Source: Apus apus (Eukaryota > Chordata > Aves > Apodiformes > Apodidae). From it: a DNA stretch of 64,000 nucleotides. Under the pieces are notes generated by a model, which saw only the letters and a list, made by a program, of their open reading frames with translations, did not search any database and was not told the origin of the DNA. Within the stretch, counting starts at the first letter, position 1. Each line of letters begins with the position of its first letter. Positions 1-64,000 of this stretch are shown here, one piece after another. The DNA lies in NCBI RefSeq assembly GCF_020740795.1, contig NC_067301.1, positions 7,516,501 through 7,580,500 on the forward strand, read 5' to 3'. The position numbers and the translations under genes are program-made.

Positions 1-650
1 GCAGTCCCTTCCAATGGCTGATCATCCTTTCCAAGAGAAAGTGCTTCCTAATATCCAACCTAAACCTCCCCTGGAGCAGCTTCAGGCCAGGCCCTCTGGT
101 CCTGTCACTGGTTGCCTGGGAGAAGAGGCCAGACCCCAGCTGATCACAACCTCCCTTCTGGCAGTTGTAGAGAGAGAGAAGGTCCCCTGAGTCTCCTCCA
201 GGCTAAATAACCCCAGGTCCCTCAGCCTATACTTACAAAACTTTCCCTCTAGTCTCTTCACTAGCCTTGTTGTCTCCTCTGGACCTGCTCCAGCACTTCA
301 AGATCTTCCTTGAAGTGAGGAGTCCAGAACTGGACACAGGACTCAAGGTGAGGCCTCCCCAGTGCTGAGCACAGGGGGAGAATCACATCCCTGCTCCTGC
401 TGGCCACACCATTCCTGTTACAAGCCAGGATGCCACTGGCCTTTGGGCCACCTGGGCACACTGCTGGCTCATGTTCAACCAGTTGTCAACCAGTGCTCCC
501 AGAACCCTGGATTAACAGGTCCCTCCCAGGATATCCAGGCACTCTTCCCCAGCCTGTAGCACTGCAGGGGGTTGTTGTGGCCAAAGTGCAGGACCCAGCA
601 CTTGGTCTTGTTTCACTGTGGGAATGAAGAAGGAAGTCTCAAAGCTCAGG
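1..650 (-). mobile_element. CR1 LINE fragment (3' part), antisense
   Basis: Read on the minus strand this is the 3' non-coding part of a CR1 element. It shares the blocks on Christmas-tree aligned copies elsewhere in the window, for example the CTAAACCTCCCCTGG and CAGCACTTCAAGATC stretches. It runs off the left edge of the window, so its 3' end is not seen. No open frame of meaning survives. Confidence 0.8.
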
Positions 651-764
651 AAAATTAAGTTAAGCAAACATTGGGTCAAGGTCAGGGTTTAGCAGCTGGG
701 CAACTTGTCACATTCCAGCCTCTGGTTTCTCCAACCACCATGACATGGGCTTTGGCTTAGCACA

Positions 765-1306
765 CACATGTGAAGGAGGGATGGAGGCTGCACCTCAAAT
801 CCTGGGGGCAGGTCTGGGCCCCTCAGGACAAGAAGGACATGGAGGGGCTGGAGCGTGTCCAGGGAAGGGCAAGGGAGCTGGGGAAGGGGCTGGAGCGCAA
901 GTCTGAGCAGGAGCAGCTGAGGGAGCTGGGGGTGTCCAGCCGGGAGACAAGGAGGTGAGGGGAGACCTGCTGGCTCTGCAGCTGCCTGGGAGGAGGTTGG
1001 AGCCAGGGGGGTTGGGCTCTTTTGCCAAAGAACAAAGGACAGGACAAGAGGAAATGGCCTCATATTGTATCAGGGGAGGTTTAGGTTGGATCTTGGGAAC
1101 AATTTCTTCATGGGAAGGGTTGTCAGGCCCTGGCCCAGGCTGCCCAGGGCAGGGGTGGAGTCCCCATCCCTGGAGGTGCTCATTGAAAAGCCATGTAGAT
1201 GTGGTGCTGAGGGACATGGGTTAGTGGCCAAGTGTGTTGGGTTGATGATTGGACTTGATGATCCTAAAGGTTTCTTCCAACTTTAATGGTTCCATGATTC
1301 TATAGT
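765..1306 (+). mobile_element. CR1 LINE fragment, 5'-truncated
   Basis: Sense-oriented CR1 3' part: it begins near the TCTGGGCCCCTCAGGACAAG block, passes the GTTGGATCTTGGGAACAATT region, and ends with a CTTCCAACTTTAATGG tail followed by ATGATTCTATAG. It is the same family as the antisense copy at 50.5-51.2 kb. The 5' end is truncated, as is usual for CR1. Confidence 0.85.
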
Positions 1307-1477
1307 CTAAATTCACAAACCACAACATTCTTCATCATCGTTCATCATGAGCAGCCCTGAGACATTTCACCTGGAAGTAGAGACAGGCTCCAGGATACTG
1401 ACTTTCAGGCCAAAAAAGAAGGATGCACTGGAAAAAGCCAGGTATTGATCTAGACCTGGTGGCCAAGGTTTCATTTA

Positions 1478-1555
1478 ACCCCCATGCAGGGGGGTTGGAA
1501 CTAGATGATCTTTAAGATCCCTTCCAACCCAAACCATTCCATGATTCTATGATTC
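1478..1555 (+). mobile_element. CR1 3' tail remnant
   Basis: Only the last ~75 bases of a CR1 remain: GGGGTTGGAACTAGATGATC, then CCCTTCCAACCC and ATTCCATGATTCTATGATTC. This is a very short 5'-truncated insertion. Confidence 0.85.
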
Positions 1556-2366
1556 TGGAATCCCGGGATTTCCCAGCATCCAAGAATGGGCTAAAGTGTC
1601 CCATGTGTCTCCTCTCAAGCTGCAACTTGTGCCTTTGTCCACAGAAGGTGTTCAGAAGATTTGCAGGAGTCTCCAGGAGCAGCTGCCATGGGGAAAGAAC
1701 ACAGCTGGGCTAAAAACAAATGCAGGAAGAGTGAACATTCAGCAGGACAGAGGAAAGGTGGCTGCTCCGTGGAGGAACTGAACTGAATAATCCCAGAATG
1801 GATGTGACAACAAAGGCACAGAAGCAGCTGCTGTTTGGTCTTCTTGTTTAAGGTGTTCTGGGCAGGTGACTTTGTGTGGTGACAAAAGGATCTGATGTGC
1901 AGCTGATGCCAGGGACAAGGAAAAGCAGAGATGCACTGAAATGTGGAGGGTGGGGAAGAAACCAGGAAATATTCCCCCCAAAATGAGGAAGTGAGTACAA
2001 TACACAGCATGGTCCAATGTGAATGAACCAAAGCTCCAGGAGAACATCAGCAGCTCCTGAAATAGCAAGATCCACGTTTCCTGCAGGTTGCTCAGCACAA
2101 GTTTTCCCTGTGCATGTGTCACCCTGTTCTCCTTTAATCTAAGACACAAGAGGGTTCAACAGGGATTTTGACCTGAATTTCTAACCCACATCACAAAACT
2201 ACATGAGCTGCTAAGGGCAGCACAGCCTGGACACCTTGAAGTATCTCACGAGGATGTCACCAACTGCAGACTGACTGGCTCAGGTCAGAAAATGCACTTC
2301 AAAAGGAGCTCTTATCTGGAGAAACTCCCACCCAGCACATTACCAGGGCCACCAGTGTCCCTTCCA
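1556..2366. other. Unassigned non-coding stretch
   Basis: No exon, RNA gene or recognised repeat is seen here. Open frames on both strands are short and lack splice-site or protein-family support. By synteny this is probably the first intron of FBXO42 on the minus strand, which is inference. Confidence 0.4.
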
Positions 2367-2768
2367 CTGAATCCCAGAGCGGTGGGGGTTGGAAGGGACC
2401 TCTGGAGATCATCCAGTCCAAGCCCCCTGCTTAAAGCAGGATCCCCTAGAGCAGATCCCACAGGAACACTTCCTGGTGGGTTTGGAATGTCTCCAGGGAT
2501 GGAGACTCCACAGCCTCCCTGGGCAGCCTGTCCCAGGGCTCTGTCACCCTCAGAATAAAGAAGTATTTTCTCATATTCAGCTTTAACCTTCTGTGCTCCA
2601 GTTTGTGCCCATTGCCCCTTGTCCTGTCCCTGGACACCCCTGAGAAGAGTCTGGCCCATCCTCCTGACATCCCCTGGAGATATTGATCAGCACTGATCAG
2701 ATACCCCCTCAGGCTCCTCCTCTCCAGCTGAGCAGGCCCAGCTCTACCAGCCTTTCCTCACAGGCAGA
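2367..2768 (-). mobile_element. CR1 LINE fragment, antisense
   Basis: Antisense CR1 of about 400 bases. The 3' tail lies at the left (GGGGTTGGAAGGGACCTCTG, GATCATCCAGTCCAAGCC). The middle block carries GGATGGAGACTCCACAGCCT and the right end the AGCAGGCCCAGCTCTACCAG stretch. It belongs to the same subfamily as the elements at 7.0-7.8 kb and 32.6-33.2 kb. Confidence 0.85.
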
Positions 2769-3965
2769 TGCCAGATGAAAGAAAAAGAAGCCTTTTCACA
2801 GGTTTTTATCTGGATTTGGGCTCAATCTGAGCCTGGCTCTGCCACTCACACCCATCCTGACCCCTTGCAGACAACCCCAGATGGTGCTGCAGTCCCCAAG
2901 CCTTCAAGCTTCTTTAAGTTCAACCATAAGAGAACTCGTCAGGGCAAAGCCTGAATCAATGTTTTCCAACAAATCCTGCCATGACTAAACAGGGAAAAAC
3001 AACTTCCCTCGGAGGCACAGCTCTGTTTACACAGAAAGTGGGAAACCTTTTCCAGCAGCCCTCGCTCACATCCTGTGGAAGTGGCTGGAACGGGCAAGCG
3101 GGTGAAGCTGGAACTCCTGACACCTCCTCCAAGCCCTGGAAACAGACTGGGAATGTGTGTGGGAATTCCCATGTGCTGGGAATGCATGGAAAACAGACCA
3201 TCCCTGTTCTCCTGCTCCAAAGCTCTAGCTGGTGTCACTCCTCTGAAACACAAGGATTAGACACAGGAAATTTTCTGTGATTAAGGCCAGGACTGTTGAG
3301 CACATCCCTGTATCCTTTGGGAACAAACCACCCTCTCCAGAAGGTGTCCAAAGCAGCAGGGAGCAACACCAGTGCCTTGGAATCCCCAACTCAAGGGTGA
3401 CACACATTCAATAGCAGCAATAAACCATCCTGATCTTTATACCAACCACAGGCACGACAGCAACGTTTGTTCTGCAGGTGAAATTTCTTCCAGGATTTCT
3501 CCAACAGCCAAAGGCTGGGAAAAATTGAGTCCCAGAGACTAAAGGCTGGGATAAACTCCAATTAAAATGACACATTCTGCCTTTAAAAGTCCACCCAAGC
3601 AGTAATAAAGCCTTTCAAACCTAAGTGCTTCCCTTAGCAGCATGGAAAAAATGCTGCTTGGGTGGAGTCACCAGCCAGATACAACATCAGGTAACACAGC
3701 AGGAAAAGTGTCTTCACCGTGTGAGAACAACCACGGGACATGATCCCACTTCTGCTGGAAGCCTGTGGATACAAGAGCTCTGGTGATCAGGATTGAATCT
3801 GATGCTGGAATTTCTCCCTCTACAAAAAAAGAGACCTTGGGAATAGCCCATGATCCCACCTGGGATGTTGCTTTCTTCTCTCCCAATTCTGAACAGCAGG
3901 GAAAGACCAACCCTGGGGAAACCCAAGGGACACAACCTCAGGGAAAGCCACTGGGATCCGATGCT
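2769..3965. other. Unassigned non-coding stretch
   Basis: About 1.2 kb of moderate-GC sequence with no recognised exon, RNA or repeat. The frames open on either strand resemble no family I know. Confidence 0.4.
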
Positions 3966-3967
3966 TT

Positions 3968-4164
3968 CTGAGGGTGGTGAGAACCTGGCCCAGGCTGCCC
4001 AGGGAAGCTGTGGCTGCCCCATCCCTGGCAGTGTTGAAGGGCAGGTTGGATGGGGCTTGGAGCAACCTGGGCTGGTGGGAGGTGTCCCTGCCCATGCAGG
4101 GGGGTTGGATCTGGATGGTCTTTAAGGTCCCTTCCAACCCAAACCAGTCTGGGATTCTATTATC
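3968..4164 (+). mobile_element. CR1 3' tail fragment
   Basis: Sense CR1 of about 200 bases carrying the strongly conserved CCCAGGGAAGCTGTGGCTGC block, the GGGCAGGTTGGATGGGGCTT block and a CCCTTCCAACCC tail. It closely resembles the copies at 7.8, 10.5, 26.2 and 53.1 kb, so one subfamily seeded this region repeatedly. Confidence 0.88.
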
Positions 4165-4332
4165 TTCTCCAGCATGAGCATAAGGAAAAGGAAGGAGAGA
4201 TGGTGGTGGGAACACACAGGGCTATGGACATGAAGAAATAACAGGGAGTCTCTCAACTCTTCATTTAAGGTCCAGCTCAGAGGTTTGGCTCTCTAGACGG
4301 GTCAAGCCCAGGCTGTGACTGCTGCATTGTGA

Positions 4333-4640
4333 CATCGAATCATGGAATGGGTTGGGTTGGAAGGGACCTTCAAGATCATCAGGTTCCAAATCCCTGCATG
4401 GGCAGGGACACCTCCCACCAGCGCAGGCTGCTCCAAGCCCCATCCAGCCTGCCCTTCAACACTGCCAGGGATGGGGCAGCCACAGCTTCCCTGGGCAACC
4501 TGGGCCAGGCTCTCACCACCCCCACACTCCAGAATTTCCTCCTCATGTCCAACCTAAATCTCCCCCTTCCAGTTTGGAGCCATCCACCCTTGTCCTCTTG
4601 CTACAAGACCTTGTTAAAAGCCCCTCCCCAGCTTCCCTAA
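4333..4640 (-). mobile_element. CR1 LINE fragment, antisense
   Basis: Antisense copy of the same subfamily as the element ending at 4,164: GGGTTGGAAGGGACCTTCAA at the left, GATGGGGCAGCCACAGCTTC in the middle. The two copies face each other with only 170 bases between them, giving an imperfect inverted repeat able to form a hairpin. Confidence 0.88.
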
Positions 4641-5460
4641 AGCAGTTTGTTAAGACACTGCAGCACTGTCACCAATCTGGGCTTCAGGGGGCCACCTGTG
4701 AGGCAGCGGATGGATCCAACCCTCAGGCTCCTCTGCAGGGTGGGTAAAGCCACCCTTCCACCCAGGTGACAAATTCAGGTCAGCAGCATCTCCAATTGAA
4801 TTTATTTTCATTCATGTCCCATTTAATAGAGGGGGAGACTCCCAGCTGGTGACCTGCAGCAGGAGCCAGTCTCCTCAGTGATAATTAAAGCCATTTGAAG
4901 ACAAATGACAACCCTGGCTGGGTTCTCTCCCAAGCAGAACAGTCCCCCTGTCACCATGTACTGCAGACAAGCATTTCAGTTTGCACGACTTCTCTTTTGT
5001 TCTTCCCCCAACCATTACTGAGAGTTTAGGTTATGAAGAGCAAAACATTAAAGCTCCTTCTCTGCTCTCGTGGTTCCTAAGAAACGCTCCGTCTGATCTG
5101 AAAACCCAAACAGGCTTGAAACGAGACACATCCCCCCGGAGAGGTTTGGGCAGCATGAGCTAATCCTCCCGAGGAGCCCCTGCAGCGGCTGCTCAGCCCA
5201 ACCCCGTTGTGACAAAAAAAATAAATCACAACTAAAGCCACCATCAAACCACCAACCAGAGATAATCAGCGAAGACAATAGGGAGTAACATCCCCAGACC
5301 CTGGCGGGCTAAGAAACAGCAAGCTGCCCAGCACTGCCGATGGAAGACAAAGCTTTCAGGAACTCAAAATAAATCTGTACGTACACACGGCTGTAAACGC
5401 AGGGAGCAGAGCGCGAGGCTGGAAGGCGGACAGAGCGGAAAGGTGGATTCTCAGGGAGCC
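4641..5460. other. Unassigned non-coding stretch
   Basis: No exon, RNA gene or tandem repeat is recognised. The right end rises in GC toward the CpG island. A TATA-less, AT-richer patch lies at about 4,790-5,100. Confidence 0.4.
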
Positions 5461-5893
5461 CTTTGGAGGCTGAGCCTCCCCTTTTGTTTCTACACCCCGG
5501 AGGCAGCAGCCCCCCCTGCCAGCCCAACGCCAAGACTGATTGTTTTGGGGGCGAACCCTGAGGTTTGGGGGAAGGGCGGCGGGGTTTGCCCACCCGCAGC
5601 CCTGAGGGGAGACAGGGCTGCTTCCAGCCGCCCCGCGGCGGGCAGGGAAGGGGGCTCCCGCTTCGGGGGTCTCTACAGCACCCCGGGGGGCTCTGCCCTC
5701 ACCGGAGACCTCCCAAAAGGGACTGAGGGGAGATGAGAGAGGCTCAAGCCCCCAGATGGAGGAGTCACCTCCAGGCGAGGCCTGTCCCGCCCCGAGGGGC
5801 CTGTCCCGCCGCCCCGCTCCCCAGGGACCGGGCGCTGCCCAGCGCCGCTCCCCGCCCGCCCCGCCGCGGGCAGCCGTCCCGCCGAGCGCTCAC

Positions 5894-6060
5894 CTGCGGC
5901 CGGGCAGCTCCCGGAGCTCCGGGCCGGGCCCTCAGGGCTGCGGGGGGCGCGGCCGCCGCGTCTCCCGGGTGACGGTTCCCACCGGCGCCGCCATCTTCCC
6001 TCCCCGCCGCCCCGGCCGCGCCGGAGCCCGCACTGCGCAGGCGCGGGCCGGCCCTGCGTC
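5894..6060 (-). other. FBXO42: Candidate non-coding first exon of FBXO42
   Basis: The 3' edge is set by a minus-strand donor (CAG|GTGAGC, intron starting at 5,893) inside the CpG island. The 5' edge is a guess near the NRF1 and E-box sites. No coding sense is claimed. It rests on one splice motif plus human gene order (FBXO42 divergent from SZRD1), so it could also be the first exon of a divergent non-coding RNA. Confidence 0.35.
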
Positions 6061-6149
6061 ACATGACCACGGAAGGGGGCGGGGAGAGGAGGGTCACGTG
6101 GGGAGAGGCGCCATGATGGGAAGGTCAGCCCTTCCGCTCTGCCCGCAGC

Positions 6150-6245
6150 GCGGGGGCATGGGCGCCGCCATGTTGGGAGGGTGCGGGCAGGGCGCCGCCA
6201 TGTTGGGCGGGTCGGGCAGGGCGCCGCCATGTTGGGCGGGCGGGG
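6150..6245 (-). promoter_or_regulatory. Tandem array of YY1/TISU-like sites
   Basis: Three near-identical units of 29-30 bases each carry GCCGCCATGTTGGG (6,164-6,177; 6,194-6,207; 6,223-6,236). Read on the minus strand each is CCCAACATGGCGGC, which fits the TISU/YY1 consensus with its ATG. A fourth core, GCCGCCATCTTCC, lies at 5,987-5,999. YY1 sites of this orientation typically sit just downstream of the start of transcription, which supports minus-strand transcription. Confidence 0.6.
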
Positions 6246-6473
6246 GGCGAGGCCGCCGCGCTGCGGGGCCGGCTCTGGGGAGGGGTCCGGGCGGCTCCGC
6301 GGGGCCCCCCGCGCTCCAGACACCCCGGGAGCCGCCCCTGGGGCCCGCAGCGCCGGGCAGCCCCCCCGCCTGCCCAGCTCCCTGCCTCTCCGCGGGCCCG
6401 GCAGCCCCCGGAGCCGCGGGGGAGCGGGGGGATCCCGGGGGGGGCCCGGGAGGGTCTGGAGCGCGGGGGCCCC

Positions 6474-8060
6474 GCGGAGCTCTGCTCTGGAGCCAGGCTG
6501 GGAGAGCTGGGGTGTTCAGCCTGGAGAAGAGAAGGCTCCAGGGAGACCTGAGAGCAGCTTCCAGTGCCTGAAGGGGCTCCAGGGAAGCTGGGGAGGGACT
6601 TGGGACAAGGGCAGGGAGGGATGGGATGAGGGGGATGCATTGAGTGGACAGATGATGGGGGGGCAGTAGATGTGGTTTATCCTGATTTCAGTCAAGCATT
6701 TGACACCATCTCCCACAGCATCCTCGTAGATAAACTGAGGAAGTGTGTTCTTAGTGCTCAGGCAGTGAGGAGGGTCATGAACTGGTTGAAAGGAAGAAGT
6801 CAGAGGGTTGTGGTCAGTGGGACAGGATCTAGCTGGAGGTCTGTGACCAGTGGGGTCCCTCAGGGGTCGGTGCTGGGACCGGTGCTGCTCAGTATTTTCA
6901 TCAAGGACCTGGATGAAGGTACAGAATGTACCCTCAGCAAGTTTGCTGGTGACACCAAACTGGGAGGAGTGGCTGACACACCAGAGGCTGTGCTGCCATT
7001 CAGGGAGACCTGGACAGGCTGGAGAGTTGGGCAGGGAGAAACTTGATGAAATCCAACAGGGGCAAGTGCAGAGTCTTGCATCTGGGGAAGAACAGCCCCA
7101 GGTACCAGTACAGGCTGGGGGCTGAGCTGCTGGAGAGCAGGGTGGGAGAAAGGGACCTGGGGGTCTTGATGGCCCACAGGCTGACCATGACCAGCAATGT
7201 GCCCTTGTGGCCAAGAAGGCCAGTGGATCCTGGGGCAGATTAGAAAGGGGGTGGTTAGTAGGTCAAGGGAGGTTCTCCTCCCCATCTGTTCTGCCCTGGT
7301 GAGGCCACATCTGGAGTATTGTGTCCAGGTCTGGGCCCCTCAGTTCCAGAAGGACAGGGAACTGCTGGAAAGAGTCCAGCTCAGAGCCACAGAGATGATG
7401 GAGGGAGTGGAACATCTCCCTGATGAGGAAAGGCTGAGGGAGCTGGGGCTCTTGAGCTTGGAGGAGACTGAGGGGCGACCTCATCCATGTTCACAGACAC
7501 GTTCAGGGCAGTGTCAGGAGGACAGAGCCAGGCTTTGTTCAGTGATGTCCAGTGACAGGACAAGGGGCAATGGGTGCAAACTGGAGCACAGGAGGTTCTG
7601 TGTGAATATCAGGGAGAACTTCTTTCCTGTGAGAGTGACAGAGCCCTGGGACAGGCTGCCCAGAGAGGCTGTGGAGTCTCCTTCTCTGGAGACATTCAAA
7701 CCCGCCTGGACACGTTCCTGTGTGATGTGCTCTGGGTGACCCTGCCTGGCAGGGGGGTTGGGCTGGGTGATCTTTCCAGGTCCCTTCCAACCCCTAGGAT
7801 TCTGGGATTAAAACTGGAAGAGGGGAGATTTAGGTTGGACATGAGGAGGGAATTCTTTGCTGTGAGGGTGGTGAGACCCTGGAACAGGTTGCCCAGGGAA
7901 GCTGTGGCTGCCCCATCCCTGGCAGTGTTGAAGGGCAGGTTGGATGGGGCTTGGAGCAGCCTGGGCTGGTGGGAGGTGTCCCTGCCCATGCAGGGGGGTT
8001 GGAACTAGATGGTCTTTAATGTCCCTTCCAACTCAAACCATTCCATGATTCTATGATTAA
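6474..8060 (+). mobile_element. Older CR1, split by a younger CR1
   Basis: The left part (6,474 to about 6,640) and right part (about 7,807-8,060) together follow the uninterrupted copy at 10,240-10,645, including the join GGGGATGGATTAAAACTGG. The left part holds AGCCAGGCTGGGAGAG and GGGCAGGGAGGGATGGGATG. The right part holds the GAAGCTGTGGCTGCCCCATC block and the CCATTCCATGATTCTATGAT tail. The element between the two parts is a separate insertion. Confidence 0.8.
6641..7806 (+). mobile_element. CR1 LINE with 3' end of reverse transcriptase ORF, nested
   Basis: The longest CR1 piece here (about 1.17 kb). From 6,672 it still encodes a recognisable CR1 ORF2 stretch: [17 protein letters not shown], then the RT motif [12 protein letters not shown] and [11 protein letters not shown] (normally FADDTKL; the first catalytic aspartate reads as G). 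The remainder is the ORF2 C-terminal end and the 3' UTR, ending CTTCCAACCCCTAGGATTCT. It is 5'-truncated and inserted into the older CR1. It is a decayed LINE, not a host gene. Confidence 0.85.
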
Positions 8061-8900
8061 GATCAAATTCCCAAAGGATCTGCCATGTTCCCAGAAGTTT
8101 TTGTGGGATGCTGGGAACAGGGGGCTGTGGCTGGGCATGGTGGGTTTTTTACAGCATGGATGGAGGGGAACATCCAGGAATAACACCCGTGGGATGCTGA
8201 ACATGCTGTGGATCCAGCCAACAATGCCAGGCACTGGCTTCTTGAAAACGTGGTTCCTGTTTCCTTCTGGAAAAGTCCCAGAGGATGGGTATGAGCAGCC
8301 CGAGGTCGCTGCTGTTTCCTCCTGCTCCCAGGGAGGACACACTCGACCTCCCGCCCCTCTGGCTGCCGAAAGAGTTGAAATCCAAGGATCTAAATCCCCG
8401 CTGAGCACTGAACAGCCCGTGAAACCCACCAGAGCTGCCCGAGCTTCCCTGCTGGGTCTGGGGCTTGGCAGGGGAGGGGCAGGGCGGGGACACACCCGGG
8501 GTCACCTCGGGATTCTTTTTGAACTGGGAAATTTCTGCTTTCATCTCATTTTCAGCAGCCGGTCGCCACCTGCTGGCGGCTCGCGCCTCTCGGGCAGCGT
8601 TTTGGGGGCAAGTTGAAGGATTTAGGGGCAGTTTCTGTGCCTCCCTGTGCCAACATTCTGTATTTTTAGGAGACTGGAATTAAATTTGGCAACGAGCAGA
8701 ATTCCATGCAACCCTCCCCAGCGAGACTTCTCCCCAGAGTAGCACCGCGGTGGGGTGAACATTTTTGGCTACAAACTCGGTCAAACGGAAGAGATTTAAG
8801 GTTTATTTTGGGAGGGATTTGAAAGGTTTGGGGCTGAAGAGTCGCTGTGGAACCTTGTGCTCTGATGGGGCTTTGGTGGTGGCTCCGGGGGGCAGCGGGA
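8061..8900. other. Unassigned non-coding stretch
   Basis: Between the CR1 tail and the minisatellite I see no exon, RNA or repeat. An open frame on the plus strand (8,053-8,613) has no family resemblance and no splice support. Confidence 0.4.
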
Positions 8901-8904
8901 GGAA

Positions 8905-9275
8905 GAGTGTGCAAGGGGAGTGTGCAAGGGGGGGTGCAAGGGCAAGTGTGCAAGGGCAAGTGTGCAAGGGGAGGTGCAAGGGGGGTGCAAGGGCAATTGT
9001 GCAAGGGGAGGTGCAAGGAGATGGTGCAAGGGGATGGTGCAAGGGGGGTGCAAGGGCAAGTGTGCAAGGGGATGGTGCAAGGGGAGGTGCATGGAGGGTG
9101 CAAGGGGGGGTCCAAGGGGGGTACAAGGGGATACAAGGGGGGTCCCAGGGGGGTGCAAGGGGGTCCCAGGGGGGTGCAAGGAGGGCACTAGGGGGTCCCA
9201 GGGGGGTGCAAGGGGGTCCCAGGGGGGTGCAAGGAGGGCACTAGGGGGTCCCAGGGGGTCCCAGGGGGTGCAAGA
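8905..9275 (+). repeat. G-rich minisatellite upstream of SZRD1
   Basis: Imperfect tandem array built on GTGCAAGGGG. The left two thirds use GTGCAAGGGCAA and GTGCAAGGGGAG variants. The right third switches to a longer unit built on GGTCCCAGGGGGGTGCAAGG. The plus strand is almost free of long C runs and has many GGGG runs, so G-quadruplex formation is plausible. The array stops a few tens of bases before the SZRD1 CpG island. The long minus-strand open frames across it are a product of the repeat. Confidence 0.9.
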
Positions 9276-9279
9276 GCCG

Positions 9280-9770
9280 CTCTCCCGTTTCCTCCCCCCC
9301 GGCCACCGGCCGGTCCTCCCGCCCGCCAGGGGGCGCCCTCGCCCCGCAGCACGTGGCGGCCCGCCGCGCCCACCGCGCATGCGCCGTTCCGTCCCGCCCG
9401 GCCCCGTGTCCCACAGTGCGCAGGCGCGGCGGGCGCCGCCCGGGCCGGGGCGGTGTCTGCGCATGCGCCGGGAGGGCCGGGGCGGCGGGGGGTGAAGATG
9501 GAAGATGAGGAGGTCGCCGAGAGCTGGGAGGAGGCGGCCGACAGCGGGGTGAGGGGCGGCGCGGCGGGCCCGGCGGGGCCGGCGGCGGCGGGGCCGGGAG
9601 GGGCAGGCGGTCGCTGGTGGCCCTTGCGGCGGCGATGGGGCGCGGCGAGGCTGCCGCGCCTGCTAGGCCTCTTAAAGGGGCCGCGGCCCCGCTCCGGGTC
9701 AGGGGCTGCAGCCCGGCCCGGCCCGGCCTTCGCGCCTCTTGTGCGTCCCTCGGTGGCGGGGCTGCTCGGG
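9280..9770 (+). promoter_or_regulatory. SZRD1: SZRD1 CpG-island promoter with three NRF1 sites
   Basis: CpG-dense, TATA-less DNA. Three palindromic NRF1-type sites lie at 9,375-9,384 (GCGCATGCGC), 9,417-9,427 (TGCGCAGGCGC) and 9,458-9,468 (TGCGCATGCGC), the last only 30 bases before the start codon. Transcription probably starts in the 9,380-9,470 interval, giving a short 5' UTR. Housekeeping-type expression is the usual reading of this architecture. Confidence 0.75.
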
Positions 9771-12700
9771 AGCCTCTTTCTTCCCGGCCTTGCGTCCCTG
9801 TGTTCCACCCGGTCCCCAAACCCCGCGGTTTCTCCCCCCGCGCGCGGGCCGGGCAGGGCGGCCCGGGGCCGAGCGCGGAACAAAGCTCCTGCCGCCGGGA
9901 GGGCTGTGGCAGGTGCCGAGGGGATGGTGGGAGGCTTGTTCCCTCTGCTGAGGGGCCGTGATGAAACGTGCCGCCCTGGGGTCACGCTGCAGCTCGCAGG
10001 GCCCCTGGGCAGGGGCGGGTGGGCTGCGCTTGATGGGCGGTAGCAGGGAAACTGGTTTCATCGGGGGTTCATAGCAAAAGTCCTTTTCTCCCCCTTGCTC
10101 GAGATGAATGTGCTGCCTCATTAGGGCAAAACGTGGGGAGTCAGCATGGCCTAGTGCAGCAGCTGAAGATCTGGCAGGGAGGGTGGACATGGAGCTCCTG
10201 GAGAGAGTCCAGAGGAGGCCACAGAGATGATGGGAGGGCTGGAGCAGCTCTGCTCTGGAGCCAGGCTGGGAGAGTTGGAGTGTTAAGCCTGGAGAAGAGA
10301 AGGCTCCAGGGAGACCTTAGAGCAGCTTCCAATGCCTGAAGGGGCTCCAGGAAAGCTGGGGAGGGGCTTGGGACAAGGGCAGGGAGGGATGGGATGAGGG
10401 GGATGGATTAAAACTGGAAGAGGGAAAACTGAGGTTGGACATGAGGAGGGAATTCTGTAGTGTGAGGGTGGTGAGACCCTGGCCCAGGTTGCCCAGGGAA
10501 GCTGTGGCTGCCCCATCCCTGGCAGTGTTGAAGGGCAGGTTGGATGGGGCTTGGAGCAACCTGGTCTGGTGGGAGGTGTCCCTGCCCATGCAGGGGTTTG
10601 GGACTGGATGATCTTAAGGTTCCTTAAGCAGTCTGGGACTCCATGATTCTTGCCTACTTTTAACAGCCAGCTCAGCAGCTGGAGTTTCCATCCCGTCTCT
10701 CCTGCCTGTTGCCCTTGCAAAACAACAGGATGGTTTTAGCAGGAGGGTGGGTGGGTGATATGTGAGGTGTTCACACCAGCATGACCAGAGAAAGGAAACT
10801 CTCTCTGTCAGGTGAACTCCTTTTTTAATAAATTCATTGCCCTCGTTAAGGATCAGAGGGCAGAGGGCTTTGTAACCATGACTTGCTGAGAAGACCAAAT
10901 GTGATTCTGCTCAGGAGATTGGGTTACAACTGGTCAGGGAGAAGGGAGCAAAACAGAGCCTGTAACTCAATGCCCTCCCCGAGCAGCCTGAGGGTGCCAG
11001 AGATGAACTGGCAGCACAAACCAAACTCTCCCCCTCTCCCATTCCCCATGCCAGGAGGCTGGAATCATGGGAAGCCTCTTGCTGGGCAGTGCAGTTAATT
11101 CTGTCATTCCATGAAGGGCCAGAACTTGTGTCTCAGGAGCTGATGATAGTTGGGGCCTTGAGTAATGGTTTAAAATTGTTGGGCTGCTCCAGGCCCAGCC
11201 AGTTGTTGTCCTTCCTCTTTGTCCTTTCAGCTTGTACCTTTTAGGTGTTTCTTTAAAGCCCTTGGAAGGTTTTTAACTGCTTTTACAGGCACCCAAAGCC
11301 CTGACAACTGCAGTAAAAGTATCTCAGAGGGAATGTTAGCAGGAGATCCGTAGTGGGTTCCTGGGATATCTTGCCTGCTTCTCATAGTGGAGTTTTTAAA
11401 TATTCCACCCAGAGGGAGTTCCTTAGGACCTGAAAGGTGTCAGCTTTTCAGTGCTGGGCCAGAAAGGACATCAAATCCTCAGTGCTGATCCGTTTCTCTG
11501 CATGTAGTTTCTAGGTGTTAGGCTGCAAACTTCTAGTCTAGACTTTCAAGAAGGTGTTTCTCAGCAAGAGGCAGTTCTGGGCTGGCCAGAGACACCGTGG
11601 TTTCCTACTTAGTAATATCACTTTATTGTTCCCTTGCAGATCTGTCTCTAAACCAAGATCTCATTTGGTTGAGGGAAACCCCCCAAAAAAACCCCTCCTA
11701 GACCTGCTTTGGTTGGTCAGTGAAATAGCTGTGAAACATCCTCAAGTGGGGTTTTTTGGTCTTCTCTTTGTCGTTTAGTCTTTGTCACCAGAATTACTCA
11801 GTGTTTGCCAGAAGAAGGAGCAGTTCCTTGGCTCTGGGGCCATGTGCCAAGCAGATGCCCTCTGCTCCAGTAGCTTCACCCACCCCAGGAGTCCTGCAGG
11901 CACAGTGGACTTAATGCTGCTGCCACAGCACCTCTAGATCTGTGTCCCCTAATTCAATCTTCAAAATGCCTGTGAAATGAGATTTTGATTGTCTGTGAGT
12001 TATGGATGGAAAACCAGCATGTGAGTAATGAGTGAGTGGTCCAGGTTGTTACACAGACCCAATCTGGGTCAGTGAGGGTTAATAAGACTTAACCCATGAC
12101 TGGTTTGTCTGTCCTGTGGCCTGGTTGCCTGTGGGGAAGATCACAAATGAGAGGGATATTTGTGATACCTGAGTCTATTTACCTGCTTCAACTAAGAATT
12201 AAGCATCAGGTGGGAAGCTGGGCTCCGAATCCAAGCCCTCTATCTAGGGTCACAGGTAATTGGCAGCCTGGAATTGGCACCTTCAGCTGGTGATCCCTTC
12301 ACTAACTCAAATTTGAGTGTCTTAATTAGTAACTTATTTCAAGTCAGAATCTGTGTAGATCAAAGTAATAATCTGGCAACCCCCAAGAGTTTTGTAAAAA
12401 ATCAGTTAACTCCTCATGTATCCTTTTTCTTTCTACTTGAGTTTGCTGATGGACAGTTGGGCTGTTGGCTCCCTGCTGGTACCTCAAACTTCTCCTTGGT
12501 TTGGGTCCCTTGGTGAGACCACCTTGGGTCACCCATCACCAGCAGGAGGAAAAAAATAAACCCCATCATTTGATTACTCCTCCTTGGGGAGGATGTGAGC
12601 AGCCCAGCATGGGTGACTGAGCTTTGTGCCCTGTCTATGGGGTTGGGGGGTTGTCACCTGCCTGTGTCGTGGTGCTTGGTGAGGACCCTTCACTTCAGGT

Positions 12701-15700
12701 TTGCCAAAAAATAGCCCTTTTTAAAAATAATTGTCAAATTGGTCAGTGTGTGAGTGGCAGAGAGGGCTGCCCCCCTTGGGTTCCAGCCCCCTTGGGTGTC
12801 ACCCCCCAGCAAAAGCAGCACATTTTCTGGTGGAACTCAATGATCTGAAAGGTCTTTTCCAATCAGAATGATTCTGTGGTGACAAAAGGCTGAATGGAGG
12901 GATTTGGCTGTGATTTGAGTTGCTAAATATGATCAAAGTACAGAGGAACCAGGAGGGAAACATTTCAGAGTATAACACTGTGACCTCCAGTTTGCTCACT
13001 GCTTCCAGAGGAGGAGTTTGGGTGTGCAGGAACTGTGTCCTGCTGGAAAACTGGGAGGATAACAGCTGACTTGGGATGCCAGGGCTGCCAGGGTGGGTTT
13101 TGACTTCATAGATCAAAATGATTGTGGTAAAACTGGGACTGAATATTTGCTTTAGGTGTTAGTGAGTGGTTGGAAAAGGTCTTGAAACTGGGAAATGGAA
13201 GTTTCTCTTGGTGGTGCTCGGTGTTGCTTAGGCAAAGGTGGATTATTTGATGGGAAAAGTGATGTTTGGAGGTTGGGAATGAACAGGCACCTCAGCAGGG
13301 TGAAGAGAGTGTAATTTTGGGGGAATTGCAGGAAGTCCTTGGTGGCCCAGCCTGGGTCACCCTGGAACCAGCTCTGTTTGGTTCCTGCTCCACAGACCTT
13401 GATGAACATCTGGATGTTCTGAGTGACCCCAGGCAGGGCTGTGGGGGCAGAAGGCAGAGGTGATCCTCTGGATTACAGGATGTACTGATGCCTTTGTGGA
13501 ATAACATGGAAATGACAGGGATTTTGGTAGGTTTTAACCTCTTGTTTTTTTCTGGAATGATAAATTCCCAACCTGGATCTCTGAGCAGTGTCTGTGTGAC
13601 CTGCTCCCTGCAGGAGGTGTGAAGGGTGGGGAGGAAGAAGGAGCTGCCCCAAAGCTTTCCATCCCTCCAGAACATGCCTGTGCTGGGAATACCATGTGGT
13701 GCCTGCCAGGCTTGTTCCCAAAAATACTCTGGTGTCTGGTTTCTCAATGCCCGAGCTGCTGAGGGGCGTTACCTGTGCTGGAGGATGTAAACACCAGCAC
13801 AGCTTGAAGACATCGGTGGCTTCCTGGGGTACAACCCACTGCCAGGGCTGAACAGCAGCACAGCAACAGGCAGAATTAATTAATGGAGCAGCCTGATTCC
13901 CAATAGCCTCAGGAATTGGGGATGTTCCAGTAATTAATAGAAGATTAATTAATCTCCAGAGGAAAGAAATAGGTAGTTAATGAGGAGTCAGCTTGGAGGT
14001 ATCTTAGGACTGTCTGCTTCTGCTCCTCATTGACGATGGCTTTGGTGAAACTGTGGGTCAGGTACCTGGAGTTGAGTTCTGAGGAATCAGGAACTGCTTG
14101 GGAACCTCAGAGGTTAAAAGCTCTTTTTGTTTTCTCCTGTAGAACATCAGCCAGGCCTTGAAGTTTATCTCCTGCCCTTTAGAAAATGCCAGGGTGTCTG
14201 ATGGGGCTTTTAATAAGCAGACAAGGCTTCTTTTTTGGTGTTGGTGTGGGAGGATGCAGCTCCAGCCTTCATTCCCTCTTTCTGGGTTTGATCTCTCACA
14301 TTCTTGGAGTGAGCAAGGGCAGAAGGTTGTGTTGAGGAGTAATCTCCAGTAAATACATCAACAAACATGGTTAATGGTTTTCTAGAGCTGCATATTTGAA
14401 AGGCTGTCAAATATCCAGCACAGCTTCCCCTGCTGGTGACTGTCCTGCTCCCATTGCTGCAGAGTTACCTCATCTTGGAGGCAGAGGGGGGAAATTTGCT
14501 CGTAGCCTCGGGGATCTGTAGGAAGCCCAAGTCTCTGCCTTCCTTCAAACGTTCAGTTGGGGTTACTCACTGAACTTAAAATAAAAAAGAGCCATTAGTT
14601 GTCTCATTATCCCTTTTCCTGGATCAGCAGAGCTCGGTGCTGCTCTTATTTAGTCAGTTGACAGAGTCTGTGCTGGCAGCGAGGGGAGGGGTCATTCTTC
14701 ATACGTGTCCAACGTGCTGCAGTTATTCCAAGTTCTTCAGACAACAGCTCCAGCTGACTTGGGTCTCTCTTTGCTTTGCCAAACAATGGTGATCTGTAGA
14801 GACACTCCTCCTGAAGGGCACCTTTCTACGGTGTCAGGGGGAGCACCTGTCTCCAACCGTTGGTTATTTAGGACCTTGGGAGTGTGGGATGGAAGCAGCA
14901 AGTTTGTGTGTTAGTGCCTGTGTCTGATTGCTTTCCAGGAGGGATTTTATCCATCCTTTTATGTGCTGCTGTTTTCCTCAGGGTTAAAGGGTGGGAAGGA
15001 TGGCTGGGATGGGGCTGGAATTTAGTTTCCATTACATCCTCATCTACAAATGCAGCTTAAATGTCAAAGCACAGTGTCTTCTTCAGGCTATTTGTTTGGG
15101 TCCTTTTTAGTATCTAGACATAATAGCACTAAAAATAGTTTGTTGAGATTCTTTGCTAATCTTTGGGGAGGGTGTCTTGAAGGGGAGGGGGGGTATAAAT
15201 GAGGCTTAGTTTTTGGTTATATGAATATGTCTGGGAAATCAAAGCTAGGAGAGCCTCCCAAGAAGATTAATAACTGGTTTTTGTAGGATGTGACCTGCCC
15301 AGCTCCTGGGTACGAGCAGCGAGATGTCCTCGGCCTCCAGCTCTCACTGCCTCCTCTGAGCTCGTGCCTTTGGCTTCTTGTAGCTCTTCTGGCACTTGCC
15401 CTGTAAGTCAGCTCCTAATTTTATCTCCTTCCCCACACAGCTTGCTGACAATGTGACAGAGCCCTGGGAAGGGAATGACATCAGGCCCACAGATCCATCC
15501 AGAGCAGTGGCAGGGACTTTTTTTTTAATTAAGAATAAGCCCTGTCGAGGTGTTTCCGTGTCAGGCATGTCAATTTGTGCATCCCTCTCATGAGCTGGGT
15601 GAGACTGCTCATGTCCTGGGTGGGTTTTGCAGGTTATTTAGAGCTTCCCATTGGAACTGGTGATGCTCTCCATGTTCCAACACCTCCATACCTCCAGTTC

Positions 15701-16317
15701 CAACCACGGTGGTATTAAACACCCAGAGGCTGCAGTTCTAGGAGGGAGCCATGGTTATTGATTGCAGGTTTGTACAAAGCTGGGTTCCCAGTGCCTTCCC
15801 ACAAATCCAGCCCCTCAAAGGAGATTTCCCATGGCATATTTACACACAAACTATGAAGTTAGGAAGCTTTCGAGTCCATCCTCCTTCTAGTGATTCGTTA
15901 GTGACTTACACAGTGTTATAATATGGTTACATCAGTATTCATACTATCAGGCACACTCAAGGGAAGGGTCTTCACCTGGGCAGGGGTCTTCCTGACCCAG
16001 GGGTGTGATTTTTACTATTATAAAGACATTATAATGAGCTAAGTTCACCAAAGGACACAGTACCCCAAGCTCTATTGCTCCAACTGCCCAAGACTGGTTC
16101 AGCAATCAGTCTTCTTGATTTTGGTTCTTCTTTATCACCTGCATTCCTTAGGTCCAATTATCCCTACGGACCTCAAGTCTTTCTCTGCCAAGTTGGTGAT
16201 TTACATGAGACACCCTTAAAAGCTCTTGATTAATTGCCTTCTTCAATGCCAGGTTATTTCAGGGTGTCCTTGCTCGGGGCTGTGGTACCAACTGTGTGCC
16301 TGACTGCAATTTTAGAT

Positions 16318-16348
<31 letters not shown>

Positions 16349-19300
16349 AGTACACCTGACACAAAATAACCACATCATTCTACATTTCTGAGTTATTTTC
16401 CAACACTACCACATCAGGAGGTGTGTGTGAGCTGCCTTTTGAGGCTGAGCATCCACTCGAAACACAAAGAAAGACTTTTTCTTCCTGACTGGAGGCAGCT
16501 GGAATCCCCTCAGCAGCAACAGGAATTCAGAGGATTGTGCAAGACTGAGGGTTGTTTGGATGGGCTGAGAGGGATCCTTGTGTTTGTGGTGGGGATGATT
16601 GGTTCAGATTAGTCTGCCAGAATTTCTACGTGTGGAAGGAGCCTCTTGGTTTGCAGAGTACACAGTGGTTCCAGCAGGGGTTATAACTGGGTATTTTAGC
16701 TGCCTGTTCCATTGCTCCTTGGTGAGGAGCTCCCCAGGTGGAGCAGCTGTTGAGCCTGTGGGCTCCTCAGCCAGGACTGGCACTTGCAGAGGGATGAGAG
16801 GCAAAAGTACTGATGGATTTGCTAGAAGTGGCCTGCACAGGAGAAGGAAGGAGTGAAACCAACTGTCAGGGGCTCGTCTGGGGAGGGATTTGAAGGATTC
16901 CTTGGAAAGAGTTTGCATGTGTTGAGCAAAGGAAGGAGCTTGTTTGTTTTTCTGGTGGGGGAAGCTGCAGGTTCTGGCGTCAGAGGCTGCAGTGGGAGGA
17001 AGGTGGCACGTGTGAGGGTGTGCAGAGCCATCCAGCTGTGCTGGTGACAGTGACATTCCTCAGGGTGTTTTTCAGGTGCTGAGGTTGAGCTGACGCTGTG
17101 CAATGACAGGATCTCACAGTCCAATGTAGGAACTGGGACTTTAGCCCCAGGACTGACCAGCAAAGCCACCTGGAATGTAGAAATGTGGCTTTTGTCAGAG
17201 CCATCTCCCCTCTGCCAGGGAGGAGAGAGGTGAGAGCAGAACTGAGCCTTCCTCCTGGCTACCGTGTGGCTTGTCACACCTTTGTGCCCTGCCTTGTCAC
17301 CCTGCTGTGCCCCATGGCCCTGCTGCCCCTGCTGAGGGACTCAAGGCTGTGCATCTGGTGGCAAACACGAATTGAAACGAGTTGAGGTGCTCTTGAGAGT
17401 CCTTTCTTCCCTTCTCCACCCTGTCTCCCCCACATGCTGCACTGTTTAATAAGGGATACTTAAGGAATCTTCCTTCCAGTCTGTCACTTCCAAGAGGTCC
17501 CAGGAAGCCGTGGTTAACTATTTGAGTTTGAAAAACGTGTTTTCAAGACTCACCTGTAGCAGGATAGAACCTCTTCTGGTGTGGGGCAGGCCAACCCTTT
17601 CCCCTTAATTTGACTTTCTTTGTTTGCCACCGACTGCTCCGCGCCAGGATTTCCGTTTCCCAGCTGCCTGTTCCCGGCTGTTCCTCTGTCTTTGGACAGG
17701 AGGCAGCTGATGTACATTTTCCTCTGGCTTCCTGAGCTTTGGGATGGGATTTTCCTCTTGGTCCTCTAAAAGAGGAAGGAAACTGCAGGTGTGTTGGCCC
17801 TCCACGGGAGGCTCAAGCTGTGATCTGGCCTTCACTTGATGCCACATGAAGCCTCTGGTGGTTTTGTCTTTAAAAATCATCTGTCACCTCCCACTGTTGG
17901 TAGAAAATTCAACCTCCCACCCACCATTTATCTTCCCCAAAGAGCTGAGAACCATTCCCTCTAGATGGAGGTGACTGGGCTGGTGGCCTGTGTAGCTCTG
18001 TGACCAAGAGCAAACACTGTGGTCGAGCATCTTGTAGTGCCTTGTGCTTTTCCCCACTTTCCTGGGGCACCAGGGAATTGCCATGAAAACCAGTTTCCTC
18101 ACCTGGTGGTGCTGGGGCTTTTGCCAGCAGGGGCGGCTCTGCTTGCAGTGAGCTTTGAGCAGAGTTAAGCAGACAGCCCTGAAAGTAGAGCAGCTTCGTG
18201 CCAGAAGCTTGGAATTTCCTTCAGTGTTTCCAGGTGAAACCAGAACAATCCCAGCTAGTTTTTTATTATTATTATTTTAATTCTTTTCCTCTTCACTGAT
18301 GGTTAAACAAAACACTATTTCAGAGGCTCTATTAATAGCATCAAAATGGAGAGAATCTAAAGGTACCAGCGAGGTCGGGAAGGTTTCCTGAAGAGAGACT
18401 AGGCCTGAAACCTGCCCTCATTTAGCAACATTTCTCTGGGTAATTACTCTGATTGCAGAACCTGAACACCTCTGTGGGGCAGGTGCAAGCCCTGGGCAGA
18501 GGTTGGCACACTGGAAGCCACGCTCTGCTGCTGTTCCGGGCTGATGAATCCTCCTTTCCGCCGCTGGGTGACTCGGCAGAGGGAAGGGTTGGTGCAGTGA
18601 GGTTCAGCTCTGCCCTGATGGCTCTTTGGGTGCGTGTTGGGCAGGGCAGGGAGCTTCTAGTGCAGGAGGTTATTGCAGCAGGAATGCAGCCCTGCCGGCC
18701 AGTCCTCTGCTTAGCTGCAGGCTCTGGGGCTGAAATCCAGCCTGTGGACTGATGTGGGTCGCCCTGGCTGGCTGCTGCTGCTGCTGCTCTGCCCGAGAGG
18801 TTTGGCACTGGTTCCTGCTTGGATCTGGGAACATCTTGCTGCATATTCCCATGGCTCTTCACCCTCAATAGCACCTTCTTGCTAGACAAAGCCCTTACAA
18901 TGAAAGATGAGCACCTTGCAGCTGCCCTCTCACCAGGAGAAGTGGGATCCTCAGCCTGCTGTAGGTCTATGGATGGCTCTGGTAGAACAGACCTGGTGGC
19001 TTCTCTTCCCTCTGCATCTCCATGTGCAAAGCCATCACCAGATGGGGACACACACTCTCTCTGCCCCCTTTGTAGTGTCACTGTAGGGAAGAGTGACATT
19101 CAATGTGTGCCTTCAGGCTCCAACCCCAATCTCTGGTCGAGCCTTCAGGTTTTTATGTTTATCTCCTTCCTTCCTAGGAAATAGACCGACGGTTGGAAAA
19201 GAAGCTGAAGATCACACAGAAGGAAAGGTAACAATGCTGTGTGGTTTGGGAATGAAACTGCTTTTCCTGAGGTGCCGTTGGACATCTGAAGGCCCGGGGA

Positions 19301-21443
19301 GCGGGAACAGTGGGAAAACAGCTTCACTGGGAGCAGAGCGTGTTGGGTCTGAGCTCAGAAGGAGGGAATTGCAGCGGTGCCACTAGGTGGCCCTTGGACT
19401 CCGCAGCAGGGCAGCAGAAAAGCTTCTTGAGAGTGATTTTATTTCAGAGCCGGGTCTTCCAGACGGGATGTAGCTACAGCTTTGGGGAAGCCATTTAAGA
19501 AAAAGACACTCAAAGGAAGAAATGGGTGAGTCAGGTAATCCCAACTCCTGGCCCTAAATTGGTTTGCCATGTCTTGCATCAGTCAGGCTTTTCTTTTCCT
19601 GCTTACTCTGGGTTGGGGTGGGGATTATGTGGTGTTGTCTTCTGGCAGAAACATTTCTGATCAGCCTGTTGTTGTTTTATTTCCCCTTTGATTCTTAGTA
19701 GGCCACTTCAAGAGTCATGGTGGAACTTCTTTGGGACTTCCACACAGGAAAGGGACCATAAAAAAAAAAGGGAGATGGGTGAGAATAAGCTGAGGCTGGT
19801 TCTGTGGAGTGAAGTGGCAGGGTTGGAGTGGAAGACTGGGTGTCCTGGTGAGAGGAGCCCTGAAAGTCCTTGCAGGGGGTGGAATCAAGGTGTTTACACC
19901 TCCAACAGAAGTGGGAAAACCTCTGCCCAGTGTCTGCTTCCTGTTCCTTTGGTCCAGTATGAAGATGTCGAATGCAGCAGGGACTGGTTTTCAGGCCCTT
20001 CCTGAGCGAACCCGCCTGCTGCTGTAGTTTAGGGTTGCAAATATAACGAGGTCTTTAATAATTACAGGCTGCCTCTTAATCACAGCAATGACACCTGCCT
20101 GGGAGGAATTCACCCGCCGAGCGAAAAACGCGCCGTAGGGAACGGGCACCAACACGTGTGGTTTTATCTTTTTTATCTCTTCAACAGCAGAAAGTCCAAA
20201 TCGCCTCCTAAAGTGCCCATCGTGATTCAGGACGACAGCCTTCCTGCAGGTCCTCCCCCCCAGATCCGCATCCTGAAGAGACCAACCACCAACGGTGTCC
20301 TCAGCAACCCCAACTCGGCCAGCAGGCCGGCCTTCCCCGTCAAGTCCTTGGCGCAGAGGGAGGCAGAGTACGCGGAGGCCCGGAAACGGATACTGGGCAG
20401 CGCGAGCCCTGAGGAGGAGCAGGAGAAACCCATCCTGGACAGGTGAGGAGCCCATCCTTGGACAGGTGAGGGGCCCATTTCACGTTGGTGAGATCAGCCT
20501 TTTATGCTGCATCATCTGTCTGAACGCCCCTCACAAACATCTTCTTGTCAGGAGGAGGAGGAGCTCCTTGGAGGGTGAAGTGAGGCTGGGAAGGAGAATA
20601 GAGTGCTCTGTTAGCAAGCAGGGCAGCATAAACCTTGGAGTCAAGGGAAGCACAAGTGTCTGATAAGGCCATAAAGGTTGTCTTAGACCCTTGGGAGAAC
20701 ATGCTGGAGGTATAGAGAGGAGTGGGGACAACCAGCATTGTCCTGGTGGGACATACCCTCCTCTTCCCTGAGGTTTTTGACTTCAGGGACCTGCCGTGTT
20801 TAGCCAGGAGCACCCCTGAGTCAATGCAGGTGATCTGAAGACTCTCTCTGTGCTTGCAAGGTGGGTCTCAGCTCTCTGGGAGCAAGACTTTCAGATCTTT
20901 GGAAATTCTAATTTTGGTGGCATTTCCCATCCCAGGGAGCAGCGTGTGACAGTTGTCCTGTGGCTCTGACTTCCCACCGAGGCAGCACAGGAGTGTTGGT
21001 GGGAGGCATCCATCTTGCCTCCTCCTCTCATAGAATCCTGGAATGGTTTGGGTTGGAAGGGACCTTAAAGACAAACTAGATCCCTGCATGGGCAGGGACA
21101 CCTCCCACCAGCCCAGGCTGCTCCAAGCCCCATCCAACCTGCCCTTCAACACTGCCAGGGAGGGGGCAGCCACAGCTTCCCTGGGCAACCTGTTCTAGTG
21201 TCTCACCAGCCCCACAGGGAAGAATTTCCTCCTTCTGTCCCACCCAAATCTCCCCTCTTCCAGTTCTAATCCATCCCCCCTTGCCCTCTCACTCCAAGCC
21301 CTTACAAAATGTCCTTCCCCATCTCCTCTTCTCCCTGCAGGCCGCCGAGGATCTCCCAGCCGGAAGACACCCGACAGCCCAACAATGTGATCAGGCAGCC
21401 CCTGGGTCCTGATGGTTCCCAAGGCTTCAGGCACCGCAGATAG
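9498..21443 (+). CDS. SZRD1: SZRD1, SUZ RNA-binding domain-containing protein 1 (4 exons, 152 aa)
   Basis: Coding exons: 9,498-9,548; 19,178-19,227; 20,188-20,442; 21,341-21,443. All introns are GT-AG, and phases join without a break to a 152-residue protein, the same length as human SZRD1. The N-terminus [17 protein letters not shown], the [13 protein letters not shown] stretch, the [20 protein letters not shown] core and the [18 protein letters not shown] helix are near-identical to the mammalian protein. The SUZ domain spans roughly residues 40-107, followed by SUZ-C to the end (GSQGFRHRR). SUZ domains bind RNA; the cellular role of SZRD1 is poorly defined. The start is the only ATG in the frame after the promoter. 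The first intron is 9.6 kb, the others about 1 kb. Exon 3 has a tandem CAGCAG acceptor that could drop one serine, and its donor is duplicated just downstream. No damage is seen. Confidence 0.97.
10190..10648 (+). mobile_element. CR1 LINE fragment in SZRD1 intron 1
   Basis: Uninterrupted sense CR1, 5'-truncated: GAGAGTCCAGAGGAGGCCAC, AGCCAGGCTGGGAGAGTTGG, GGATGGATTAAAACTGGAAG, CCAGGGAAGCTGTGGCTGCC, tail GGACTCCATGATTCT. It is the best local reference for reconstructing the split copy at 6.5-8.1 kb. Confidence 0.88.
10649..12830 (+). other. SZRD1 intron 1, first unannotated part
   Basis: Plain intronic sequence of moderate GC, without a recognised exon, RNA gene or tandem repeat. Open frames are short and unsupported. 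Confidence 0.5.
12831..12882 (+). mobile_element. CR1 3' tail remnant
   Basis: About 50 bases: AATGATCTGAAAGGTCTTTT, CCAATCAGAATGATTCTGTG. It matches the extreme 3' end of a diverged, older CR1 subfamily (GATCTxxAAGGTCxTTTCCAAxxxxAATGATTCTGTG pattern). Confidence 0.6.
12883..15730 (+). other. SZRD1 intron 1, second unannotated part
   Basis: About 2.8 kb of intron with nothing recognised. TTAATTAAT-rich patches near 13,880-13,960 and a T9 run near 15,520 are the only low-complexity features. Confidence 0.45.
15735..16400. mobile_element. Possible solo LTR-like or unclassified interspersed segment
   Basis: An AT-richer block standing out from its surroundings, with TTATAATATGG, TTACTATTATAAAGAC and a (TA)n run. 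Its composition is like that of avian endogenous-retrovirus LTRs, but I cannot identify paired ends, flanking duplications or internal parts. Orientation, family and age are open; if an LTR, it is a solo remnant with no genes. Confidence 0.25.
16317..16350. repeat. (TA)n microsatellite
   Basis: An almost pure TA run with one ATAC interruption, inside SZRD1 intron 1. Such runs are usually length-variable. Confidence 0.95.
16401..19177 (+). other. SZRD1 intron 1, last part
   Basis: About 2.8 kb with no recognised exon or RNA. A CTGCTGCTGCTG run lies at 18,770-18,790 and an ATT-rich run at 18,260-18,285. The segment ends with a strong polypyrimidine tract and TTCCTAG acceptor for exon 2. Confidence 0.5.
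20429..20475 (+). repeat. SZRD1: Duplicated 5' splice site of SZRD1 exon 3
   Basis: The exon end and donor, CCATCCTGGACAGGTGAGG, are followed at once by a second copy, CCATCCTTGGACAGGTGAGG. The second GT is 23 bases downstream of the first. Using it would shift the frame and run into the TGA that lies within GTGAGG, so the first donor must dominate for the full-length protein. Confidence 0.85.
21028..21305 (-). mobile_element. CR1 LINE fragment in SZRD1 intron 3
   Basis: Antisense CR1 ending only ~35 bases before the exon 4 acceptor. Left end ATAGAATCCTGGAATGG and GGGTTGGAAGGGACCTTAAA; middle GCAGCCACAGCTTCCCTGGG. Because it is antisense, its pyrimidine-rich complement lies next to the exon 4 polypyrimidine tract. 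Confidence 0.88.
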
Positions 21444-21861
21444 AGGTGGAAGTGCTGCTGCCCACGGGACAGACTGGAGCAGAGGCAGCTCCTGGTTGAT
21501 GTTGCACTGTGACCCCCCTTGCTCTGCCCACTGTGACCTTCAGCCCCCGCGCACTGTGACCTCCCCGCGCCACCCACTGTGACCGCTCAGGGCTGTCCCC
21601 GAGGAGGACAAAGAGGGGAGGAAAAAACACACAAAAAAAAGAGGGAAGTGGGAGGGGGACACGATGGCAAAGGGGGATGTAGAGGACTCGGGGGGGGGGG
21701 GGTGCTGGGAATCCTGTGTGTGCCACTGGGGCGCCAGCAATAACCTCGGTTGTACTGGGAACTGGGGATTTCAGGCAAACAAACCCAACAAATCCCACCA
21801 AATGGGAAAAGCTCAGACACCCTCATGGCTTCCAGAGCGAGTTCTTTTTTCCAAGGAGCTC

Positions 21862-21917
21862 TTTTTATTATTATTTTATTTTAATTTTTTTGCTGTTTTT
21901 TTTTTTTTTTTTTTTTC
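21862..21917 (+). repeat. T-rich tract in SZRD1 3' UTR
   Basis: TTTTTATTATTATTTTATTT followed by a T run of more than 20 with few interruptions. In RNA this is a U-rich element of the type bound by HuR/TIA-like proteins; binding here is inference. Confidence 0.8.
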
Positions 21918-22897
21918 CTGTCTTACCAGCTCGAGGGAGCTCGTGGGAAGGGTTTGAACTGTTGGTGTTCCTGCAGAGAGTTGGTTCAGTGTTGGAAAAG
22001 GCTTTTTAGGAATTCTCTGTGACTTCACAGCTCAGCTTTGGCACGTTCTTGCTTCTCCTCTAGTTTTCCTGCTGCTGAGCACCTGGAAGTGGATTCCTGG
22101 GATATCCAGGCCTTTCCCAACCCCTTGGGAGCTGGTGGAGTCCAACCACCTCGTTTACGTCTGTTAAAGCTTGGCTTGGATTTTCTGCTGGCTTTGAGGA
22201 AAAAAAGCTTAAAATCCATCTTTTTATTTTTCTGTTTGGTTTTGGGTTTTTGGTTTTTTTTTTCATATTTGGGGAGAAGGGAACGTGGCCGGATCCCGTG
22301 GAAATGCCAGCTGAGTGGCAGAGAGAGCTGGTCAGTGGAGAATTAGGTGAGGAGAACAGCTGGTACCACTCTGGTCCATGGAATAAATAAGTGGCCAGGA
22401 GCCCCTCTCCCTACGGCTGGAGCTTGGGATGATCCCAGGATCCAAGCCCCCGTGGCTTAAGGATGGAGCGACGGCTCCCAGCGATCTCACGGTCACGGTA
22501 CGAGCTGCCCCCGGAAATCCCAGACGTTGGGAACTACAATAAAGCCTGGATGATTCCCTCCTGTCTTCCTGGCAGCAGCTGGCTCCCCGTGAGGCTTCAG
22601 GGATGGGATTTTTCCTCCTCCATCTCCTGGGAAGAGGACAGGGAGGCTGGAACATGGATGTTCCCCCCCAGTGAAGCTGACCTACCTTCATATTGCTTAA
22701 TCTTGAGGGACAGATGAACACTAAATGCCCTCCTTGGAGGAGACAGGACCTAAAAAATCAGTTCCAGTGGATTATTCCGTACGGATGCAGCCTCCCCTGC
22801 CGCTTTGTGCTCAGTAGGTTCAAGGGCAAACGAGTTAAGTCTTCTACCCGGAGGGAAAAGCGCCCGTACAAAGAGACCTGTATGGAAATACCGGTGA

Positions 22898-22903
22898 AAT
22901 AAA
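22898..22903 (+). terminator. SZRD1: SZRD1 polyadenylation signal (near)
   Basis: AATAAA followed 10-25 bases later by a GTGTATAC element. It fits the end of the 3' UTR before an AT-rich TTAATTAGCTAATTAAAGC patch. Confidence 0.5.
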
Positions 22904-22920
22904 ACTACCTGTGTATACAA

Positions 22921-24220
22921 CAAATCTGCTAGAGCGTTAATTAGCTAATTAAAGCTGATTAAAGCACCGAGGATGGTGGCGAGGTGGAGCATGGGCATCC
23001 CCAAGGCCGGTGCTTATTGTTTTTTTCTTGGGGGGGTGGTGTTTTATATTTACCCCCCTCCCAGAGTGGTGGTGGGGATGAGTCCTTGGGGGGGGTGGAT
23101 GGAAGGGTGGAGGATGTCAGCAATAACCAGTCACCACGCCTTTCCTTCATGGTTACTAAAAATAGCTTTTAATGGCCAAAAACCCCCCCAAAATCCACCC
23201 AATCCCTGGTGTAGCTGGTCAGTGTTAAAGTTGCCACTTCCTCCTTCACCGGAATCTTTGTCTCCACCGCTGGAATCTCCATCTCCAACAATAAAAAAAA
23301 CCTCCATCTTCAACACCAAAATGTCCCGTCTCCGGCACCGGAATCTTCTCCGACACCAAAATCTCCGTTTCTGGCACCAAAATCTCCCAGCTCCTCTGTC
23401 CCCAGGATACGTGCCCCCCGCGGGCAGGGCTCGGCGGCGTTCCTGTGGGAAGCCCCTTCTTCCCGGGAAGGTTGGGGGATGAAACACGGTACCACGTGTT
23501 TTCACACCCCCCTCCTCAACCCCTCCCCTCCCCCCCCAAAAAAAAAACAAACAACCCCACGGCCCCGTGCGCCGAAAAGAAAATGTTTTATAAATTGTAT
23601 TTTAAATAAATGTCTTTAAACTTTTAAGGCCTCATTTTCTTTCTCCTTCGTCCCCGTCTCAGGCGGGGGCTGCTGCAGGGGGGACGCTGGGGTGGCAGCT
23701 TAAGCTCCCAGCGGGAGCGGATCCTTGAGTCCCTCAAGAAGGTAAAACCTGGGAGCGCTTGGGCCACGACTGTGCCGGGATTGACCCCAAAAAGATGGAA
23801 TTTCGGCCTGGTTTAGGTAGTCTGAGGAGTCTGAGACGGTCCAAGGAGGGTGGGAAGTGGCAGAGCCGGGAGGGGGATGTTCCCCAGGGTGGGACCCCTT
23901 CCTGCACTGCCTCTCTGAGAAGAAACTGGTTTCACTGAATTTACTAATTCTGGTGATTTTATTGCCCTGTGCTGATCTCCCTGCCCGCCCCTTGTTCCCC
24001 GTGACTGGCGGAGGTGCCAGAGGTGGGTCTGGCTGTGCCGGCAGCTTCCGCGGGTCCTGGAGCCCTTTCCCTTCTTTTTAATCTAATTTTTATTGTGAAA
24101 GCTAGAAAAAATGGAACTTGGTGAGCAGGAGGCGCTGAGCAGGAGGGAAGGGGCTGCAGCAGCTCCTGACGGGGCCGGGGCCTCCGCCGGGCGCCCTGCT
24201 CCCCGCACTGCCAACTGGTC
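22921..24220. other. SZRD1-NECAP2 intergenic stretch
   Basis: No exon is recognised. A small tandem patch built on CACCAAAATCTCC lies at 23,270-23,395. In human SPATA21 lies between SZRD1 and NECAP2; I see no SPATA21 exon on either strand. Confidence 0.5.
23605..23610 (+). terminator. SZRD1: Alternative SZRD1 polyadenylation signal (far)
   Basis: AATAAA within TTTTAAATAAATGTCTTT, followed by the T-rich CATTTTCTTTCTCC. It could end a longer SZRD1 transcript. The same neighbourhood has TTATAAATTG, so it is AT-rich overall. Confidence 0.4.
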
Positions 24221-24650
24221 CCCAGTTACCCCGTTCACTGGAACCAGTTCCCCCCCCTCACTGGTTCCCAGTTCCCCTGCTCACTGGTTCCCAGTTCCCC
24301 CCCCTCACTGGTTCCCAGTGCCCGCCCTCACTGGTTCCCAGTTACCCCGCTCACTGGTTCCCAGTTACCCCACTCACTGGTTGCCAGTTCCCCCCCTCAC
24401 TGGTCCCAGTTCCCCCCCTGACTGGTTCCCAGTTCCCCCCCTGACTGGTTCCCAGTGCCCCCCCTCACTGGTTCCCAGTTCCCCCCCCTCGCTGGTTCCC
24501 AGTTCCCCCCCTGACTGGTTCCCAGTGCCCGCCCTCACTGGTTCCCAGTTACCCCGCTCACTGGTTCCCAGTTCCCCCCCATCACTGGTTCCCAGTTACC
24601 CCGCTCACTGGTTCCCAGTTCCCCCCCATCACTGGTCCCAGTTCCTCCCG
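24205..24650. repeat. C-rich minisatellite abutting the NECAP2 promoter
   Basis: About 19 copies of an imperfect 20-23 base unit, ACTGGTTCCCAGTTCCCCCC, with recurrent variants (CAGTTACCCCGCT, CAGTGCCCGCCCT). The variants recur in order, suggesting duplication of multi-unit blocks. The minus strand is G-rich with regular GGGGG runs. The array ends less than 160 bases before the NECAP2 start codon. The long plus-strand open frame through it (from 24,111) is the repeat, not a gene. Confidence 0.92.
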
Positions 24651-24654
24651 CCCC

Positions 24655-25200
24655 TCCCTGCAGCGGGGCCTCCCGCCCGCCAGGGGGCGCTGCAGCGGCG
24701 GGTGCGGCAGGACGTCCCCTCTCTCCGCCGGGGAAGGGGCGGGCCCATGGGAAGGGGCCGGACCATCGAGACGGCGGCCAGAGCGGCACGGCGGGTCCCG
24801 CCGCGATGGCGGCGGTGGCGGAGGAGCCGTGCGAGGCCGTGCTGTGCGTCAAGCCCGCCGTGCACGTCTACCGGCTGCCGCCGCGGGCCTCCAACCGCGG
24901 GTACAGGTGCGGCTGCCCCTGCCCCGGGCCTGCCCCTGCCCCGGGCCTGCCCCTGCCCCGGGCCTGCCCTGGCCCCGCCCCGGGTGCCTCTCTCTGCTTC
25001 AGGGGGATCCGTGACGCGGGGGCCCCTCGCCGGGGATCCCCGCCCCGAAGAGTGGGGGGTCCTGCCCCTCAGGAGATATTTCTGCCCCCAGCGGGGCTTC
25101 TCCGGCCCCCCGCGTGTCTGGGGCCGCCCTCCCTGTGGCTGCTCAGCCCGGCGAGGCTGCCGCGGGCCCCGGCGGGGCTGACACAGCTCGGCGCCCTCCA
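24655..25200 (+). promoter_or_regulatory. NECAP2: NECAP2 CpG-island promoter
   Basis: CpG-dense, TATA-less DNA covering the start codon and the beginning of intron 1. GGGGCGGGCCC near 24,737 is an SP1-type box. Transcription probably starts between about 24,700 and 24,790. Confidence 0.7.
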
Positions 25201-28200
25201 GAAGCTGTTTCTGAGCTGGAGATCCCGCAGGAAGGGAAGTGAAACCTCTTGTGCGAGTCTTGCCCAATCCCTGCGGGGACCTGCCGCCTGGTTTTGCGGG
25301 GGGGGGGACGGGCAGCTGGTTTGGGGTGAAACAAGCAGCCGCGTGAGGAGCCTCCTTCCTTCCCCAGCCGGTGCAGGTGTGAGCAGGGTCTCCTGCTCGG
25401 TAGCGTTAGTGAAGAGAGCAGGGCAGATAAGCTCTGCAGCTCGTTATGGAGGCATTAAAATAGGTCACTGGTGTTGCCTGAGACGTGAGAGGCCCCTCAG
25501 GTGTGACTCACCAGTTCCTCTCTCTCCAGAGCTGCAGAGTGGCAGCTGGACCAGCCAGCCTGGAGCGGGAGGCTGCGGATCACAGCCAAGGGCAAGGTGG
25601 CCTTCATTAAGCTGGAGGACAAGACCTCGGGTGAGCAGGAAGGAAGGCAACAGCTCCCTGTCCTTTCCTGGAGAGGAAGATGGCACAGACACCATGTCCT
25701 GCTGTTGACCCACTCCCATTCCTCCTTTTTTCAGGAGAACTTTTTGCCCAGGCACCAGTGGAGCAGTTCCCTGGGATTGCTGTGGAGAGTGTGACAGATT
25801 CCAGCAGATACTTCGTCATCCGGATTGAAGATGGGAATGGTACCTCTTCAGGAAGGCTCAGAGCCCTCCCTGCTCTTGTTTGGGAAGGATTCCTCTTCCA
25901 AGGGTTAAATATTCCCAGCCTAGGGTGGTAAAGGGACAAGTTCTCTCTCTCCCATGTGCTCTGTCTTTCACCAGGAATCATTCAAAGGGTTTGTCTCCCT
26001 GGAGCACCTGGAGCCAGGCTGGGAGAGTTGTGTTCAGCCTGGAGAAGAGAAGGCTCCAGGGAGACCTTAGAGCACCTTCCAGTGCCTGAAGGGGCTCCAG
26101 GAAAGCTGGGGAGGGACCTGGGACAAGGGCAGGGAGGGATGGGATGAGAGGTAAAGGCTTTTGTTCTTGAAGGTTGGACATTAGGAGGGAATTCTTTGCT
26201 GTGAGGGTGGTGAGAGCCTGGCCCAGGCTGCCCAGGGAAGCTGTGGCTGCCCCATCCCTGGCAGTGTTGAAGGGCAGGTTGGATGGGGCTTGGAGCAGCC
26301 TGGGCTGGTGGGAGGTGTCCCTGCCCATGCAGGGGGTTGGATCTAGATGATCTTGAAGGTCCCTCCAACCCAAACCATCCCATGATCTCTGCCTGAGCTG
26401 CTCACAGTGCAGGATGGTTGCTGTGCTCCCTGCTCTGACTCACTCCCATGAATGTAGAGCCTGGTTTCCCCAGGTCGCCCAACAAGCTCCAGATCTCCAG
26501 CCCCACATCTCATTCCTGGAAGTCCCAGCTCCTGCTGGAGGAGGGGGCAGGTGAGGGGGCAGGATAACCCCTCCCTCTCCCCCTGCCTCCCTTCCCAGGC
26601 CGTCGGGCTTTCATTGGAGTCGGTTTCGTGGACCGAGGGGACGCGTTTGACTTCAACGTGGCTCTTCAAGACCATTTTAAGTGAGTTTGTGCTTCTTGGC
26701 TTGACTTGTTTTGCCAGAAAATGGTGTGTGGGGGGAGGAAGCTCTGAGCCCCCATCTTGCTTGAGCAGGGTGTGAAGGGGAGGAACCACCCGTTCCTCTG
26801 CACAGCCCTCCTGCAGGCAGCTCTCCCTCTCTCAGGCGTTTCCCAGCAAGGCCCCCAGCTGCCCTTCCCAGTCCAAAATTGGACAAAATCCCAAATTCCT
26901 TTTCATCCTTCCCATGCCACTGGTAAGGGGTTGCACCTGGAGGGGGGCTGGGATGCTGCTCCAGCTTCTGTTGGGATAAGCTTTGGGGTGGGATGGGGGA
27001 TCTGTGCAGGTGAGGTCTTGGATAACATCCAGGGCTTTTAAAGATCAGCTGCCAGGCTGAGGGGATGATCTTGGGCAGGATTCCTCTGGGAGAGCCTGGG
27101 AATGGGGGTTGATGTCTCCTGTTCTGCTCCTGTCACCCCTGCAGGTGGGTGAGGCAGCAGGGTGAGCTGGCCAGGCAGGCTGAGAACCCTGAGCAAGGAC
27201 TCAAACTGGATCTGGGCTTCAAGGAGGGACAAACCATCAAACTCAATATTGCAGTAAGGAGCTTTGCCAGCTAAATCCACTCCCAACCTTGCCCTTGGGA
27301 AGGGAACAGCAGCTTCTTCCCTGAAATCCCTGTGCCTGGAGCAGGGAGAGCCCTTCGTGATAAAACCACATGTGATGAGTTGCAGAGGGGTTGTGTGAGT
27401 TCCAGGTTGCAGATCCAAGTCTGTGGGGTTGTGGTGTGGATTTTCAGGGAGAAAAATACCCTTTTTTTGGGGTGGTTTGGCCCTTCTTGCACCTCCAGCC
27501 GTGGAAGGTCACCGTGCTGCTGTCTCCTCCCCCACAGCTGAGGGGAATCGCTCTCTGGCTCTGGATTTAAACCTGATATCCACCCAAATTTCCCCTCTCT
27601 TCTTTCAGAATATGAAGAAAAAGGAAGGAGCAACAGGGAACACCAGGCCACGTCCCACCAGTCTTGGGGGCCTGACTTTGCTCCCACCACCTCCTGGAGG
27701 AAAATCTTCCACTGCAGTTTGTCCCTCTGGAGAGCGACCGGCTTCGCTCTCGGCGCCCACCCAGCTGCCAGGCACCCCCATCACAGGTCAGTGCTCACAC
27801 AGCAACCACTGCAAAGCTCTTTAGAGTCCCTTTTGTCCCTCCAAGTTGGGAAAACAGAGGGGAAAGACTGGGAATTAAGGACGGGAAATAACTCCTGATG
27901 TTTGTTTTCTCTCTTCCCGGCTTTCCTCGGTGCTGACAGACTCCCTCCTCTCCTGGCCCCAGCCTCCTGCTGCTCCTCCCTCCACCGACCTCTGGGGAGA
28001 CTTTGCCCAAGCTCCAGGGTGAGGCAGTGTGGGCAGCGTGGGAGGGACAAATCCCTCTGGGATTTGAAAGCCACGTGTTGGCAGATCCCCCGAGTTCAGC
28101 GTGGGGCCGCGGGTGCTGCCCCCGCTGCTCCCTGCAGGGGGGGGGAGCTTTTGGGGGGACCCCAGAGGGACCCCTCTGGTGCTCCCCTGCCTGCCCACAG

Positions 28201-28300
28201 CCCTTTCAGAGTCTAAAATCTTTTGATTTCCCCTTTTTTTTCTCTCTCCAGGTCAGCTTCTAACCAGCCTCAGACAAACTCAGGCTGGGTTCAGTTCTGA
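24806..28300 (+). CDS. NECAP2: NECAP2, adaptin ear-binding coat-associated protein 2 (8 exons, 267 aa)
   Basis: Coding exons: 24,806-24,906; 25,530-25,630; 25,735-25,839; 26,599-26,680; 27,145-27,253; 27,609-27,786; 27,940-28,018; 28,252-28,300. All are GT-AG and in phase; the sum is 267 residues against 263 in human. The N-terminal PHear domain covers roughly residues 10-140 ([54 protein letters not shown]). A KKKEG stretch, a proline-rich linker ([11 protein letters not shown]) and DLWGDF follow, and the protein ends in SGWVQF. The terminal WVQF is the AP-2 ear-binding WxxF motif. NECAPs work at clathrin coats, linking AP complexes to accessory proteins; NECAP2 is tied to AP-1-dependent fast recycling. 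The extreme N-terminus ([10 protein letters not shown]) and the end of the linker are least conserved. No damage is seen. Confidence 0.97.
25998..26393 (+). mobile_element. CR1 LINE fragment in NECAP2 intron 3
   Basis: Sense CR1 of about 400 bases, 5'-truncated: AGCCAGGCTGGGAGAGTTGT, GGAGGGATGGGATGAG, GAAGCTGTGGCTGCCCCATC, then tail CCAACCCAAACCATCCCATG. A short internal loss of the TTAAAACTGGAAGAGG segment distinguishes it from the copy at 10.2 kb. Confidence 0.88.
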
Positions 28301-28525
28301 GCCCATGTTGGGATCATCACAATTCCTTCAGGACCAAAGCAGGAGCTTCAGGACACCCTGTTCCTGCCCTTAAATTCCCCCTCCCCAGCATCAAAATGCT
28401 TCAATAAGTACCAGAAAGCAACAAACACGTGCCTTAAAACACTCCACACCAGCACCTTCCACCTCAGGGGTGTGTTATTTTCCACCTGGATCACAGGAAA
28501 CCTTGGAGGCTTCTCCTTCCTGCAA

Positions 28526-28531
28526 AATAAA
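28526..28531 (+). terminator. NECAP2: NECAP2 polyadenylation signal candidate
   Basis: AATAAA 226 bases after the stop codon, in TGCAAAATAAACCCC. Other AATAAA copies lie further on (for example near 29,032), so this is the nearest rather than a proven site. Confidence 0.5.
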
Positions 28532-28539
28532 CCCCAACA

Positions 28540-29370
28540 AAACCATCAACTTCCTCCCCTTAATAACCAGGGGGGAACCGGTGCTCCCAGCAGGACTGTC
28601 CCTCCCAACGTTGCCCCCAGTTCAAGGTCATTTTCACTAAAGGTTTTTTGAGAAAGGTTCCTGGGAGACTTCTCTGCTTTCTCCTGGAATATTTGGCCTG
28701 GGTAAATCCCTCAGGATCTGCCTGGAGACACCACCCCTGCTAAATCCAGACCAGCACCCTGCTGAGATGCCAAACATCGCCCCAGCTTTGGAGCACTTAA
28801 ATCCAGGAAGTTGGGAGCCAAACCTGCGGTATTTCCATGCTGAAATTCCTCATTTTGATGCCAAAATTCCACATTTCTTGCTCTGGGAAGTTTTATTCTT
28901 TTCCTCCTCTATTTTGAAGACCCATTTTTACTCCTTTCTGTGGACGTTTTACGGAGCGATACCTGGAATGAAGGACAAAAAGGGAGTCAGTCTCTTTGAC
29001 AGAGCTGGGGTTGAGATTCCTCTTGAAGCAAATAAATATTTTCTTACCTATTTATATCACAGTCTTATCAGCTCCTCAGATTTTTATTTCTTTCCCATCA
29101 TTTCCCATCATTTCCCTTTCCAACGGGATGACCAACAATTTGCTTCCAGAGCTTTTAACTGTGCCTGGCACCCAGAATGCAAACCCAGGGGAGAGATTTA
29201 ATGCATCAAAGTGAATCATAAAACGGTTTTGATGTCAAATATCAATTTTTTTTGGACCCCTTGGAAAGGCTGGGATGAGCTTTTGTGGTTTTTCTCTTCC
29301 TTGCTGCTGTCGAGGAGACACAGGATGGCAAAGCACAACAGAAGCTGGTTGCTTAGCAATGGTTTGATGG
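28540..29370. other. NECAP2-CROCC spacer, left part
   Basis: No exon, RNA or repeat recognised. Frames open through 28,767-29,198 have no family resemblance. TTCCCATCATTTCCC is repeated twice at 29,092-29,118. Confidence 0.4.
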
Positions 29371-29374
29371 TTGG

Positions 29375-29815
29375 GAAAGACTCTGGGAGGGGAAGGTGAG
29401 GAGAGAAATGAGGGGCAAAAAAAGGAGTTTTATGGTGTTCCCAGAGCTTTGAATCAGGAAGGACTGTGGGAGGGGAAGGTAAGGAGAGAAATGGGGGGAG
29501 AGAAAAGGGGTTTTACGTTCCCAAAGCTTTGAGTTGGGAAGGTCTCTGGGAGGGAGAGGGAAGGAAAGAAATAGGGGGGAAAGGAATTTTATTGTGTTCC
29601 CAAAGCTTTGAGTTGGGAAGGACTCTGGGAGGGGAAGGAGAAATGGGGGGTGAAAAGTAGATTTATTGTGTTTCCAATGGTTTGAGTCAGGAAGGACTCT
29701 GGGAGGGAGAGGAGGGAATAAATTAGTTTTCTTGCATTCCCAAAGCTTTGAGTTGGGAAGGACTCAAGAGAGGAAGGTAAGGAGAGAAATAAGGGGAATA
29801 AATGGGTTTTCTCAA
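29375..29815. repeat. Tandem repeat of ~60-95 base units
   Basis: Five to six imperfect units, each with GGGAAGGACTCTGGGAGGGG, AAGGAGAGAAATGGGG, a G/A-rich run, a TTTTATTGTGTTCCC box and CAAAGCTTTGAGTTGGGAAG. Units differ in length by loss or gain of purine runs. The small open frames in it are by-products. Confidence 0.85.
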
Positions 29816-30600
29816 AGCTCCTAGAGGATCCTGGAGGCAGCTCCCACTTTCCTGGTGGCACCCAAAGTGCCATCAGTCCTTGATCCCATCCCCTCGTCCT
29901 CCTTTCTCTTAATCCCCGGCTCCTGGGGAGGAGAAGGGGCACTTTCCTGGGAAGCTGGGAAGAGAGAAATGGGGAACCCCCCCCCACCCTCTCCGAAGAG
30001 CGTCTCAGCATCACACCCAGGATTTGTTTTGGGAGCCGGGACTCCTCCAACCCGCCGTGGAGGGGTTTGAGCTCGGGTTGGGATTTTTATCCCCCCTGGG
30101 GTGGGGGCAAAAAAGTCCTTCATTACCACAGGGGGCATTTTTTTTTGCCCTTGGAGGTTCTGCCTTTGGGGGCAGGCGGGGATGTGACCGCAGCCCGGGG
30201 GGGTTTAACGCCGCTTTGCCCCCGGAACACGCTCCACCCCAAAGGCTTTTCCTGCCAGGACAAACCGCTGGGCTTTAATGAGCTTAATGAAGGCCGGGAA
30301 TTAACGAAAGGGCCCTTCACTCTCTCCTGGGAGCTCTATCCTGCCCGGGGGGGGGGTCCCAACACAGCCAAGTAAGCTCTTTTCCCCCCGTTTTTGGGGC
30401 TGAGGGAAACGCCGGGAACTGATCTTTTTAAAAAATACTTTCATTTTGCTTTAAGAAAAGGGCAGAAGAGCCTGGTTGGTTGGTTTGATTTACAGAGCCC
30501 GGCTGGGGTGGGGCAGGAGGAGGGGGAATTTGGGGGCCGTTCGTGGTCGGTGGGTGGTTCCATCTGGGGGCTGGAGGGGGTTGGGGACCCCACCCCCCTT
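29816..30600. other. NECAP2-CROCC spacer, right part
   Basis: No recognised exon. GC rises toward the right. G or C homopolymers (for example nine G near 30,347) are frequent. The missing first exons of CROCC were looked for here and not found. Confidence 0.4.
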
Positions 30601-31015
30601 CCCGGGGGCGGGCAGGAAGAGGAGGGTCCCCGGGAAAACGAGGATTTCGGGATAATCCGGAGCACGCAGCAGCTTTTTGTTCCTGGGGACCGATTCCCAG
30701 GCGGGAATCCCCAGAAAATACCCCAGCGAGGGGCTGGGGAAACTGAGGCCGGGGGGGGGGGGGGGGGGGGGGTGCGGGGCTCGGCGGTGAAACCCCCCCC
30801 GGGCAGCCCATGAGACCCCCGGGCCGCGCTGCGTGGAGGTGGGTCCGTGTGTGCCCCGGCGGGAGGGGCTTCTGGGGCCACCAGGGCCGGGGAGGGACAA
30901 GAAATGGGTCGGGGGGTCCTGGGGGGGGGGGCGGGACGCGGGGATGTGCGAAGCCGCGCGGGGCCGGGGCTGCAGCTCCGCGCTGCTCCTGCGGCTGGAA
31001 ACGCGGAGCTGGAGC
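30600..31015. promoter_or_regulatory. CpG-rich region, candidate CROCC promoter
   Basis: A CpG-dense block about 1.5 kb before the first recognised CROCC exon. It contains a G run of about 23 (30,750-30,772). An ATG at 30,810 opens ten codons that end at an AG|GTGGGT donor near 30,841, which could be a short first coding exon, but the peptide (MRPPGRAAW) does not resemble the mammalian rootletin start. Position is the main argument. Confidence 0.3.
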
Positions 31016-31150
31016 AGCTTTGGGGTCGGAAACATGGATCTGGAGCAATTTTGGGGTCGGAAACATGAATCTGCAGCACTTTTGGGGTTGGAAACGTGAC
31101 TCCACAACAGCTTTGGGGTCGGAAACGTGAATCTGCAGCACTTTTGTGAC
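30995..31150 (+). repeat. 30-base tandem repeat
   Basis: About five units of TTTGGGGTCGGAAACATGAA followed by TCTGCAGCAC (30 bases). Variants have GTGAAT or GTGACT. The array runs into the next repeat without a gap. Confidence 0.88.
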
Positions 31151-31189
31151 GGCAGCTGCAAATCGGGAGGGTTTTTAGGATCGCAAATG

Positions 31190-31525
31190 CCCACCTGGAG
31201 TTGTTTTGCAGTTGCAACTGCAAATTTGCTGCAGCTTTCTGATTGCAAACCTAAATTTGCAGAGGTTTTGTGGTTGCAGCTGCAGATTTGCAGAGGTTTC
31301 CTTGATCCAAAGCCAAATTTGCAGAGGTTTTGTGATCAACAGCACAAACCTGGGGCAGTTCTGTGAGTTGAGCTGCAGATCTGTGGTGGCTTCGTGGTTC
31401 CAAGCCAAATTTTTAGAGGTTTTGGGATTGCAACTGTAAATCTGCAGAGGTTTGGTGATTGCAGCTGCAGGTCTTGCAGGGGTTTTGTGCAGGTGACAAT
31501 AAACCTGCAGCAGTTCTGGGATGGC
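31190..31525 (+). repeat. Degenerate ~36-base tandem repeat
   Basis: Recurrent GCAGAGGTTTTGTGATTGCA / GCTGCAAATTTGCAGAGG units, clearly periodic but diverged. The TTGCAACTGCAAATTTGCAG core is partly self-complementary. Long frames on the minus strand come from the periodicity. Confidence 0.75.
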
Positions 31526-31694
31526 AGGAGCTGCAGAGCTCTTGCAGTCACAGCCACGGTTTTCCCATCAGAGCGGAGTGGGATGAGGGATTTGGAGCTT
31601 GGGGGGAAGATGGTTCCCATGGCCTGGGGGAGAGTGAGGGGCTCAGTCCAGCTGGGAGGCAGAGCAGCTCCTGCCTGCAAGGGCAGCTGGTCTC

Positions 31695-32395
31695 CACACG
31701 GGCCCAGATTCCCCATTCCAGGGCCCAGATCCCACCCCAGGGCCTGGATCCTGGAGCCAGATGCCTGTCCTGGTGTTGGGTCCCCCATCCCAAGGCCGTA
31801 TCACCATCTCAGAGCCAGATCCCACATCCAGGGGCTGGATCCCCCATCTGGGGCCACATCCCCATCGCTGTGCTGGGTCCCAGGGCTGGATTCCCCATCC
31901 CAGGGCCATATCCCCAGGGCTGGATCCCCCATCCTGGTACCAGCTCTCATCCTGGGGCCAGATTCCCCATCCTGAGGCCATATCCCCATCCCAGGGCCAG
32001 ATCCAATCCCAGGGCCAGATCCTTCATTCCTGTGCCAGATCCTGTTCTGAGGCTGTGTCCTCATCCTGGGACTGGATCCCCCATTCTGAGGCTGTATCCC
32101 TCATCCCAGGCCCATATCCCCATCCCAAGGCCTTATCACCATCCCAACACTATATCCCCCATCCTGGTGCCAGATCCCATCCCAGGGCCATTTCCCCATC
32201 CCAGGGTGGGTTATATCCCCATCCCAGGGCCATTTCCCCCATCCCAAGGCCATATCCCCATCCTGAGGCTGGATCTCCATCCTAGGGCTGGATCCTGGTA
32301 CCAGATCCCATCCCAAGACCATGTCCCCACCCTGGGGCTGGATCCCGGTGCCATATCCCCATCCTGCACCCCTTCTCTCTCCGGCTGTTCCCTGA
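31695..32395 (+). repeat. C-rich minisatellite upstream of the first recognised CROCC exon
   Basis: Array of ~18-27 base units built on ATCCCCATCCCAGGGCC with GGATCCCCCATCCTGGTGCC variants, about 30 units. It ends some 20 bases before the acceptor at 32,416. The open frames over it on both strands are repeat products. Confidence 0.9.
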
Positions 32396-32415
32396 TCCAG
32401 GTCCCCATCCCACAG

Positions 32416-35400
32416 GACAGCTGCTGGGGGCCATGTCCTCGCTGCTGTCCCTGCAGGAGGAGAACCGTGTCCTGCAGCAGGAGCTGTCCCGTGTGGAGGA
32501 CCTGCTGGCCCAGAGCCGGGCCGAGCGCGATGAGTTGGCCATCAAGTACAACACCATCAGCCAGCGGGTGGGTCAGCCCAAAAACACCCTTTCTAACCCC
32601 AAAATCAGGGTGCTTCAAAACATTAACCATTTTAGTAGGTCAAGGGAGGTTCTCCTCCCCCTCTATTCTGCCTTGGTGAGGCCACATCTGGAGTATTGTG
32701 TCCAGGTCTGGGCCCCTCAGTTCCAGAAGGACAGGGAACTGCTGGAAAGAGTCCAGCTCAGAGCCACAGAGATGATGGAGGGAGTGGAACATCTCCCTGA
32801 TGAGGAAAGGCTGAGGGAGCTGGGTCTCTTGAGCTTGGAGGAGACTGAGGGGCGACCTCATCCATGTTCACAGACACGTTCAGGGCAGTGTCAGGAGGAC
32901 AGAGCCAGGCTTTGTTCAGTGATGTCCAGGGACAGGACAAGGGGCAATGGGTGCAAACTGGAGCACGGGAGGTTCTGTGTGAATATCAGGGAGAACTTCT
33001 TTCCTGTGAGGGTGACAGAGCCCTGGGACAGGCTGCCCAGAGAGGCTGTGGAGTCTCCTTCTCTGGAGACATTCAAACCTGCCTGGACACGTTCCTGTGT
33101 GATGTGCTCTGGGGGATCCTGCCTGGCAGGGGGGCTGGCCTGGGTGATCTTTCCAGGTCCCTTCCAACCCCTGGGATTCTGGGATTCTGTGATCAGCCTT
33201 CTCATTCCCACCCTCCCAGCCGCAGCAGCAACATCCCAGTGGTGGGAATTTCAGGGCTGTGTCCAGACCCGTCCTGGCTTGTTGGGGCTTGTCCCATGGG
33301 ATGTACAAAGAACCTTCAACCTCCCCATCCTGATTTTATTTATCCCATTGTTTTTTGGAAAGTGGGATCCCCCCTCAGCAACATTCCTGGGCTTTGCATC
33401 CCTTTGCTGGGGCAACGGGGTTTATTTTGGGTTATTTAGAAATATTTTTTGTTAATTTAATTTTTTTTTGTTATTTTGACTTTTTATTTTTAAAAATATT
33501 TTCTCATTTGTTCTGAGATATTTTGGGTTATTTTGAAATAATTTTTGTTTATTTCAAAGTATTTTGGTTTATGTTGAAATATTTCTGGTTTATTTTGAAG
33601 TATTTCTAGGCTATTTTGAAATATTTTTGGGTTATTTTTTCATTTATTTTGAAATAATGTGGGTTGTTTTGAACTATTTTTTGGATTATCTAGAAAGATT
33701 TTTTGTTTATTTCAGAATATTTTGGTTTATTTCAGAATATTTTGGTTTATTTCAGAATATTTTGGGTTTATTTAAAAATATTTTGGGTTTATTTCGAAAG
33801 ATTTTTGGGTTACTTTGAATTTTTGGGGGTTTATCTTGAAATATTTTTGGTTTATCTTGGAATATTTTTGGTTTATCTTGGAATACTTGGGTTTAGTTTG
33901 AAATACTTTGGGTTTATATTGAAAAAGGCCAAGCTGGAAGTCTGAGGTGACCCAGTTTTGTCCCATCAAAGTTGGGGATGCAGGATTTGGGGGGGGATGC
34001 AGGATTTGAGGGGGATAGAGGATTGGAAGAGATTTAGGATTGGGGGGATGGTGGATTGGGGGGGATGCAGGGATTGGGGGTGTGGAGGTTTGGGGGGGGG
34101 ATGGAGGATTGGGAGGGATGGAGGATTGGGAGGGATGGAGGATTGGGAGGGATTTAGGATTTGGGGGATGGAGGATTGGGGGGGATGGAGGACTTGCGGG
34201 GGGATGCAGGATTGGGAGGGGTGGAAGATTGGGGGGCGATGCAGGTTTAGGGGGGGGATGGAGGATTGGGGGGGGTGCAGGATTTGGGGGGATGGAGCAC
34301 TGGGGAGGATGCAGGCTCGGGAGGGGATGCAGGACTGGGGGGCTCAGCTGTAGGTTCACCACCCTGAAGGGCTGGGCCGTTGCCGGGGGAGCCGGAGGAC
34401 GTTCAGTGGGTGCTGGGGGTTAATTTCCCATCCTGATTTGGGAATGGGGGGGGTCTCCTGGTGTATCCCGCTTCATCCCAGCTGGAGCAAAGCCTGCGGC
34501 AGGAGACGGGCGAGCGGGAACCCGAGGAGAGCAGGAGCCTGGCCCAGCACAACATCGAGCTGCGGCGGCTGCTGGAGGAGGAACAAGCCGCCTACAAGCG
34601 GAAGCTACAGGCCTACCAGGAGGGGCAGCAACGCCAGGCCCAGCTGGTGCAGAAGCTCCAAGCCAAGGTGAATCCTTCCCGATAGGGATTTAGGGATCAT
34701 TTGGGAATCTTCCCCACCCCCCCGTGGGTGTCACTCACCCCCATCCCCTCTGCCCAAGGTGTTGCAGTACAAGAAGAAATGCGGCGAAGCGGAGCAGCAG
34801 CTGCTGGAGAAGGCGACGGAGCTGGAGCAGGAGAGGCTGACGGTGAGGGGAGGTTTTGGGGGGGTCCTCCTGCCCCCGAAGCCCACCCACCCCTCACACG
34901 ACAATTGGGGTGAGGCTGAGGGGGTGACGTCCCTGCAGAGCCAGCTGGATGTGAGCGGCTCGCCGCCGGAGGAGGAGAGCAGCAACGAGCTGGAGAACGC
35001 CTTGATCCGGCTGGAAGAGGAGCAGCAGAGGTGAGGGGGGCTGGGGAGCTGTGGGACCCTCTGGGGGGATGCTCAGGCCGTGTGGGACCCCCCCATCCCA
35101 CTCCATTCCATCTCTACCCCACCCTGTCCCTGTTCCATCCCCATCCCTGTCCCTGTTCCCATCCCCTTCTCCATCCCCATCCCTTCTCCATCCCCATCCC
35201 CTTCTCCATCCCCATCCCTTCATCTCCATCCCCATCCCTTCATCTCCATCCCCATCCCTTCATCTCCATCCCCATCCCTTTTCCATCTCCATCCCCATCC
35301 CTTTTCCATCTCCATCCCCATCCCTTCATCTCCATCCCCATCCCTTCATCTCCATCCCCATCCCTTCTCCATCCCCATCCCTTTTCCATCTCCATCCCCA

Positions 35401-38400
35401 TCCCTTTTCCATCTCCATCCCCATCCCTTCATCTCCATCCCCATCCCTTCATCTCCATCCCCATCCCTTCATCTCCATCCCCATCCCTTCATCTTCATCC
35501 CCATCCCTTCATCTCCATCCCCATCCCCCTTCTCCATCCCCAACCCTGTCCCACCCCATCTCCATCCCCTATTTCCCACCCCACCCTATCCCATCCCACC
35601 CCCCCCAGGAGCAGCAGCCTGGTCCAGGTGAATTCCCTGCTGCGGGAGCAGCTGGAACAAGCCAACGTGGCCAACGCGGCGCTGAGCGAGGACATCCGGA
35701 AGCTGACGGCAGATTGGGCCCGGGCCCGGGATGAGCTGGAGCAGCGGGAGGCAGAGTGGAGACATGAGGAGGAGGTGGGGGGTCCCCTGGGATTGGGGGT
35801 GGGGCTGGGGGCAGCAAGGGAGGCAGGGAGAGGGGTACTGGGATGCAGGAGTGTGGCATGGGAAGGGATGTGGGGAGGGATGTGTGGAGGGATGTGGGAC
35901 CACTGGGAGGGATGCAGGATCACTGGGAGGGAGGCGGGGAGGGATGCAGGTGACTGGAAGGGATGTGGGATCATGGGATGTTGCATGGATAAGAACGTGG
36001 GGGTGCCGGGGGTTTGGAACATGATGGGGAGAGGGTGTGAAGCAGAGGGTTGTGGAGATGTGGCAGGGAAAGGGAAGTGGGACCAGCAGGAGGGAAGTGG
36101 AACCATGGGAGATGTTGCACAGAGAAGCATTTGGGGGTGCTGGGACTGTGGGACACAATGAGAGGGCGACATGGGGCAGAGGGAACATGTCTCCTGTCCT
36201 TCTCCATGGGGTGGGGAGGGTGGGGGGCTCCAAGGGGGTACCAGGCAGAGGTGGTGGCCCAGGGAAGGACCTGGCTGGTCTGATGTTGCTCCATCCCACT
36301 GGCAGTCCTTCAACACCTACTTCAGCAATGAGCACAGCCGGCTCCTGACCCTCTGGAGACAGGTGGTGGCCTTCAGGAGGCACTTTGGGGAGATGAAAGC
36401 CACCACTGAGAGGTTAGGAGGGTCCTGGGGTGGGGGGGGTGTCTCAGAAGGTCTGTAAGGAGTCCCAGGAAGTTTCTGAGAGTTCTTAGGAGGCCTCTGA
36501 GGGGTTCCTGGTGGTCAGCAGGGTCCTTGGAGGTCTCTGAGAGGTCTCTGGAGGATCCTGGGAGGTCTCTGAGAGGTCTCTGGATGTTTCTGAGGGGTTC
36601 CTGGAGGTCTCTGAGGGGTTCCTGGAGCTACTGGGAGGTCTCTGAAGGCTCCTTGGATGTTTCTGGGGGGTTCTTGGAGGTCTCTCAGGGGTTTCTGAAA
36701 GTCCTGGGAGGTCTCTGAAGGGTTCCTGGGAGGTCTCTGAGGGGTTCCTGGAGCTACTGGGAGGTCTCTGAAGGCTCCTTGGATGTTTCTGGGGGGTTTC
36801 TGGAGGTCCTGGGAGGTCTCTGAGGGATTCTTGGAGCTACTGGGAGGTCTCTGAAGGCTCCTTGGATGTTTCTGAGGCGTTCCTGGAGGTCTCGGGAAGT
36901 CTCCGAGCAGTTCCTGGAGCTTCCCAAGGCCCCACCCTATTCCCGGGGGTGATTGTCTTCCATCCCACCTCTCATTCCAACAGGGAGCTGTTGGAGCTGG
37001 TCCAGGAGGCCTCCCGGACAGGCCGTGCTGCCCACGCTGCCTGCCTGCACTTGGCCTCCAACCTGCGGCTGCGGGAGAACCAGGCTGGGCTGGAGCGGGA
37101 GCGGCTGGAGCTGCGGCGGGAACAGCTGGAGCAGCAGCTGGAGACACGGGAGCGGGAGAGGACGGACTTGGGTGCCAAGTATGGGGGTTTTGGGTGCTGG
37201 TTTGTGTCTTCATGGGGTGGGTCAGGGGGCTGAGGAGCTGCCCCATGTGTCACCACAGGCTGGAGGAGGTGACGGTGGCCCTGGAGCGGCTGCGGGAGGA
37301 GCACGGGGAGAAGGAGCGGGAAGTGCGGGAAGTGCGGGGGCGGCTGCAGGAGGTGGTGAGTGTGGGGGTGTTGGGGGGGTGGGAGTGGGGTGGAATTGGG
37401 GGGGCGTAGGGGTGGGAGGGGGTGCTGAGGTGCTGGGTACTGGGTGGGATGGATAGAGGGGCAGGATGGGCACTGGAACGTGGTGCCTACCAAGCCCAGA
37501 GGTGTAAGGTGGGGTGAGGGGTGAGATGCAGGATCATAGAACCGTTCAGGTTGGAAAAGCCCCTTGGGATCACCGAGTCCAACCATCATCCCTGCTCTAC
37601 AGAGTTCTCCTCTGAACCTCATCCACCAACGCCACAACAAAATGATCATAGGATCCCAGACCGGTTTGGGTTGGAGGGACTTTAAAGATCATCCAGGCTC
37701 ACCCCCCTGCACGGGCAGGGACACCTCCCACCAGCCCAGGCTGCTCCAAGCCCCATCCAACCTGCCCTTCAACACTGCCAGGGATGGGGCAGCCACAGCT
37801 TCCCTGGGCAACCTGGGCCAGGGTCTCACCACCCTCATAGGAAAGAATTTCCTCCTCATGTCCAACATAAATCTCCCCTCTTCCAGTTTTAATCCATTCC
37901 CCCTCATCCCAACCCTCCCTGCCCTTGTCCCAAGTCCCTCCCCAGCTTTCCTGGAGCCCCTTCAGGCACTGGAAGGTGCTCTAAGGTCTCCCTGGAGCCT
38001 TCTCTTCTCCAGGCTGAACACCCCAACTCCCCCAGCCTGTCTCCAGAGCAGAGCTGCTCCAGCCCTCCCATCATCTCAGTTTTAATCCATTCAGTTCCAC
38101 ACGCGCCCCGGGGTGCAGTGCATGCAGGGTTCATCCTGGGGCGCAGGGCACATGGCACCGTGCCCTGTGCTCCGGGCTGTCCCTGAGGCTGCTCTGATGG
38201 GCTCTGCAGGAGCTCTCCCGTGCCCGGGACCCGTCGCCAGCCGAGGTGGAGGCCTTGCGCTGCGAGCTGGAGCTGCTCCGGCAGGCGCTGCAGGAGGTCA
38301 CGCAGGTGATGGGGCTCCCTGCCTCCCTCTTCCTTCCCCTGCAGCCGGGGGAGGTCTCCCCTGTGCCTCAGTTTCCCCCCAGTGCCTCAGTTTCCCACCC

Positions 38401-41400
38401 CTTCCCCCAGTGCCTCCTATCCCAGTGTCTTTCCCCTCCCCGATGTCCCCCATCCCCACTTCAGTTCTTCCCACCCTGTGCCTCAATTTCCCCCCTGTAC
38501 CTCACTTTTTCTCCCCACCTCAGTTTCCTGCCTCAGTTTCCCTGCTCCTGCCTCAGTTTCCCCTCCTTTACCCCAGTTTTTTCTCCCCACCTCAGTTTCC
38601 CTCCCATGCCTCCATCTCCCCTCTTTACCTCAATTGCCCCCCATGCCTCAGTTTCCCCTCCTTTACCTCGGTTTCCCCCTGTGCCTCGGTTTCCCCCCGT
38701 GCCTCAGTTTCCCCCTCCCCAGTGACACGGGTGTCCCCCACTCCCCTGGCAGGCTGTGCTGTCGGAGGACCCCGAGCAGCCCCCATCACCCCCGCCCCGT
38801 CCCCCCGCCTCGCCCGCTGCCGCCATCACGGCCGTGCAGGCCGCCCTGCAGCGCCGCCACCTCCAGCTGAAGGTGAGCGCGGGGACGCAGGGTGGCGGTG
38901 GCCCCTGGGCGCCCCGGCGGTGGAGCCGTCACCCCCCGTGTCCCCCAGGAGGCCCGGGGCCAGGCGCACGCCCTGCGGCAGGAGCTGGGGGCTCGGGAGC
39001 GGCGGCTGGAGGAGCTGGGGGCCGAGGCCGGGAGCTGCCGGCGGGAGCGGGACCAGGCGCAGGCGCAGCTGGGGCAGCTGCAGGAGCAGGCGCAGGAGCT
39101 GCAGAGGTACCCGGGGCTGGCGCTGGCTGGGGCTCTGTCTGTCTGTCCTCAGTGTCTGTCTGTCCTCAGTGCCTCTGTCCTCAGGGCTCCTCCATCCGTC
39201 TGTCCTGATTGCTCCCTCTGCACTGAGTGCTCTCTCTCTCTCTCTCCTCCGTGCTCCGTCTGTCTGGAGTGCTCCTTATGTCCGTCCCAGATGTCTGTCT
39301 GTCCTCCTTCCCACCAGTATCCATCCATCTCTCCTCCCACCATCCCACTGGTGTTGGTCTGTCCATCCGTTTACCCTCCGTCCCATTCGCCTCAGTCCGT
39401 CTGCCTGCCTGCTGTCTCAGTGCTGTCCGTCTGTCTGTCTGCCCACCTGCCATTCCAGTGCTATCAGTTTGTCCATCGGTCTGTCCGTCCGGCTGTCCTA
39501 CTGCTGTCTGTCTGTCCATCCACATGTCTGCCATCCCACTGGTGTCAGTCTGTCCATCTGTCTGTCCACCTGCCATCCCACCCATGGCCGTGTGTCCCAT
39601 CTGTCCACCCACCATCGCAGTGGGAACTGTCTGTCCGTCTGTCCACCCTTCCAGTGCTGTTGATCCATTTGTATGTCTGCCATCCCACTGGTGTCCATCT
39701 GTCTGTCCATCCACCTGCTGTCCCACTGGTGTTGGTCTGTCCATCTGTCTGTCTGCTGTCCCCGCAGTGTCTGTCTGTCCATCCACGCCCCACCCCAGCA
39801 GTGTCTGTCTGTCTGTCAGGGTGCAGCAGCAGCTGGACACGCTGCAGCAGGAGCGGGTGCAGCTCCAGGGCCGCCTGGAGGGGCTGGAGGAGGCGCATGC
39901 TCGTGCTGCCCAGCAGGTGCAGGACACCCGCCAGCAGCTGGAGCACAGGTGGGGACACTGGGGGTGACACCCCTCGGGGGGCTGTGGTGTCCCCCAACCT
40001 TCCCTGGGTGCTGTGAAGCTGCAGAGGGTCCCTCCTGGACCCCTCCCTAAATGGGTCCCCCAAATGCCCCACCCCAGACTGGGTGCTGCCACTTTGCCCC
40101 CACACTTTGGATTCTGCTGCCCCACGCTTTGGGTGCTCTAACCCCCCAGTTGGGTGCTCTAACCCCCCAGTTGGGTGCTGTAACCCCTCAACTGGGTGCT
40201 GTAACCCTCTCACTGCCCTCTAGTTGGGTGCTGCACCACCCCCCCAGAGTGGGTACCCTCAAGCCCACCCCCCCTGCCCCCCCCCGCAAAGCTGGGTGCT
40301 GCAGTGCCCCCCGAGCAGGTGTTGCAGTTTCTGCCTGCCCTGCCCACAGTGGGTGCTGCAGGGGGTGGGTGCTGCAGGGGGTGGGTGCTGCGGTGCCCTA
40401 GGCTGGGTGCTGCAGCAGGGGGTGCTCAGCCAGCAGCAGGTGGAGGAGCTGGAGCTGCAGCGCGCGGAGGCGCAGCGGGAGCTGCTGGAGGCGCGGGAGG
40501 CGCTGAGCCGGGCGGCGCTGGAGGCCGAGGTGGCGCGGGGCGAGCGGGAGGCACTGGCTGAGGCGCTGGGCAAGGTGGGTCCCTGAGCCCCCCCTGCATC
40601 CCCCTGCACCCCCATGCAGTGCGTGTCCCCGTGCAGTGATTGCTGCAGCGGGTGTCCCCGTGCAGTCGGTGTCCCTGTCCATTGGGTGCTGCAGCAGGTG
40701 TTGCAGCGGGTGTCCCCGTGCAGTGGGTGCTGCCGTGGGTATTGCAGCAGGTGCTGCTGTGGGTACTGTGGTGGGTGCTGCAGCAGGTACTGTGGTGGGT
40801 GCTGCAGCGGGTGCTGCAGCGGGTGCTGCAGCGGGTTTCAGCAGGCTCACTCGCCCTCTCGGTGCCCGCAGGCCCAGGACAGCTGCGGGGAGCTGGCAGC
40901 AGCCGGGCGGGCAGCGGCGGCCGAGCAGGCGCGGCTGCGGGACAGCCTGGGCAGGACCAGCGAGCTGGCGGGGGGGCTGGCGCGGGAGCGCACGGAGCTG
41001 AACCGCTGCCTGGCCCGGCTGGAGCGGGAGCGGGAGAGCGCGCGGCTGCGGGAGCGGGAGCTGGGCCGGGAGCTGCGGCTGCTGCGGGGGCGGCTGGAGC
41101 TGCGGCAACGGGCCGGGGTGGCCGAGCGCCAGGGCCTAGAGCGGGCCCGCAAGGCGGCCGAGGAGGGGGCCCGGGGGCTGCGGGGCCAGCTCAGGACCCT
41201 GCGTGGCCACCACCTGCGTCTGCGCCAGCACCTGGGCCAGGTGGGACAGGACGGGGACTGGAAGGGGTAGGGAAGGGAGCAGGGGCAACTGGGAGGGGGG
41301 ACAAGGTAACTGGGAAGGGGTCAGGGCAACTGGTATGGTGCATGGGGCAACTGGGAGGGGTGGGAAGCATGCACAGAGCAATTGGGAGGACCCTGGTGGG

Positions 41401-44400
41401 TACCTGGGGTATCTGGGAGGACCCTGGTGGATACCTGGGGTATCTGGGAGGACCATAGTGGATGCTTGGGGTAACTGGGAAGACCCTGCTGGATGCCTGG
41501 TGTAACTGGGAGGCCCCTGGGTGCTGCTGGGGCCTGGCTGCAGGCGGTGCAGGAGCAGAGCGCGGCGGGCGAGGCGCTGGCGCAGGCACGGGGGGAGCAG
41601 GAGCGGCTGCGGGAGGAGCTGCAGCAGCTGGGCCGGGCCCGCCAGGCACTGGCCAAGGAGGGGGCCAGCCTGGCTGTCCAGTTGGCCACCGCCCAGCGCC
41701 ACAGCCAGGAGCAGGCCCAGGAGCTGGCCGCCCTCAGGTGGGTGCTGGCAGGGTGCTGGGGGGGGTGTCTCCCAGCTCCGCATCCTGGGTCTTGGCAGCG
41801 CGGCCCCGGTGTTCCGGCAGGTTGGAGAAGGAGGGGCTGGAGAGCAGCATCTTCCAGCTGCAGCAGCAACTGGCCCAGCTTGACACCCGCAACCAGCAGC
41901 TGGAGGCTGAGGGACGGACCCTGGTCCAGGCCAAGGAGACACTGGAGGGTGAGTGGGTCATCCTGACCAGCCTCATCCCCATCCATGCTCATCGTCATCC
42001 TTGTTGATATCTACCCCTGTCCATTCTCATCTTCTTTTCCATTCAGCCTTGTCTTCATGCTCATCCCCATGCATCCCTTTTCCTCCTCATCTTCATCTTT
42101 ATTCTCATCCCCATCTTCATCCCCATTCCCATCCCTATTTCCATCTTCCTGCTTATTCCCATTTCCATTCCCATATTCATTCTCATCCTCATCCATACCT
42201 GTCTTCATCCTCATCATCCCAGTCTTCATCCCCATTTCAATCCATCCCTCTCCATCCCCATCCGTTCCCATCTTCATCCCCCTCTTCACCCTGATCCATC
42301 TCCTTCTTCATCCTCATCAATCCCTTTCTTCATCATCTTTGTAAAAACCTCCCTCTCCATCCATCTTCAGCGCCATCCAGCACCACCTTCAACCTCATCC
42401 CGTCCATCCCTCTCTGTTCCCATCCATCTCCAGCCTCATCCCCATCCTTCCCTCTCCATTCCCATCCATTCCCATCTTCTTCGTCATCATTTTCATCCAT
42501 CCCTATCCATTCCTCTCCCTATCCATCCACCCCCTCCATCCATCCACCCCCTCCATCCATCTACCCCTCCATCCATCCACCCCCTCCACCCCTCCATCCC
42601 TCCACCCCTCCACCCCTCCACCCCTCCACCCTCCATCCCTCCATCCCTCCATCCCTCCATCCATCCATCCCTCCATCCCTCCATCCATCCATCCCATCCA
42701 TCCATCCATCCATCCACCCACCCATCCATCCCTGTCCCTCATCCCCCTCCCACTCCCCCTGTGTCCCCACTCCTGTCACTTAACCCACCCCCATGCTGTG
42801 CTCCTGGGGCAGTCCCCACCGAGGGGCAGTTCCCACCCGGGGTGTCCCGGCAGGGGAGCTGCGCGCGGCGCGGCAGGAGCGGGCGCAGGAGCTGGATGCG
42901 CGGCAGCAGGCGGTGGCAGCGGCCGAGGCGGCGGTGACAGCGGCGCTGCAGGGTGCCCGGGACACGCACCGCGGGGAACTGCGGCTGCTGCTGCGCCAGA
43001 AGGTGCCGCTGCTGCGGCTGGGGGCTGGGGCTGGGGTTTGGGGGGCTGGGGTTTGGGGTGGGATGCTGGGGTTTGGGGTGGGGTGCTGCAATTTGGGGTT
43101 TGGGATGTTGGATTTTAGGGTGGGATGCTGGGTTTTGGGGTGAGATGCTGGGTTTTGGGGTTTGGGATGCTGGTTTTTGGGATGGGATGGTAGTTTTTGG
43201 GGTGAGATGGTGGGGTTTGGGGTCCTGGTTTTTGGGATGGGATGCTGGTTTTTGGGGTTTGGGATGCTGGGGTTTGGGACAGATGCTGGGTTTTGGGACA
43301 GGATGCTGGTTTTTGGGGTTTGAGATGCTGGGTTTTGGGGTGGGATGCTGGGTTTTGGGGATGCAATGATGATCCTTGGAGCACAAGGGTGATTTTTGGG
43401 GTGCAATCCTGATTTTTTGGGGCATGATGCTGATGGTTGGGGTGTATGCTGATTGTTGGGGTGTGGTGCTGACTTGGGGGGGGCACAGTGCTGATTTTTT
43501 GGGGTTCAATGCTGAATGGTGAGGGTACATTGCTGATTTTTTGGGGGGGACAGGAGGAGCTGGAAGCTGAGCGGGACCGGCTGGCACAGGAGCAGCAGGA
43601 GTTGGTGGCTGAGCTGGAAGCCACGCGGCGGCAGCACGAGAACGAGAAGCAGCAGGTGGGTGTCCCTGGTGTGTCCCCCCTCATCCTGGGTCCTGTGTCC
43701 CCCCTCCACTGAGCCGTGTCCCCCCCCAGGCACTGGTGCTGCAGGAGGAGGAGCGGGCGGCGCTGGTGGAGACGCTGGGGGGGCTGCAGCAGAGCCTGGC
43801 TGAGGCCACAGCTGAGCTCGAGCAGCAGCGGCGAGAGGCCACCGGCCACCAGGAGAAGGAGCAGGTGAGTGGGAAGGTTCTGGGTCTCCCCCTTCCCTGC
43901 CCCCGAATGGCACAGAACCTCATGTGTCCCCACCTGCAAACCCCCATGCCTGGGGCATCCCCACCCTTTTCAAGCTCCATGCCTGGGCATCCCCTTTGTC
44001 CCACTGTTGTAGCCCCCCAGGCTTGAGCACCCCCCATGTGGCCTCCCCACTTACAAGCCCAAGTGCCTGGGCACCCCCATGCCCCCCCATTGCAAACCCC
44101 CATGTCTGGGCACCCCCATTCTCCCCCCATATTGCAAACCCCCATGCCTGGGCAGCCCTCTGCATTGCAGCCCCCAAAGCCTGAGCCTCACACCCCCTTG
44201 CAACACCCCCTCCCCGAACCCCTCCCACTTGCACCACCCTCCAGTGACTCCGCTTCCCACCCCCCTCCCTTCCAACCTTCCCCATCTTCCCATCACAAGC
44301 CCCCCCCCCGCCCCGCCATGATGATGATACTCAGGGTACCACCCCCATCACCATCCCTGTTGCATCCCCACTTTGGGACAGGATCTAGTTGGAGGTCTGT

Positions 44401-47400
44401 GACCAGTGGGGTCCCTCAGGGGTCGGTGCTGGGACCGGTGCTGTTCAGTATTTTCATCAAGGACCTGGATGAGGGTACAGAATGTACCCTCAGCAAGTTT
44501 GCTGGTGACACCAAGCTGGGAGGAGTGGCTGACACACCAGAGGCTGTGCTGCCATTCAGGGAGACCTGGACAGGCTGGAGAGTTGGGCAGGGAGAAACTT
44601 GATGAAATCCAACAGGGGCAAGTGCAGAGTCTTGCATCTGGGGAAGAACAACCCCAGGTACCAGTACAGGCTGGGGGCTGAGCTGCTGGAGAGCAGGGTA
44701 GGAGAAAGGGACCTGGGGGTCCTGGTGGACAGGAGGATGACCATGAGCCAGCAGTGTGCCCTTGTGGCCAAGAAGGCCAATGGCCTCCTGGGGTGATCTG
44801 GGTGATCTTTTGAGGTCCCTTCCAACCCTTAAGATTCCGTGATTCTGTGACGCCCACCCTGCCCAAGCTGGAGGGGGGGTGCTCAGGTCTGCATGTCCCC
44901 CCCCAGACCCTGTCAGCAGAGCTGCGCAGCCTGCGGGCACAGGCGGAGGAGGCAGCAACAGCCCATGAGCGGGAGGCCAAGACTCTCCGGGAACAGGCGG
45001 CAGCAGCGGCCAAGCAGCGGGACAGTGCCCTGCGGGAGGTGACGACCCCCCCAAAAATTAACAACACCCCTTCTCACCCCCCTAAGTACCACCCCCCTCC
45101 CCTAAACCCTGTGTGTGTGTCCCCGGGGTGCAGGCGGAGGAGGCGCGGGCGCAGCTGCAGCTGGTGGCGGAGGCGCGGGCGGCCGGGAGGCGGGAGCTGC
45201 TGGAAGCGCAGCGGGAAGCCCGGGAGAACCAGGAGCTGCGGGAAGTGCAGCGGAGGCAGGTGCAGGAGGCCCGGAGGGCTCTGGGAGATGAGGCCAGGGA
45301 GAAGGAGACCCTGAGGCGCTCCAACGAGGAGCTGCGGGCGGCGCTGCGCCGCGCCGAGGGAGAGAGGATCAGGTGGGACTCGGGATAAGGGGAGGGATGG
45401 GTTGGGATGTGTCTGGAGTTGGGATGGTGCTCGGGAAACAGCGATGTCCGAATTAGGAAATGGTGGGATGGCTTGGAGGGCTGTGCTTGGGGTTGGGGTG
45501 ATGCTTGGGATAAGGGGATCCTCCGTGTAGGAGGTGCAGGGGGTGGTGGGATGCCTTGGAGGGTGATGCTTGTGGTTGGGGTGATGCTCAGGACACAGGG
45601 ATGTGCAGTTTGGAAGATGCAGGGGGTGATCGGATGACTTAAAGGGTGATACTTGGGGTTGGAGTGACGCCCAGGACACAGGGATGCCCAATTTGGGAGA
45701 TGCAGGGGGTGATGGGATGCCTTGGAGGGTTGTACTCAAGGCAAGGGTGAAGCTTGGGACAAAAGGGATGCTAAGGACAGGAGGATGCTCCAGTTGGGAG
45801 ATGCAGGGCATGGTGGGATGCTCAGGAGAAGGAGATGCTTAGGGCAAGGGGATGATTAAATTGGGACTTGAATGGGATGGTGGGATGCCTTGGAGACTGA
45901 TGCTTCGGACAAAGGGATGCCCAAGCTGGGACTTCCATGGGGTGATGTGGTGCCTCGAAGGATGATTCTCTAGACAAGAGGATGGAAATTTGGGGGCAGG
46001 GGGATGCTCTGGGGTTGGGTGATGCACTGGAGCTGGGTGCCTGGGACAGGGGGATGCCTGAGGCAGGAGTTGCTTGGGATAGAGAAGGACCTTCAGGGGA
46101 TAGAGGGGTGCTCAAAGTGGGTGATGCCTGCGAGGAGGTGCCCAAGGTGGGGAGATGCTGGGGGTAGGAATGGCTTGGAGAAGGATTCTTGGGGATGGGG
46201 GGATGCCTGGGATGGGGATGGCTTGGGGCAGGATGCTCAGAGCCACGGGGATGTCTTGGGATGGGGATGGCTTGGAGAAGGCTGCTCAGGGATGGGGAAT
46301 ATCTGGGAAGCCAGATGCTGAGGACGGGGCTGTCTCAGGACAGGGTGATACGCCAAGGCTGGGGAGATGCTGGGAGCTTCCCTGGGGTGGGAGGTGGCAC
46401 CAGCCCCTTCTCCCCGCCCTTTCCCGCAGCCTGAAGCGCAGCAGCGAGGAGCAGGAGCAGCGGCTGGTGCTGCTGCAGGACGGGCGGGCGGCTGCGGAGC
46501 GGGAGGTGCTGGAGCTGCGGGTCAAGCTGCGGGAACTGGAGCGCGCCCGCCTGGACGCCCGCAGGCAGCTGCAGGAGCTGCGCCGGCAGGTGGGGAGCAG
46601 GAGGAGGAGAGGGAGGAGCAATGACCACCCTTCCCAGCCATTCCAGGTGGCCCCACCTTCCTCCTCGGGCAGGTGAAGGACCTCGACAGCGAGAACAGCA
46701 AGAGGAGCAGGGAGGTGGGTGAGCTGCAGGCGCGCGTGGCCCTGGAGGAGCAGCGGGAGGAGGAGAGTCGCCGCGAAGCCTTCGGCCTCAGGCAGAAGGT
46801 GGTGGAGAGCGAGGCTGGCACCGAGGCTGCCAGGAAGGAGGTGACAGGTCCCCAGCAGCTCATTGCTCCAGGGCCCGCATGCTGAAGTGGCCCTGTGGTC
46901 CCCTAGCTTGGTACCCTGTGTACCCTGGAATTCTTTGCCCCCTCACCCTGTACTTCAGTGCCTGTTGTCACCAATAACCCCATTGCTCCATACCTGGGGG
47001 TTCCCTGTGTGCCATTATTCCATCCCCTGCATCTCTGGGTACCCCTCGTTACCCCATTGCTCCATCCCCTGCTTCCCTGGAGTCTCCCATGCGCTGTTGC
47101 TCCATCCCTGGGCTCCCCCTTCATCCCATTACTCCACCCCTGGGCTCCCCCACACCCCATTGCTCCATCCCCTGCACTCCCACCACCCCATATCTCCACA
47201 CCCCTCCCCAACACCCCTTTCCACGCCCCCTCTTCCCCCAAAACCCCACCAGCTCCAGGACCTGCAGCGGCGCCTGGCGGAGGCGGAGGAGGAGTTCCGG
47301 CAGCGGGAGCAGGACCTGTCCCGCAGCCTGGAGGAGGCTCGTGGGCACGAGAAGAAGCTCTTGGCCGACACCCGCAACCTGCAGCTGAAGGTGGAGGCGG

Positions 47401-50400
47401 CGCGGGGGGAGGCGGCCGAGCTGAGCCTGCGCCTGAGCGCGGCCGAGGGCCGGGCCCTGGGGCTGGAAGCCGAGCTGGCCCGCGGGGAGGAGCTGCGCCG
47501 CGCCGCCGAGACCCGCCTGGGGGGCATCCAGTCCGCCCTGCGCCGCACCATGGGCATCGGCCGGGCACCCGGCTCCCTGGGAAAGGGTGAGAGGGGCTGG
47601 GGAACGTGCCCTGTAACCCCACTGCGCCATCCTTGGGGGGTCCTCAGGCACCTCGTTGCTCCATTCTCTGCATCCCTGGGGTCCCTCATACCCCATTGCT
47701 CCATCCCTGAGATGCTCCCTCATCCCATTGCTCCATCCTCTGCTTCCCTGGGGTCCCTCATACTCCGTTGCTCCACCCCTGAGGGTCCCTCTCACCCTCT
47801 TGCTCCATCCCTGGTATCCCCCAGGACTCCAGTGCTACATCCACAGGGGCCCCCCATACCCCATTGCTCCATCCCCTGCATCCCTGGGGTCCCCCTCACC
47901 CTGTTGCTCTATCCCTGCATCCCTGGTATTCCCCAATACCCCAGTGCTCCATCCCTGGGGGTGTCCCCATCACCCCATTGCTCCGTCCCCTGTATCCCTG
48001 AGCTCTTCCATACCCCAGTGCTCCATCCCTGGGAGGTCCCCATCGCCCTATTGCCCCATCCCCTTCATCCCTGGAGTCCCATGTCCCTCAATTCCTCCAT
48101 CCCTGGGGTCCCCCACACCCCACTGCTCCATCCCTTGGGGTCCCTCATCACCCCATTCCTCCATCTCTTCCATCCCCAGCATTCCCTGTATGCCATGGCT
48201 TGCATCCTTCTGGGGTGCATCCCACTCCATCTTGCAATCCTCCCTTGGGGTGTGGCATCCCATTGTCCCCCTGCCACCCAGTTTGTCCCCATACAGGCAA
48301 GGGACCAGAGGGGTCAGGGAACCCCAGCTCATCCCTGGACCCGGACGCGGAACCGGAGGCGGTTCGGGCAGCCCTGCGGGAATTCCTGCGTGAGCTGCAG
48401 GACACACAACGGGAACGGGTAGGGATCCCCCTTCCCCCCCCCTCTCCTCAGCCCCAAAAAGCCCCTTTTTCACCCTGTTTTGTCACCACAGGAGGAGCTG
48501 AAGGTGCAGGTGGGCACCCTGGGCCGGCAGCTGGCGGAGGCAGAGGAGGAGCGAGACAGCGCCAGTGCCCGGGCACAGCAGCTCCAGAAGCTGGTGGCTG
48601 AGAGTGAGGAAGGTGATGGGTTTTTTTTGGGGTTGTATCCCCCCCAAAACATGGGTTTCAGGGTGATTTGTCCCATGTTGGAGCCCTGCCAGCCAGAGAG
48701 GGAAACTGAGGCATGGGAGGGGTGGCAATGCTACCTGGGGCTTCAGGGTGCTGGGTGGGATTTACCCCAAGCACAGTCCCAAAATCTGGTAAAATCCTGT
48801 GAAAATCCCTTGAACCCCAGTAAAACCCCTGTGCACACCCCAGTAAAACCAGTAAAGTCCCCGTGTGTCTCCCATAAAGCCCAGTAAAACCAGTAGAGCC
48901 TTTGTGTATCGCCCATAAACCCCAGTAACACTGGTTAAGTCTGCTATGGATCCCCTGTAAACCCCAATAAGACTGGTAAAATTCTCTGTAAATCCCAGTA
49001 AAACTGGTAAAACCTCCTGCAGATCCCCTGTAAACCCCAGTAAAACTGGGAAAAGCCCCCTGCATTCTCCATAAATGCCTTTAAACCACCCCTATAAACC
49101 CCAATAAACTGGGTAAAACCCCCTCTACATCCCCTGCAAACCCCCATAAAATGGTTAATCCCCCCTGCAAATCCCCATAAAATGGGTAAAACCCCCCCTG
49201 CATCCCCTGAAACCCCGATAAAGTGGGTAAACCCCCCCACACACCCCCTGCAAATCTCAATAAAGTGGCTAAAACCCCCCTGCATCCCCTGCAAACCCCA
49301 ATAGAATGGGTAACACCCCCCCTGCAAACCCCAATGAAGTGAGTAAATCCCCCCCTGCATCCCCTGAAACCCCAATAAAATGGGTAAAACTTCCCCTGCA
49401 TCCCCTGAAACCCCAATAAAATGGGTAAACTCCCCCTGCAAACCCCAATAAAGTGATTAAACCCCCCCTGCACCCCCCCCCCCCCCCCCCCCCCGCCCCC
49501 AGTCAGGTGGGTGAGCCCCCCGCGCCTGCCCTGGCAGGGTGGGTGACGCGGGGTGCCGGGCAGGGCGCGGGGAGCCCGGCAGTGCCCGCGCGGCGCGGCT
49601 GCTGCAGGAGGAGTCGCTGCGCCGGGGCGAGCGGGAGCGCCGGGCGCTGCGGGAGAAGGTGGCGGCGCTGGAGCGGGACCTGCAGCTCGCTGAGGTGGGC
49701 ACGTCCTGACCCTGGCCACACTGCTCTGGGATGGCTCTCCCATGCCTTCCAGGAGCATCCTGACCCCATCCCCATCCCCACCACTCTGTGATGGCTCTCC
49801 CACAACTCCCAGGAGCATCCTGTCCCTGTCCTCATCCCTCACCACTCTTTACTGGCTCTCCAGTGCCTTCCAGGAGCATCCTGGCACCATCCCCACCACT
49901 CCATGCCAGCTGTCTGATGCCTTCCAGGAACATCCTGGCCCCATCCCTGCCCACTCCATGCTGGCGCTCCCATCATTTCCAGGAGTATCTTGATCCCATT
50001 CCCATCCCTCTCTGCTCCATGCCAGCTCTCTGCTGCCTTCCGGGAGCATCCTTCCCTCATCCCCATCCCTGCCCACTCCATGCTGGCTCTCCCATCATTT
50101 CCAGGATCATCTTGATCCCATTCCCATCCCTACCTGCTCCATGCCAGCTCTCTGCTGCCTTCCAGGAGCATCCTTCCCTCATCCCCATCCCCGATTGCTC
50201 CCTACCAGCTCTCCCATGCCTTGCAGGAGAAGCTGGGTGCCACCCGGGCTGGCGAGGCCCAGCTGGAGGACACGAGGCAGCGCCTGGGGGGCAGCGCTGA
50301 GCCGGAGCCGGCGGCTGGAGCTGCAGCAGCGGGTGCTGCAGGGGGAGCTGCAGCGCGTCCGCCGGGCCCTGGCGGAGCGGCAGGAGGAGGCGCGGGCAGC

Positions 50401-53400
50401 GCAGGAGCGGCAGGAGCTGCTGCAGAAACAGGTGATGGTGGCACCGCCTGCAGTGCTGGGCTGCTCCTGGCTTGGGAAGGGTCTTCAAGATCATCGAGTC
50501 CAACCCTTCATCCAGCCCAGCCAAGGCCACCACTGATCCATGTCCCTCAGCACCACATCTACACGGCTTGGAAACCCCTCCAGGGATGGGGACTCCACCC
50601 CTGCCCTGGGCAGCCTGGGCCAGGCTTCAGTTACCCTTTCAGTGAAGAATTCTTTTCTAAAATCCAACCTAAACCTCCCCTGGCACAACTTGAGGCCATT
50701 CCCTCTTGTCCCATCCCTTGTTCCTGGGGAGCAGAGCCCGACCCCCCTGGCTCCAACCTCCTCTCAGGCAGCTGCAGAGCCAGCAGGTCTCCCCTCACCT
50801 CCTGGTCTCCAGGCTGGACACCCCCAGCTCCCTCAGCTGCTCCTGCTCAGACTTGTGCTCCAGCCCCTTCCCCAGCTCCCTTGCCCTTCCCTGGACACGC
50901 TCCAGCCCCTCCATGTCCTTCTTGTCCTGAGGGGCCCAGACCTGCCCCCAGGATTTGAGGTGTCCCCTCCCCAGTGCCCAGCACAGGGGGATGATCCCTG
51001 CCCTGCTCCTGCTGGCCACCCCAGTGCTGACACCAGCCAGGATGCTGGTGGCCTCTTGGCCACCTGGACACACGCTGGCTCATGTTCATTCAACCAACAC
51101 CCCCAGATCCTTTCCCACCAGGCACTTTCCAGCCACACTTCCTAAGCCTGGAGAGTTGCCAGGGGTTGGTGTGACCCAGGGCCATGTTGAACCCCTCTGA
51201 CCCTCATCCCATGGACTTTTCAAAACCAGTTGTGCTGAACCTTGGCTTGTTCCCTGGGCTGCAGCTGGCAGAGAGCGAGCAGCGCGCCGGCGCCTTGCAG
51301 CTGGCCACGGAGAGGCTGAGCACAGCCTTGGCAGAGAGCAGCTCCAAGACCCACGTCCCCAATGATGTCCCCAGTGATGTCCCCAGCACCACGGTGACAC
51401 CAGCAGATGCCACCAGGGTCCACCAGCAGCTGCTGCAGCTCCAAAGCCTCCTGACCGCCGGCGAGCTCGACCGCCGGGCACTGCAGGTGGGTGCTCGCTC
51501 CCCTGGCTGAGGGGAGCTCTCAGGGGTGACCCTGGGCTTTGGGGGTCACCTCAGCTGTGCCCCCTGGTCCCAGGAGGGGCTGGAGGTGGCCCGGCGGGCG
51601 CTGGCGGAGGCGCGGGAGGAGAAGGGGGCGCTGCGGGAGCAGCTGCGGGGGCTGCGGGAGGAGCAGGAGGCCCAGCAGCGCGGGCGGGAGCAGCTGGAGC
51701 TGCAGCTGCGGCAGCTGCAGGAGGTGAGGGGGGGGGTGGGTGCCCCCCGTGGTGGCGGGGGGGGGATCCCCACATGTCCTTTTGCCCCCTGCCCGGCAGC
51801 ACCCTGCCCACGCAGCATCTTTTGCCCCCACACAGCCACAGCTCCTCATTGCCCCCCCATACAGCCCTCTACACCCTCCTGCCCCACCCCCAGCTCCCCA
51901 TTGCCCCCCCCATGCCCCCCTACACCCTCTTGCCCCCCCCAGCTCCCCATTGCCCCCCCATGCCCCCCTACACCCTCTTGCCCCCCCCAGCTCCCCATTG
52001 CCCCCCCATACAACGCCCTACACCCTCTTGCCCTCCCCCCTAGCACACTATTGCCCCCTATATGCAACCCCCAACACCCACTAGACCTTCCCCCAGCACC
52101 CTCTTGCCTCTCTCCCCACAGCCCACCCTATTGCCCTACATGAAGCATCCTTTGCCCGCCTCCCACCTTGCAATCACCACAGACCCACACATAGCCCCAG
52201 CACCCTCTTGCCCCCGCATGCAGCACCCATTGCCTCCCTTCCATCACCCTATGGACCCCCAGCACCCCCTTGCCCCTCCATGCAGCACCCTTTTCCCCCC
52301 TTGCATCACCCTATAGACCCCCCTAGAGCCCCAGCACCCCTTTTCCCCCCCCGGCATCACCCTATTACCCCCCACACCCTTGCATCACCCTGTGGACCCC
52401 CCCTAGAGCCCCAGAATGCCCTTGCCCCCCCATGCAGCACCCATTGCCCCCCTTCCATCACCCTATGGACCCCCCTGGCACCCCGGCACCTCCTTGCTCC
52501 CCACCCCCAGCCCCCTCCTGGGGCGCAGGGCTGACCCCCCCCTGCAGGCGCAGCGGCAGGAGCTGGGGGGGCTGCAGGAGCGGGTGGGGACCCTGCAACG
52601 CGCCCTGAGCCGCGCCCAGGCCGACAGGAGGGAGGCCGAGCGCCTGGCCCTGCGCCTGGAGAAGGACAAGGGTGCCCTCAAGAAGACCCTGGAGAAGGTG
52701 AGGCCACGGGTGGCACCCAGAGCTCCACACCCACGGGGGACAGGGGGTGGTGGCACCTTCTAGAGACCTTCTGCCCCATCAGCTTCATGCTGCACCTTCT
52801 AGCTACCATGTCCTCAGGGTCACCATGGTGTAGCCCCTTTTAGAGACCATGTCCTGAAGATCACCAGAGTGCAGCACCTTCTAAGGACCAGCTCCTGCAC
52901 CATCACCAAAGCAGAGCATCATCTAGGGACCTTGTCCTGCACCTGTCTCACCATATATATTAATATATATTTGCATATATATGTGATGGCTTACAACTGG
53001 GAGAGACTGAGGTTTAACATGAGGAGGAAATTCTTCCCTGTGAGGGTGGTGAGAGCCTGGCCCAGGTTGCCCAGGGAAGCTGTGGCTGCCCCATCCCTGG
53101 CAGTGTTGAAGGGCAGGTTGGATGGGGCTTGGAGCAACCTGGGCTGGTGGGAGGTGTCCCTGCCCATGCAGGGGGTTGGCTCTAGATGGTCTTTAAGGTC
53201 CCTTCCAACCCAAACCATTCCATGATTCCATGATATTACTGTATGAAAAGGAAGCACAATATTAGGCTGGAACTGGATGATCTTTAAGGCCCCTTCCAGC
53301 CCAGCCCAGTCAGGGATTCCATTCTGTGATTCTCTATGAGCAATAAACCACATCTAATATATAAGTAACTGCACAACGGGTCTGAAACAGATTTGATACC

Positions 53401-54242
53401 TAAATCCCGACCAGCTGCACAAATTGATATTTCATGTTCTAGATGCATGTTTTATGTGCTGGAGGGGGGTCGGGGAGGGGGGGGTGACGCCCCACATCCC
53501 CTCCCCTAACCCAGTTGCCCCCCGACCCCGGGCAGGTGGAGCGGGAGAAGCTGCAGGGGCAGGAGGACTGGCTGAGGCTGCAGGTGGAGAAGACGCGGCT
53601 GGATCGTTCCCTGGGGACGGCGCGGAGGGACCTGGCGCAGGCTCAGCACCGAGTGCAGCTGCTGCAGGTGGGGCTGGGGAGGGGCACCCCTGGCTGCTGC
53701 CCCCCACACCCCCCACACCCCCACACCCTGCTGGTGGGACCCCCGCGAGTTGTACTGGGAGGGGACTGGGCTCTCATCGCGGTGTTGGGGGCAATGGTGC
53801 ATCCACTGGGATGGCACTGGGCTCATCCCAGTTGGAAGGGAGATGCTGGTGGTTGTACTGGGATGGCACTGGGCTCATCCCAGTTGGAAGGGAGATGCTG
53901 GTGGTTGTACTGGGATGGCACTGGGCTCTTTTTTTTTGTGCGTGTGTGTTGGGGGGGGGGAGGGAGAGGGTCTCCTCCCATCTCCAGAGCTGCTTTCGGG
54001 GTGACCCCCCCACCCCAAACTGCACAGGCTCAGGTGTCAGTGCTGGAGCAGCGTCCCAGGGCCCCCCCGGGGCTGGCTGGCCCCCCCGGCGGCCTGGAGG
54101 AGGAGGTGAGGATTTGGGGAGACACACCCCCTGGGGGGGGGCGGGTCCCAGGCGGGTCCCCACCCCCCACAACCCCCCCTTCTCATTGCAGGTCGCGCTG
54201 CTGAAGGGGCCGGATCTGCCCCCTCTCCCCTCCAGCATTTAG
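32416..54242 (+). CDS. CROCC: CROCC (rootletin), 34 exons recognised, N-terminus missing
   Basis: Rootletin forms the striated ciliary rootlet and the linker between centrioles; it is a parallel coiled-coil dimer. Exons: 32416-32567, 34482-34667, 34759-34842, 34939-35030, 35609-35774, 36306-36412, 36984-37178, 37259-37355, 38210-38305, 38753-38872, 38949-39106, 39820-39948, 40430-40574, 40872-41240, 41544-41737, 41821-41948, 42854-43002, 43554-43655, 43730-43864, 44907-45038, 45134-45372, 46430-46589, 46673-46840, 47253-47586, 48297-48418, 48492-48612, 49564-49694, 50227-50431, 51265-51486, 51574-51723, 52548-52697, 53536-53667, 54028-54105, 54192-54242. They give about 1,730 codons against 2,017 in human. 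Key matches: SLLSLQEEN and [11 protein letters not shown] (exon 1 here), [10 protein letters not shown] (6), [12 protein letters not shown] (21), [17 protein letters not shown] (24), [11 protein letters not shown] (25). Exon 10 is the proline-rich hinge. Phases agree at all junctions except within exon 28. The human N-terminal ~80 residues and about 45 residues after exon 11 have no counterpart found. Charged heptads (E, R, Q, L, A) run throughout; GC is extreme. Confidence 0.95.
32636..33196 (+). mobile_element. CR1 LINE fragment in CROCC intron after first recognised exon
   Basis: Sense CR1, 5'-truncated, nearly identical over its length to 7,256-7,806 (GGTCAAGGGAGGTTCTCCTC to CCCCTGGGATTCTGGGATTC). 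The two copies look recent and of the same source subfamily. It begins about 70 bases after the donor at 32,567. Confidence 0.92.
33420..33935 (+). repeat. AT-rich minisatellite in CROCC intron 1
   Basis: About 24 imperfect units of TTTATTTTGAAATATTTTGG and its variants. It is the only strongly AT-rich array in a gene otherwise full of GC-rich repeats. It gives a repetitive Tyr/Phe-rich open frame that I do not regard as coding. Confidence 0.9.
33965..34345 (+). repeat. G-rich minisatellite in CROCC intron 1
   Basis: Units of ~17-20 bases, GGGGGATGGAGGATTGGG, about 20 copies with many GGGG runs on the coding strand. It follows the AT-rich array after only ~30 bases. Confidence 0.92.
35100..35605 (+). 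repeat. 20-base C-rich minisatellite, CROCC intron 4
   Basis: Very regular copies of CATCTCCATCCCCATCCCTT, about 20 of them, from roughly 35,130 to 35,540. It leads straight into the exon 5 polypyrimidine tract. Confidence 0.95.
36420..36930 (+). repeat. ~24-base minisatellite, CROCC intron 6
   Basis: About 20 units built on GGAGGTCTCTGAGGGGTTCC, with a longer repeat (TGGAGCTACTGGGAGGTCTC to GCTCCTTGGATGTTTCTG) occurring three to four times, so short units have been duplicated in blocks. Confidence 0.93.
37531..37640 (-). mobile_element. CR1 3' tail remnant, older subfamily
   Basis: Antisense: ATCATAGAACCGTTCAGGTT, GGAAAAGCCCCTTGGGATCA, CGAGTCCAACCATCATCCC. It differs from the GGAAGGGACCTT family of its neighbour and is probably older. 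Confidence 0.75.
37642..38100 (-). mobile_element. CR1 LINE fragment in CROCC intron 8, antisense
   Basis: Antisense CR1 adjoining the previous one: GGTTTGGGTTGGAGGGACTT at the left, CCAGTTTTAATCCATTCCCC, CTTCTCTTCCAGGCTGAACA? type block as GCCTTCTCTTCTCCAGGCTG, and CATCATCTC at the right. It extends further 5' than most copies of this subfamily here. Confidence 0.88.
38335..38740 (+). repeat. Minisatellite of CCTCAGTTTCCCC units, CROCC intron 9
   Basis: About 20 irregular units with the CCTCAGTTTCCCC core separated by variable CTTTACC, CCTGTG or TCCCACC spacers. The tract is pyrimidine-rich on the coding strand. Confidence 0.9.
39118..39815 (+). repeat. TGTCTGTCC-based tandem repeat, CROCC intron 11
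   Basis: About 700 bases of TCTGTCTGTCCATC-type units with longer embedded copies (CATCCCACTGGTGTCAGTCT, four to five times). It occupies the place where mammalian rootletin has an additional ~45-residue stretch. Confidence 0.9.
40080..40425 (+). repeat. GTTGGGTGCTGTAACCCC-type repeats, CROCC intron 12
   Basis: Several 18-22 base units (TTGGGTGCTCTAACCCCCCA) are followed by GGTGCTGCAGGGGGTGG units running up to the exon 13 acceptor. The array itself contains several AG dinucleotides; phase fixes the acceptor at 40,430. Confidence 0.85.
40620..40855 (+). repeat. GGGTGCTGCAGC minisatellite, CROCC intron 13
   Basis: Short units (12-15 bases) of GGGTGCTGCAGC alternating with GGGTACTGTGGT. It is related in sequence to the end of the preceding intron's array, the only clear case of neighbouring introns sharing a unit. 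Confidence 0.9.
41260..41530 (+). repeat. ~30-base minisatellite, CROCC intron 14
   Basis: Units of AACTGGGAGGACCCTGGTGG plus ATACCTGGGG, four clean copies, preceded by shorter GGGGCAACTGGGAGGGG units. Confidence 0.88.
41955..42770 (+). repeat. CATCC-based tandem repeats, CROCC intron 16
   Basis: About 800 bases, first TCATCTTCATCCCCATTCCC-type units, then near-pure CCATCCATCCCTCCATCC units at 42,515-42,735. The minus-strand Trp/Gly/Asp frames across it are repeat products. Confidence 0.93.
43012..43550 (+). repeat. G-rich ~21-base minisatellite, CROCC intron 17
   Basis: About 24 units of GGGTTTTGGGGTGGGATGCT and variants (TGATTTTTTGGGG at the right end). The coding strand is nearly without C. 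It starts right after the weak donor AAG|GTGCCG of exon 17. Confidence 0.93.
43900..44330 (+). repeat. C-rich tandem repeat, CROCC intron 19
   Basis: Units of CCCCCATGCCTGGGCACC and ATTGCAAACCCCCATG, about 9-10 copies at 43,930-44,180, then irregular C-rich sequence. Confidence 0.85.
44378..44855 (+). mobile_element. CR1 LINE with large internal deletion, CROCC intron 19
   Basis: Carries the same RT piece as 6,830-7,225 ([12 protein letters not shown] and [11 protein letters not shown] in translation), then jumps from CAATGGCCTCCTGGGG directly to the 3' tail GATCTGGGTGATCTTTTGAG and CCTTCCAACCCTTAAGATTC. About 500 bases present in the sister copy are absent. This is a decayed LINE. Confidence 0.88.
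45385..46420 (+). repeat. G-rich tandem repeat, CROCC intron 21
   Basis: Roughly 1 kb of ~35-70 base units sharing GGGATGCTT, TTGGGAGATGCAGGGGGTGA and TGGGATGCCTTGGAGGGTGA. The right third changes to GGGATGGGGATGGCTTGG units. Purine-rich on the coding strand. Confidence 0.88.
46870..47250 (+). repeat. C-rich tandem repeat, CROCC intron 23
   Basis: Units of CCCCATTGCTCCATCCCTGG with spacers. The same core fills the next intron, on the other side of exon 24, so the array probably predates or was copied across that exon. Confidence 0.88.
47595..48290 (+). repeat. C-rich ~40-base tandem repeat, CROCC intron 24
   Basis: About 17 units with CCCATTGCTCCATCCCTG and ATCCCTGGGGTCCC(C). It shares its core with intron 23. 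Confidence 0.92.
48770..49470 (+). repeat. ~40-base tandem repeat with AATAAA hexamers, CROCC intron 26
   Basis: About 17 units of AAACCCCAATAAAATGGGTA plus AAACCCCCCCTGCATCCCCT. Perfect AATAAA occurs at 49,103, 49,259, 49,374, 49,415 and 49,447; other units carry CATAAA, GATAAA or AATAGA. The array is followed by a C run of about 25. Confidence 0.92.
49471..49499 (+). repeat. Poly-C tract
   Basis: About 25 C with one G near the end, directly after the preceding array and about 65 bases before exon 27. Tracts of this kind are prone to assembly error. Confidence 0.9.
49700..50222 (+). repeat. ~60-base tandem repeat, CROCC intron 27
   Basis: Eight to nine units with GCTCTCCCATGCCTTCCAGG, AGCATCCTGACCCCATCCCC and a CACTCCATGCTGG box. 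Each unit ends in a TTCCAGGAGCATCC stretch that looks like an acceptor (CCTTCCAG|G); the true exon 28 acceptor, CCTTGCAG|GAG, appears to be the last of the series. Confidence 0.9.
50227..50431 (+). CDS. CROCC: CROCC exon 28 with a 1-nt frame shift at a G6 run
   Basis: The exon is 205 nt, yet the previous exon ends and the next begins in phase 0, so 204 (or another multiple of 3) is expected. From the left the frame reads [20 protein letters not shown]; from the right end back it reads [20 protein letters not shown] in the other frame. Both halves match rootletin, and the change of frame falls within or near CTGGGGGGCAGC (G run 50,286-50,291). One surplus G explains it. A sequencing or assembly error in the homopolymer is the simplest reading; a true mutation would truncate the protein about 300 residues early. 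Confidence 0.85.
50474..51190 (-). mobile_element. CR1 LINE fragment in CROCC intron 28, antisense
   Basis: Antisense, about 700 bases: 3' tail at the left (AAGATCATCGAGTCCAACCC), then ACCTAAACCTCCCCTGGCAC, CTCCCTCAGCTGCTCCTGCT and the AGGATGCTGGTGGCCTCTTG block at the right. Sister to the sense copy at 765-1,306 and to the window's first element, and longer than either at its 5' side. Confidence 0.9.
51265..51486 (+). CDS. CROCC: CROCC exon 29 with a non-helical insert
   Basis: The exon opens with a typical rootletin heptad stretch ([20 protein letters not shown]) and closes with [19 protein letters not shown]. Between them is a proline, valine and threonine segment, [20 protein letters not shown], that cannot form a coiled coil. 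The DNA shows a short repeat (GATGTCCCCA three times), so it arose by local duplication. Mammals have a continuous coil here. Reading frame and splice sites are intact. Confidence 0.85.
51775..52540 (+). repeat. C-rich tandem repeat, CROCC intron 30
   Basis: Units of CTACACCCTCTTGCCCCCCC and CAGCTCCCCATTGCCCCCCC (left half), then ATGCAGCACCCATTGCCCCC and ATCACCCTATGGACCCCC (right half). It is purine-poor on the coding strand. Confidence 0.92.
52770..52945 (+). repeat. ~42-base minisatellite, CROCC intron 31
   Basis: About four units of CACCTTCTAGGGACCATGTC plus CTGCACCATCACCAAAGCAG. The same unit forms a larger array at 60,185-60,560 upstream of MFAP2, some 7.3 kb away. Confidence 0.85.
52995..53240 (+). 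mobile_element. CR1 3' fragment, CROCC intron 31
   Basis: Sense CR1: GAGACTGAGGTTTAACATGA, GGGAAGCTGTGGCTGCCCCA, CCCTTCCAACCCAAACCATT and CCATGATTCCATGAT. A TA-rich patch (ATATATTAATATATATTTGC) sits just before it. Confidence 0.88.
53262..53338 (+). mobile_element. CR1 3' tail remnant, CROCC intron 31
   Basis: About 75 bases: GGAACTGGATGATCTTTAAG, CCCCTTCCAGCCC, GATTCCATTCTGTGATTCT. It is a second, separate tail 25 bases after the previous CR1. Confidence 0.8.
53795..53940 (+). repeat. ~52-base tandem repeat, CROCC intron 32
   Basis: Two and a half near-perfect copies of ATGGCACTGGGCTCATCCCA plus GTTGGAAGGGAGATGCTGG plus TGGTTGTACTGGG. Near identity of copies suggests it is recent. Confidence 0.92.
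54028..54242 (+). CDS. CROCC: CROCC last two exons: shortened C-terminus
   Basis: Exon 33 reads AQVSVLEQ, as in mammals, but then [18 protein letters not shown]. Exon 34 reads [16 protein letters not shown] and stops at TAG (54,240-54,242). Mammalian rootletin has about 55 more coiled-coil residues between VVVLEQ and GLEEQVSTLKG and a longer tail. So the last coil is lost and replaced by a short proline/glycine link. Splice sites and phases are good. An undetected exon in the 86-base intron is not possible; one in the preceding intron (53,668-54,027) is not seen. Confidence 0.8.
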
Positions 54243-54528
54243 TACCCGCAGAGACCGGTACAACTCAAGGCACGGGTGAGGGGGCTGCCAGGCACAGCCC
54301 CCCCACCCCCTCTTAAAACCCACTCCGGGGGTTTCTCTCATCATTCCCTTTCCCCAAAGCAAAACCCCCTGCACTTTAAACATTCCCCCCCACCGGAGAC
54401 CCCCCCACTTGGGAATTTTTGATACAGTTTTGGGGCATGGTGGGTTCATTTCTCCTTATTTTTCTATTGCAATTTTTAACAGATTGAAAATCCAGGTTTT
54501 TTAACCCCCCCCCTCCCAAAAAAAAAAA

Positions 54529-54538
54529 AATAAATAAA
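54529..54538 (+). terminator. CROCC: CROCC polyadenylation signal
   Basis: Two overlapping AATAAA hexamers (AATAAATAAA) after an A-rich run, about 290 bases past the stop codon, with a TCGTGGCAACAACC stretch following. A good end for a short 3' UTR. Confidence 0.65.
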
Positions 54539-54544
54539 AGCCCC

Positions 54545-55425
54545 ATCGTGGCAACAACCAAACCACCTGATTTATTCCCCACCCCCCCAATACATGATGC
54601 TCCTCCTGCCCTTTCCAGCCCCAACTCTCAGCAGGTCCTAATTTTCCCCCTTTTTTCTAACAAAACCCCCAAAACCTTCTCTAAGTTTGGTGCTTTTTGG
54701 ACAAAAAGTGGGATTTTTTTATATCACTATTTGTGGAGCTTGAGAGGTTTTTTTACTGGTGCTACTGGGCCAGCCCCCTGATAAAATGGGGGTGTTGAGG
54801 TGGTGTGGCCCCCACCCAACTAGTACATGTGGATAAACCCAAACTGGTACCAGTCGGGGTTGGTGTGGGTTTTTTTGGGGGAAGGTAAAATTTTGGGGCT
54901 GCTCAAACTGGGGTGCAGGATTGATTCCAGTCCCTAAATGATGATAAATAATAACAATGAATAATAAATTATAACCAAGAATAATGAAGAAGAATAAAAA
55001 CAATTAATTAATCCTTTTACTAATATATTATTGTTATTTCTTACCACCCCCAGTTGGGACGAGAGGTGCAAGGGTGTCATTTTGGGGTGCTGCTGATCCC
55101 CCTTTTTTCCTTGTTTTAATCCTTTTTTTGGGCTTTAAACCCCAAGGGCTGGATGAACCCCAAGGGCTGGATCAATCCCTCCTGTTCCTAAGGCCCTGAG
55201 CACAGGGATGGGATGGTTGGGATGGGATGGGATGATGGAAACATCTCAACACTTGAACACCCCAAGACTCTTTTCTAGGAGATCCAGACACTCCCCAAGG
55301 GTGAAACTCCAAAGGATGGGAGAAAAATCCCTCCCAACAATGAGGCACCAGGGGTTTTATTCATGGGAAACCTGGAAAACTGGACACTGGGCTAGAGAAT
55401 AAAGTGTTGGAGAATAAACTGCTAG
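54545..55425. other. CROCC-MFAP2 convergent spacer
   Basis: No gene. C-rich homopolymers at the left, and an AT-rich patch of ATAATAA-type repeats at 54,935-55,035. GGGCTGGAT(C/G)AACCC occurs twice near 55,145-55,175. Confidence 0.5.
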
Positions 55426-55431
55426 AGTCAT

Positions 55432-55625
55432 GGATGCATGGAATGGTTTGGAAGGGACCTTAAACATCACTTAGTTCCAACCCCCTGCATGGGCAGGGAC
55501 ACCTCCCACCAGCCCAGGCTGCTCCAAGCCCCATCCAACCTGCCCTTCAACACTGCCAGGGATGGGGCAGCCACAGCTTCCCTGGGCAACCTGGGCCAGG
55601 GTCTCCCCACCCTCACAGTGAAAAT
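55432..55625 (-). mobile_element. CR1 3' tail fragment, antisense
   Basis: ATGGAATGGTTTGGAAGGGA, GGCTGCTCCAAGCCCCATCC, GCAGCCACAGCTTCCCTGGG. It lies between the two convergent gene ends and could add sequence to a read-through 3' UTR. Confidence 0.88.
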
Positions 55626-55832
55626 GAAGTGAGAAACCACCCCCCAAAAATGAGACACTTCCCCCCCCAAATAAATGAGACTGGAGCCACAGCCACCCTT
55701 ACACTTTATCTTTTGGATACTCTACGTAGAAAATGGGGTGTGGGAGTGGGGGGGAAAGGGTCTGGTGCTGCCCCCCCCCCCCTCCCTCCCCTTTATAATA
55801 TAATAAAGTAATAAAAATAATAAACCCCTCTT

Positions 55833-55838
55833 TTTAAT
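55833..55838 (-). terminator. MFAP2: MFAP2 polyadenylation signal candidate (ATTAAA)
   Basis: On the minus strand ATTAAA lies about 220 bases after the MFAP2 stop codon, in an AT-rich stretch. No canonical AATAAA is seen nearer on that strand, so this is the best but unproven candidate. Confidence 0.4.
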
Positions 55839-56055
55839 TATGTGCATTTAAAAAATTGACCTTTTTTATGCATTAGGCTCTTTCATGCACAGTTTCTTTA
55901 GCACCACGGTGAGGATCCGGAGTGGGCCGGATACTGGGAAGGGGTTTTGGGATGTTGGGATGAAGGTGGTGAAGGTGGTGGGGGGGGAGGAGGGGTGTCC
56001 TGTGTCTCCCCCTTCCCCCCCCTTCCCCCACATACCCACCCCCCACCCCTCTGGC

Positions 56056-59000
56056 TCAGCACCCCCCGCAGCTGCGGGCGCAGGAGGCACCCACGGTTTG
56101 GCAGAGCCCGCTGGTGGCCATCACCCCACACTTGGAAAACTTGTCACGGCAGAGATCAGCTGTGGGAAAAGGGAATAATCCATGGATTATGGGGGAAAAA
56201 AAAAAAAAAAGGGGGTGAAGCAAGGAAACCAACCCCCCCTCCAAGGGGTGACTCAGCCCCCACCCCAAATAAACAAGATCCCACTTTGCTTCGCTGGTTG
56301 CGGAGCAACTTCGTTTAGGGGCTGGGGTTTTTTTCTCAGCCCCCCGGAAAAAAAGGGAGGGTGAGCTGGATGGGGGCAAGTCCAATGTGGGGTGCAGCCC
56401 CCTGAACCCCAGTCCAGTCCCCCCTTACCTCTCAGCAGCTCTTCGTGGGCACAGACAGTGCGGACACAGATCTCCTTGTTGATCACGTAAACCCTGCGCA
56501 GGCTGGGGAGACAAAATGAAAGAGGGGGTTTAGCCCAAAAGCAAGGGGGAGGCTCCCCAAAATTCCAGGGCAGGGGGGTGGAGAGGGGTTAGAGAAGCTC
56601 CTGTGCCCCCCTCACCTATAAAAGCAGATCTCGTTCAGGCACTGCTTGCAGGGCTTGTGGACGGAGTAGAGCCGGGTGCAGGGGTACTGCTCCTCCCGGC
56701 AGTCTGCCAGGAGAAAAGGCAGCCGGGTTATTTTGGGGGGGCTGAAAAATTCCGGGGCAGGGGGGAAGCCTGACACCCTGGGGATGGGTTAGCAGACACC
56801 CCATGCCTTCCACCCCTCCTGGAATTCTCACCCCAGCTGGGCTAGAAGGAAGGATGAAGCACAAAAATGGGGAGAGAAAGACTCACCGAGGGGGCCTGGC
56901 TCCGTGGGCTCAGTCTCAGGGGCAGCAGCTGAAGAGATAAAGTTTAGGGGTGCAAATGTGTGTGTGTGGTGTGCAAAATTAGGGTGGGTGCAGATTTTGG
57001 GGGGTGCACATTTAGGGGTGGAGGTGCACATTCGGGGGGGGGGGGATGTGTGTGCACATTGAAGGATGAAATCCCAGTTTCCTTTCCCTGGGTTTTAGGG
57101 CTGGAACATCTTTTAGATGCAGCCCCTGAGGCTGTTCCAGAGGGGGGGGGAGACACAAGGGGGTGTGGGTGTAGGACCCCCCCCCCCCCCCCCCCGCCCC
57201 CCGGACACTGGGGTGGGAAATGGGGACACACACCCACCCCCAGTGGCTGCCACCCACCTGGGGTTGGGGCTGGCACAACTTCCTGCTGGGATTGCTGCTG
57301 GGATTGGTACCGGAACTGCTCCTCGGGGGCACGGGGGGTGACATCTGCCAGGAGAGAGAGACAGTGCAGGGACACCCCAAAAACCTGCCCCCCACCCCCC
57401 AACAAGTTCCCTCCACACACCACACACCCCTCCCAGTCCCCCCAGCATCCTGCTGGGAAAACACCTACCGTGATAGTCGTAATAATCCTGAATTTCTGGG
57501 GAATAAAAGAGAACACAGAGACTGAAGGGGGGGGTTTAGGGAGGAAAAAAGCCCCCCAGAAACATGAGGGGGGGGGGTGGGGGTGGGGGGGGCGACGAGG
57601 TCCCCAAAATTTGGCAGTGGGTCTGAAGGATGGGGAAACAACCCCTCCCCGGGAATGAACCTGGGTTTTTTCTTAATTACTATGATTTTAAAATATTATT
57701 TAAATTTAATTATTTTAAATGTAATGAATTTACTGACATTGAATTCAATTTAATGCATTTAAAAATTAATCTTGCTTTTTTTAAAGCTCGAGACAGAATT
57801 AACAGGAATAATTAGTTAATACCTAACAAATAAAGTAATGTAAATAAAATAACAATGATAACAATGATAATAATGATAATATGATATTAATAACATTTTA
57901 AAAAAATAATAAATTAATAAGTAATTAAGAAGGAAGGGGAAAGGGGAGAGGGAGTTCTGAGAGGAGGGAGGAAATTTGAGCAGGAAAAAAAGGATGGAGC
58001 AAAAGGAAGCAGAAGAGGGTGTCAGAGAGAGGTGGATTTGGCCAGAAAATATTCAGAAGATGAGAAAAAAAGGCGAAGAAAAGGAGGTGGGTGAAGGTTC
58101 TCCCAGTTCTCCCAGTTCCAGGTGCTCTTACCTGCTTGCTGGTCGTACTGGGAATACTGGACTGGCTCTGGGTAGGTGATGCCTTCAAACCTGCTGTACT
58201 GACCCTGGACCAGGAGCACTGCTGGGGACACAGGGTGGGGAAGCACCAGGGGCACCTGGGATTGGGGTCCCCGCAGTGTCCCCCAAAACCTGCTCCCTAA
58301 AGCCACCCCCCCGCGAGGGGGGTGCAGCACCAACCCGCCATTCCCACAGGATCCAGGGCTGATCCCGGGTGATCCCGAGGTTTGGTGGGTACCAGGATCC
58401 CGGGGGGGGCGGGGAAGGGGCTGGTGACCCCTCCCGCGGGGCTGCTGCCACCCCCAGAAGTGGGGGGGGGGTGGGAACCAGGGGATCCCCCTCCTGCAGA
58501 GCCCGGGGGGGTTAATCCTGCTGCGGATCCAGGGGGAAAAACGGGATTGAATCCACATGAGCTGATGGGATCAGGCAGGAATGGGGGGATCAGGCAGGAG
58601 TGGGGGGGATCAGGCAGGAGTGGGGGGATCAGGTGACCCCCATTCCCGGGACACGGCAGGGACCGTCGCCGGGACACACCGGGATGCTCCCTCCCTGCAC
58701 ATCCCTCCCAGGAAGCAGCATCTTCCGGGAATGCCGCCGGGATGGGATGGATCCTTCCTGCCCTCTGCCCCCCACCCCCCCCGCGGTGCCCCCTCCCCTC
58801 CTTCCTCTTCTCCTTAATCTTTCCCAGCTGTTCCCTGACCCTTTGTGCCTGGATTGGCCCAAAGTTTTCCTGCCTCCGGGGCTCGTCTCTTTCCTCCTTT
58901 CCATCCCCCTTTTCCCAACCTCCCCCCCTTGGGGGGAAAGTCCCTCTGGATTTCATCCCCATTTTGTGTCATCTCCATGTACCCAAAGCGGGAGAGACCC

Positions 59001-59211
59001 TCTTGGTGTCACCCCCCAGGGGCCCCCCACCCTAAATCTGAGCCTAAACTGGGGGTTTGGGTTAATTTGGGGGTAATTTGGGGGTGTCACAGGGAATGCC
59101 CCAGATGCAGGCACCCGGGGGGGGGGGATTTTTAGGGTGTCACCTCATCTTGGGGACCCCTTGGGGACACTCACCTGGCAGACCCAGCAAGAAGAACCCC
59201 ACTGCTCTCAT
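56056..59211 (-). CDS. MFAP2: MFAP2 (MAGP-1), microfibril-associated protein 2 (8 coding exons, 182 aa)
   Basis: Secreted protein of extracellular microfibrils that binds fibrillin and tropoelastin. Coding exons in transcript order: 59,211-59,175; 58,221-58,132; 57,495-57,469; 57,344-57,258; 56,928-56,887; 56,703-56,616; 56,502-56,429; 56,159-56,056. All GT-AG and in phase; 182 residues against 183 in human. A signal peptide MRAVGFFLLGLPAVLLVQG precedes QYSRFEGITYPEPVQYSQYD, an acidic, Tyr-rich stretch with EIQDYYDYH (sulfation candidates), then a Gln-rich stretch (YQSQQQSQQEV, transglutaminase type). TEPGPLDCREEQYPC opens the C-terminal matrix-binding domain with 13 cysteines (KPCKQCLNEICF, KEICVRTVCAHEELL, FSKCGVM, SCARSCGGC), the mammalian number. 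The start exon extends to about 59,236 and includes 25 bases of 5' UTR after a CCATCCAG acceptor, so at least one non-coding exon lies further upstream. No damage is seen. Confidence 0.97.
57177..57199. repeat. Poly-C tract in MFAP2 intron
   Basis: About 20 C with one G. The same intron has several more G or C runs. Tracts like this are length-unstable. Confidence 0.9.
57500..58125 (-). other. MFAP2: MFAP2 intron 2 (between the 90-nt and 27-nt exons)
   Basis: Starts G-rich near the exon, then has an AT-rich block at 57,665-57,935 (ATAATAATGATAA-type), then purine-rich GGAGGGAGGAAA sequence. No extra exon recognised. Confidence 0.6.
58540..58640 (-). repeat. ~19-base tandem repeat in MFAP2 intron 1
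   Basis: Four copies of GGGGGGATCAGGCAGGAGT and variants at 58,570-58,635, in a G-rich coding-intron context. Confidence 0.85.
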
Positions 59212-59239
59212 CCTGCCGGGATGCAGCCGGAGGAATCTG

Positions 59240-60180
59240 GATGGGAAACACAGAGAGGACAGTGGGAAGAGGAGGGGGGAGACATAGACCCCAAACACCC
59301 GACGACCCCCCCCCCCCCCAATCCCACTCCCCCAGCAGAAATAAAAAGTCCTGAAAAATAAAGAAACCTCCCCCCAAAAAATGTCAGGCTGAGCTTCCCA
59401 ATTGGGGCTCCCCTGGGAACTGCAAGGACCAAACCCTGGAATATCCCGCGGGGGGTGAGGAATTCCGGGATGTCTGAGCCACCGTGGGGGGTGGGAAATT
59501 GCTGGAAATCTCCCCCCCCGGGGTAACAGATCCAGGAGCTTTGGGAGCTCCTTTTCCAGGGATTTCAGCCCCATTCCTTGGTTTGGGGTTTAATCTGGGG
59601 GTCCCGGCAGCAGGGGATGCATTTGTTGGGACATACCCTCAATCCCAGGAGATGTTTTTTTTTTTGGGGGGGGGAGAAATCCCACTTTTGGGAAAAATCC
59701 AGCAGTGGGTTTGGCAGCTTTGGGCGCTCCCGAGTGTCGTTTCCCGGCGGGAAGAGGAGCCAAGGCCAAGGCCTGTGCTGGGCCCCTTCCCCGCCCCCGC
59801 CGCCCGAGGCAGCTCCAGGGGGGAAATCGGGGAGGGGGGGGTGTGGAAAGGAGAAATTCTCCCCCAAAATTCCTTTGGAACCCAAGTGGGTGCGTTTGGG
59901 AAGGAAGCACGTTGGCGCTGCCGGTGGCTCGGAGGTGCCACCGGGATGGGGAACCCCTCCAGCCCCCCCCTCTGCTGCTGGAGGGGAGAAACTGAGGCAC
60001 GGGGGGGGGGGGGCATATTGGACAAACCTGTTGGTATTTTGTCCCTCTGAGGTGGGACCCTTGTGCCCACTCTAGGTGGGTGCAGCACCCCAGAATGGGG
60101 CTGTGGTCCCAGCCCGGAGTGGGCCCTGCTGGGGTTCAGGCCACACTGGTGGGGTCAGGGGGACTGACTGCACCATCAGC
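59240..60180. other. Sequence upstream of the MFAP2 start exon
   Basis: Continuation of the MFAP2 5' intron by inference. It has C and G homopolymers (59,310-59,325; 59,656-59,670; 60,001-60,013). A moderately CpG-rich patch at 59,715-59,830 might hold an untranslated first exon, but no donor is convincing enough to place it. Confidence 0.35.
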
Positions 60181-60184
60181 AGGG

Positions 60185-60560
60185 CTGATCTTCTAGGGGT
60201 CACCATCACTAGCCCCCCCAGCACCTTCTAGGGATCATCTCCTGCCTCATCACCAAAGTGTCACACCTTCTATGGACCATGTCCTCAAGATCACCAAAGC
60301 AGAGCACCTTTCTAGGGACCTTCTGCACTGTCACCAAAGTAGAGCATCTTCTAGGGGCCACATCCTGCACCATCACCAAAGCACAGCACCTTCTGAGGAC
60401 CATCTCCTGCATAGCACCTTCAGAGGACCAAGTCCTGCACCATCACCAAAGCACAGCACCTTCCAGCCACCATGTCCTGCACCATCGCCAAGGCGGAGCA
60501 CCTTCCAGGGACCACATTCTCAAGACCACCAAAGCATTGCACCTTCATGCCCCACCACCA
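60185..60560. repeat. ~42-base minisatellite upstream of MFAP2
   Basis: About nine units built on CACCTTCTAGGGACCATCTC plus CTGCACCATCACCAAAGCAG. Shared with the smaller array at 52,770-52,945 in CROCC intron 31. Confidence 0.9.
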
Positions 60561-61830
60561 GATTGCATCTTCTCTTCTAGGCACCACATGCTCCTCCAAA
60601 CCCCAGGCCCACAGGTCCTGGAGAAGTTGACAAACTGACTTCCAGACCCTTCCCAGCTTTAGGAAAACCAGACAGTTGGTCCCTACCTGAGCTGGGTAAG
60701 CTTGAGCAACAGTCAAAGACTTTGGTGGTCCCAAAGCAGCACCTCAGCACCCACCCATGGCTGCACCTTGGTGGGACCTGGGTCCCTGCAAGCCCCGGCT
60801 GCTTCCCACAGCAGAGGAAGCCCCAGAGCCAGATTTCATTGAGGCTAAACATGTCCTGGGATAAAAGGGATTCCATGGGGATGAGGGGGATCAACATGCG
60901 GCTCCGGGCTTGGCGGGACTCCGGGAGAATTCTTCAAGCCTGAGGAGCTGCTGGCAGACCTTGGCTTGGGAGATACCAGGGCCACTAAGGGGGACCAAGG
61001 GGCTTTGGGGTGGCCTCAAAGTGCAGAAAGGGGCTGCAGGTTCCCATCCTGACTTTTGTCCATTCCCCAGATCCCAGGATCCCACAGGATGCTGACACCA
61101 ACCCCCTGTTGCCCCAGATCACCCTGGCATGTCCCACCTGGGGCAGCTTGGGGTCAGGCTGGGCAGGTGGATGTCCACCTCCAAAGGTGCCACACACCAT
61201 CCTCCCATGGCCACACCTCTCAGGACCAACCTGCCCTGCCAGCCCTTCCCTTTGCCCCAAACCCATCCTCAAGCACCCAAAGTTCCTCTCCAGGTCTAAA
61301 TCCCCCCTGAATTCCCCCCCGAACACGGAGACCTTGGATGGAGCTCCCAGGGTTTGGCTGGGGAACAGGGACAGATGGGTCACGTCTTCCCCTCCATGAT
61401 GGTGCCAACAGCTGCTCCTCCCCATGGAGGACACCAAAGGTGACACCTCCAAACCCAGCCAGGAGCGATGCCAGAGGCCACCAAACATCTCCTCATCTCC
61501 CTCAAACATCTTCCTCAAACCCAGGAAGGGACGGGACCACCCCCGCACCCCCCCATCCTCACACCCCTTCCTCCCCCTTCCCTTTTCCCCACCACCAAAA
61601 CGACTCCATCACCCCCAGGAGAGCCCCGAGGTCTTTGTGTGTGTGCCCCCCCCTCCTCTCCAAACCTCCTCTCCCCTCCGTGCAGGGGTCCAGCAGCTCC
61701 AGCCCCGCCAGATGTTTTTGCAACTGCACATCTGGGAACAATCAACCCCCGAGAAGAACGAGCACCACAGTCTCTCCCTTTCATTCTCCTAAACCCCACC
61801 TTCCCCCAGCCTTTTCCCCCCTCCCCCAGC
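60561..61830. other. Unassigned non-coding stretch
   Basis: About 1.3 kb with no recognised exon or RNA. The downstream neighbour expected from human order is ATP13A2 (minus strand), but none of its coding sequence is seen here. Confidence 0.4.
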
Positions 61831-61892
61831 TTCTTTTTTTTTTCTTCTTCTTCTTTTTTTTTCCCTTTTTCCTTTTTTTTTTTTTTTTTTCC
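61831..61892. repeat. Polypyrimidine (T/C) tract
   Basis: About 60 bases of TTCTTCTTC- and T-run sequence, ending in a T run of 20. It is a mirror-type tract able to form triplex DNA. Confidence 0.92.
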
Positions 61893-64000
61893 AGCCTCTC
61901 CAGTTGCCAGAGAAGGGGGAGAACAAAGGGAAGAAGAAAAGGATTCAACTTTGGGTGTCGGTTGGTTGTGGGATTTGGTTTTTTTTGTTGGTTTATTTTT
62001 GGCCCTCGACCAAAAGTTACCAAAAAAACCCCCCAAACCAGCTCTTGTTCCCCCAACCCCATTTTCACACTTTAATGAGGTGCCCCCCCCCAAAAAAAAA
62101 AAAGCAAGGAGTGGAAAATAAACCAGAATATTAAAATAAACCCTGACATTTCTTTCCAGGATGGAAAAATGAGAAACAAATGGAAGAAAATGACGAGGTT
62201 TCCTTCAGGTTTTAGGGTGTTTTGAGGCTTTTTGAAGTGGTTAAAAGATCTACAACAGCAGCTGCAAAGATGGGGACTCCCCCCAAAAAACCCAATAAAC
62301 CAAACAATTCCAATATAGTGGGGGTTTTAGATTTTTTCCCAAGCTTAAAAAGGTGGAAAACAGGATTTGGGAGCTCGTCTGCCCCATTCCATGGAGTTTT
62401 TAAGGCGACTTTGGAAAGCCCCAAAGTTGGGGGGGGCTGTAGTGGGGGGGGGGGGGGGGGGGGGCTTCCCCAGCATCCCTGATGGAAAGGGGGGGGGGGT
62501 CTCTTCCCTCTTCCTTACCTCTCTGGGGTTGGTGCTGCTCCTGCCCTTGCCCACCGCCTGGGTTTCTTCTTTCTGCTTTCCCAAAAACCCTCCGAAACGA
62601 GAGTGAAGAAGGATTAAAAAAAAACCAAAAACCCCAACAAACCAAAACAAAAAAAAACCAACCCCACAACCCTCCAACCACCCAGCGGGGGCTCCGCTGG
62701 GTCCTAATGCCACACCTGAGCCGGCCCCTTCCTCCTCCCCACCCGCCGGGGGAGGAGAAGGGAGAATAATTAAACAAACAAACAAATAAATATAGAGGGA
62801 GAATCAATAAGGAAGAAGAGAGGGACGTCGGGGCTTCGCTTGAGGTTTTTCCAGGCTTTCAAAAAATTATTATTATTCGTCTGGTTGGTTTTTTTTGGAT
62901 GAATTAGAAACGGGTTGTACAAAAAAAAAAAAAAAAAGACAAAAAGGGGAGGGTTTTGTGCAGGGATGAGGAGGCTGGAAAAGTTTTGGGGGGTGGGATA
63001 GTGGGGATGGGGGGGGTGTGATGAAAGGATGATGGAAAGGAGGTGGATTTTGATCTCGGATAACCCCCCTTTCTCCCCCAAAAATATTAAATGAATACTT
63101 TAGGAACCCGGGATTCCCTCCTGACTCCAAGTTTGGGATCTGCTCCCCCCCCGCCAGTCCCTTTCCCCCCCTAATCCCTTCCCCCCCAAAGCAGGGATGA
63201 TGCTGAGACCCCGCAGAGGATTTCAAGCTTGATCCCAGGATGGATCCCAGAGGGAAATGAAAGAAATTCCCCGTTTTCCCACCCGGAGCAGCCCCTGCTC
63301 AGCCGAGGAGCCAAGAGCAGCGACCGTGGGGCCCTTTTTTCCCTGGCTGAGCTGGCGGTTTTCCGGAGGAACCGGGATCCCGACGAGGCTGGGAAGGGTC
63401 CCTAAACCACCCCCCCCCGGACACCGAGGGGATAAAACCCTGCAAATTTCATCTTCAAAAGCAACGAGGAGGAGCAGGAGGGCTGGGATGGAGGGAGATC
63501 TTGGAACCGGCCAGGAGAGCAAACCCGGGATGGGGATGAATATTTGGGAAGGGAAGTGGGAGAGACTTTTCCACCCGTGGGGCAGGATTAGACCCTGCAT
63601 TCCCAGCCCATGACCACGCACCCAACATTCCTGGCCCCCCCCCCCCCCCCCCCAAATGAGGAGAAACCCCCAGGTCAGATGAGGAGGAGAAGCAGAGGGG
63701 GAGGTTTGAGGTGCTCCCGTCTCCAGTACCCAGAGTATTTTTCCCGTCTGAAGGAGGGATAAAAACCGTCCAAACGACTCCAAAGCTTCTGAAAAGGAGC
63801 CCCGTCCTTGTCCCCAGCCCCGTCCTTGTCCCCAGCCCCGCTAAGCTCGAGGAGCTGCCTGTTAACCACGAAATGGACTTTGAAATCCTCTCCCCCAAGC
63901 TGGGAAAACCCTGCCAAGAACCAGTCAAGCGAAAACACCCTGGAGAGGGGCTGGGGGGGCAAAATCCAGGGTGCAAACAGGGTCCTGGGCGCCTTTTGAA
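61893..64000. other. Right-edge non-coding stretch rich in homopolymers
   Basis: No gene recognised. Long single-base runs occur: G at 62,443-62,464, A at 62,920-62,937, C at 63,631-63,653, and A at 62,091-62,103. GTCCTTGTCCCCAGCCCC is repeated in tandem at 63,802-63,840. Confidence 0.5.

Follow-up and report, generated by a model that had tools for sequence, protein, structure and literature searches.

Tandem arrays with mostly private units occupy about half of the introns of the Apus apus CROCC gene, with unit lengths that group around multiples of 10.4 bp

Introduction

The window analyzed here is a stretch of 64,000 nucleotides of Apus apus DNA (NCBI RefSeq assembly GCF_020740795.1, contig NC_067301.1). 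It raises the question of why about half of the introns of one gene, CROCC, are occupied by tandem arrays with mostly different units while the neighboring genes are nearly clean, and of how such arrays arise.

Several known systems offer a comparison. According to the portions of Hron et al. (2026, PMC12954441) considered here, massive local intron expansions, termed 'sequence stuttering', occur on chicken dot chromosomes, where the median intron repeat coverage is 7-93%, against near zero elsewhere. The stuttering introns are read as simple repeats by TRF, their lengths vary extensively between individuals, copying of adjoining exon edges is seen in 3.4% of dot introns, and dot-chromosome euchromatin is without interspersed repeats. 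The 115 exon-stuttering genes are listed in the supplement, the terms 'CROCC' and 'rootletin' are absent from the main text, and the mechanism is left open in those portions. Tandem-filled introns are also found in GC-rich 'missing' avian genes such as TNF-alpha, MRPL52, PCP2, and PET100 (Beauclair et al., 2019, PMC6792250), and the avian satellites CNM (41 bp) and sate-21 (21 bp) are divergent and carry higher-order repeats (Huang et al., 2023, PMC9974502). Among the titles listed for CROCC/rootletin, chicken, and tandem repeat, none concerns the CROCC introns of birds.

Results

Genes in the window

Three genes, all on the plus strand, were located by tblastn with protein queries and by a spliced gene-finding script:

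9498-21440, + strand, coding exons of SZRD1 (tblastn; Pfam SUZ)
24821-28300, + strand, coding region of NECAP2 (tblastn; Pfam DUF1681 (NECAP))
32416..54112, + strand, CROCC (rootletin), 33 CDS exons as modeled (spliced gene-finding script, tblastn, Pfam)

The exon ends of NECAP2 and SZRD1 are tblastn ends or estimates and are not splice-exact. The first coding exon of CROCC lies at 32416/32433, and the Pfam Rootletin match runs across exons 1-3 (E 7.4e-16). An acceptor AG stands directly before 32416, which places the 5' noncoding start of CROCC further upstream. The last modeled exon (54028-54112) was added and exon 28 was extended by eye, the exons 3/4 split and the start of exon 24 are those of the first gene-finding script, and the predicted exon 32721-32804, a 1-bp exon, a 4-bp exon, small terminal exons, and a CR1 piece were dropped. 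Exon 28 contains one possible frame change, at about 50286-50291. Pfam also finds a reverse-transcriptase (RVT_1) piece inside intron 19 (E 3.6e-5, under the curated score cut-off), which we take to be CR1-like and which would fit a bird or reptile. The Rfam search returned no matches at gathering score, and a search of viral contigs for a bird relative with one SZRD1 exon gave 22 pattern matches, none of which was confirmed. In chicken, the three genes lie on chromosome 21, which is not a dot chromosome.

Tandem arrays in and around the CROCC introns

The 16,499 intron bases of CROCC are 34.7% tandem repeat under UCSC-type TRF settings and 45.8% under laxer ones, while the same introns after dinucleotide shuffling (20 shuffles) give means of 0.55% and 1.9% and maxima of 1.4% and 3.8%, respectively. 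Arrays cover more than 20% of 16 of the 32 introns under the UCSC settings and of 18 under the lax settings; the latter are 17 of the 22 introns of at least 297 bp plus one 74-bp intron. No array whatever is found in 13 of the 32 introns under the UCSC settings. The sequence-only reading had counted at least 17 introns with arrays, which these numbers bear out, and the units, coordinates, and intron numbers it gave for introns 1, 4, 17, 24, 26, and 32 are correct by TRF. The arrays of the CROCC introns are as follows:

33423..33924, + strand, intron 1 array a, AT-rich, 21-bp unit (TRF; lags 10/11, 20/21, 41/42, 62)
33974..34342, + strand, intron 1 array b, 17-bp unit GGGGATGGAGGATTGGG, off the 10.4-bp comb (TRF, anchor spacings)
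35135..35601, + strand, intron 4, 20-bp unit TCTCCATCCCCATCCCTTCA (TRF row 35168-35547, 18.9 copies, 91% matches)
36468..36921, + strand, intron 6, 126-bp TRF period, 94% matches (TRF; anchor spacings 10/11, 21/22, 31, 40/42, 52)
38468..38719, + strand, intron 9, 18/19/38-bp unit, off the comb (TRF, anchor spacings)
39447..39783, + strand, intron 11, 42/81-bp and 38-bp units (TRF)
40129..40391, + strand, intron 12, 21-bp (93%) and 16-bp (100%) units (TRF)
40615..40836, + strand, intron 13, 12/24/36-bp unit (TRF)
41270..41520, + strand, intron 14, 21- and 31-bp units (TRF, anchor spacings, lags)
42080..42731, + strand, intron 16, CATCC-type, 8/12/30/33-bp units (TRF)
43030..43546, + strand, intron 17, G-rich, 20/21/42/62-bp units (TRF, with 20/21/42 at 43045-43546; lags)
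44064..44158, + strand, intron 19, small array, 42-bp unit, 2.3 copies, 87%, covering 9% of the intron (TRF)
45464..46297, + strand, intron 21, 83-, 65-, and 48-bp units (TRF)
47097..47199, + strand, intron 23, 32-bp unit common to intron 24 (TRF, pairwise comparison)
47651..48169, + strand, intron 24, 32/40/72/114-bp units (TRF, anchor spacings)
48837..49472, + strand, intron 26, 31-33/41/73/157-bp units (TRF, anchor spacings, lags)
49724..50191, + strand, intron 27, 61-bp unit, 122-bp TRF period, 87% matches (TRF, block identity)
51839..52474, + strand, intron 30, 48-bp (90%) and 21/62/80-bp units (TRF)
52788..52939, + strand, intron 31, small array, 41-bp unit, 72%, 18% of the intron under lax settings (TRF)
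53805..53928, + strand, intron 32, 52-bp unit, 2.4 copies, 100% matches (TRF)

Units of 40-41 bp are present in both intron 24 and intron 26 by TRF. Arrays also lie elsewhere in the window:

8906..9274, no strand assigned, upstream of the SZRD1 coding start, 11/21/32/51-53/63-bp units (TRF, lags)
24214..24651, no strand assigned, directly upstream of the NECAP2 coding start, 23-bp unit, off the comb (TRF, anchor spacings)
24913-24977, NECAP2 intron 1, 65-bp array of 17-mers (TRF)
29370..32366, no strand assigned, between NECAP2 and the first CROCC coding exon, 83-, 31/62-, and 19/39-bp units (TRF rows 29370-29714, 30997-31489, 31878-32366)
60220-60546, outside the CROCC introns (TRF)

The arrays at 29370..32366 probably lie partly within a CROCC 5' intron, with a GC-/CpG-rich block at 30.5-31.0 kb. 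The six NECAP2 introns (2.6 kb) are 2.5% array and the three SZRD1 introns (11.5 kb) are 1.3% array, and none of them exceeds 20%. The introns of NECAP2 are GC-rich as well (0.54-0.69) yet nearly array-free. The claim that the flanking genes are free of intronic arrays is thus nearly, though not fully, correct, and the locus is a real and strong case of intronic tandem expansion in one gene whose neighbors are nearly clean.

Arrays are also present outside the CROCC introns (10 clusters in the TRF period analysis of the window), so the locus is without a sharp boundary. The share of array sequence is 22-33% between NECAP2 and CROCC and 14-19% between SZRD1 and NECAP2, and a chicken survey counts chromosome 21, the chromosome that we assume for this locus, among those richer in minisatellites and tandem arrays (PMC4992247). 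These observations would fit the view that the density in CROCC is ordinary for GC-rich microchromosomal sequence and that chance or selection has kept SZRD1 and NECAP2 clean. We regard this view as somewhat unlikely, given the low array content of the SZRD1 and NECAP2 introns and the near-zero median simple-repeat coverage of off-dot introns in the portions of Hron et al. considered here (PMC12954441).

The exons were said to remain clean. In all 17 array introns, the arrays begin and stop at least 7 bp from the modeled exon ends, in agreement with this claim, but TRF does cover 3.7% (UCSC) or 8.2% (lax) of the CROCC exons. The exonic rows inspected (e.g., 37083-37143, 41021-41105, and 51612-51671) resemble 18-21-nt coiled-coil heptad coding, and the CROCC CDS shows a lag-21 match excess of 0.09.

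Little sharing of units between introns

We compared 27 regions in 351 pairs against 7,020 shuffled pair scores (10 shuffles). The results show that 25 of the 351 pairs exceed the 99% level and seven exceed the highest shuffled score (54); these seven are four intron pairs with common dispersed repeats and three array pairs. Introns 23 and 24, which flank exon 24, have a common unit (68% over 279 bp), introns 4 and 16 share a CCATCC-type likeness (67% over 507 bp), and intron 16 matches intron 1 array b on the reverse strand with the same CCATCC theme. Introns 6 and 14 match weakly. The proposal that every array has its own unit is therefore correct for most arrays and fails for introns 23/24 and for introns 4, 16, and 1 (reverse strand). 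A single mobile unit common to all introns is ruled out by this comparison.

A screen for exon copies, re-implemented after Hron et al. and counting matches of at least 20 bp, found no copy of a neighboring exon: none of the eight matches lies in an adjoining intron. One match, from exon 28 to the distal intron 13, exceeds a bit score of 42.1, and the shuffled control gave two matches, the highest at 18.3.

Intron anatomy and array growth

Ten CROCC introns are short (73-96 bp) and array-free under the UCSC settings, with a short array in intron 18 under the lax settings. The remaining 22 are at least 297 bp long, and 17 of them are more than 20% array (lax). Introns 8, 19, 28, and 31 carry dispersed repeats 87-96% identical to other copies in the window and are at most 18% array, intron 1 contains both arrays and a dispersed repeat with 97.7% identity to another window copy, and intron 5 (531 bp) is 14% array, with no dispersed repeat among the best 30 rows. 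The non-array remainder is 55-117 bp in introns 4, 6, 13, 14, 17, and 27, and 176-1043 bp, well over the minimal size, in the other 11 of the 17 array introns. Because the remainder of the fullest introns is close to the size of the short introns, array growth explains much, but not all, of the extra intron length. Arrays as the sole source of intron length are ruled out by the dispersed repeats in introns 1, 8, 19, 28, and 31 and by intron 5.

In intron 6, blocks that are about 91-93% identical recur at lags of 126, 83, and 209 bp, and in intron 27 such blocks recur at a lag of 122 bp, while the base unit is 63-68% conserved in both introns. Copying in these two introns is nested on several scales, beyond single-unit slippage alone. 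A block of at least 90% identity over 40 bp, often at the base unit, is present in 17 of 23 arrays and absent in six. The purity of the arrays ranges from 100% in intron 32, probably the youngest array, down to about 65%, so the array-forming events are probably of differing ages, and because many arrays are degenerate (65-80% matches), these may be old rather than active. The sequence-only reading had supposed that arrays arise here again and again; the limited likeness between arrays (three pairs above shuffles), the roughly 90% identical blocks within the older arrays of introns 6 and 27, and the remainders of 55-117 bp in 6 of 17 introns argue for such local, repeated, and mostly independent births.

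A 10.4-bp comb in the unit lengths

The lengths of the units group around multiples of 10.4 bp, the DNA helical repeat, and this clustering at whole helical turns hints at how the copies arise. When the autocorrelations of the 17 array introns are averaged, the top 20 lags are 9, 10, 12, 20, 21, 31, 32, 40-42, 52, 61-63, 72, 82, 83, 103, 104, and 115. A comb period of 10.4 bp fits best, with a score of 0.200 that none of 2000 null draws reaches (99% point of the null maxima, 0.126). With other lags and detrending, none of 5000 null draws reaches the observed value, and the leave-one-out peaks fall at 10.3-10.4 in all 17 runs. A comb of 20.8-21 bp scores at most 0.021, so odd multiples weigh as much as even ones. 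This low score, together with the lack of neighboring-exon copies, speaks against an origin of the arrays from exons or their coiled-coil heptad code. Five long non-array CROCC introns show no 10.4 signal (-0.007). All comb tests scanned the period and drew their null from random stretching of each array, so that they address the clustering and not its cause.

Other measures of unit length give similar periods. The spacings of each array's own anchor 9-mer, up to 130 bp, give a best period of 10.3 in 23 arrays (0 of 1000 null draws), and intron 6 alone has anchor spacings of 10, 11, 21, 22, 31, 40, 42, and 52 within a single array. The dominant TRF periods (score at least 100, period at least 14) of 44 non-overlapping arrays in the window give 10.3-10.4 (p = 0.0002), and with the arrays grouped into 35 clusters no null draw of 1000 reaches the score; the 10 clusters outside the CROCC introns peak by themselves at 10.3, a value that has no null of its own. 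Of 24 arrays, 19 score higher at in-phase than at half-phase lags (Wilcoxon p = 0.0004; sign test p = 0.007). Bootstrapping of 22 arrays, a set that includes 60220-60546 but not those of introns 23 and 32 or 30997-31144, gives a period of 10.40 bp (10.25-10.50) and an offset of -1.1 to +0.35 bp.

The signal is uneven. An array intron's own peak in the 8-14-bp range falls at 10.1-10.5 in 9 of 17 cases and elsewhere in eight. Introns 1a, 6, 14, and 26 bear much of the comb signal, since the remaining 18 arrays give p of about 0.04 (122 of 3000 null draws score as high). The joint autocorrelation of five arrays outside the CROCC introns peaks at 7.7 bp (0.164), versus 0.091 at 10.4. Other units are 17 bp (intron 1b), 19 bp (intron 9), 12 bp (intron 13), 8 bp (intron 16), 23 bp (array at 24214), and 19 bp (array at 31878).

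Selection for function, e.g., as nucleosome-positioning or splicing elements, would explain the helical spacing too, because phase-true spacing holds one face of the helix aligned. However, no unit is common to most introns, many copies are degenerate, and the array-free introns number 13 of 32 under the UCSC settings; we judge this explanation highly improbable.

No report of helical minisatellite unit lengths was found in the titles and abstract starts among the matches listed in open-licence PMC. The helical-turn unit lengths are thus a new feature in the sense that we did not find them described, and they deserve a genome-wide test. Programmed DNA deletion in Paramecium, where the lengths of the deleted segments have a periodicity of about 10 bp, is a possible precedent for helix-set lengths.

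Strand skew and G-quadruplex motifs

The arrays are strongly strand-skewed (mean |GC skew| 0.54), and the G-quadruplex (G4) motif density over the gene span including exons is higher in CROCC (3.26 per kb) than in SZRD1 (0.51) and NECAP2 (1.55). A role for G4 in such genes has been suggested in print (PMC12954441, PMC6792250), and transcription-linked R-loops or G-quadruplexes across CROCC could in principle seed the arrays. R-loops favor G on the non-template strand, but on the coding strand the arrays of 8 of the 17 introns have a positive GC skew and those of the other 9 a negative one, so the R-loop polarity, and with it the earlier idea of R-loops as a directional driver, is not supported. 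The 18 CROCC arrays contain 33 G4 motifs, against 35.0 ± 4.2 in 100 shuffles, so G4 enrichment in the arrays is not supported. We consider this route quite improbable. On this strand, the arrays of 15 of the 17 introns have more T than A, which resembles ordinary transcription-linked asymmetry.

Discussion

We read the CROCC introns as a further case of the local intronic tandem expansion of GC-rich bird genes known as 'sequence stuttering', with a probability of roughly 0.6. This reading rests on the mostly private arrays, the nested copy sizes of some arrays, the near-minimal remainders of the fullest introns, the lack of a common polarity, and the 10.4-bp clustering. Many CROCC introns would once have been minimal, about 75-95 bp. 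A mid-intron segment, often two to eight helical turns long, may then have been duplicated in tandem, possibly when a break was repaired or replication restarted in a GC-rich region of high recombination. Once two copies were present, out-of-register repair could have added single units first and multi-unit blocks later. Selection on exons and splice sites would keep each array intronic, and we propose that this confinement gives each intron its own family.

The likeness to stuttering lies in the 16 of 32 introns with more than 20% array, in local motifs that are mostly private (three array pairs excepted), and in intact exons that the arrays do not cross. CROCC differs in the absence of neighboring-exon copying and in the dispersed repeats, 87-98% identical, in introns 1, 8, 19, 28, and 31, and these two points make it a variant of stuttering; because exon copying affects just 3.4% of dot introns, its absence in CROCC is not decisive. 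The setting on chromosome 21, as we assume, also differs from dot chromosomes. A helical comb, found here in the arrays of the CROCC region, is not mentioned for stuttering in the portions of PMC12954441 considered. The absent exon-edge copying and the interspersed repeats weigh against the expansion account, as do the near-zero median coverage of off-dot introns (PMC12954441) on the assumed chromosome 21, the GC-rich but nearly clean introns of NECAP2, the 11 of 17 array introns that keep 176-1043 bp, and the 6 of 23 arrays without a 90% block.

Among the other systems, the genes of Beauclair et al. (PMC6792250) have introns of tandem motifs with G-rich runs, like the CROCC arrays, but they are missing from assemblies, whereas CROCC is assembled and its G4 motifs are not above shuffles. 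CNM and sate-21 have units of four and two helical turns, as in CROCC, but CNM is centromeric, sate-21 is W-linked, and both form large single-family arrays, whereas the CROCC arrays are short and mostly private (PMC9974502). Classical minisatellites (VNTRs) share with the CROCC arrays imperfect units of 8-120 bp and some nested block copies, but the CROCC arrays are concentrated in about half of the introns of a single gene and have differing units. That something is special to CROCC remains unproved, given the arrays outside its introns and the similar process published for many chicken dot-chromosome genes (PMC12954441).

The comb suggests, tentatively, that minisatellites here grow in helical-repeat quanta, both ends of a segment being engaged on one face of the free B-form helix (10.4 bp, zero offset), e.g., by paired SPO11-like dimer cuts, rather than by free slippage; we hold this to be rather unlikely. 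In meiotic SPO11 double cutting itself, breaks a whole number of turns apart would be joined between chromatids or re-inserted, giving tandem duplications. Yeast double cuts have lengths of 33, 43, and 53, about 2 bp above multiples of 10.4, versus the fitted offset of -1.1 to +0.35 bp, and 8 of the 17 array introns have their own 8-14-bp peak away from 10.1-10.5. Bird recombination hotspots probably lie at promoters, but the CROCC introns reach more than 20 kb beyond the promoter. These points make SPO11 double cutting improbable as the source, even though the unit lengths of the CROCC region lie at two to eight helical turns. Paired SPO11 breaks in mouse and yeast have a periodicity of about 10 bp from about three turns, with 21-bp events seen, and end joining at adjacent-hotspot double cuts gives tandem duplications in ATM-deficient mice (both PMC12918824, a preprint), and microchromosomes have more recombination per Mb (PMC8466491), all in favor of this source.

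Growth in helical-repeat quanta, if true, would mean that unrelated arrays, some of them outside CROCC, bear one signature, and the avian satellites of 21 and 41 bp could have arisen from it on a large scale. For the study of how minisatellites are born, the 17 array introns, lying between conserved exons and mostly with unrelated units, form a natural replicate experiment that allows the length and sequence of the unit and the degree of fill to be compared from intron to intron and from bird to bird. If the comb holds genome-wide, it would point to a geometry-constrained duplication mechanism and provide a simple, countable test. The CROCC case suggests that the 'stuttering' of dot chromosomes can strike single genes elsewhere.

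Composition and sharing of the intronic arrays

On the coding strand of CROCC, T exceeds A in 15 of the 17 introns that are more than 20% filled by tandem repeats (33423-53928), with GC skew of either sign. The arrays at 47097-47199 and 47651-48169, which lie on either side of exon 24, have one unit family in common, and they look as though the family had jumped the exon.

Tandem repeats were also found upstream of the two preceding genes, with the SZRD1 one lying within a GC- and CpG-rich block (GC 0.82):
6154-6257, 29-bp tandem repeat upstream of SZRD1
24214-24651, 23-bp array of 18.9 copies, immediately 5' of the NECAP2 coding start

Dispersed repeats in CROCC introns

Five introns carry dispersed elements:
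32632-33186, dispersed repeat, intron 1
37645-38080, dispersed repeat, intron 8
44372-44793, CR1-like reverse-transcriptase fragment, intron 19
50483-50970, dispersed repeat, intron 28
52986-53237, dispersed repeat, intron 31

The intron 19 segment 44374-44793 shares 95.7% identity with 6818-7235. The repeats of introns 1, 8, 28, and 31 are young and best match other copies in the window at 87-98% identity. Among the matches listed in the window, one dispersed family was found again at about 3969, 4333, 7805, 10221, 21028, 26008, and 55428.

CROCC coding sequence

Compared to the human CROCC protein, exon 28 (50218-50431) appears to switch frame near 50286-50291; either the assembly has a short indel here or the gene model is wrong. 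The coding sequence (exons within 32416-54112) shows a match excess of 0.09 at 21 nt, the heptad length. This length is also near two helical turns of DNA.
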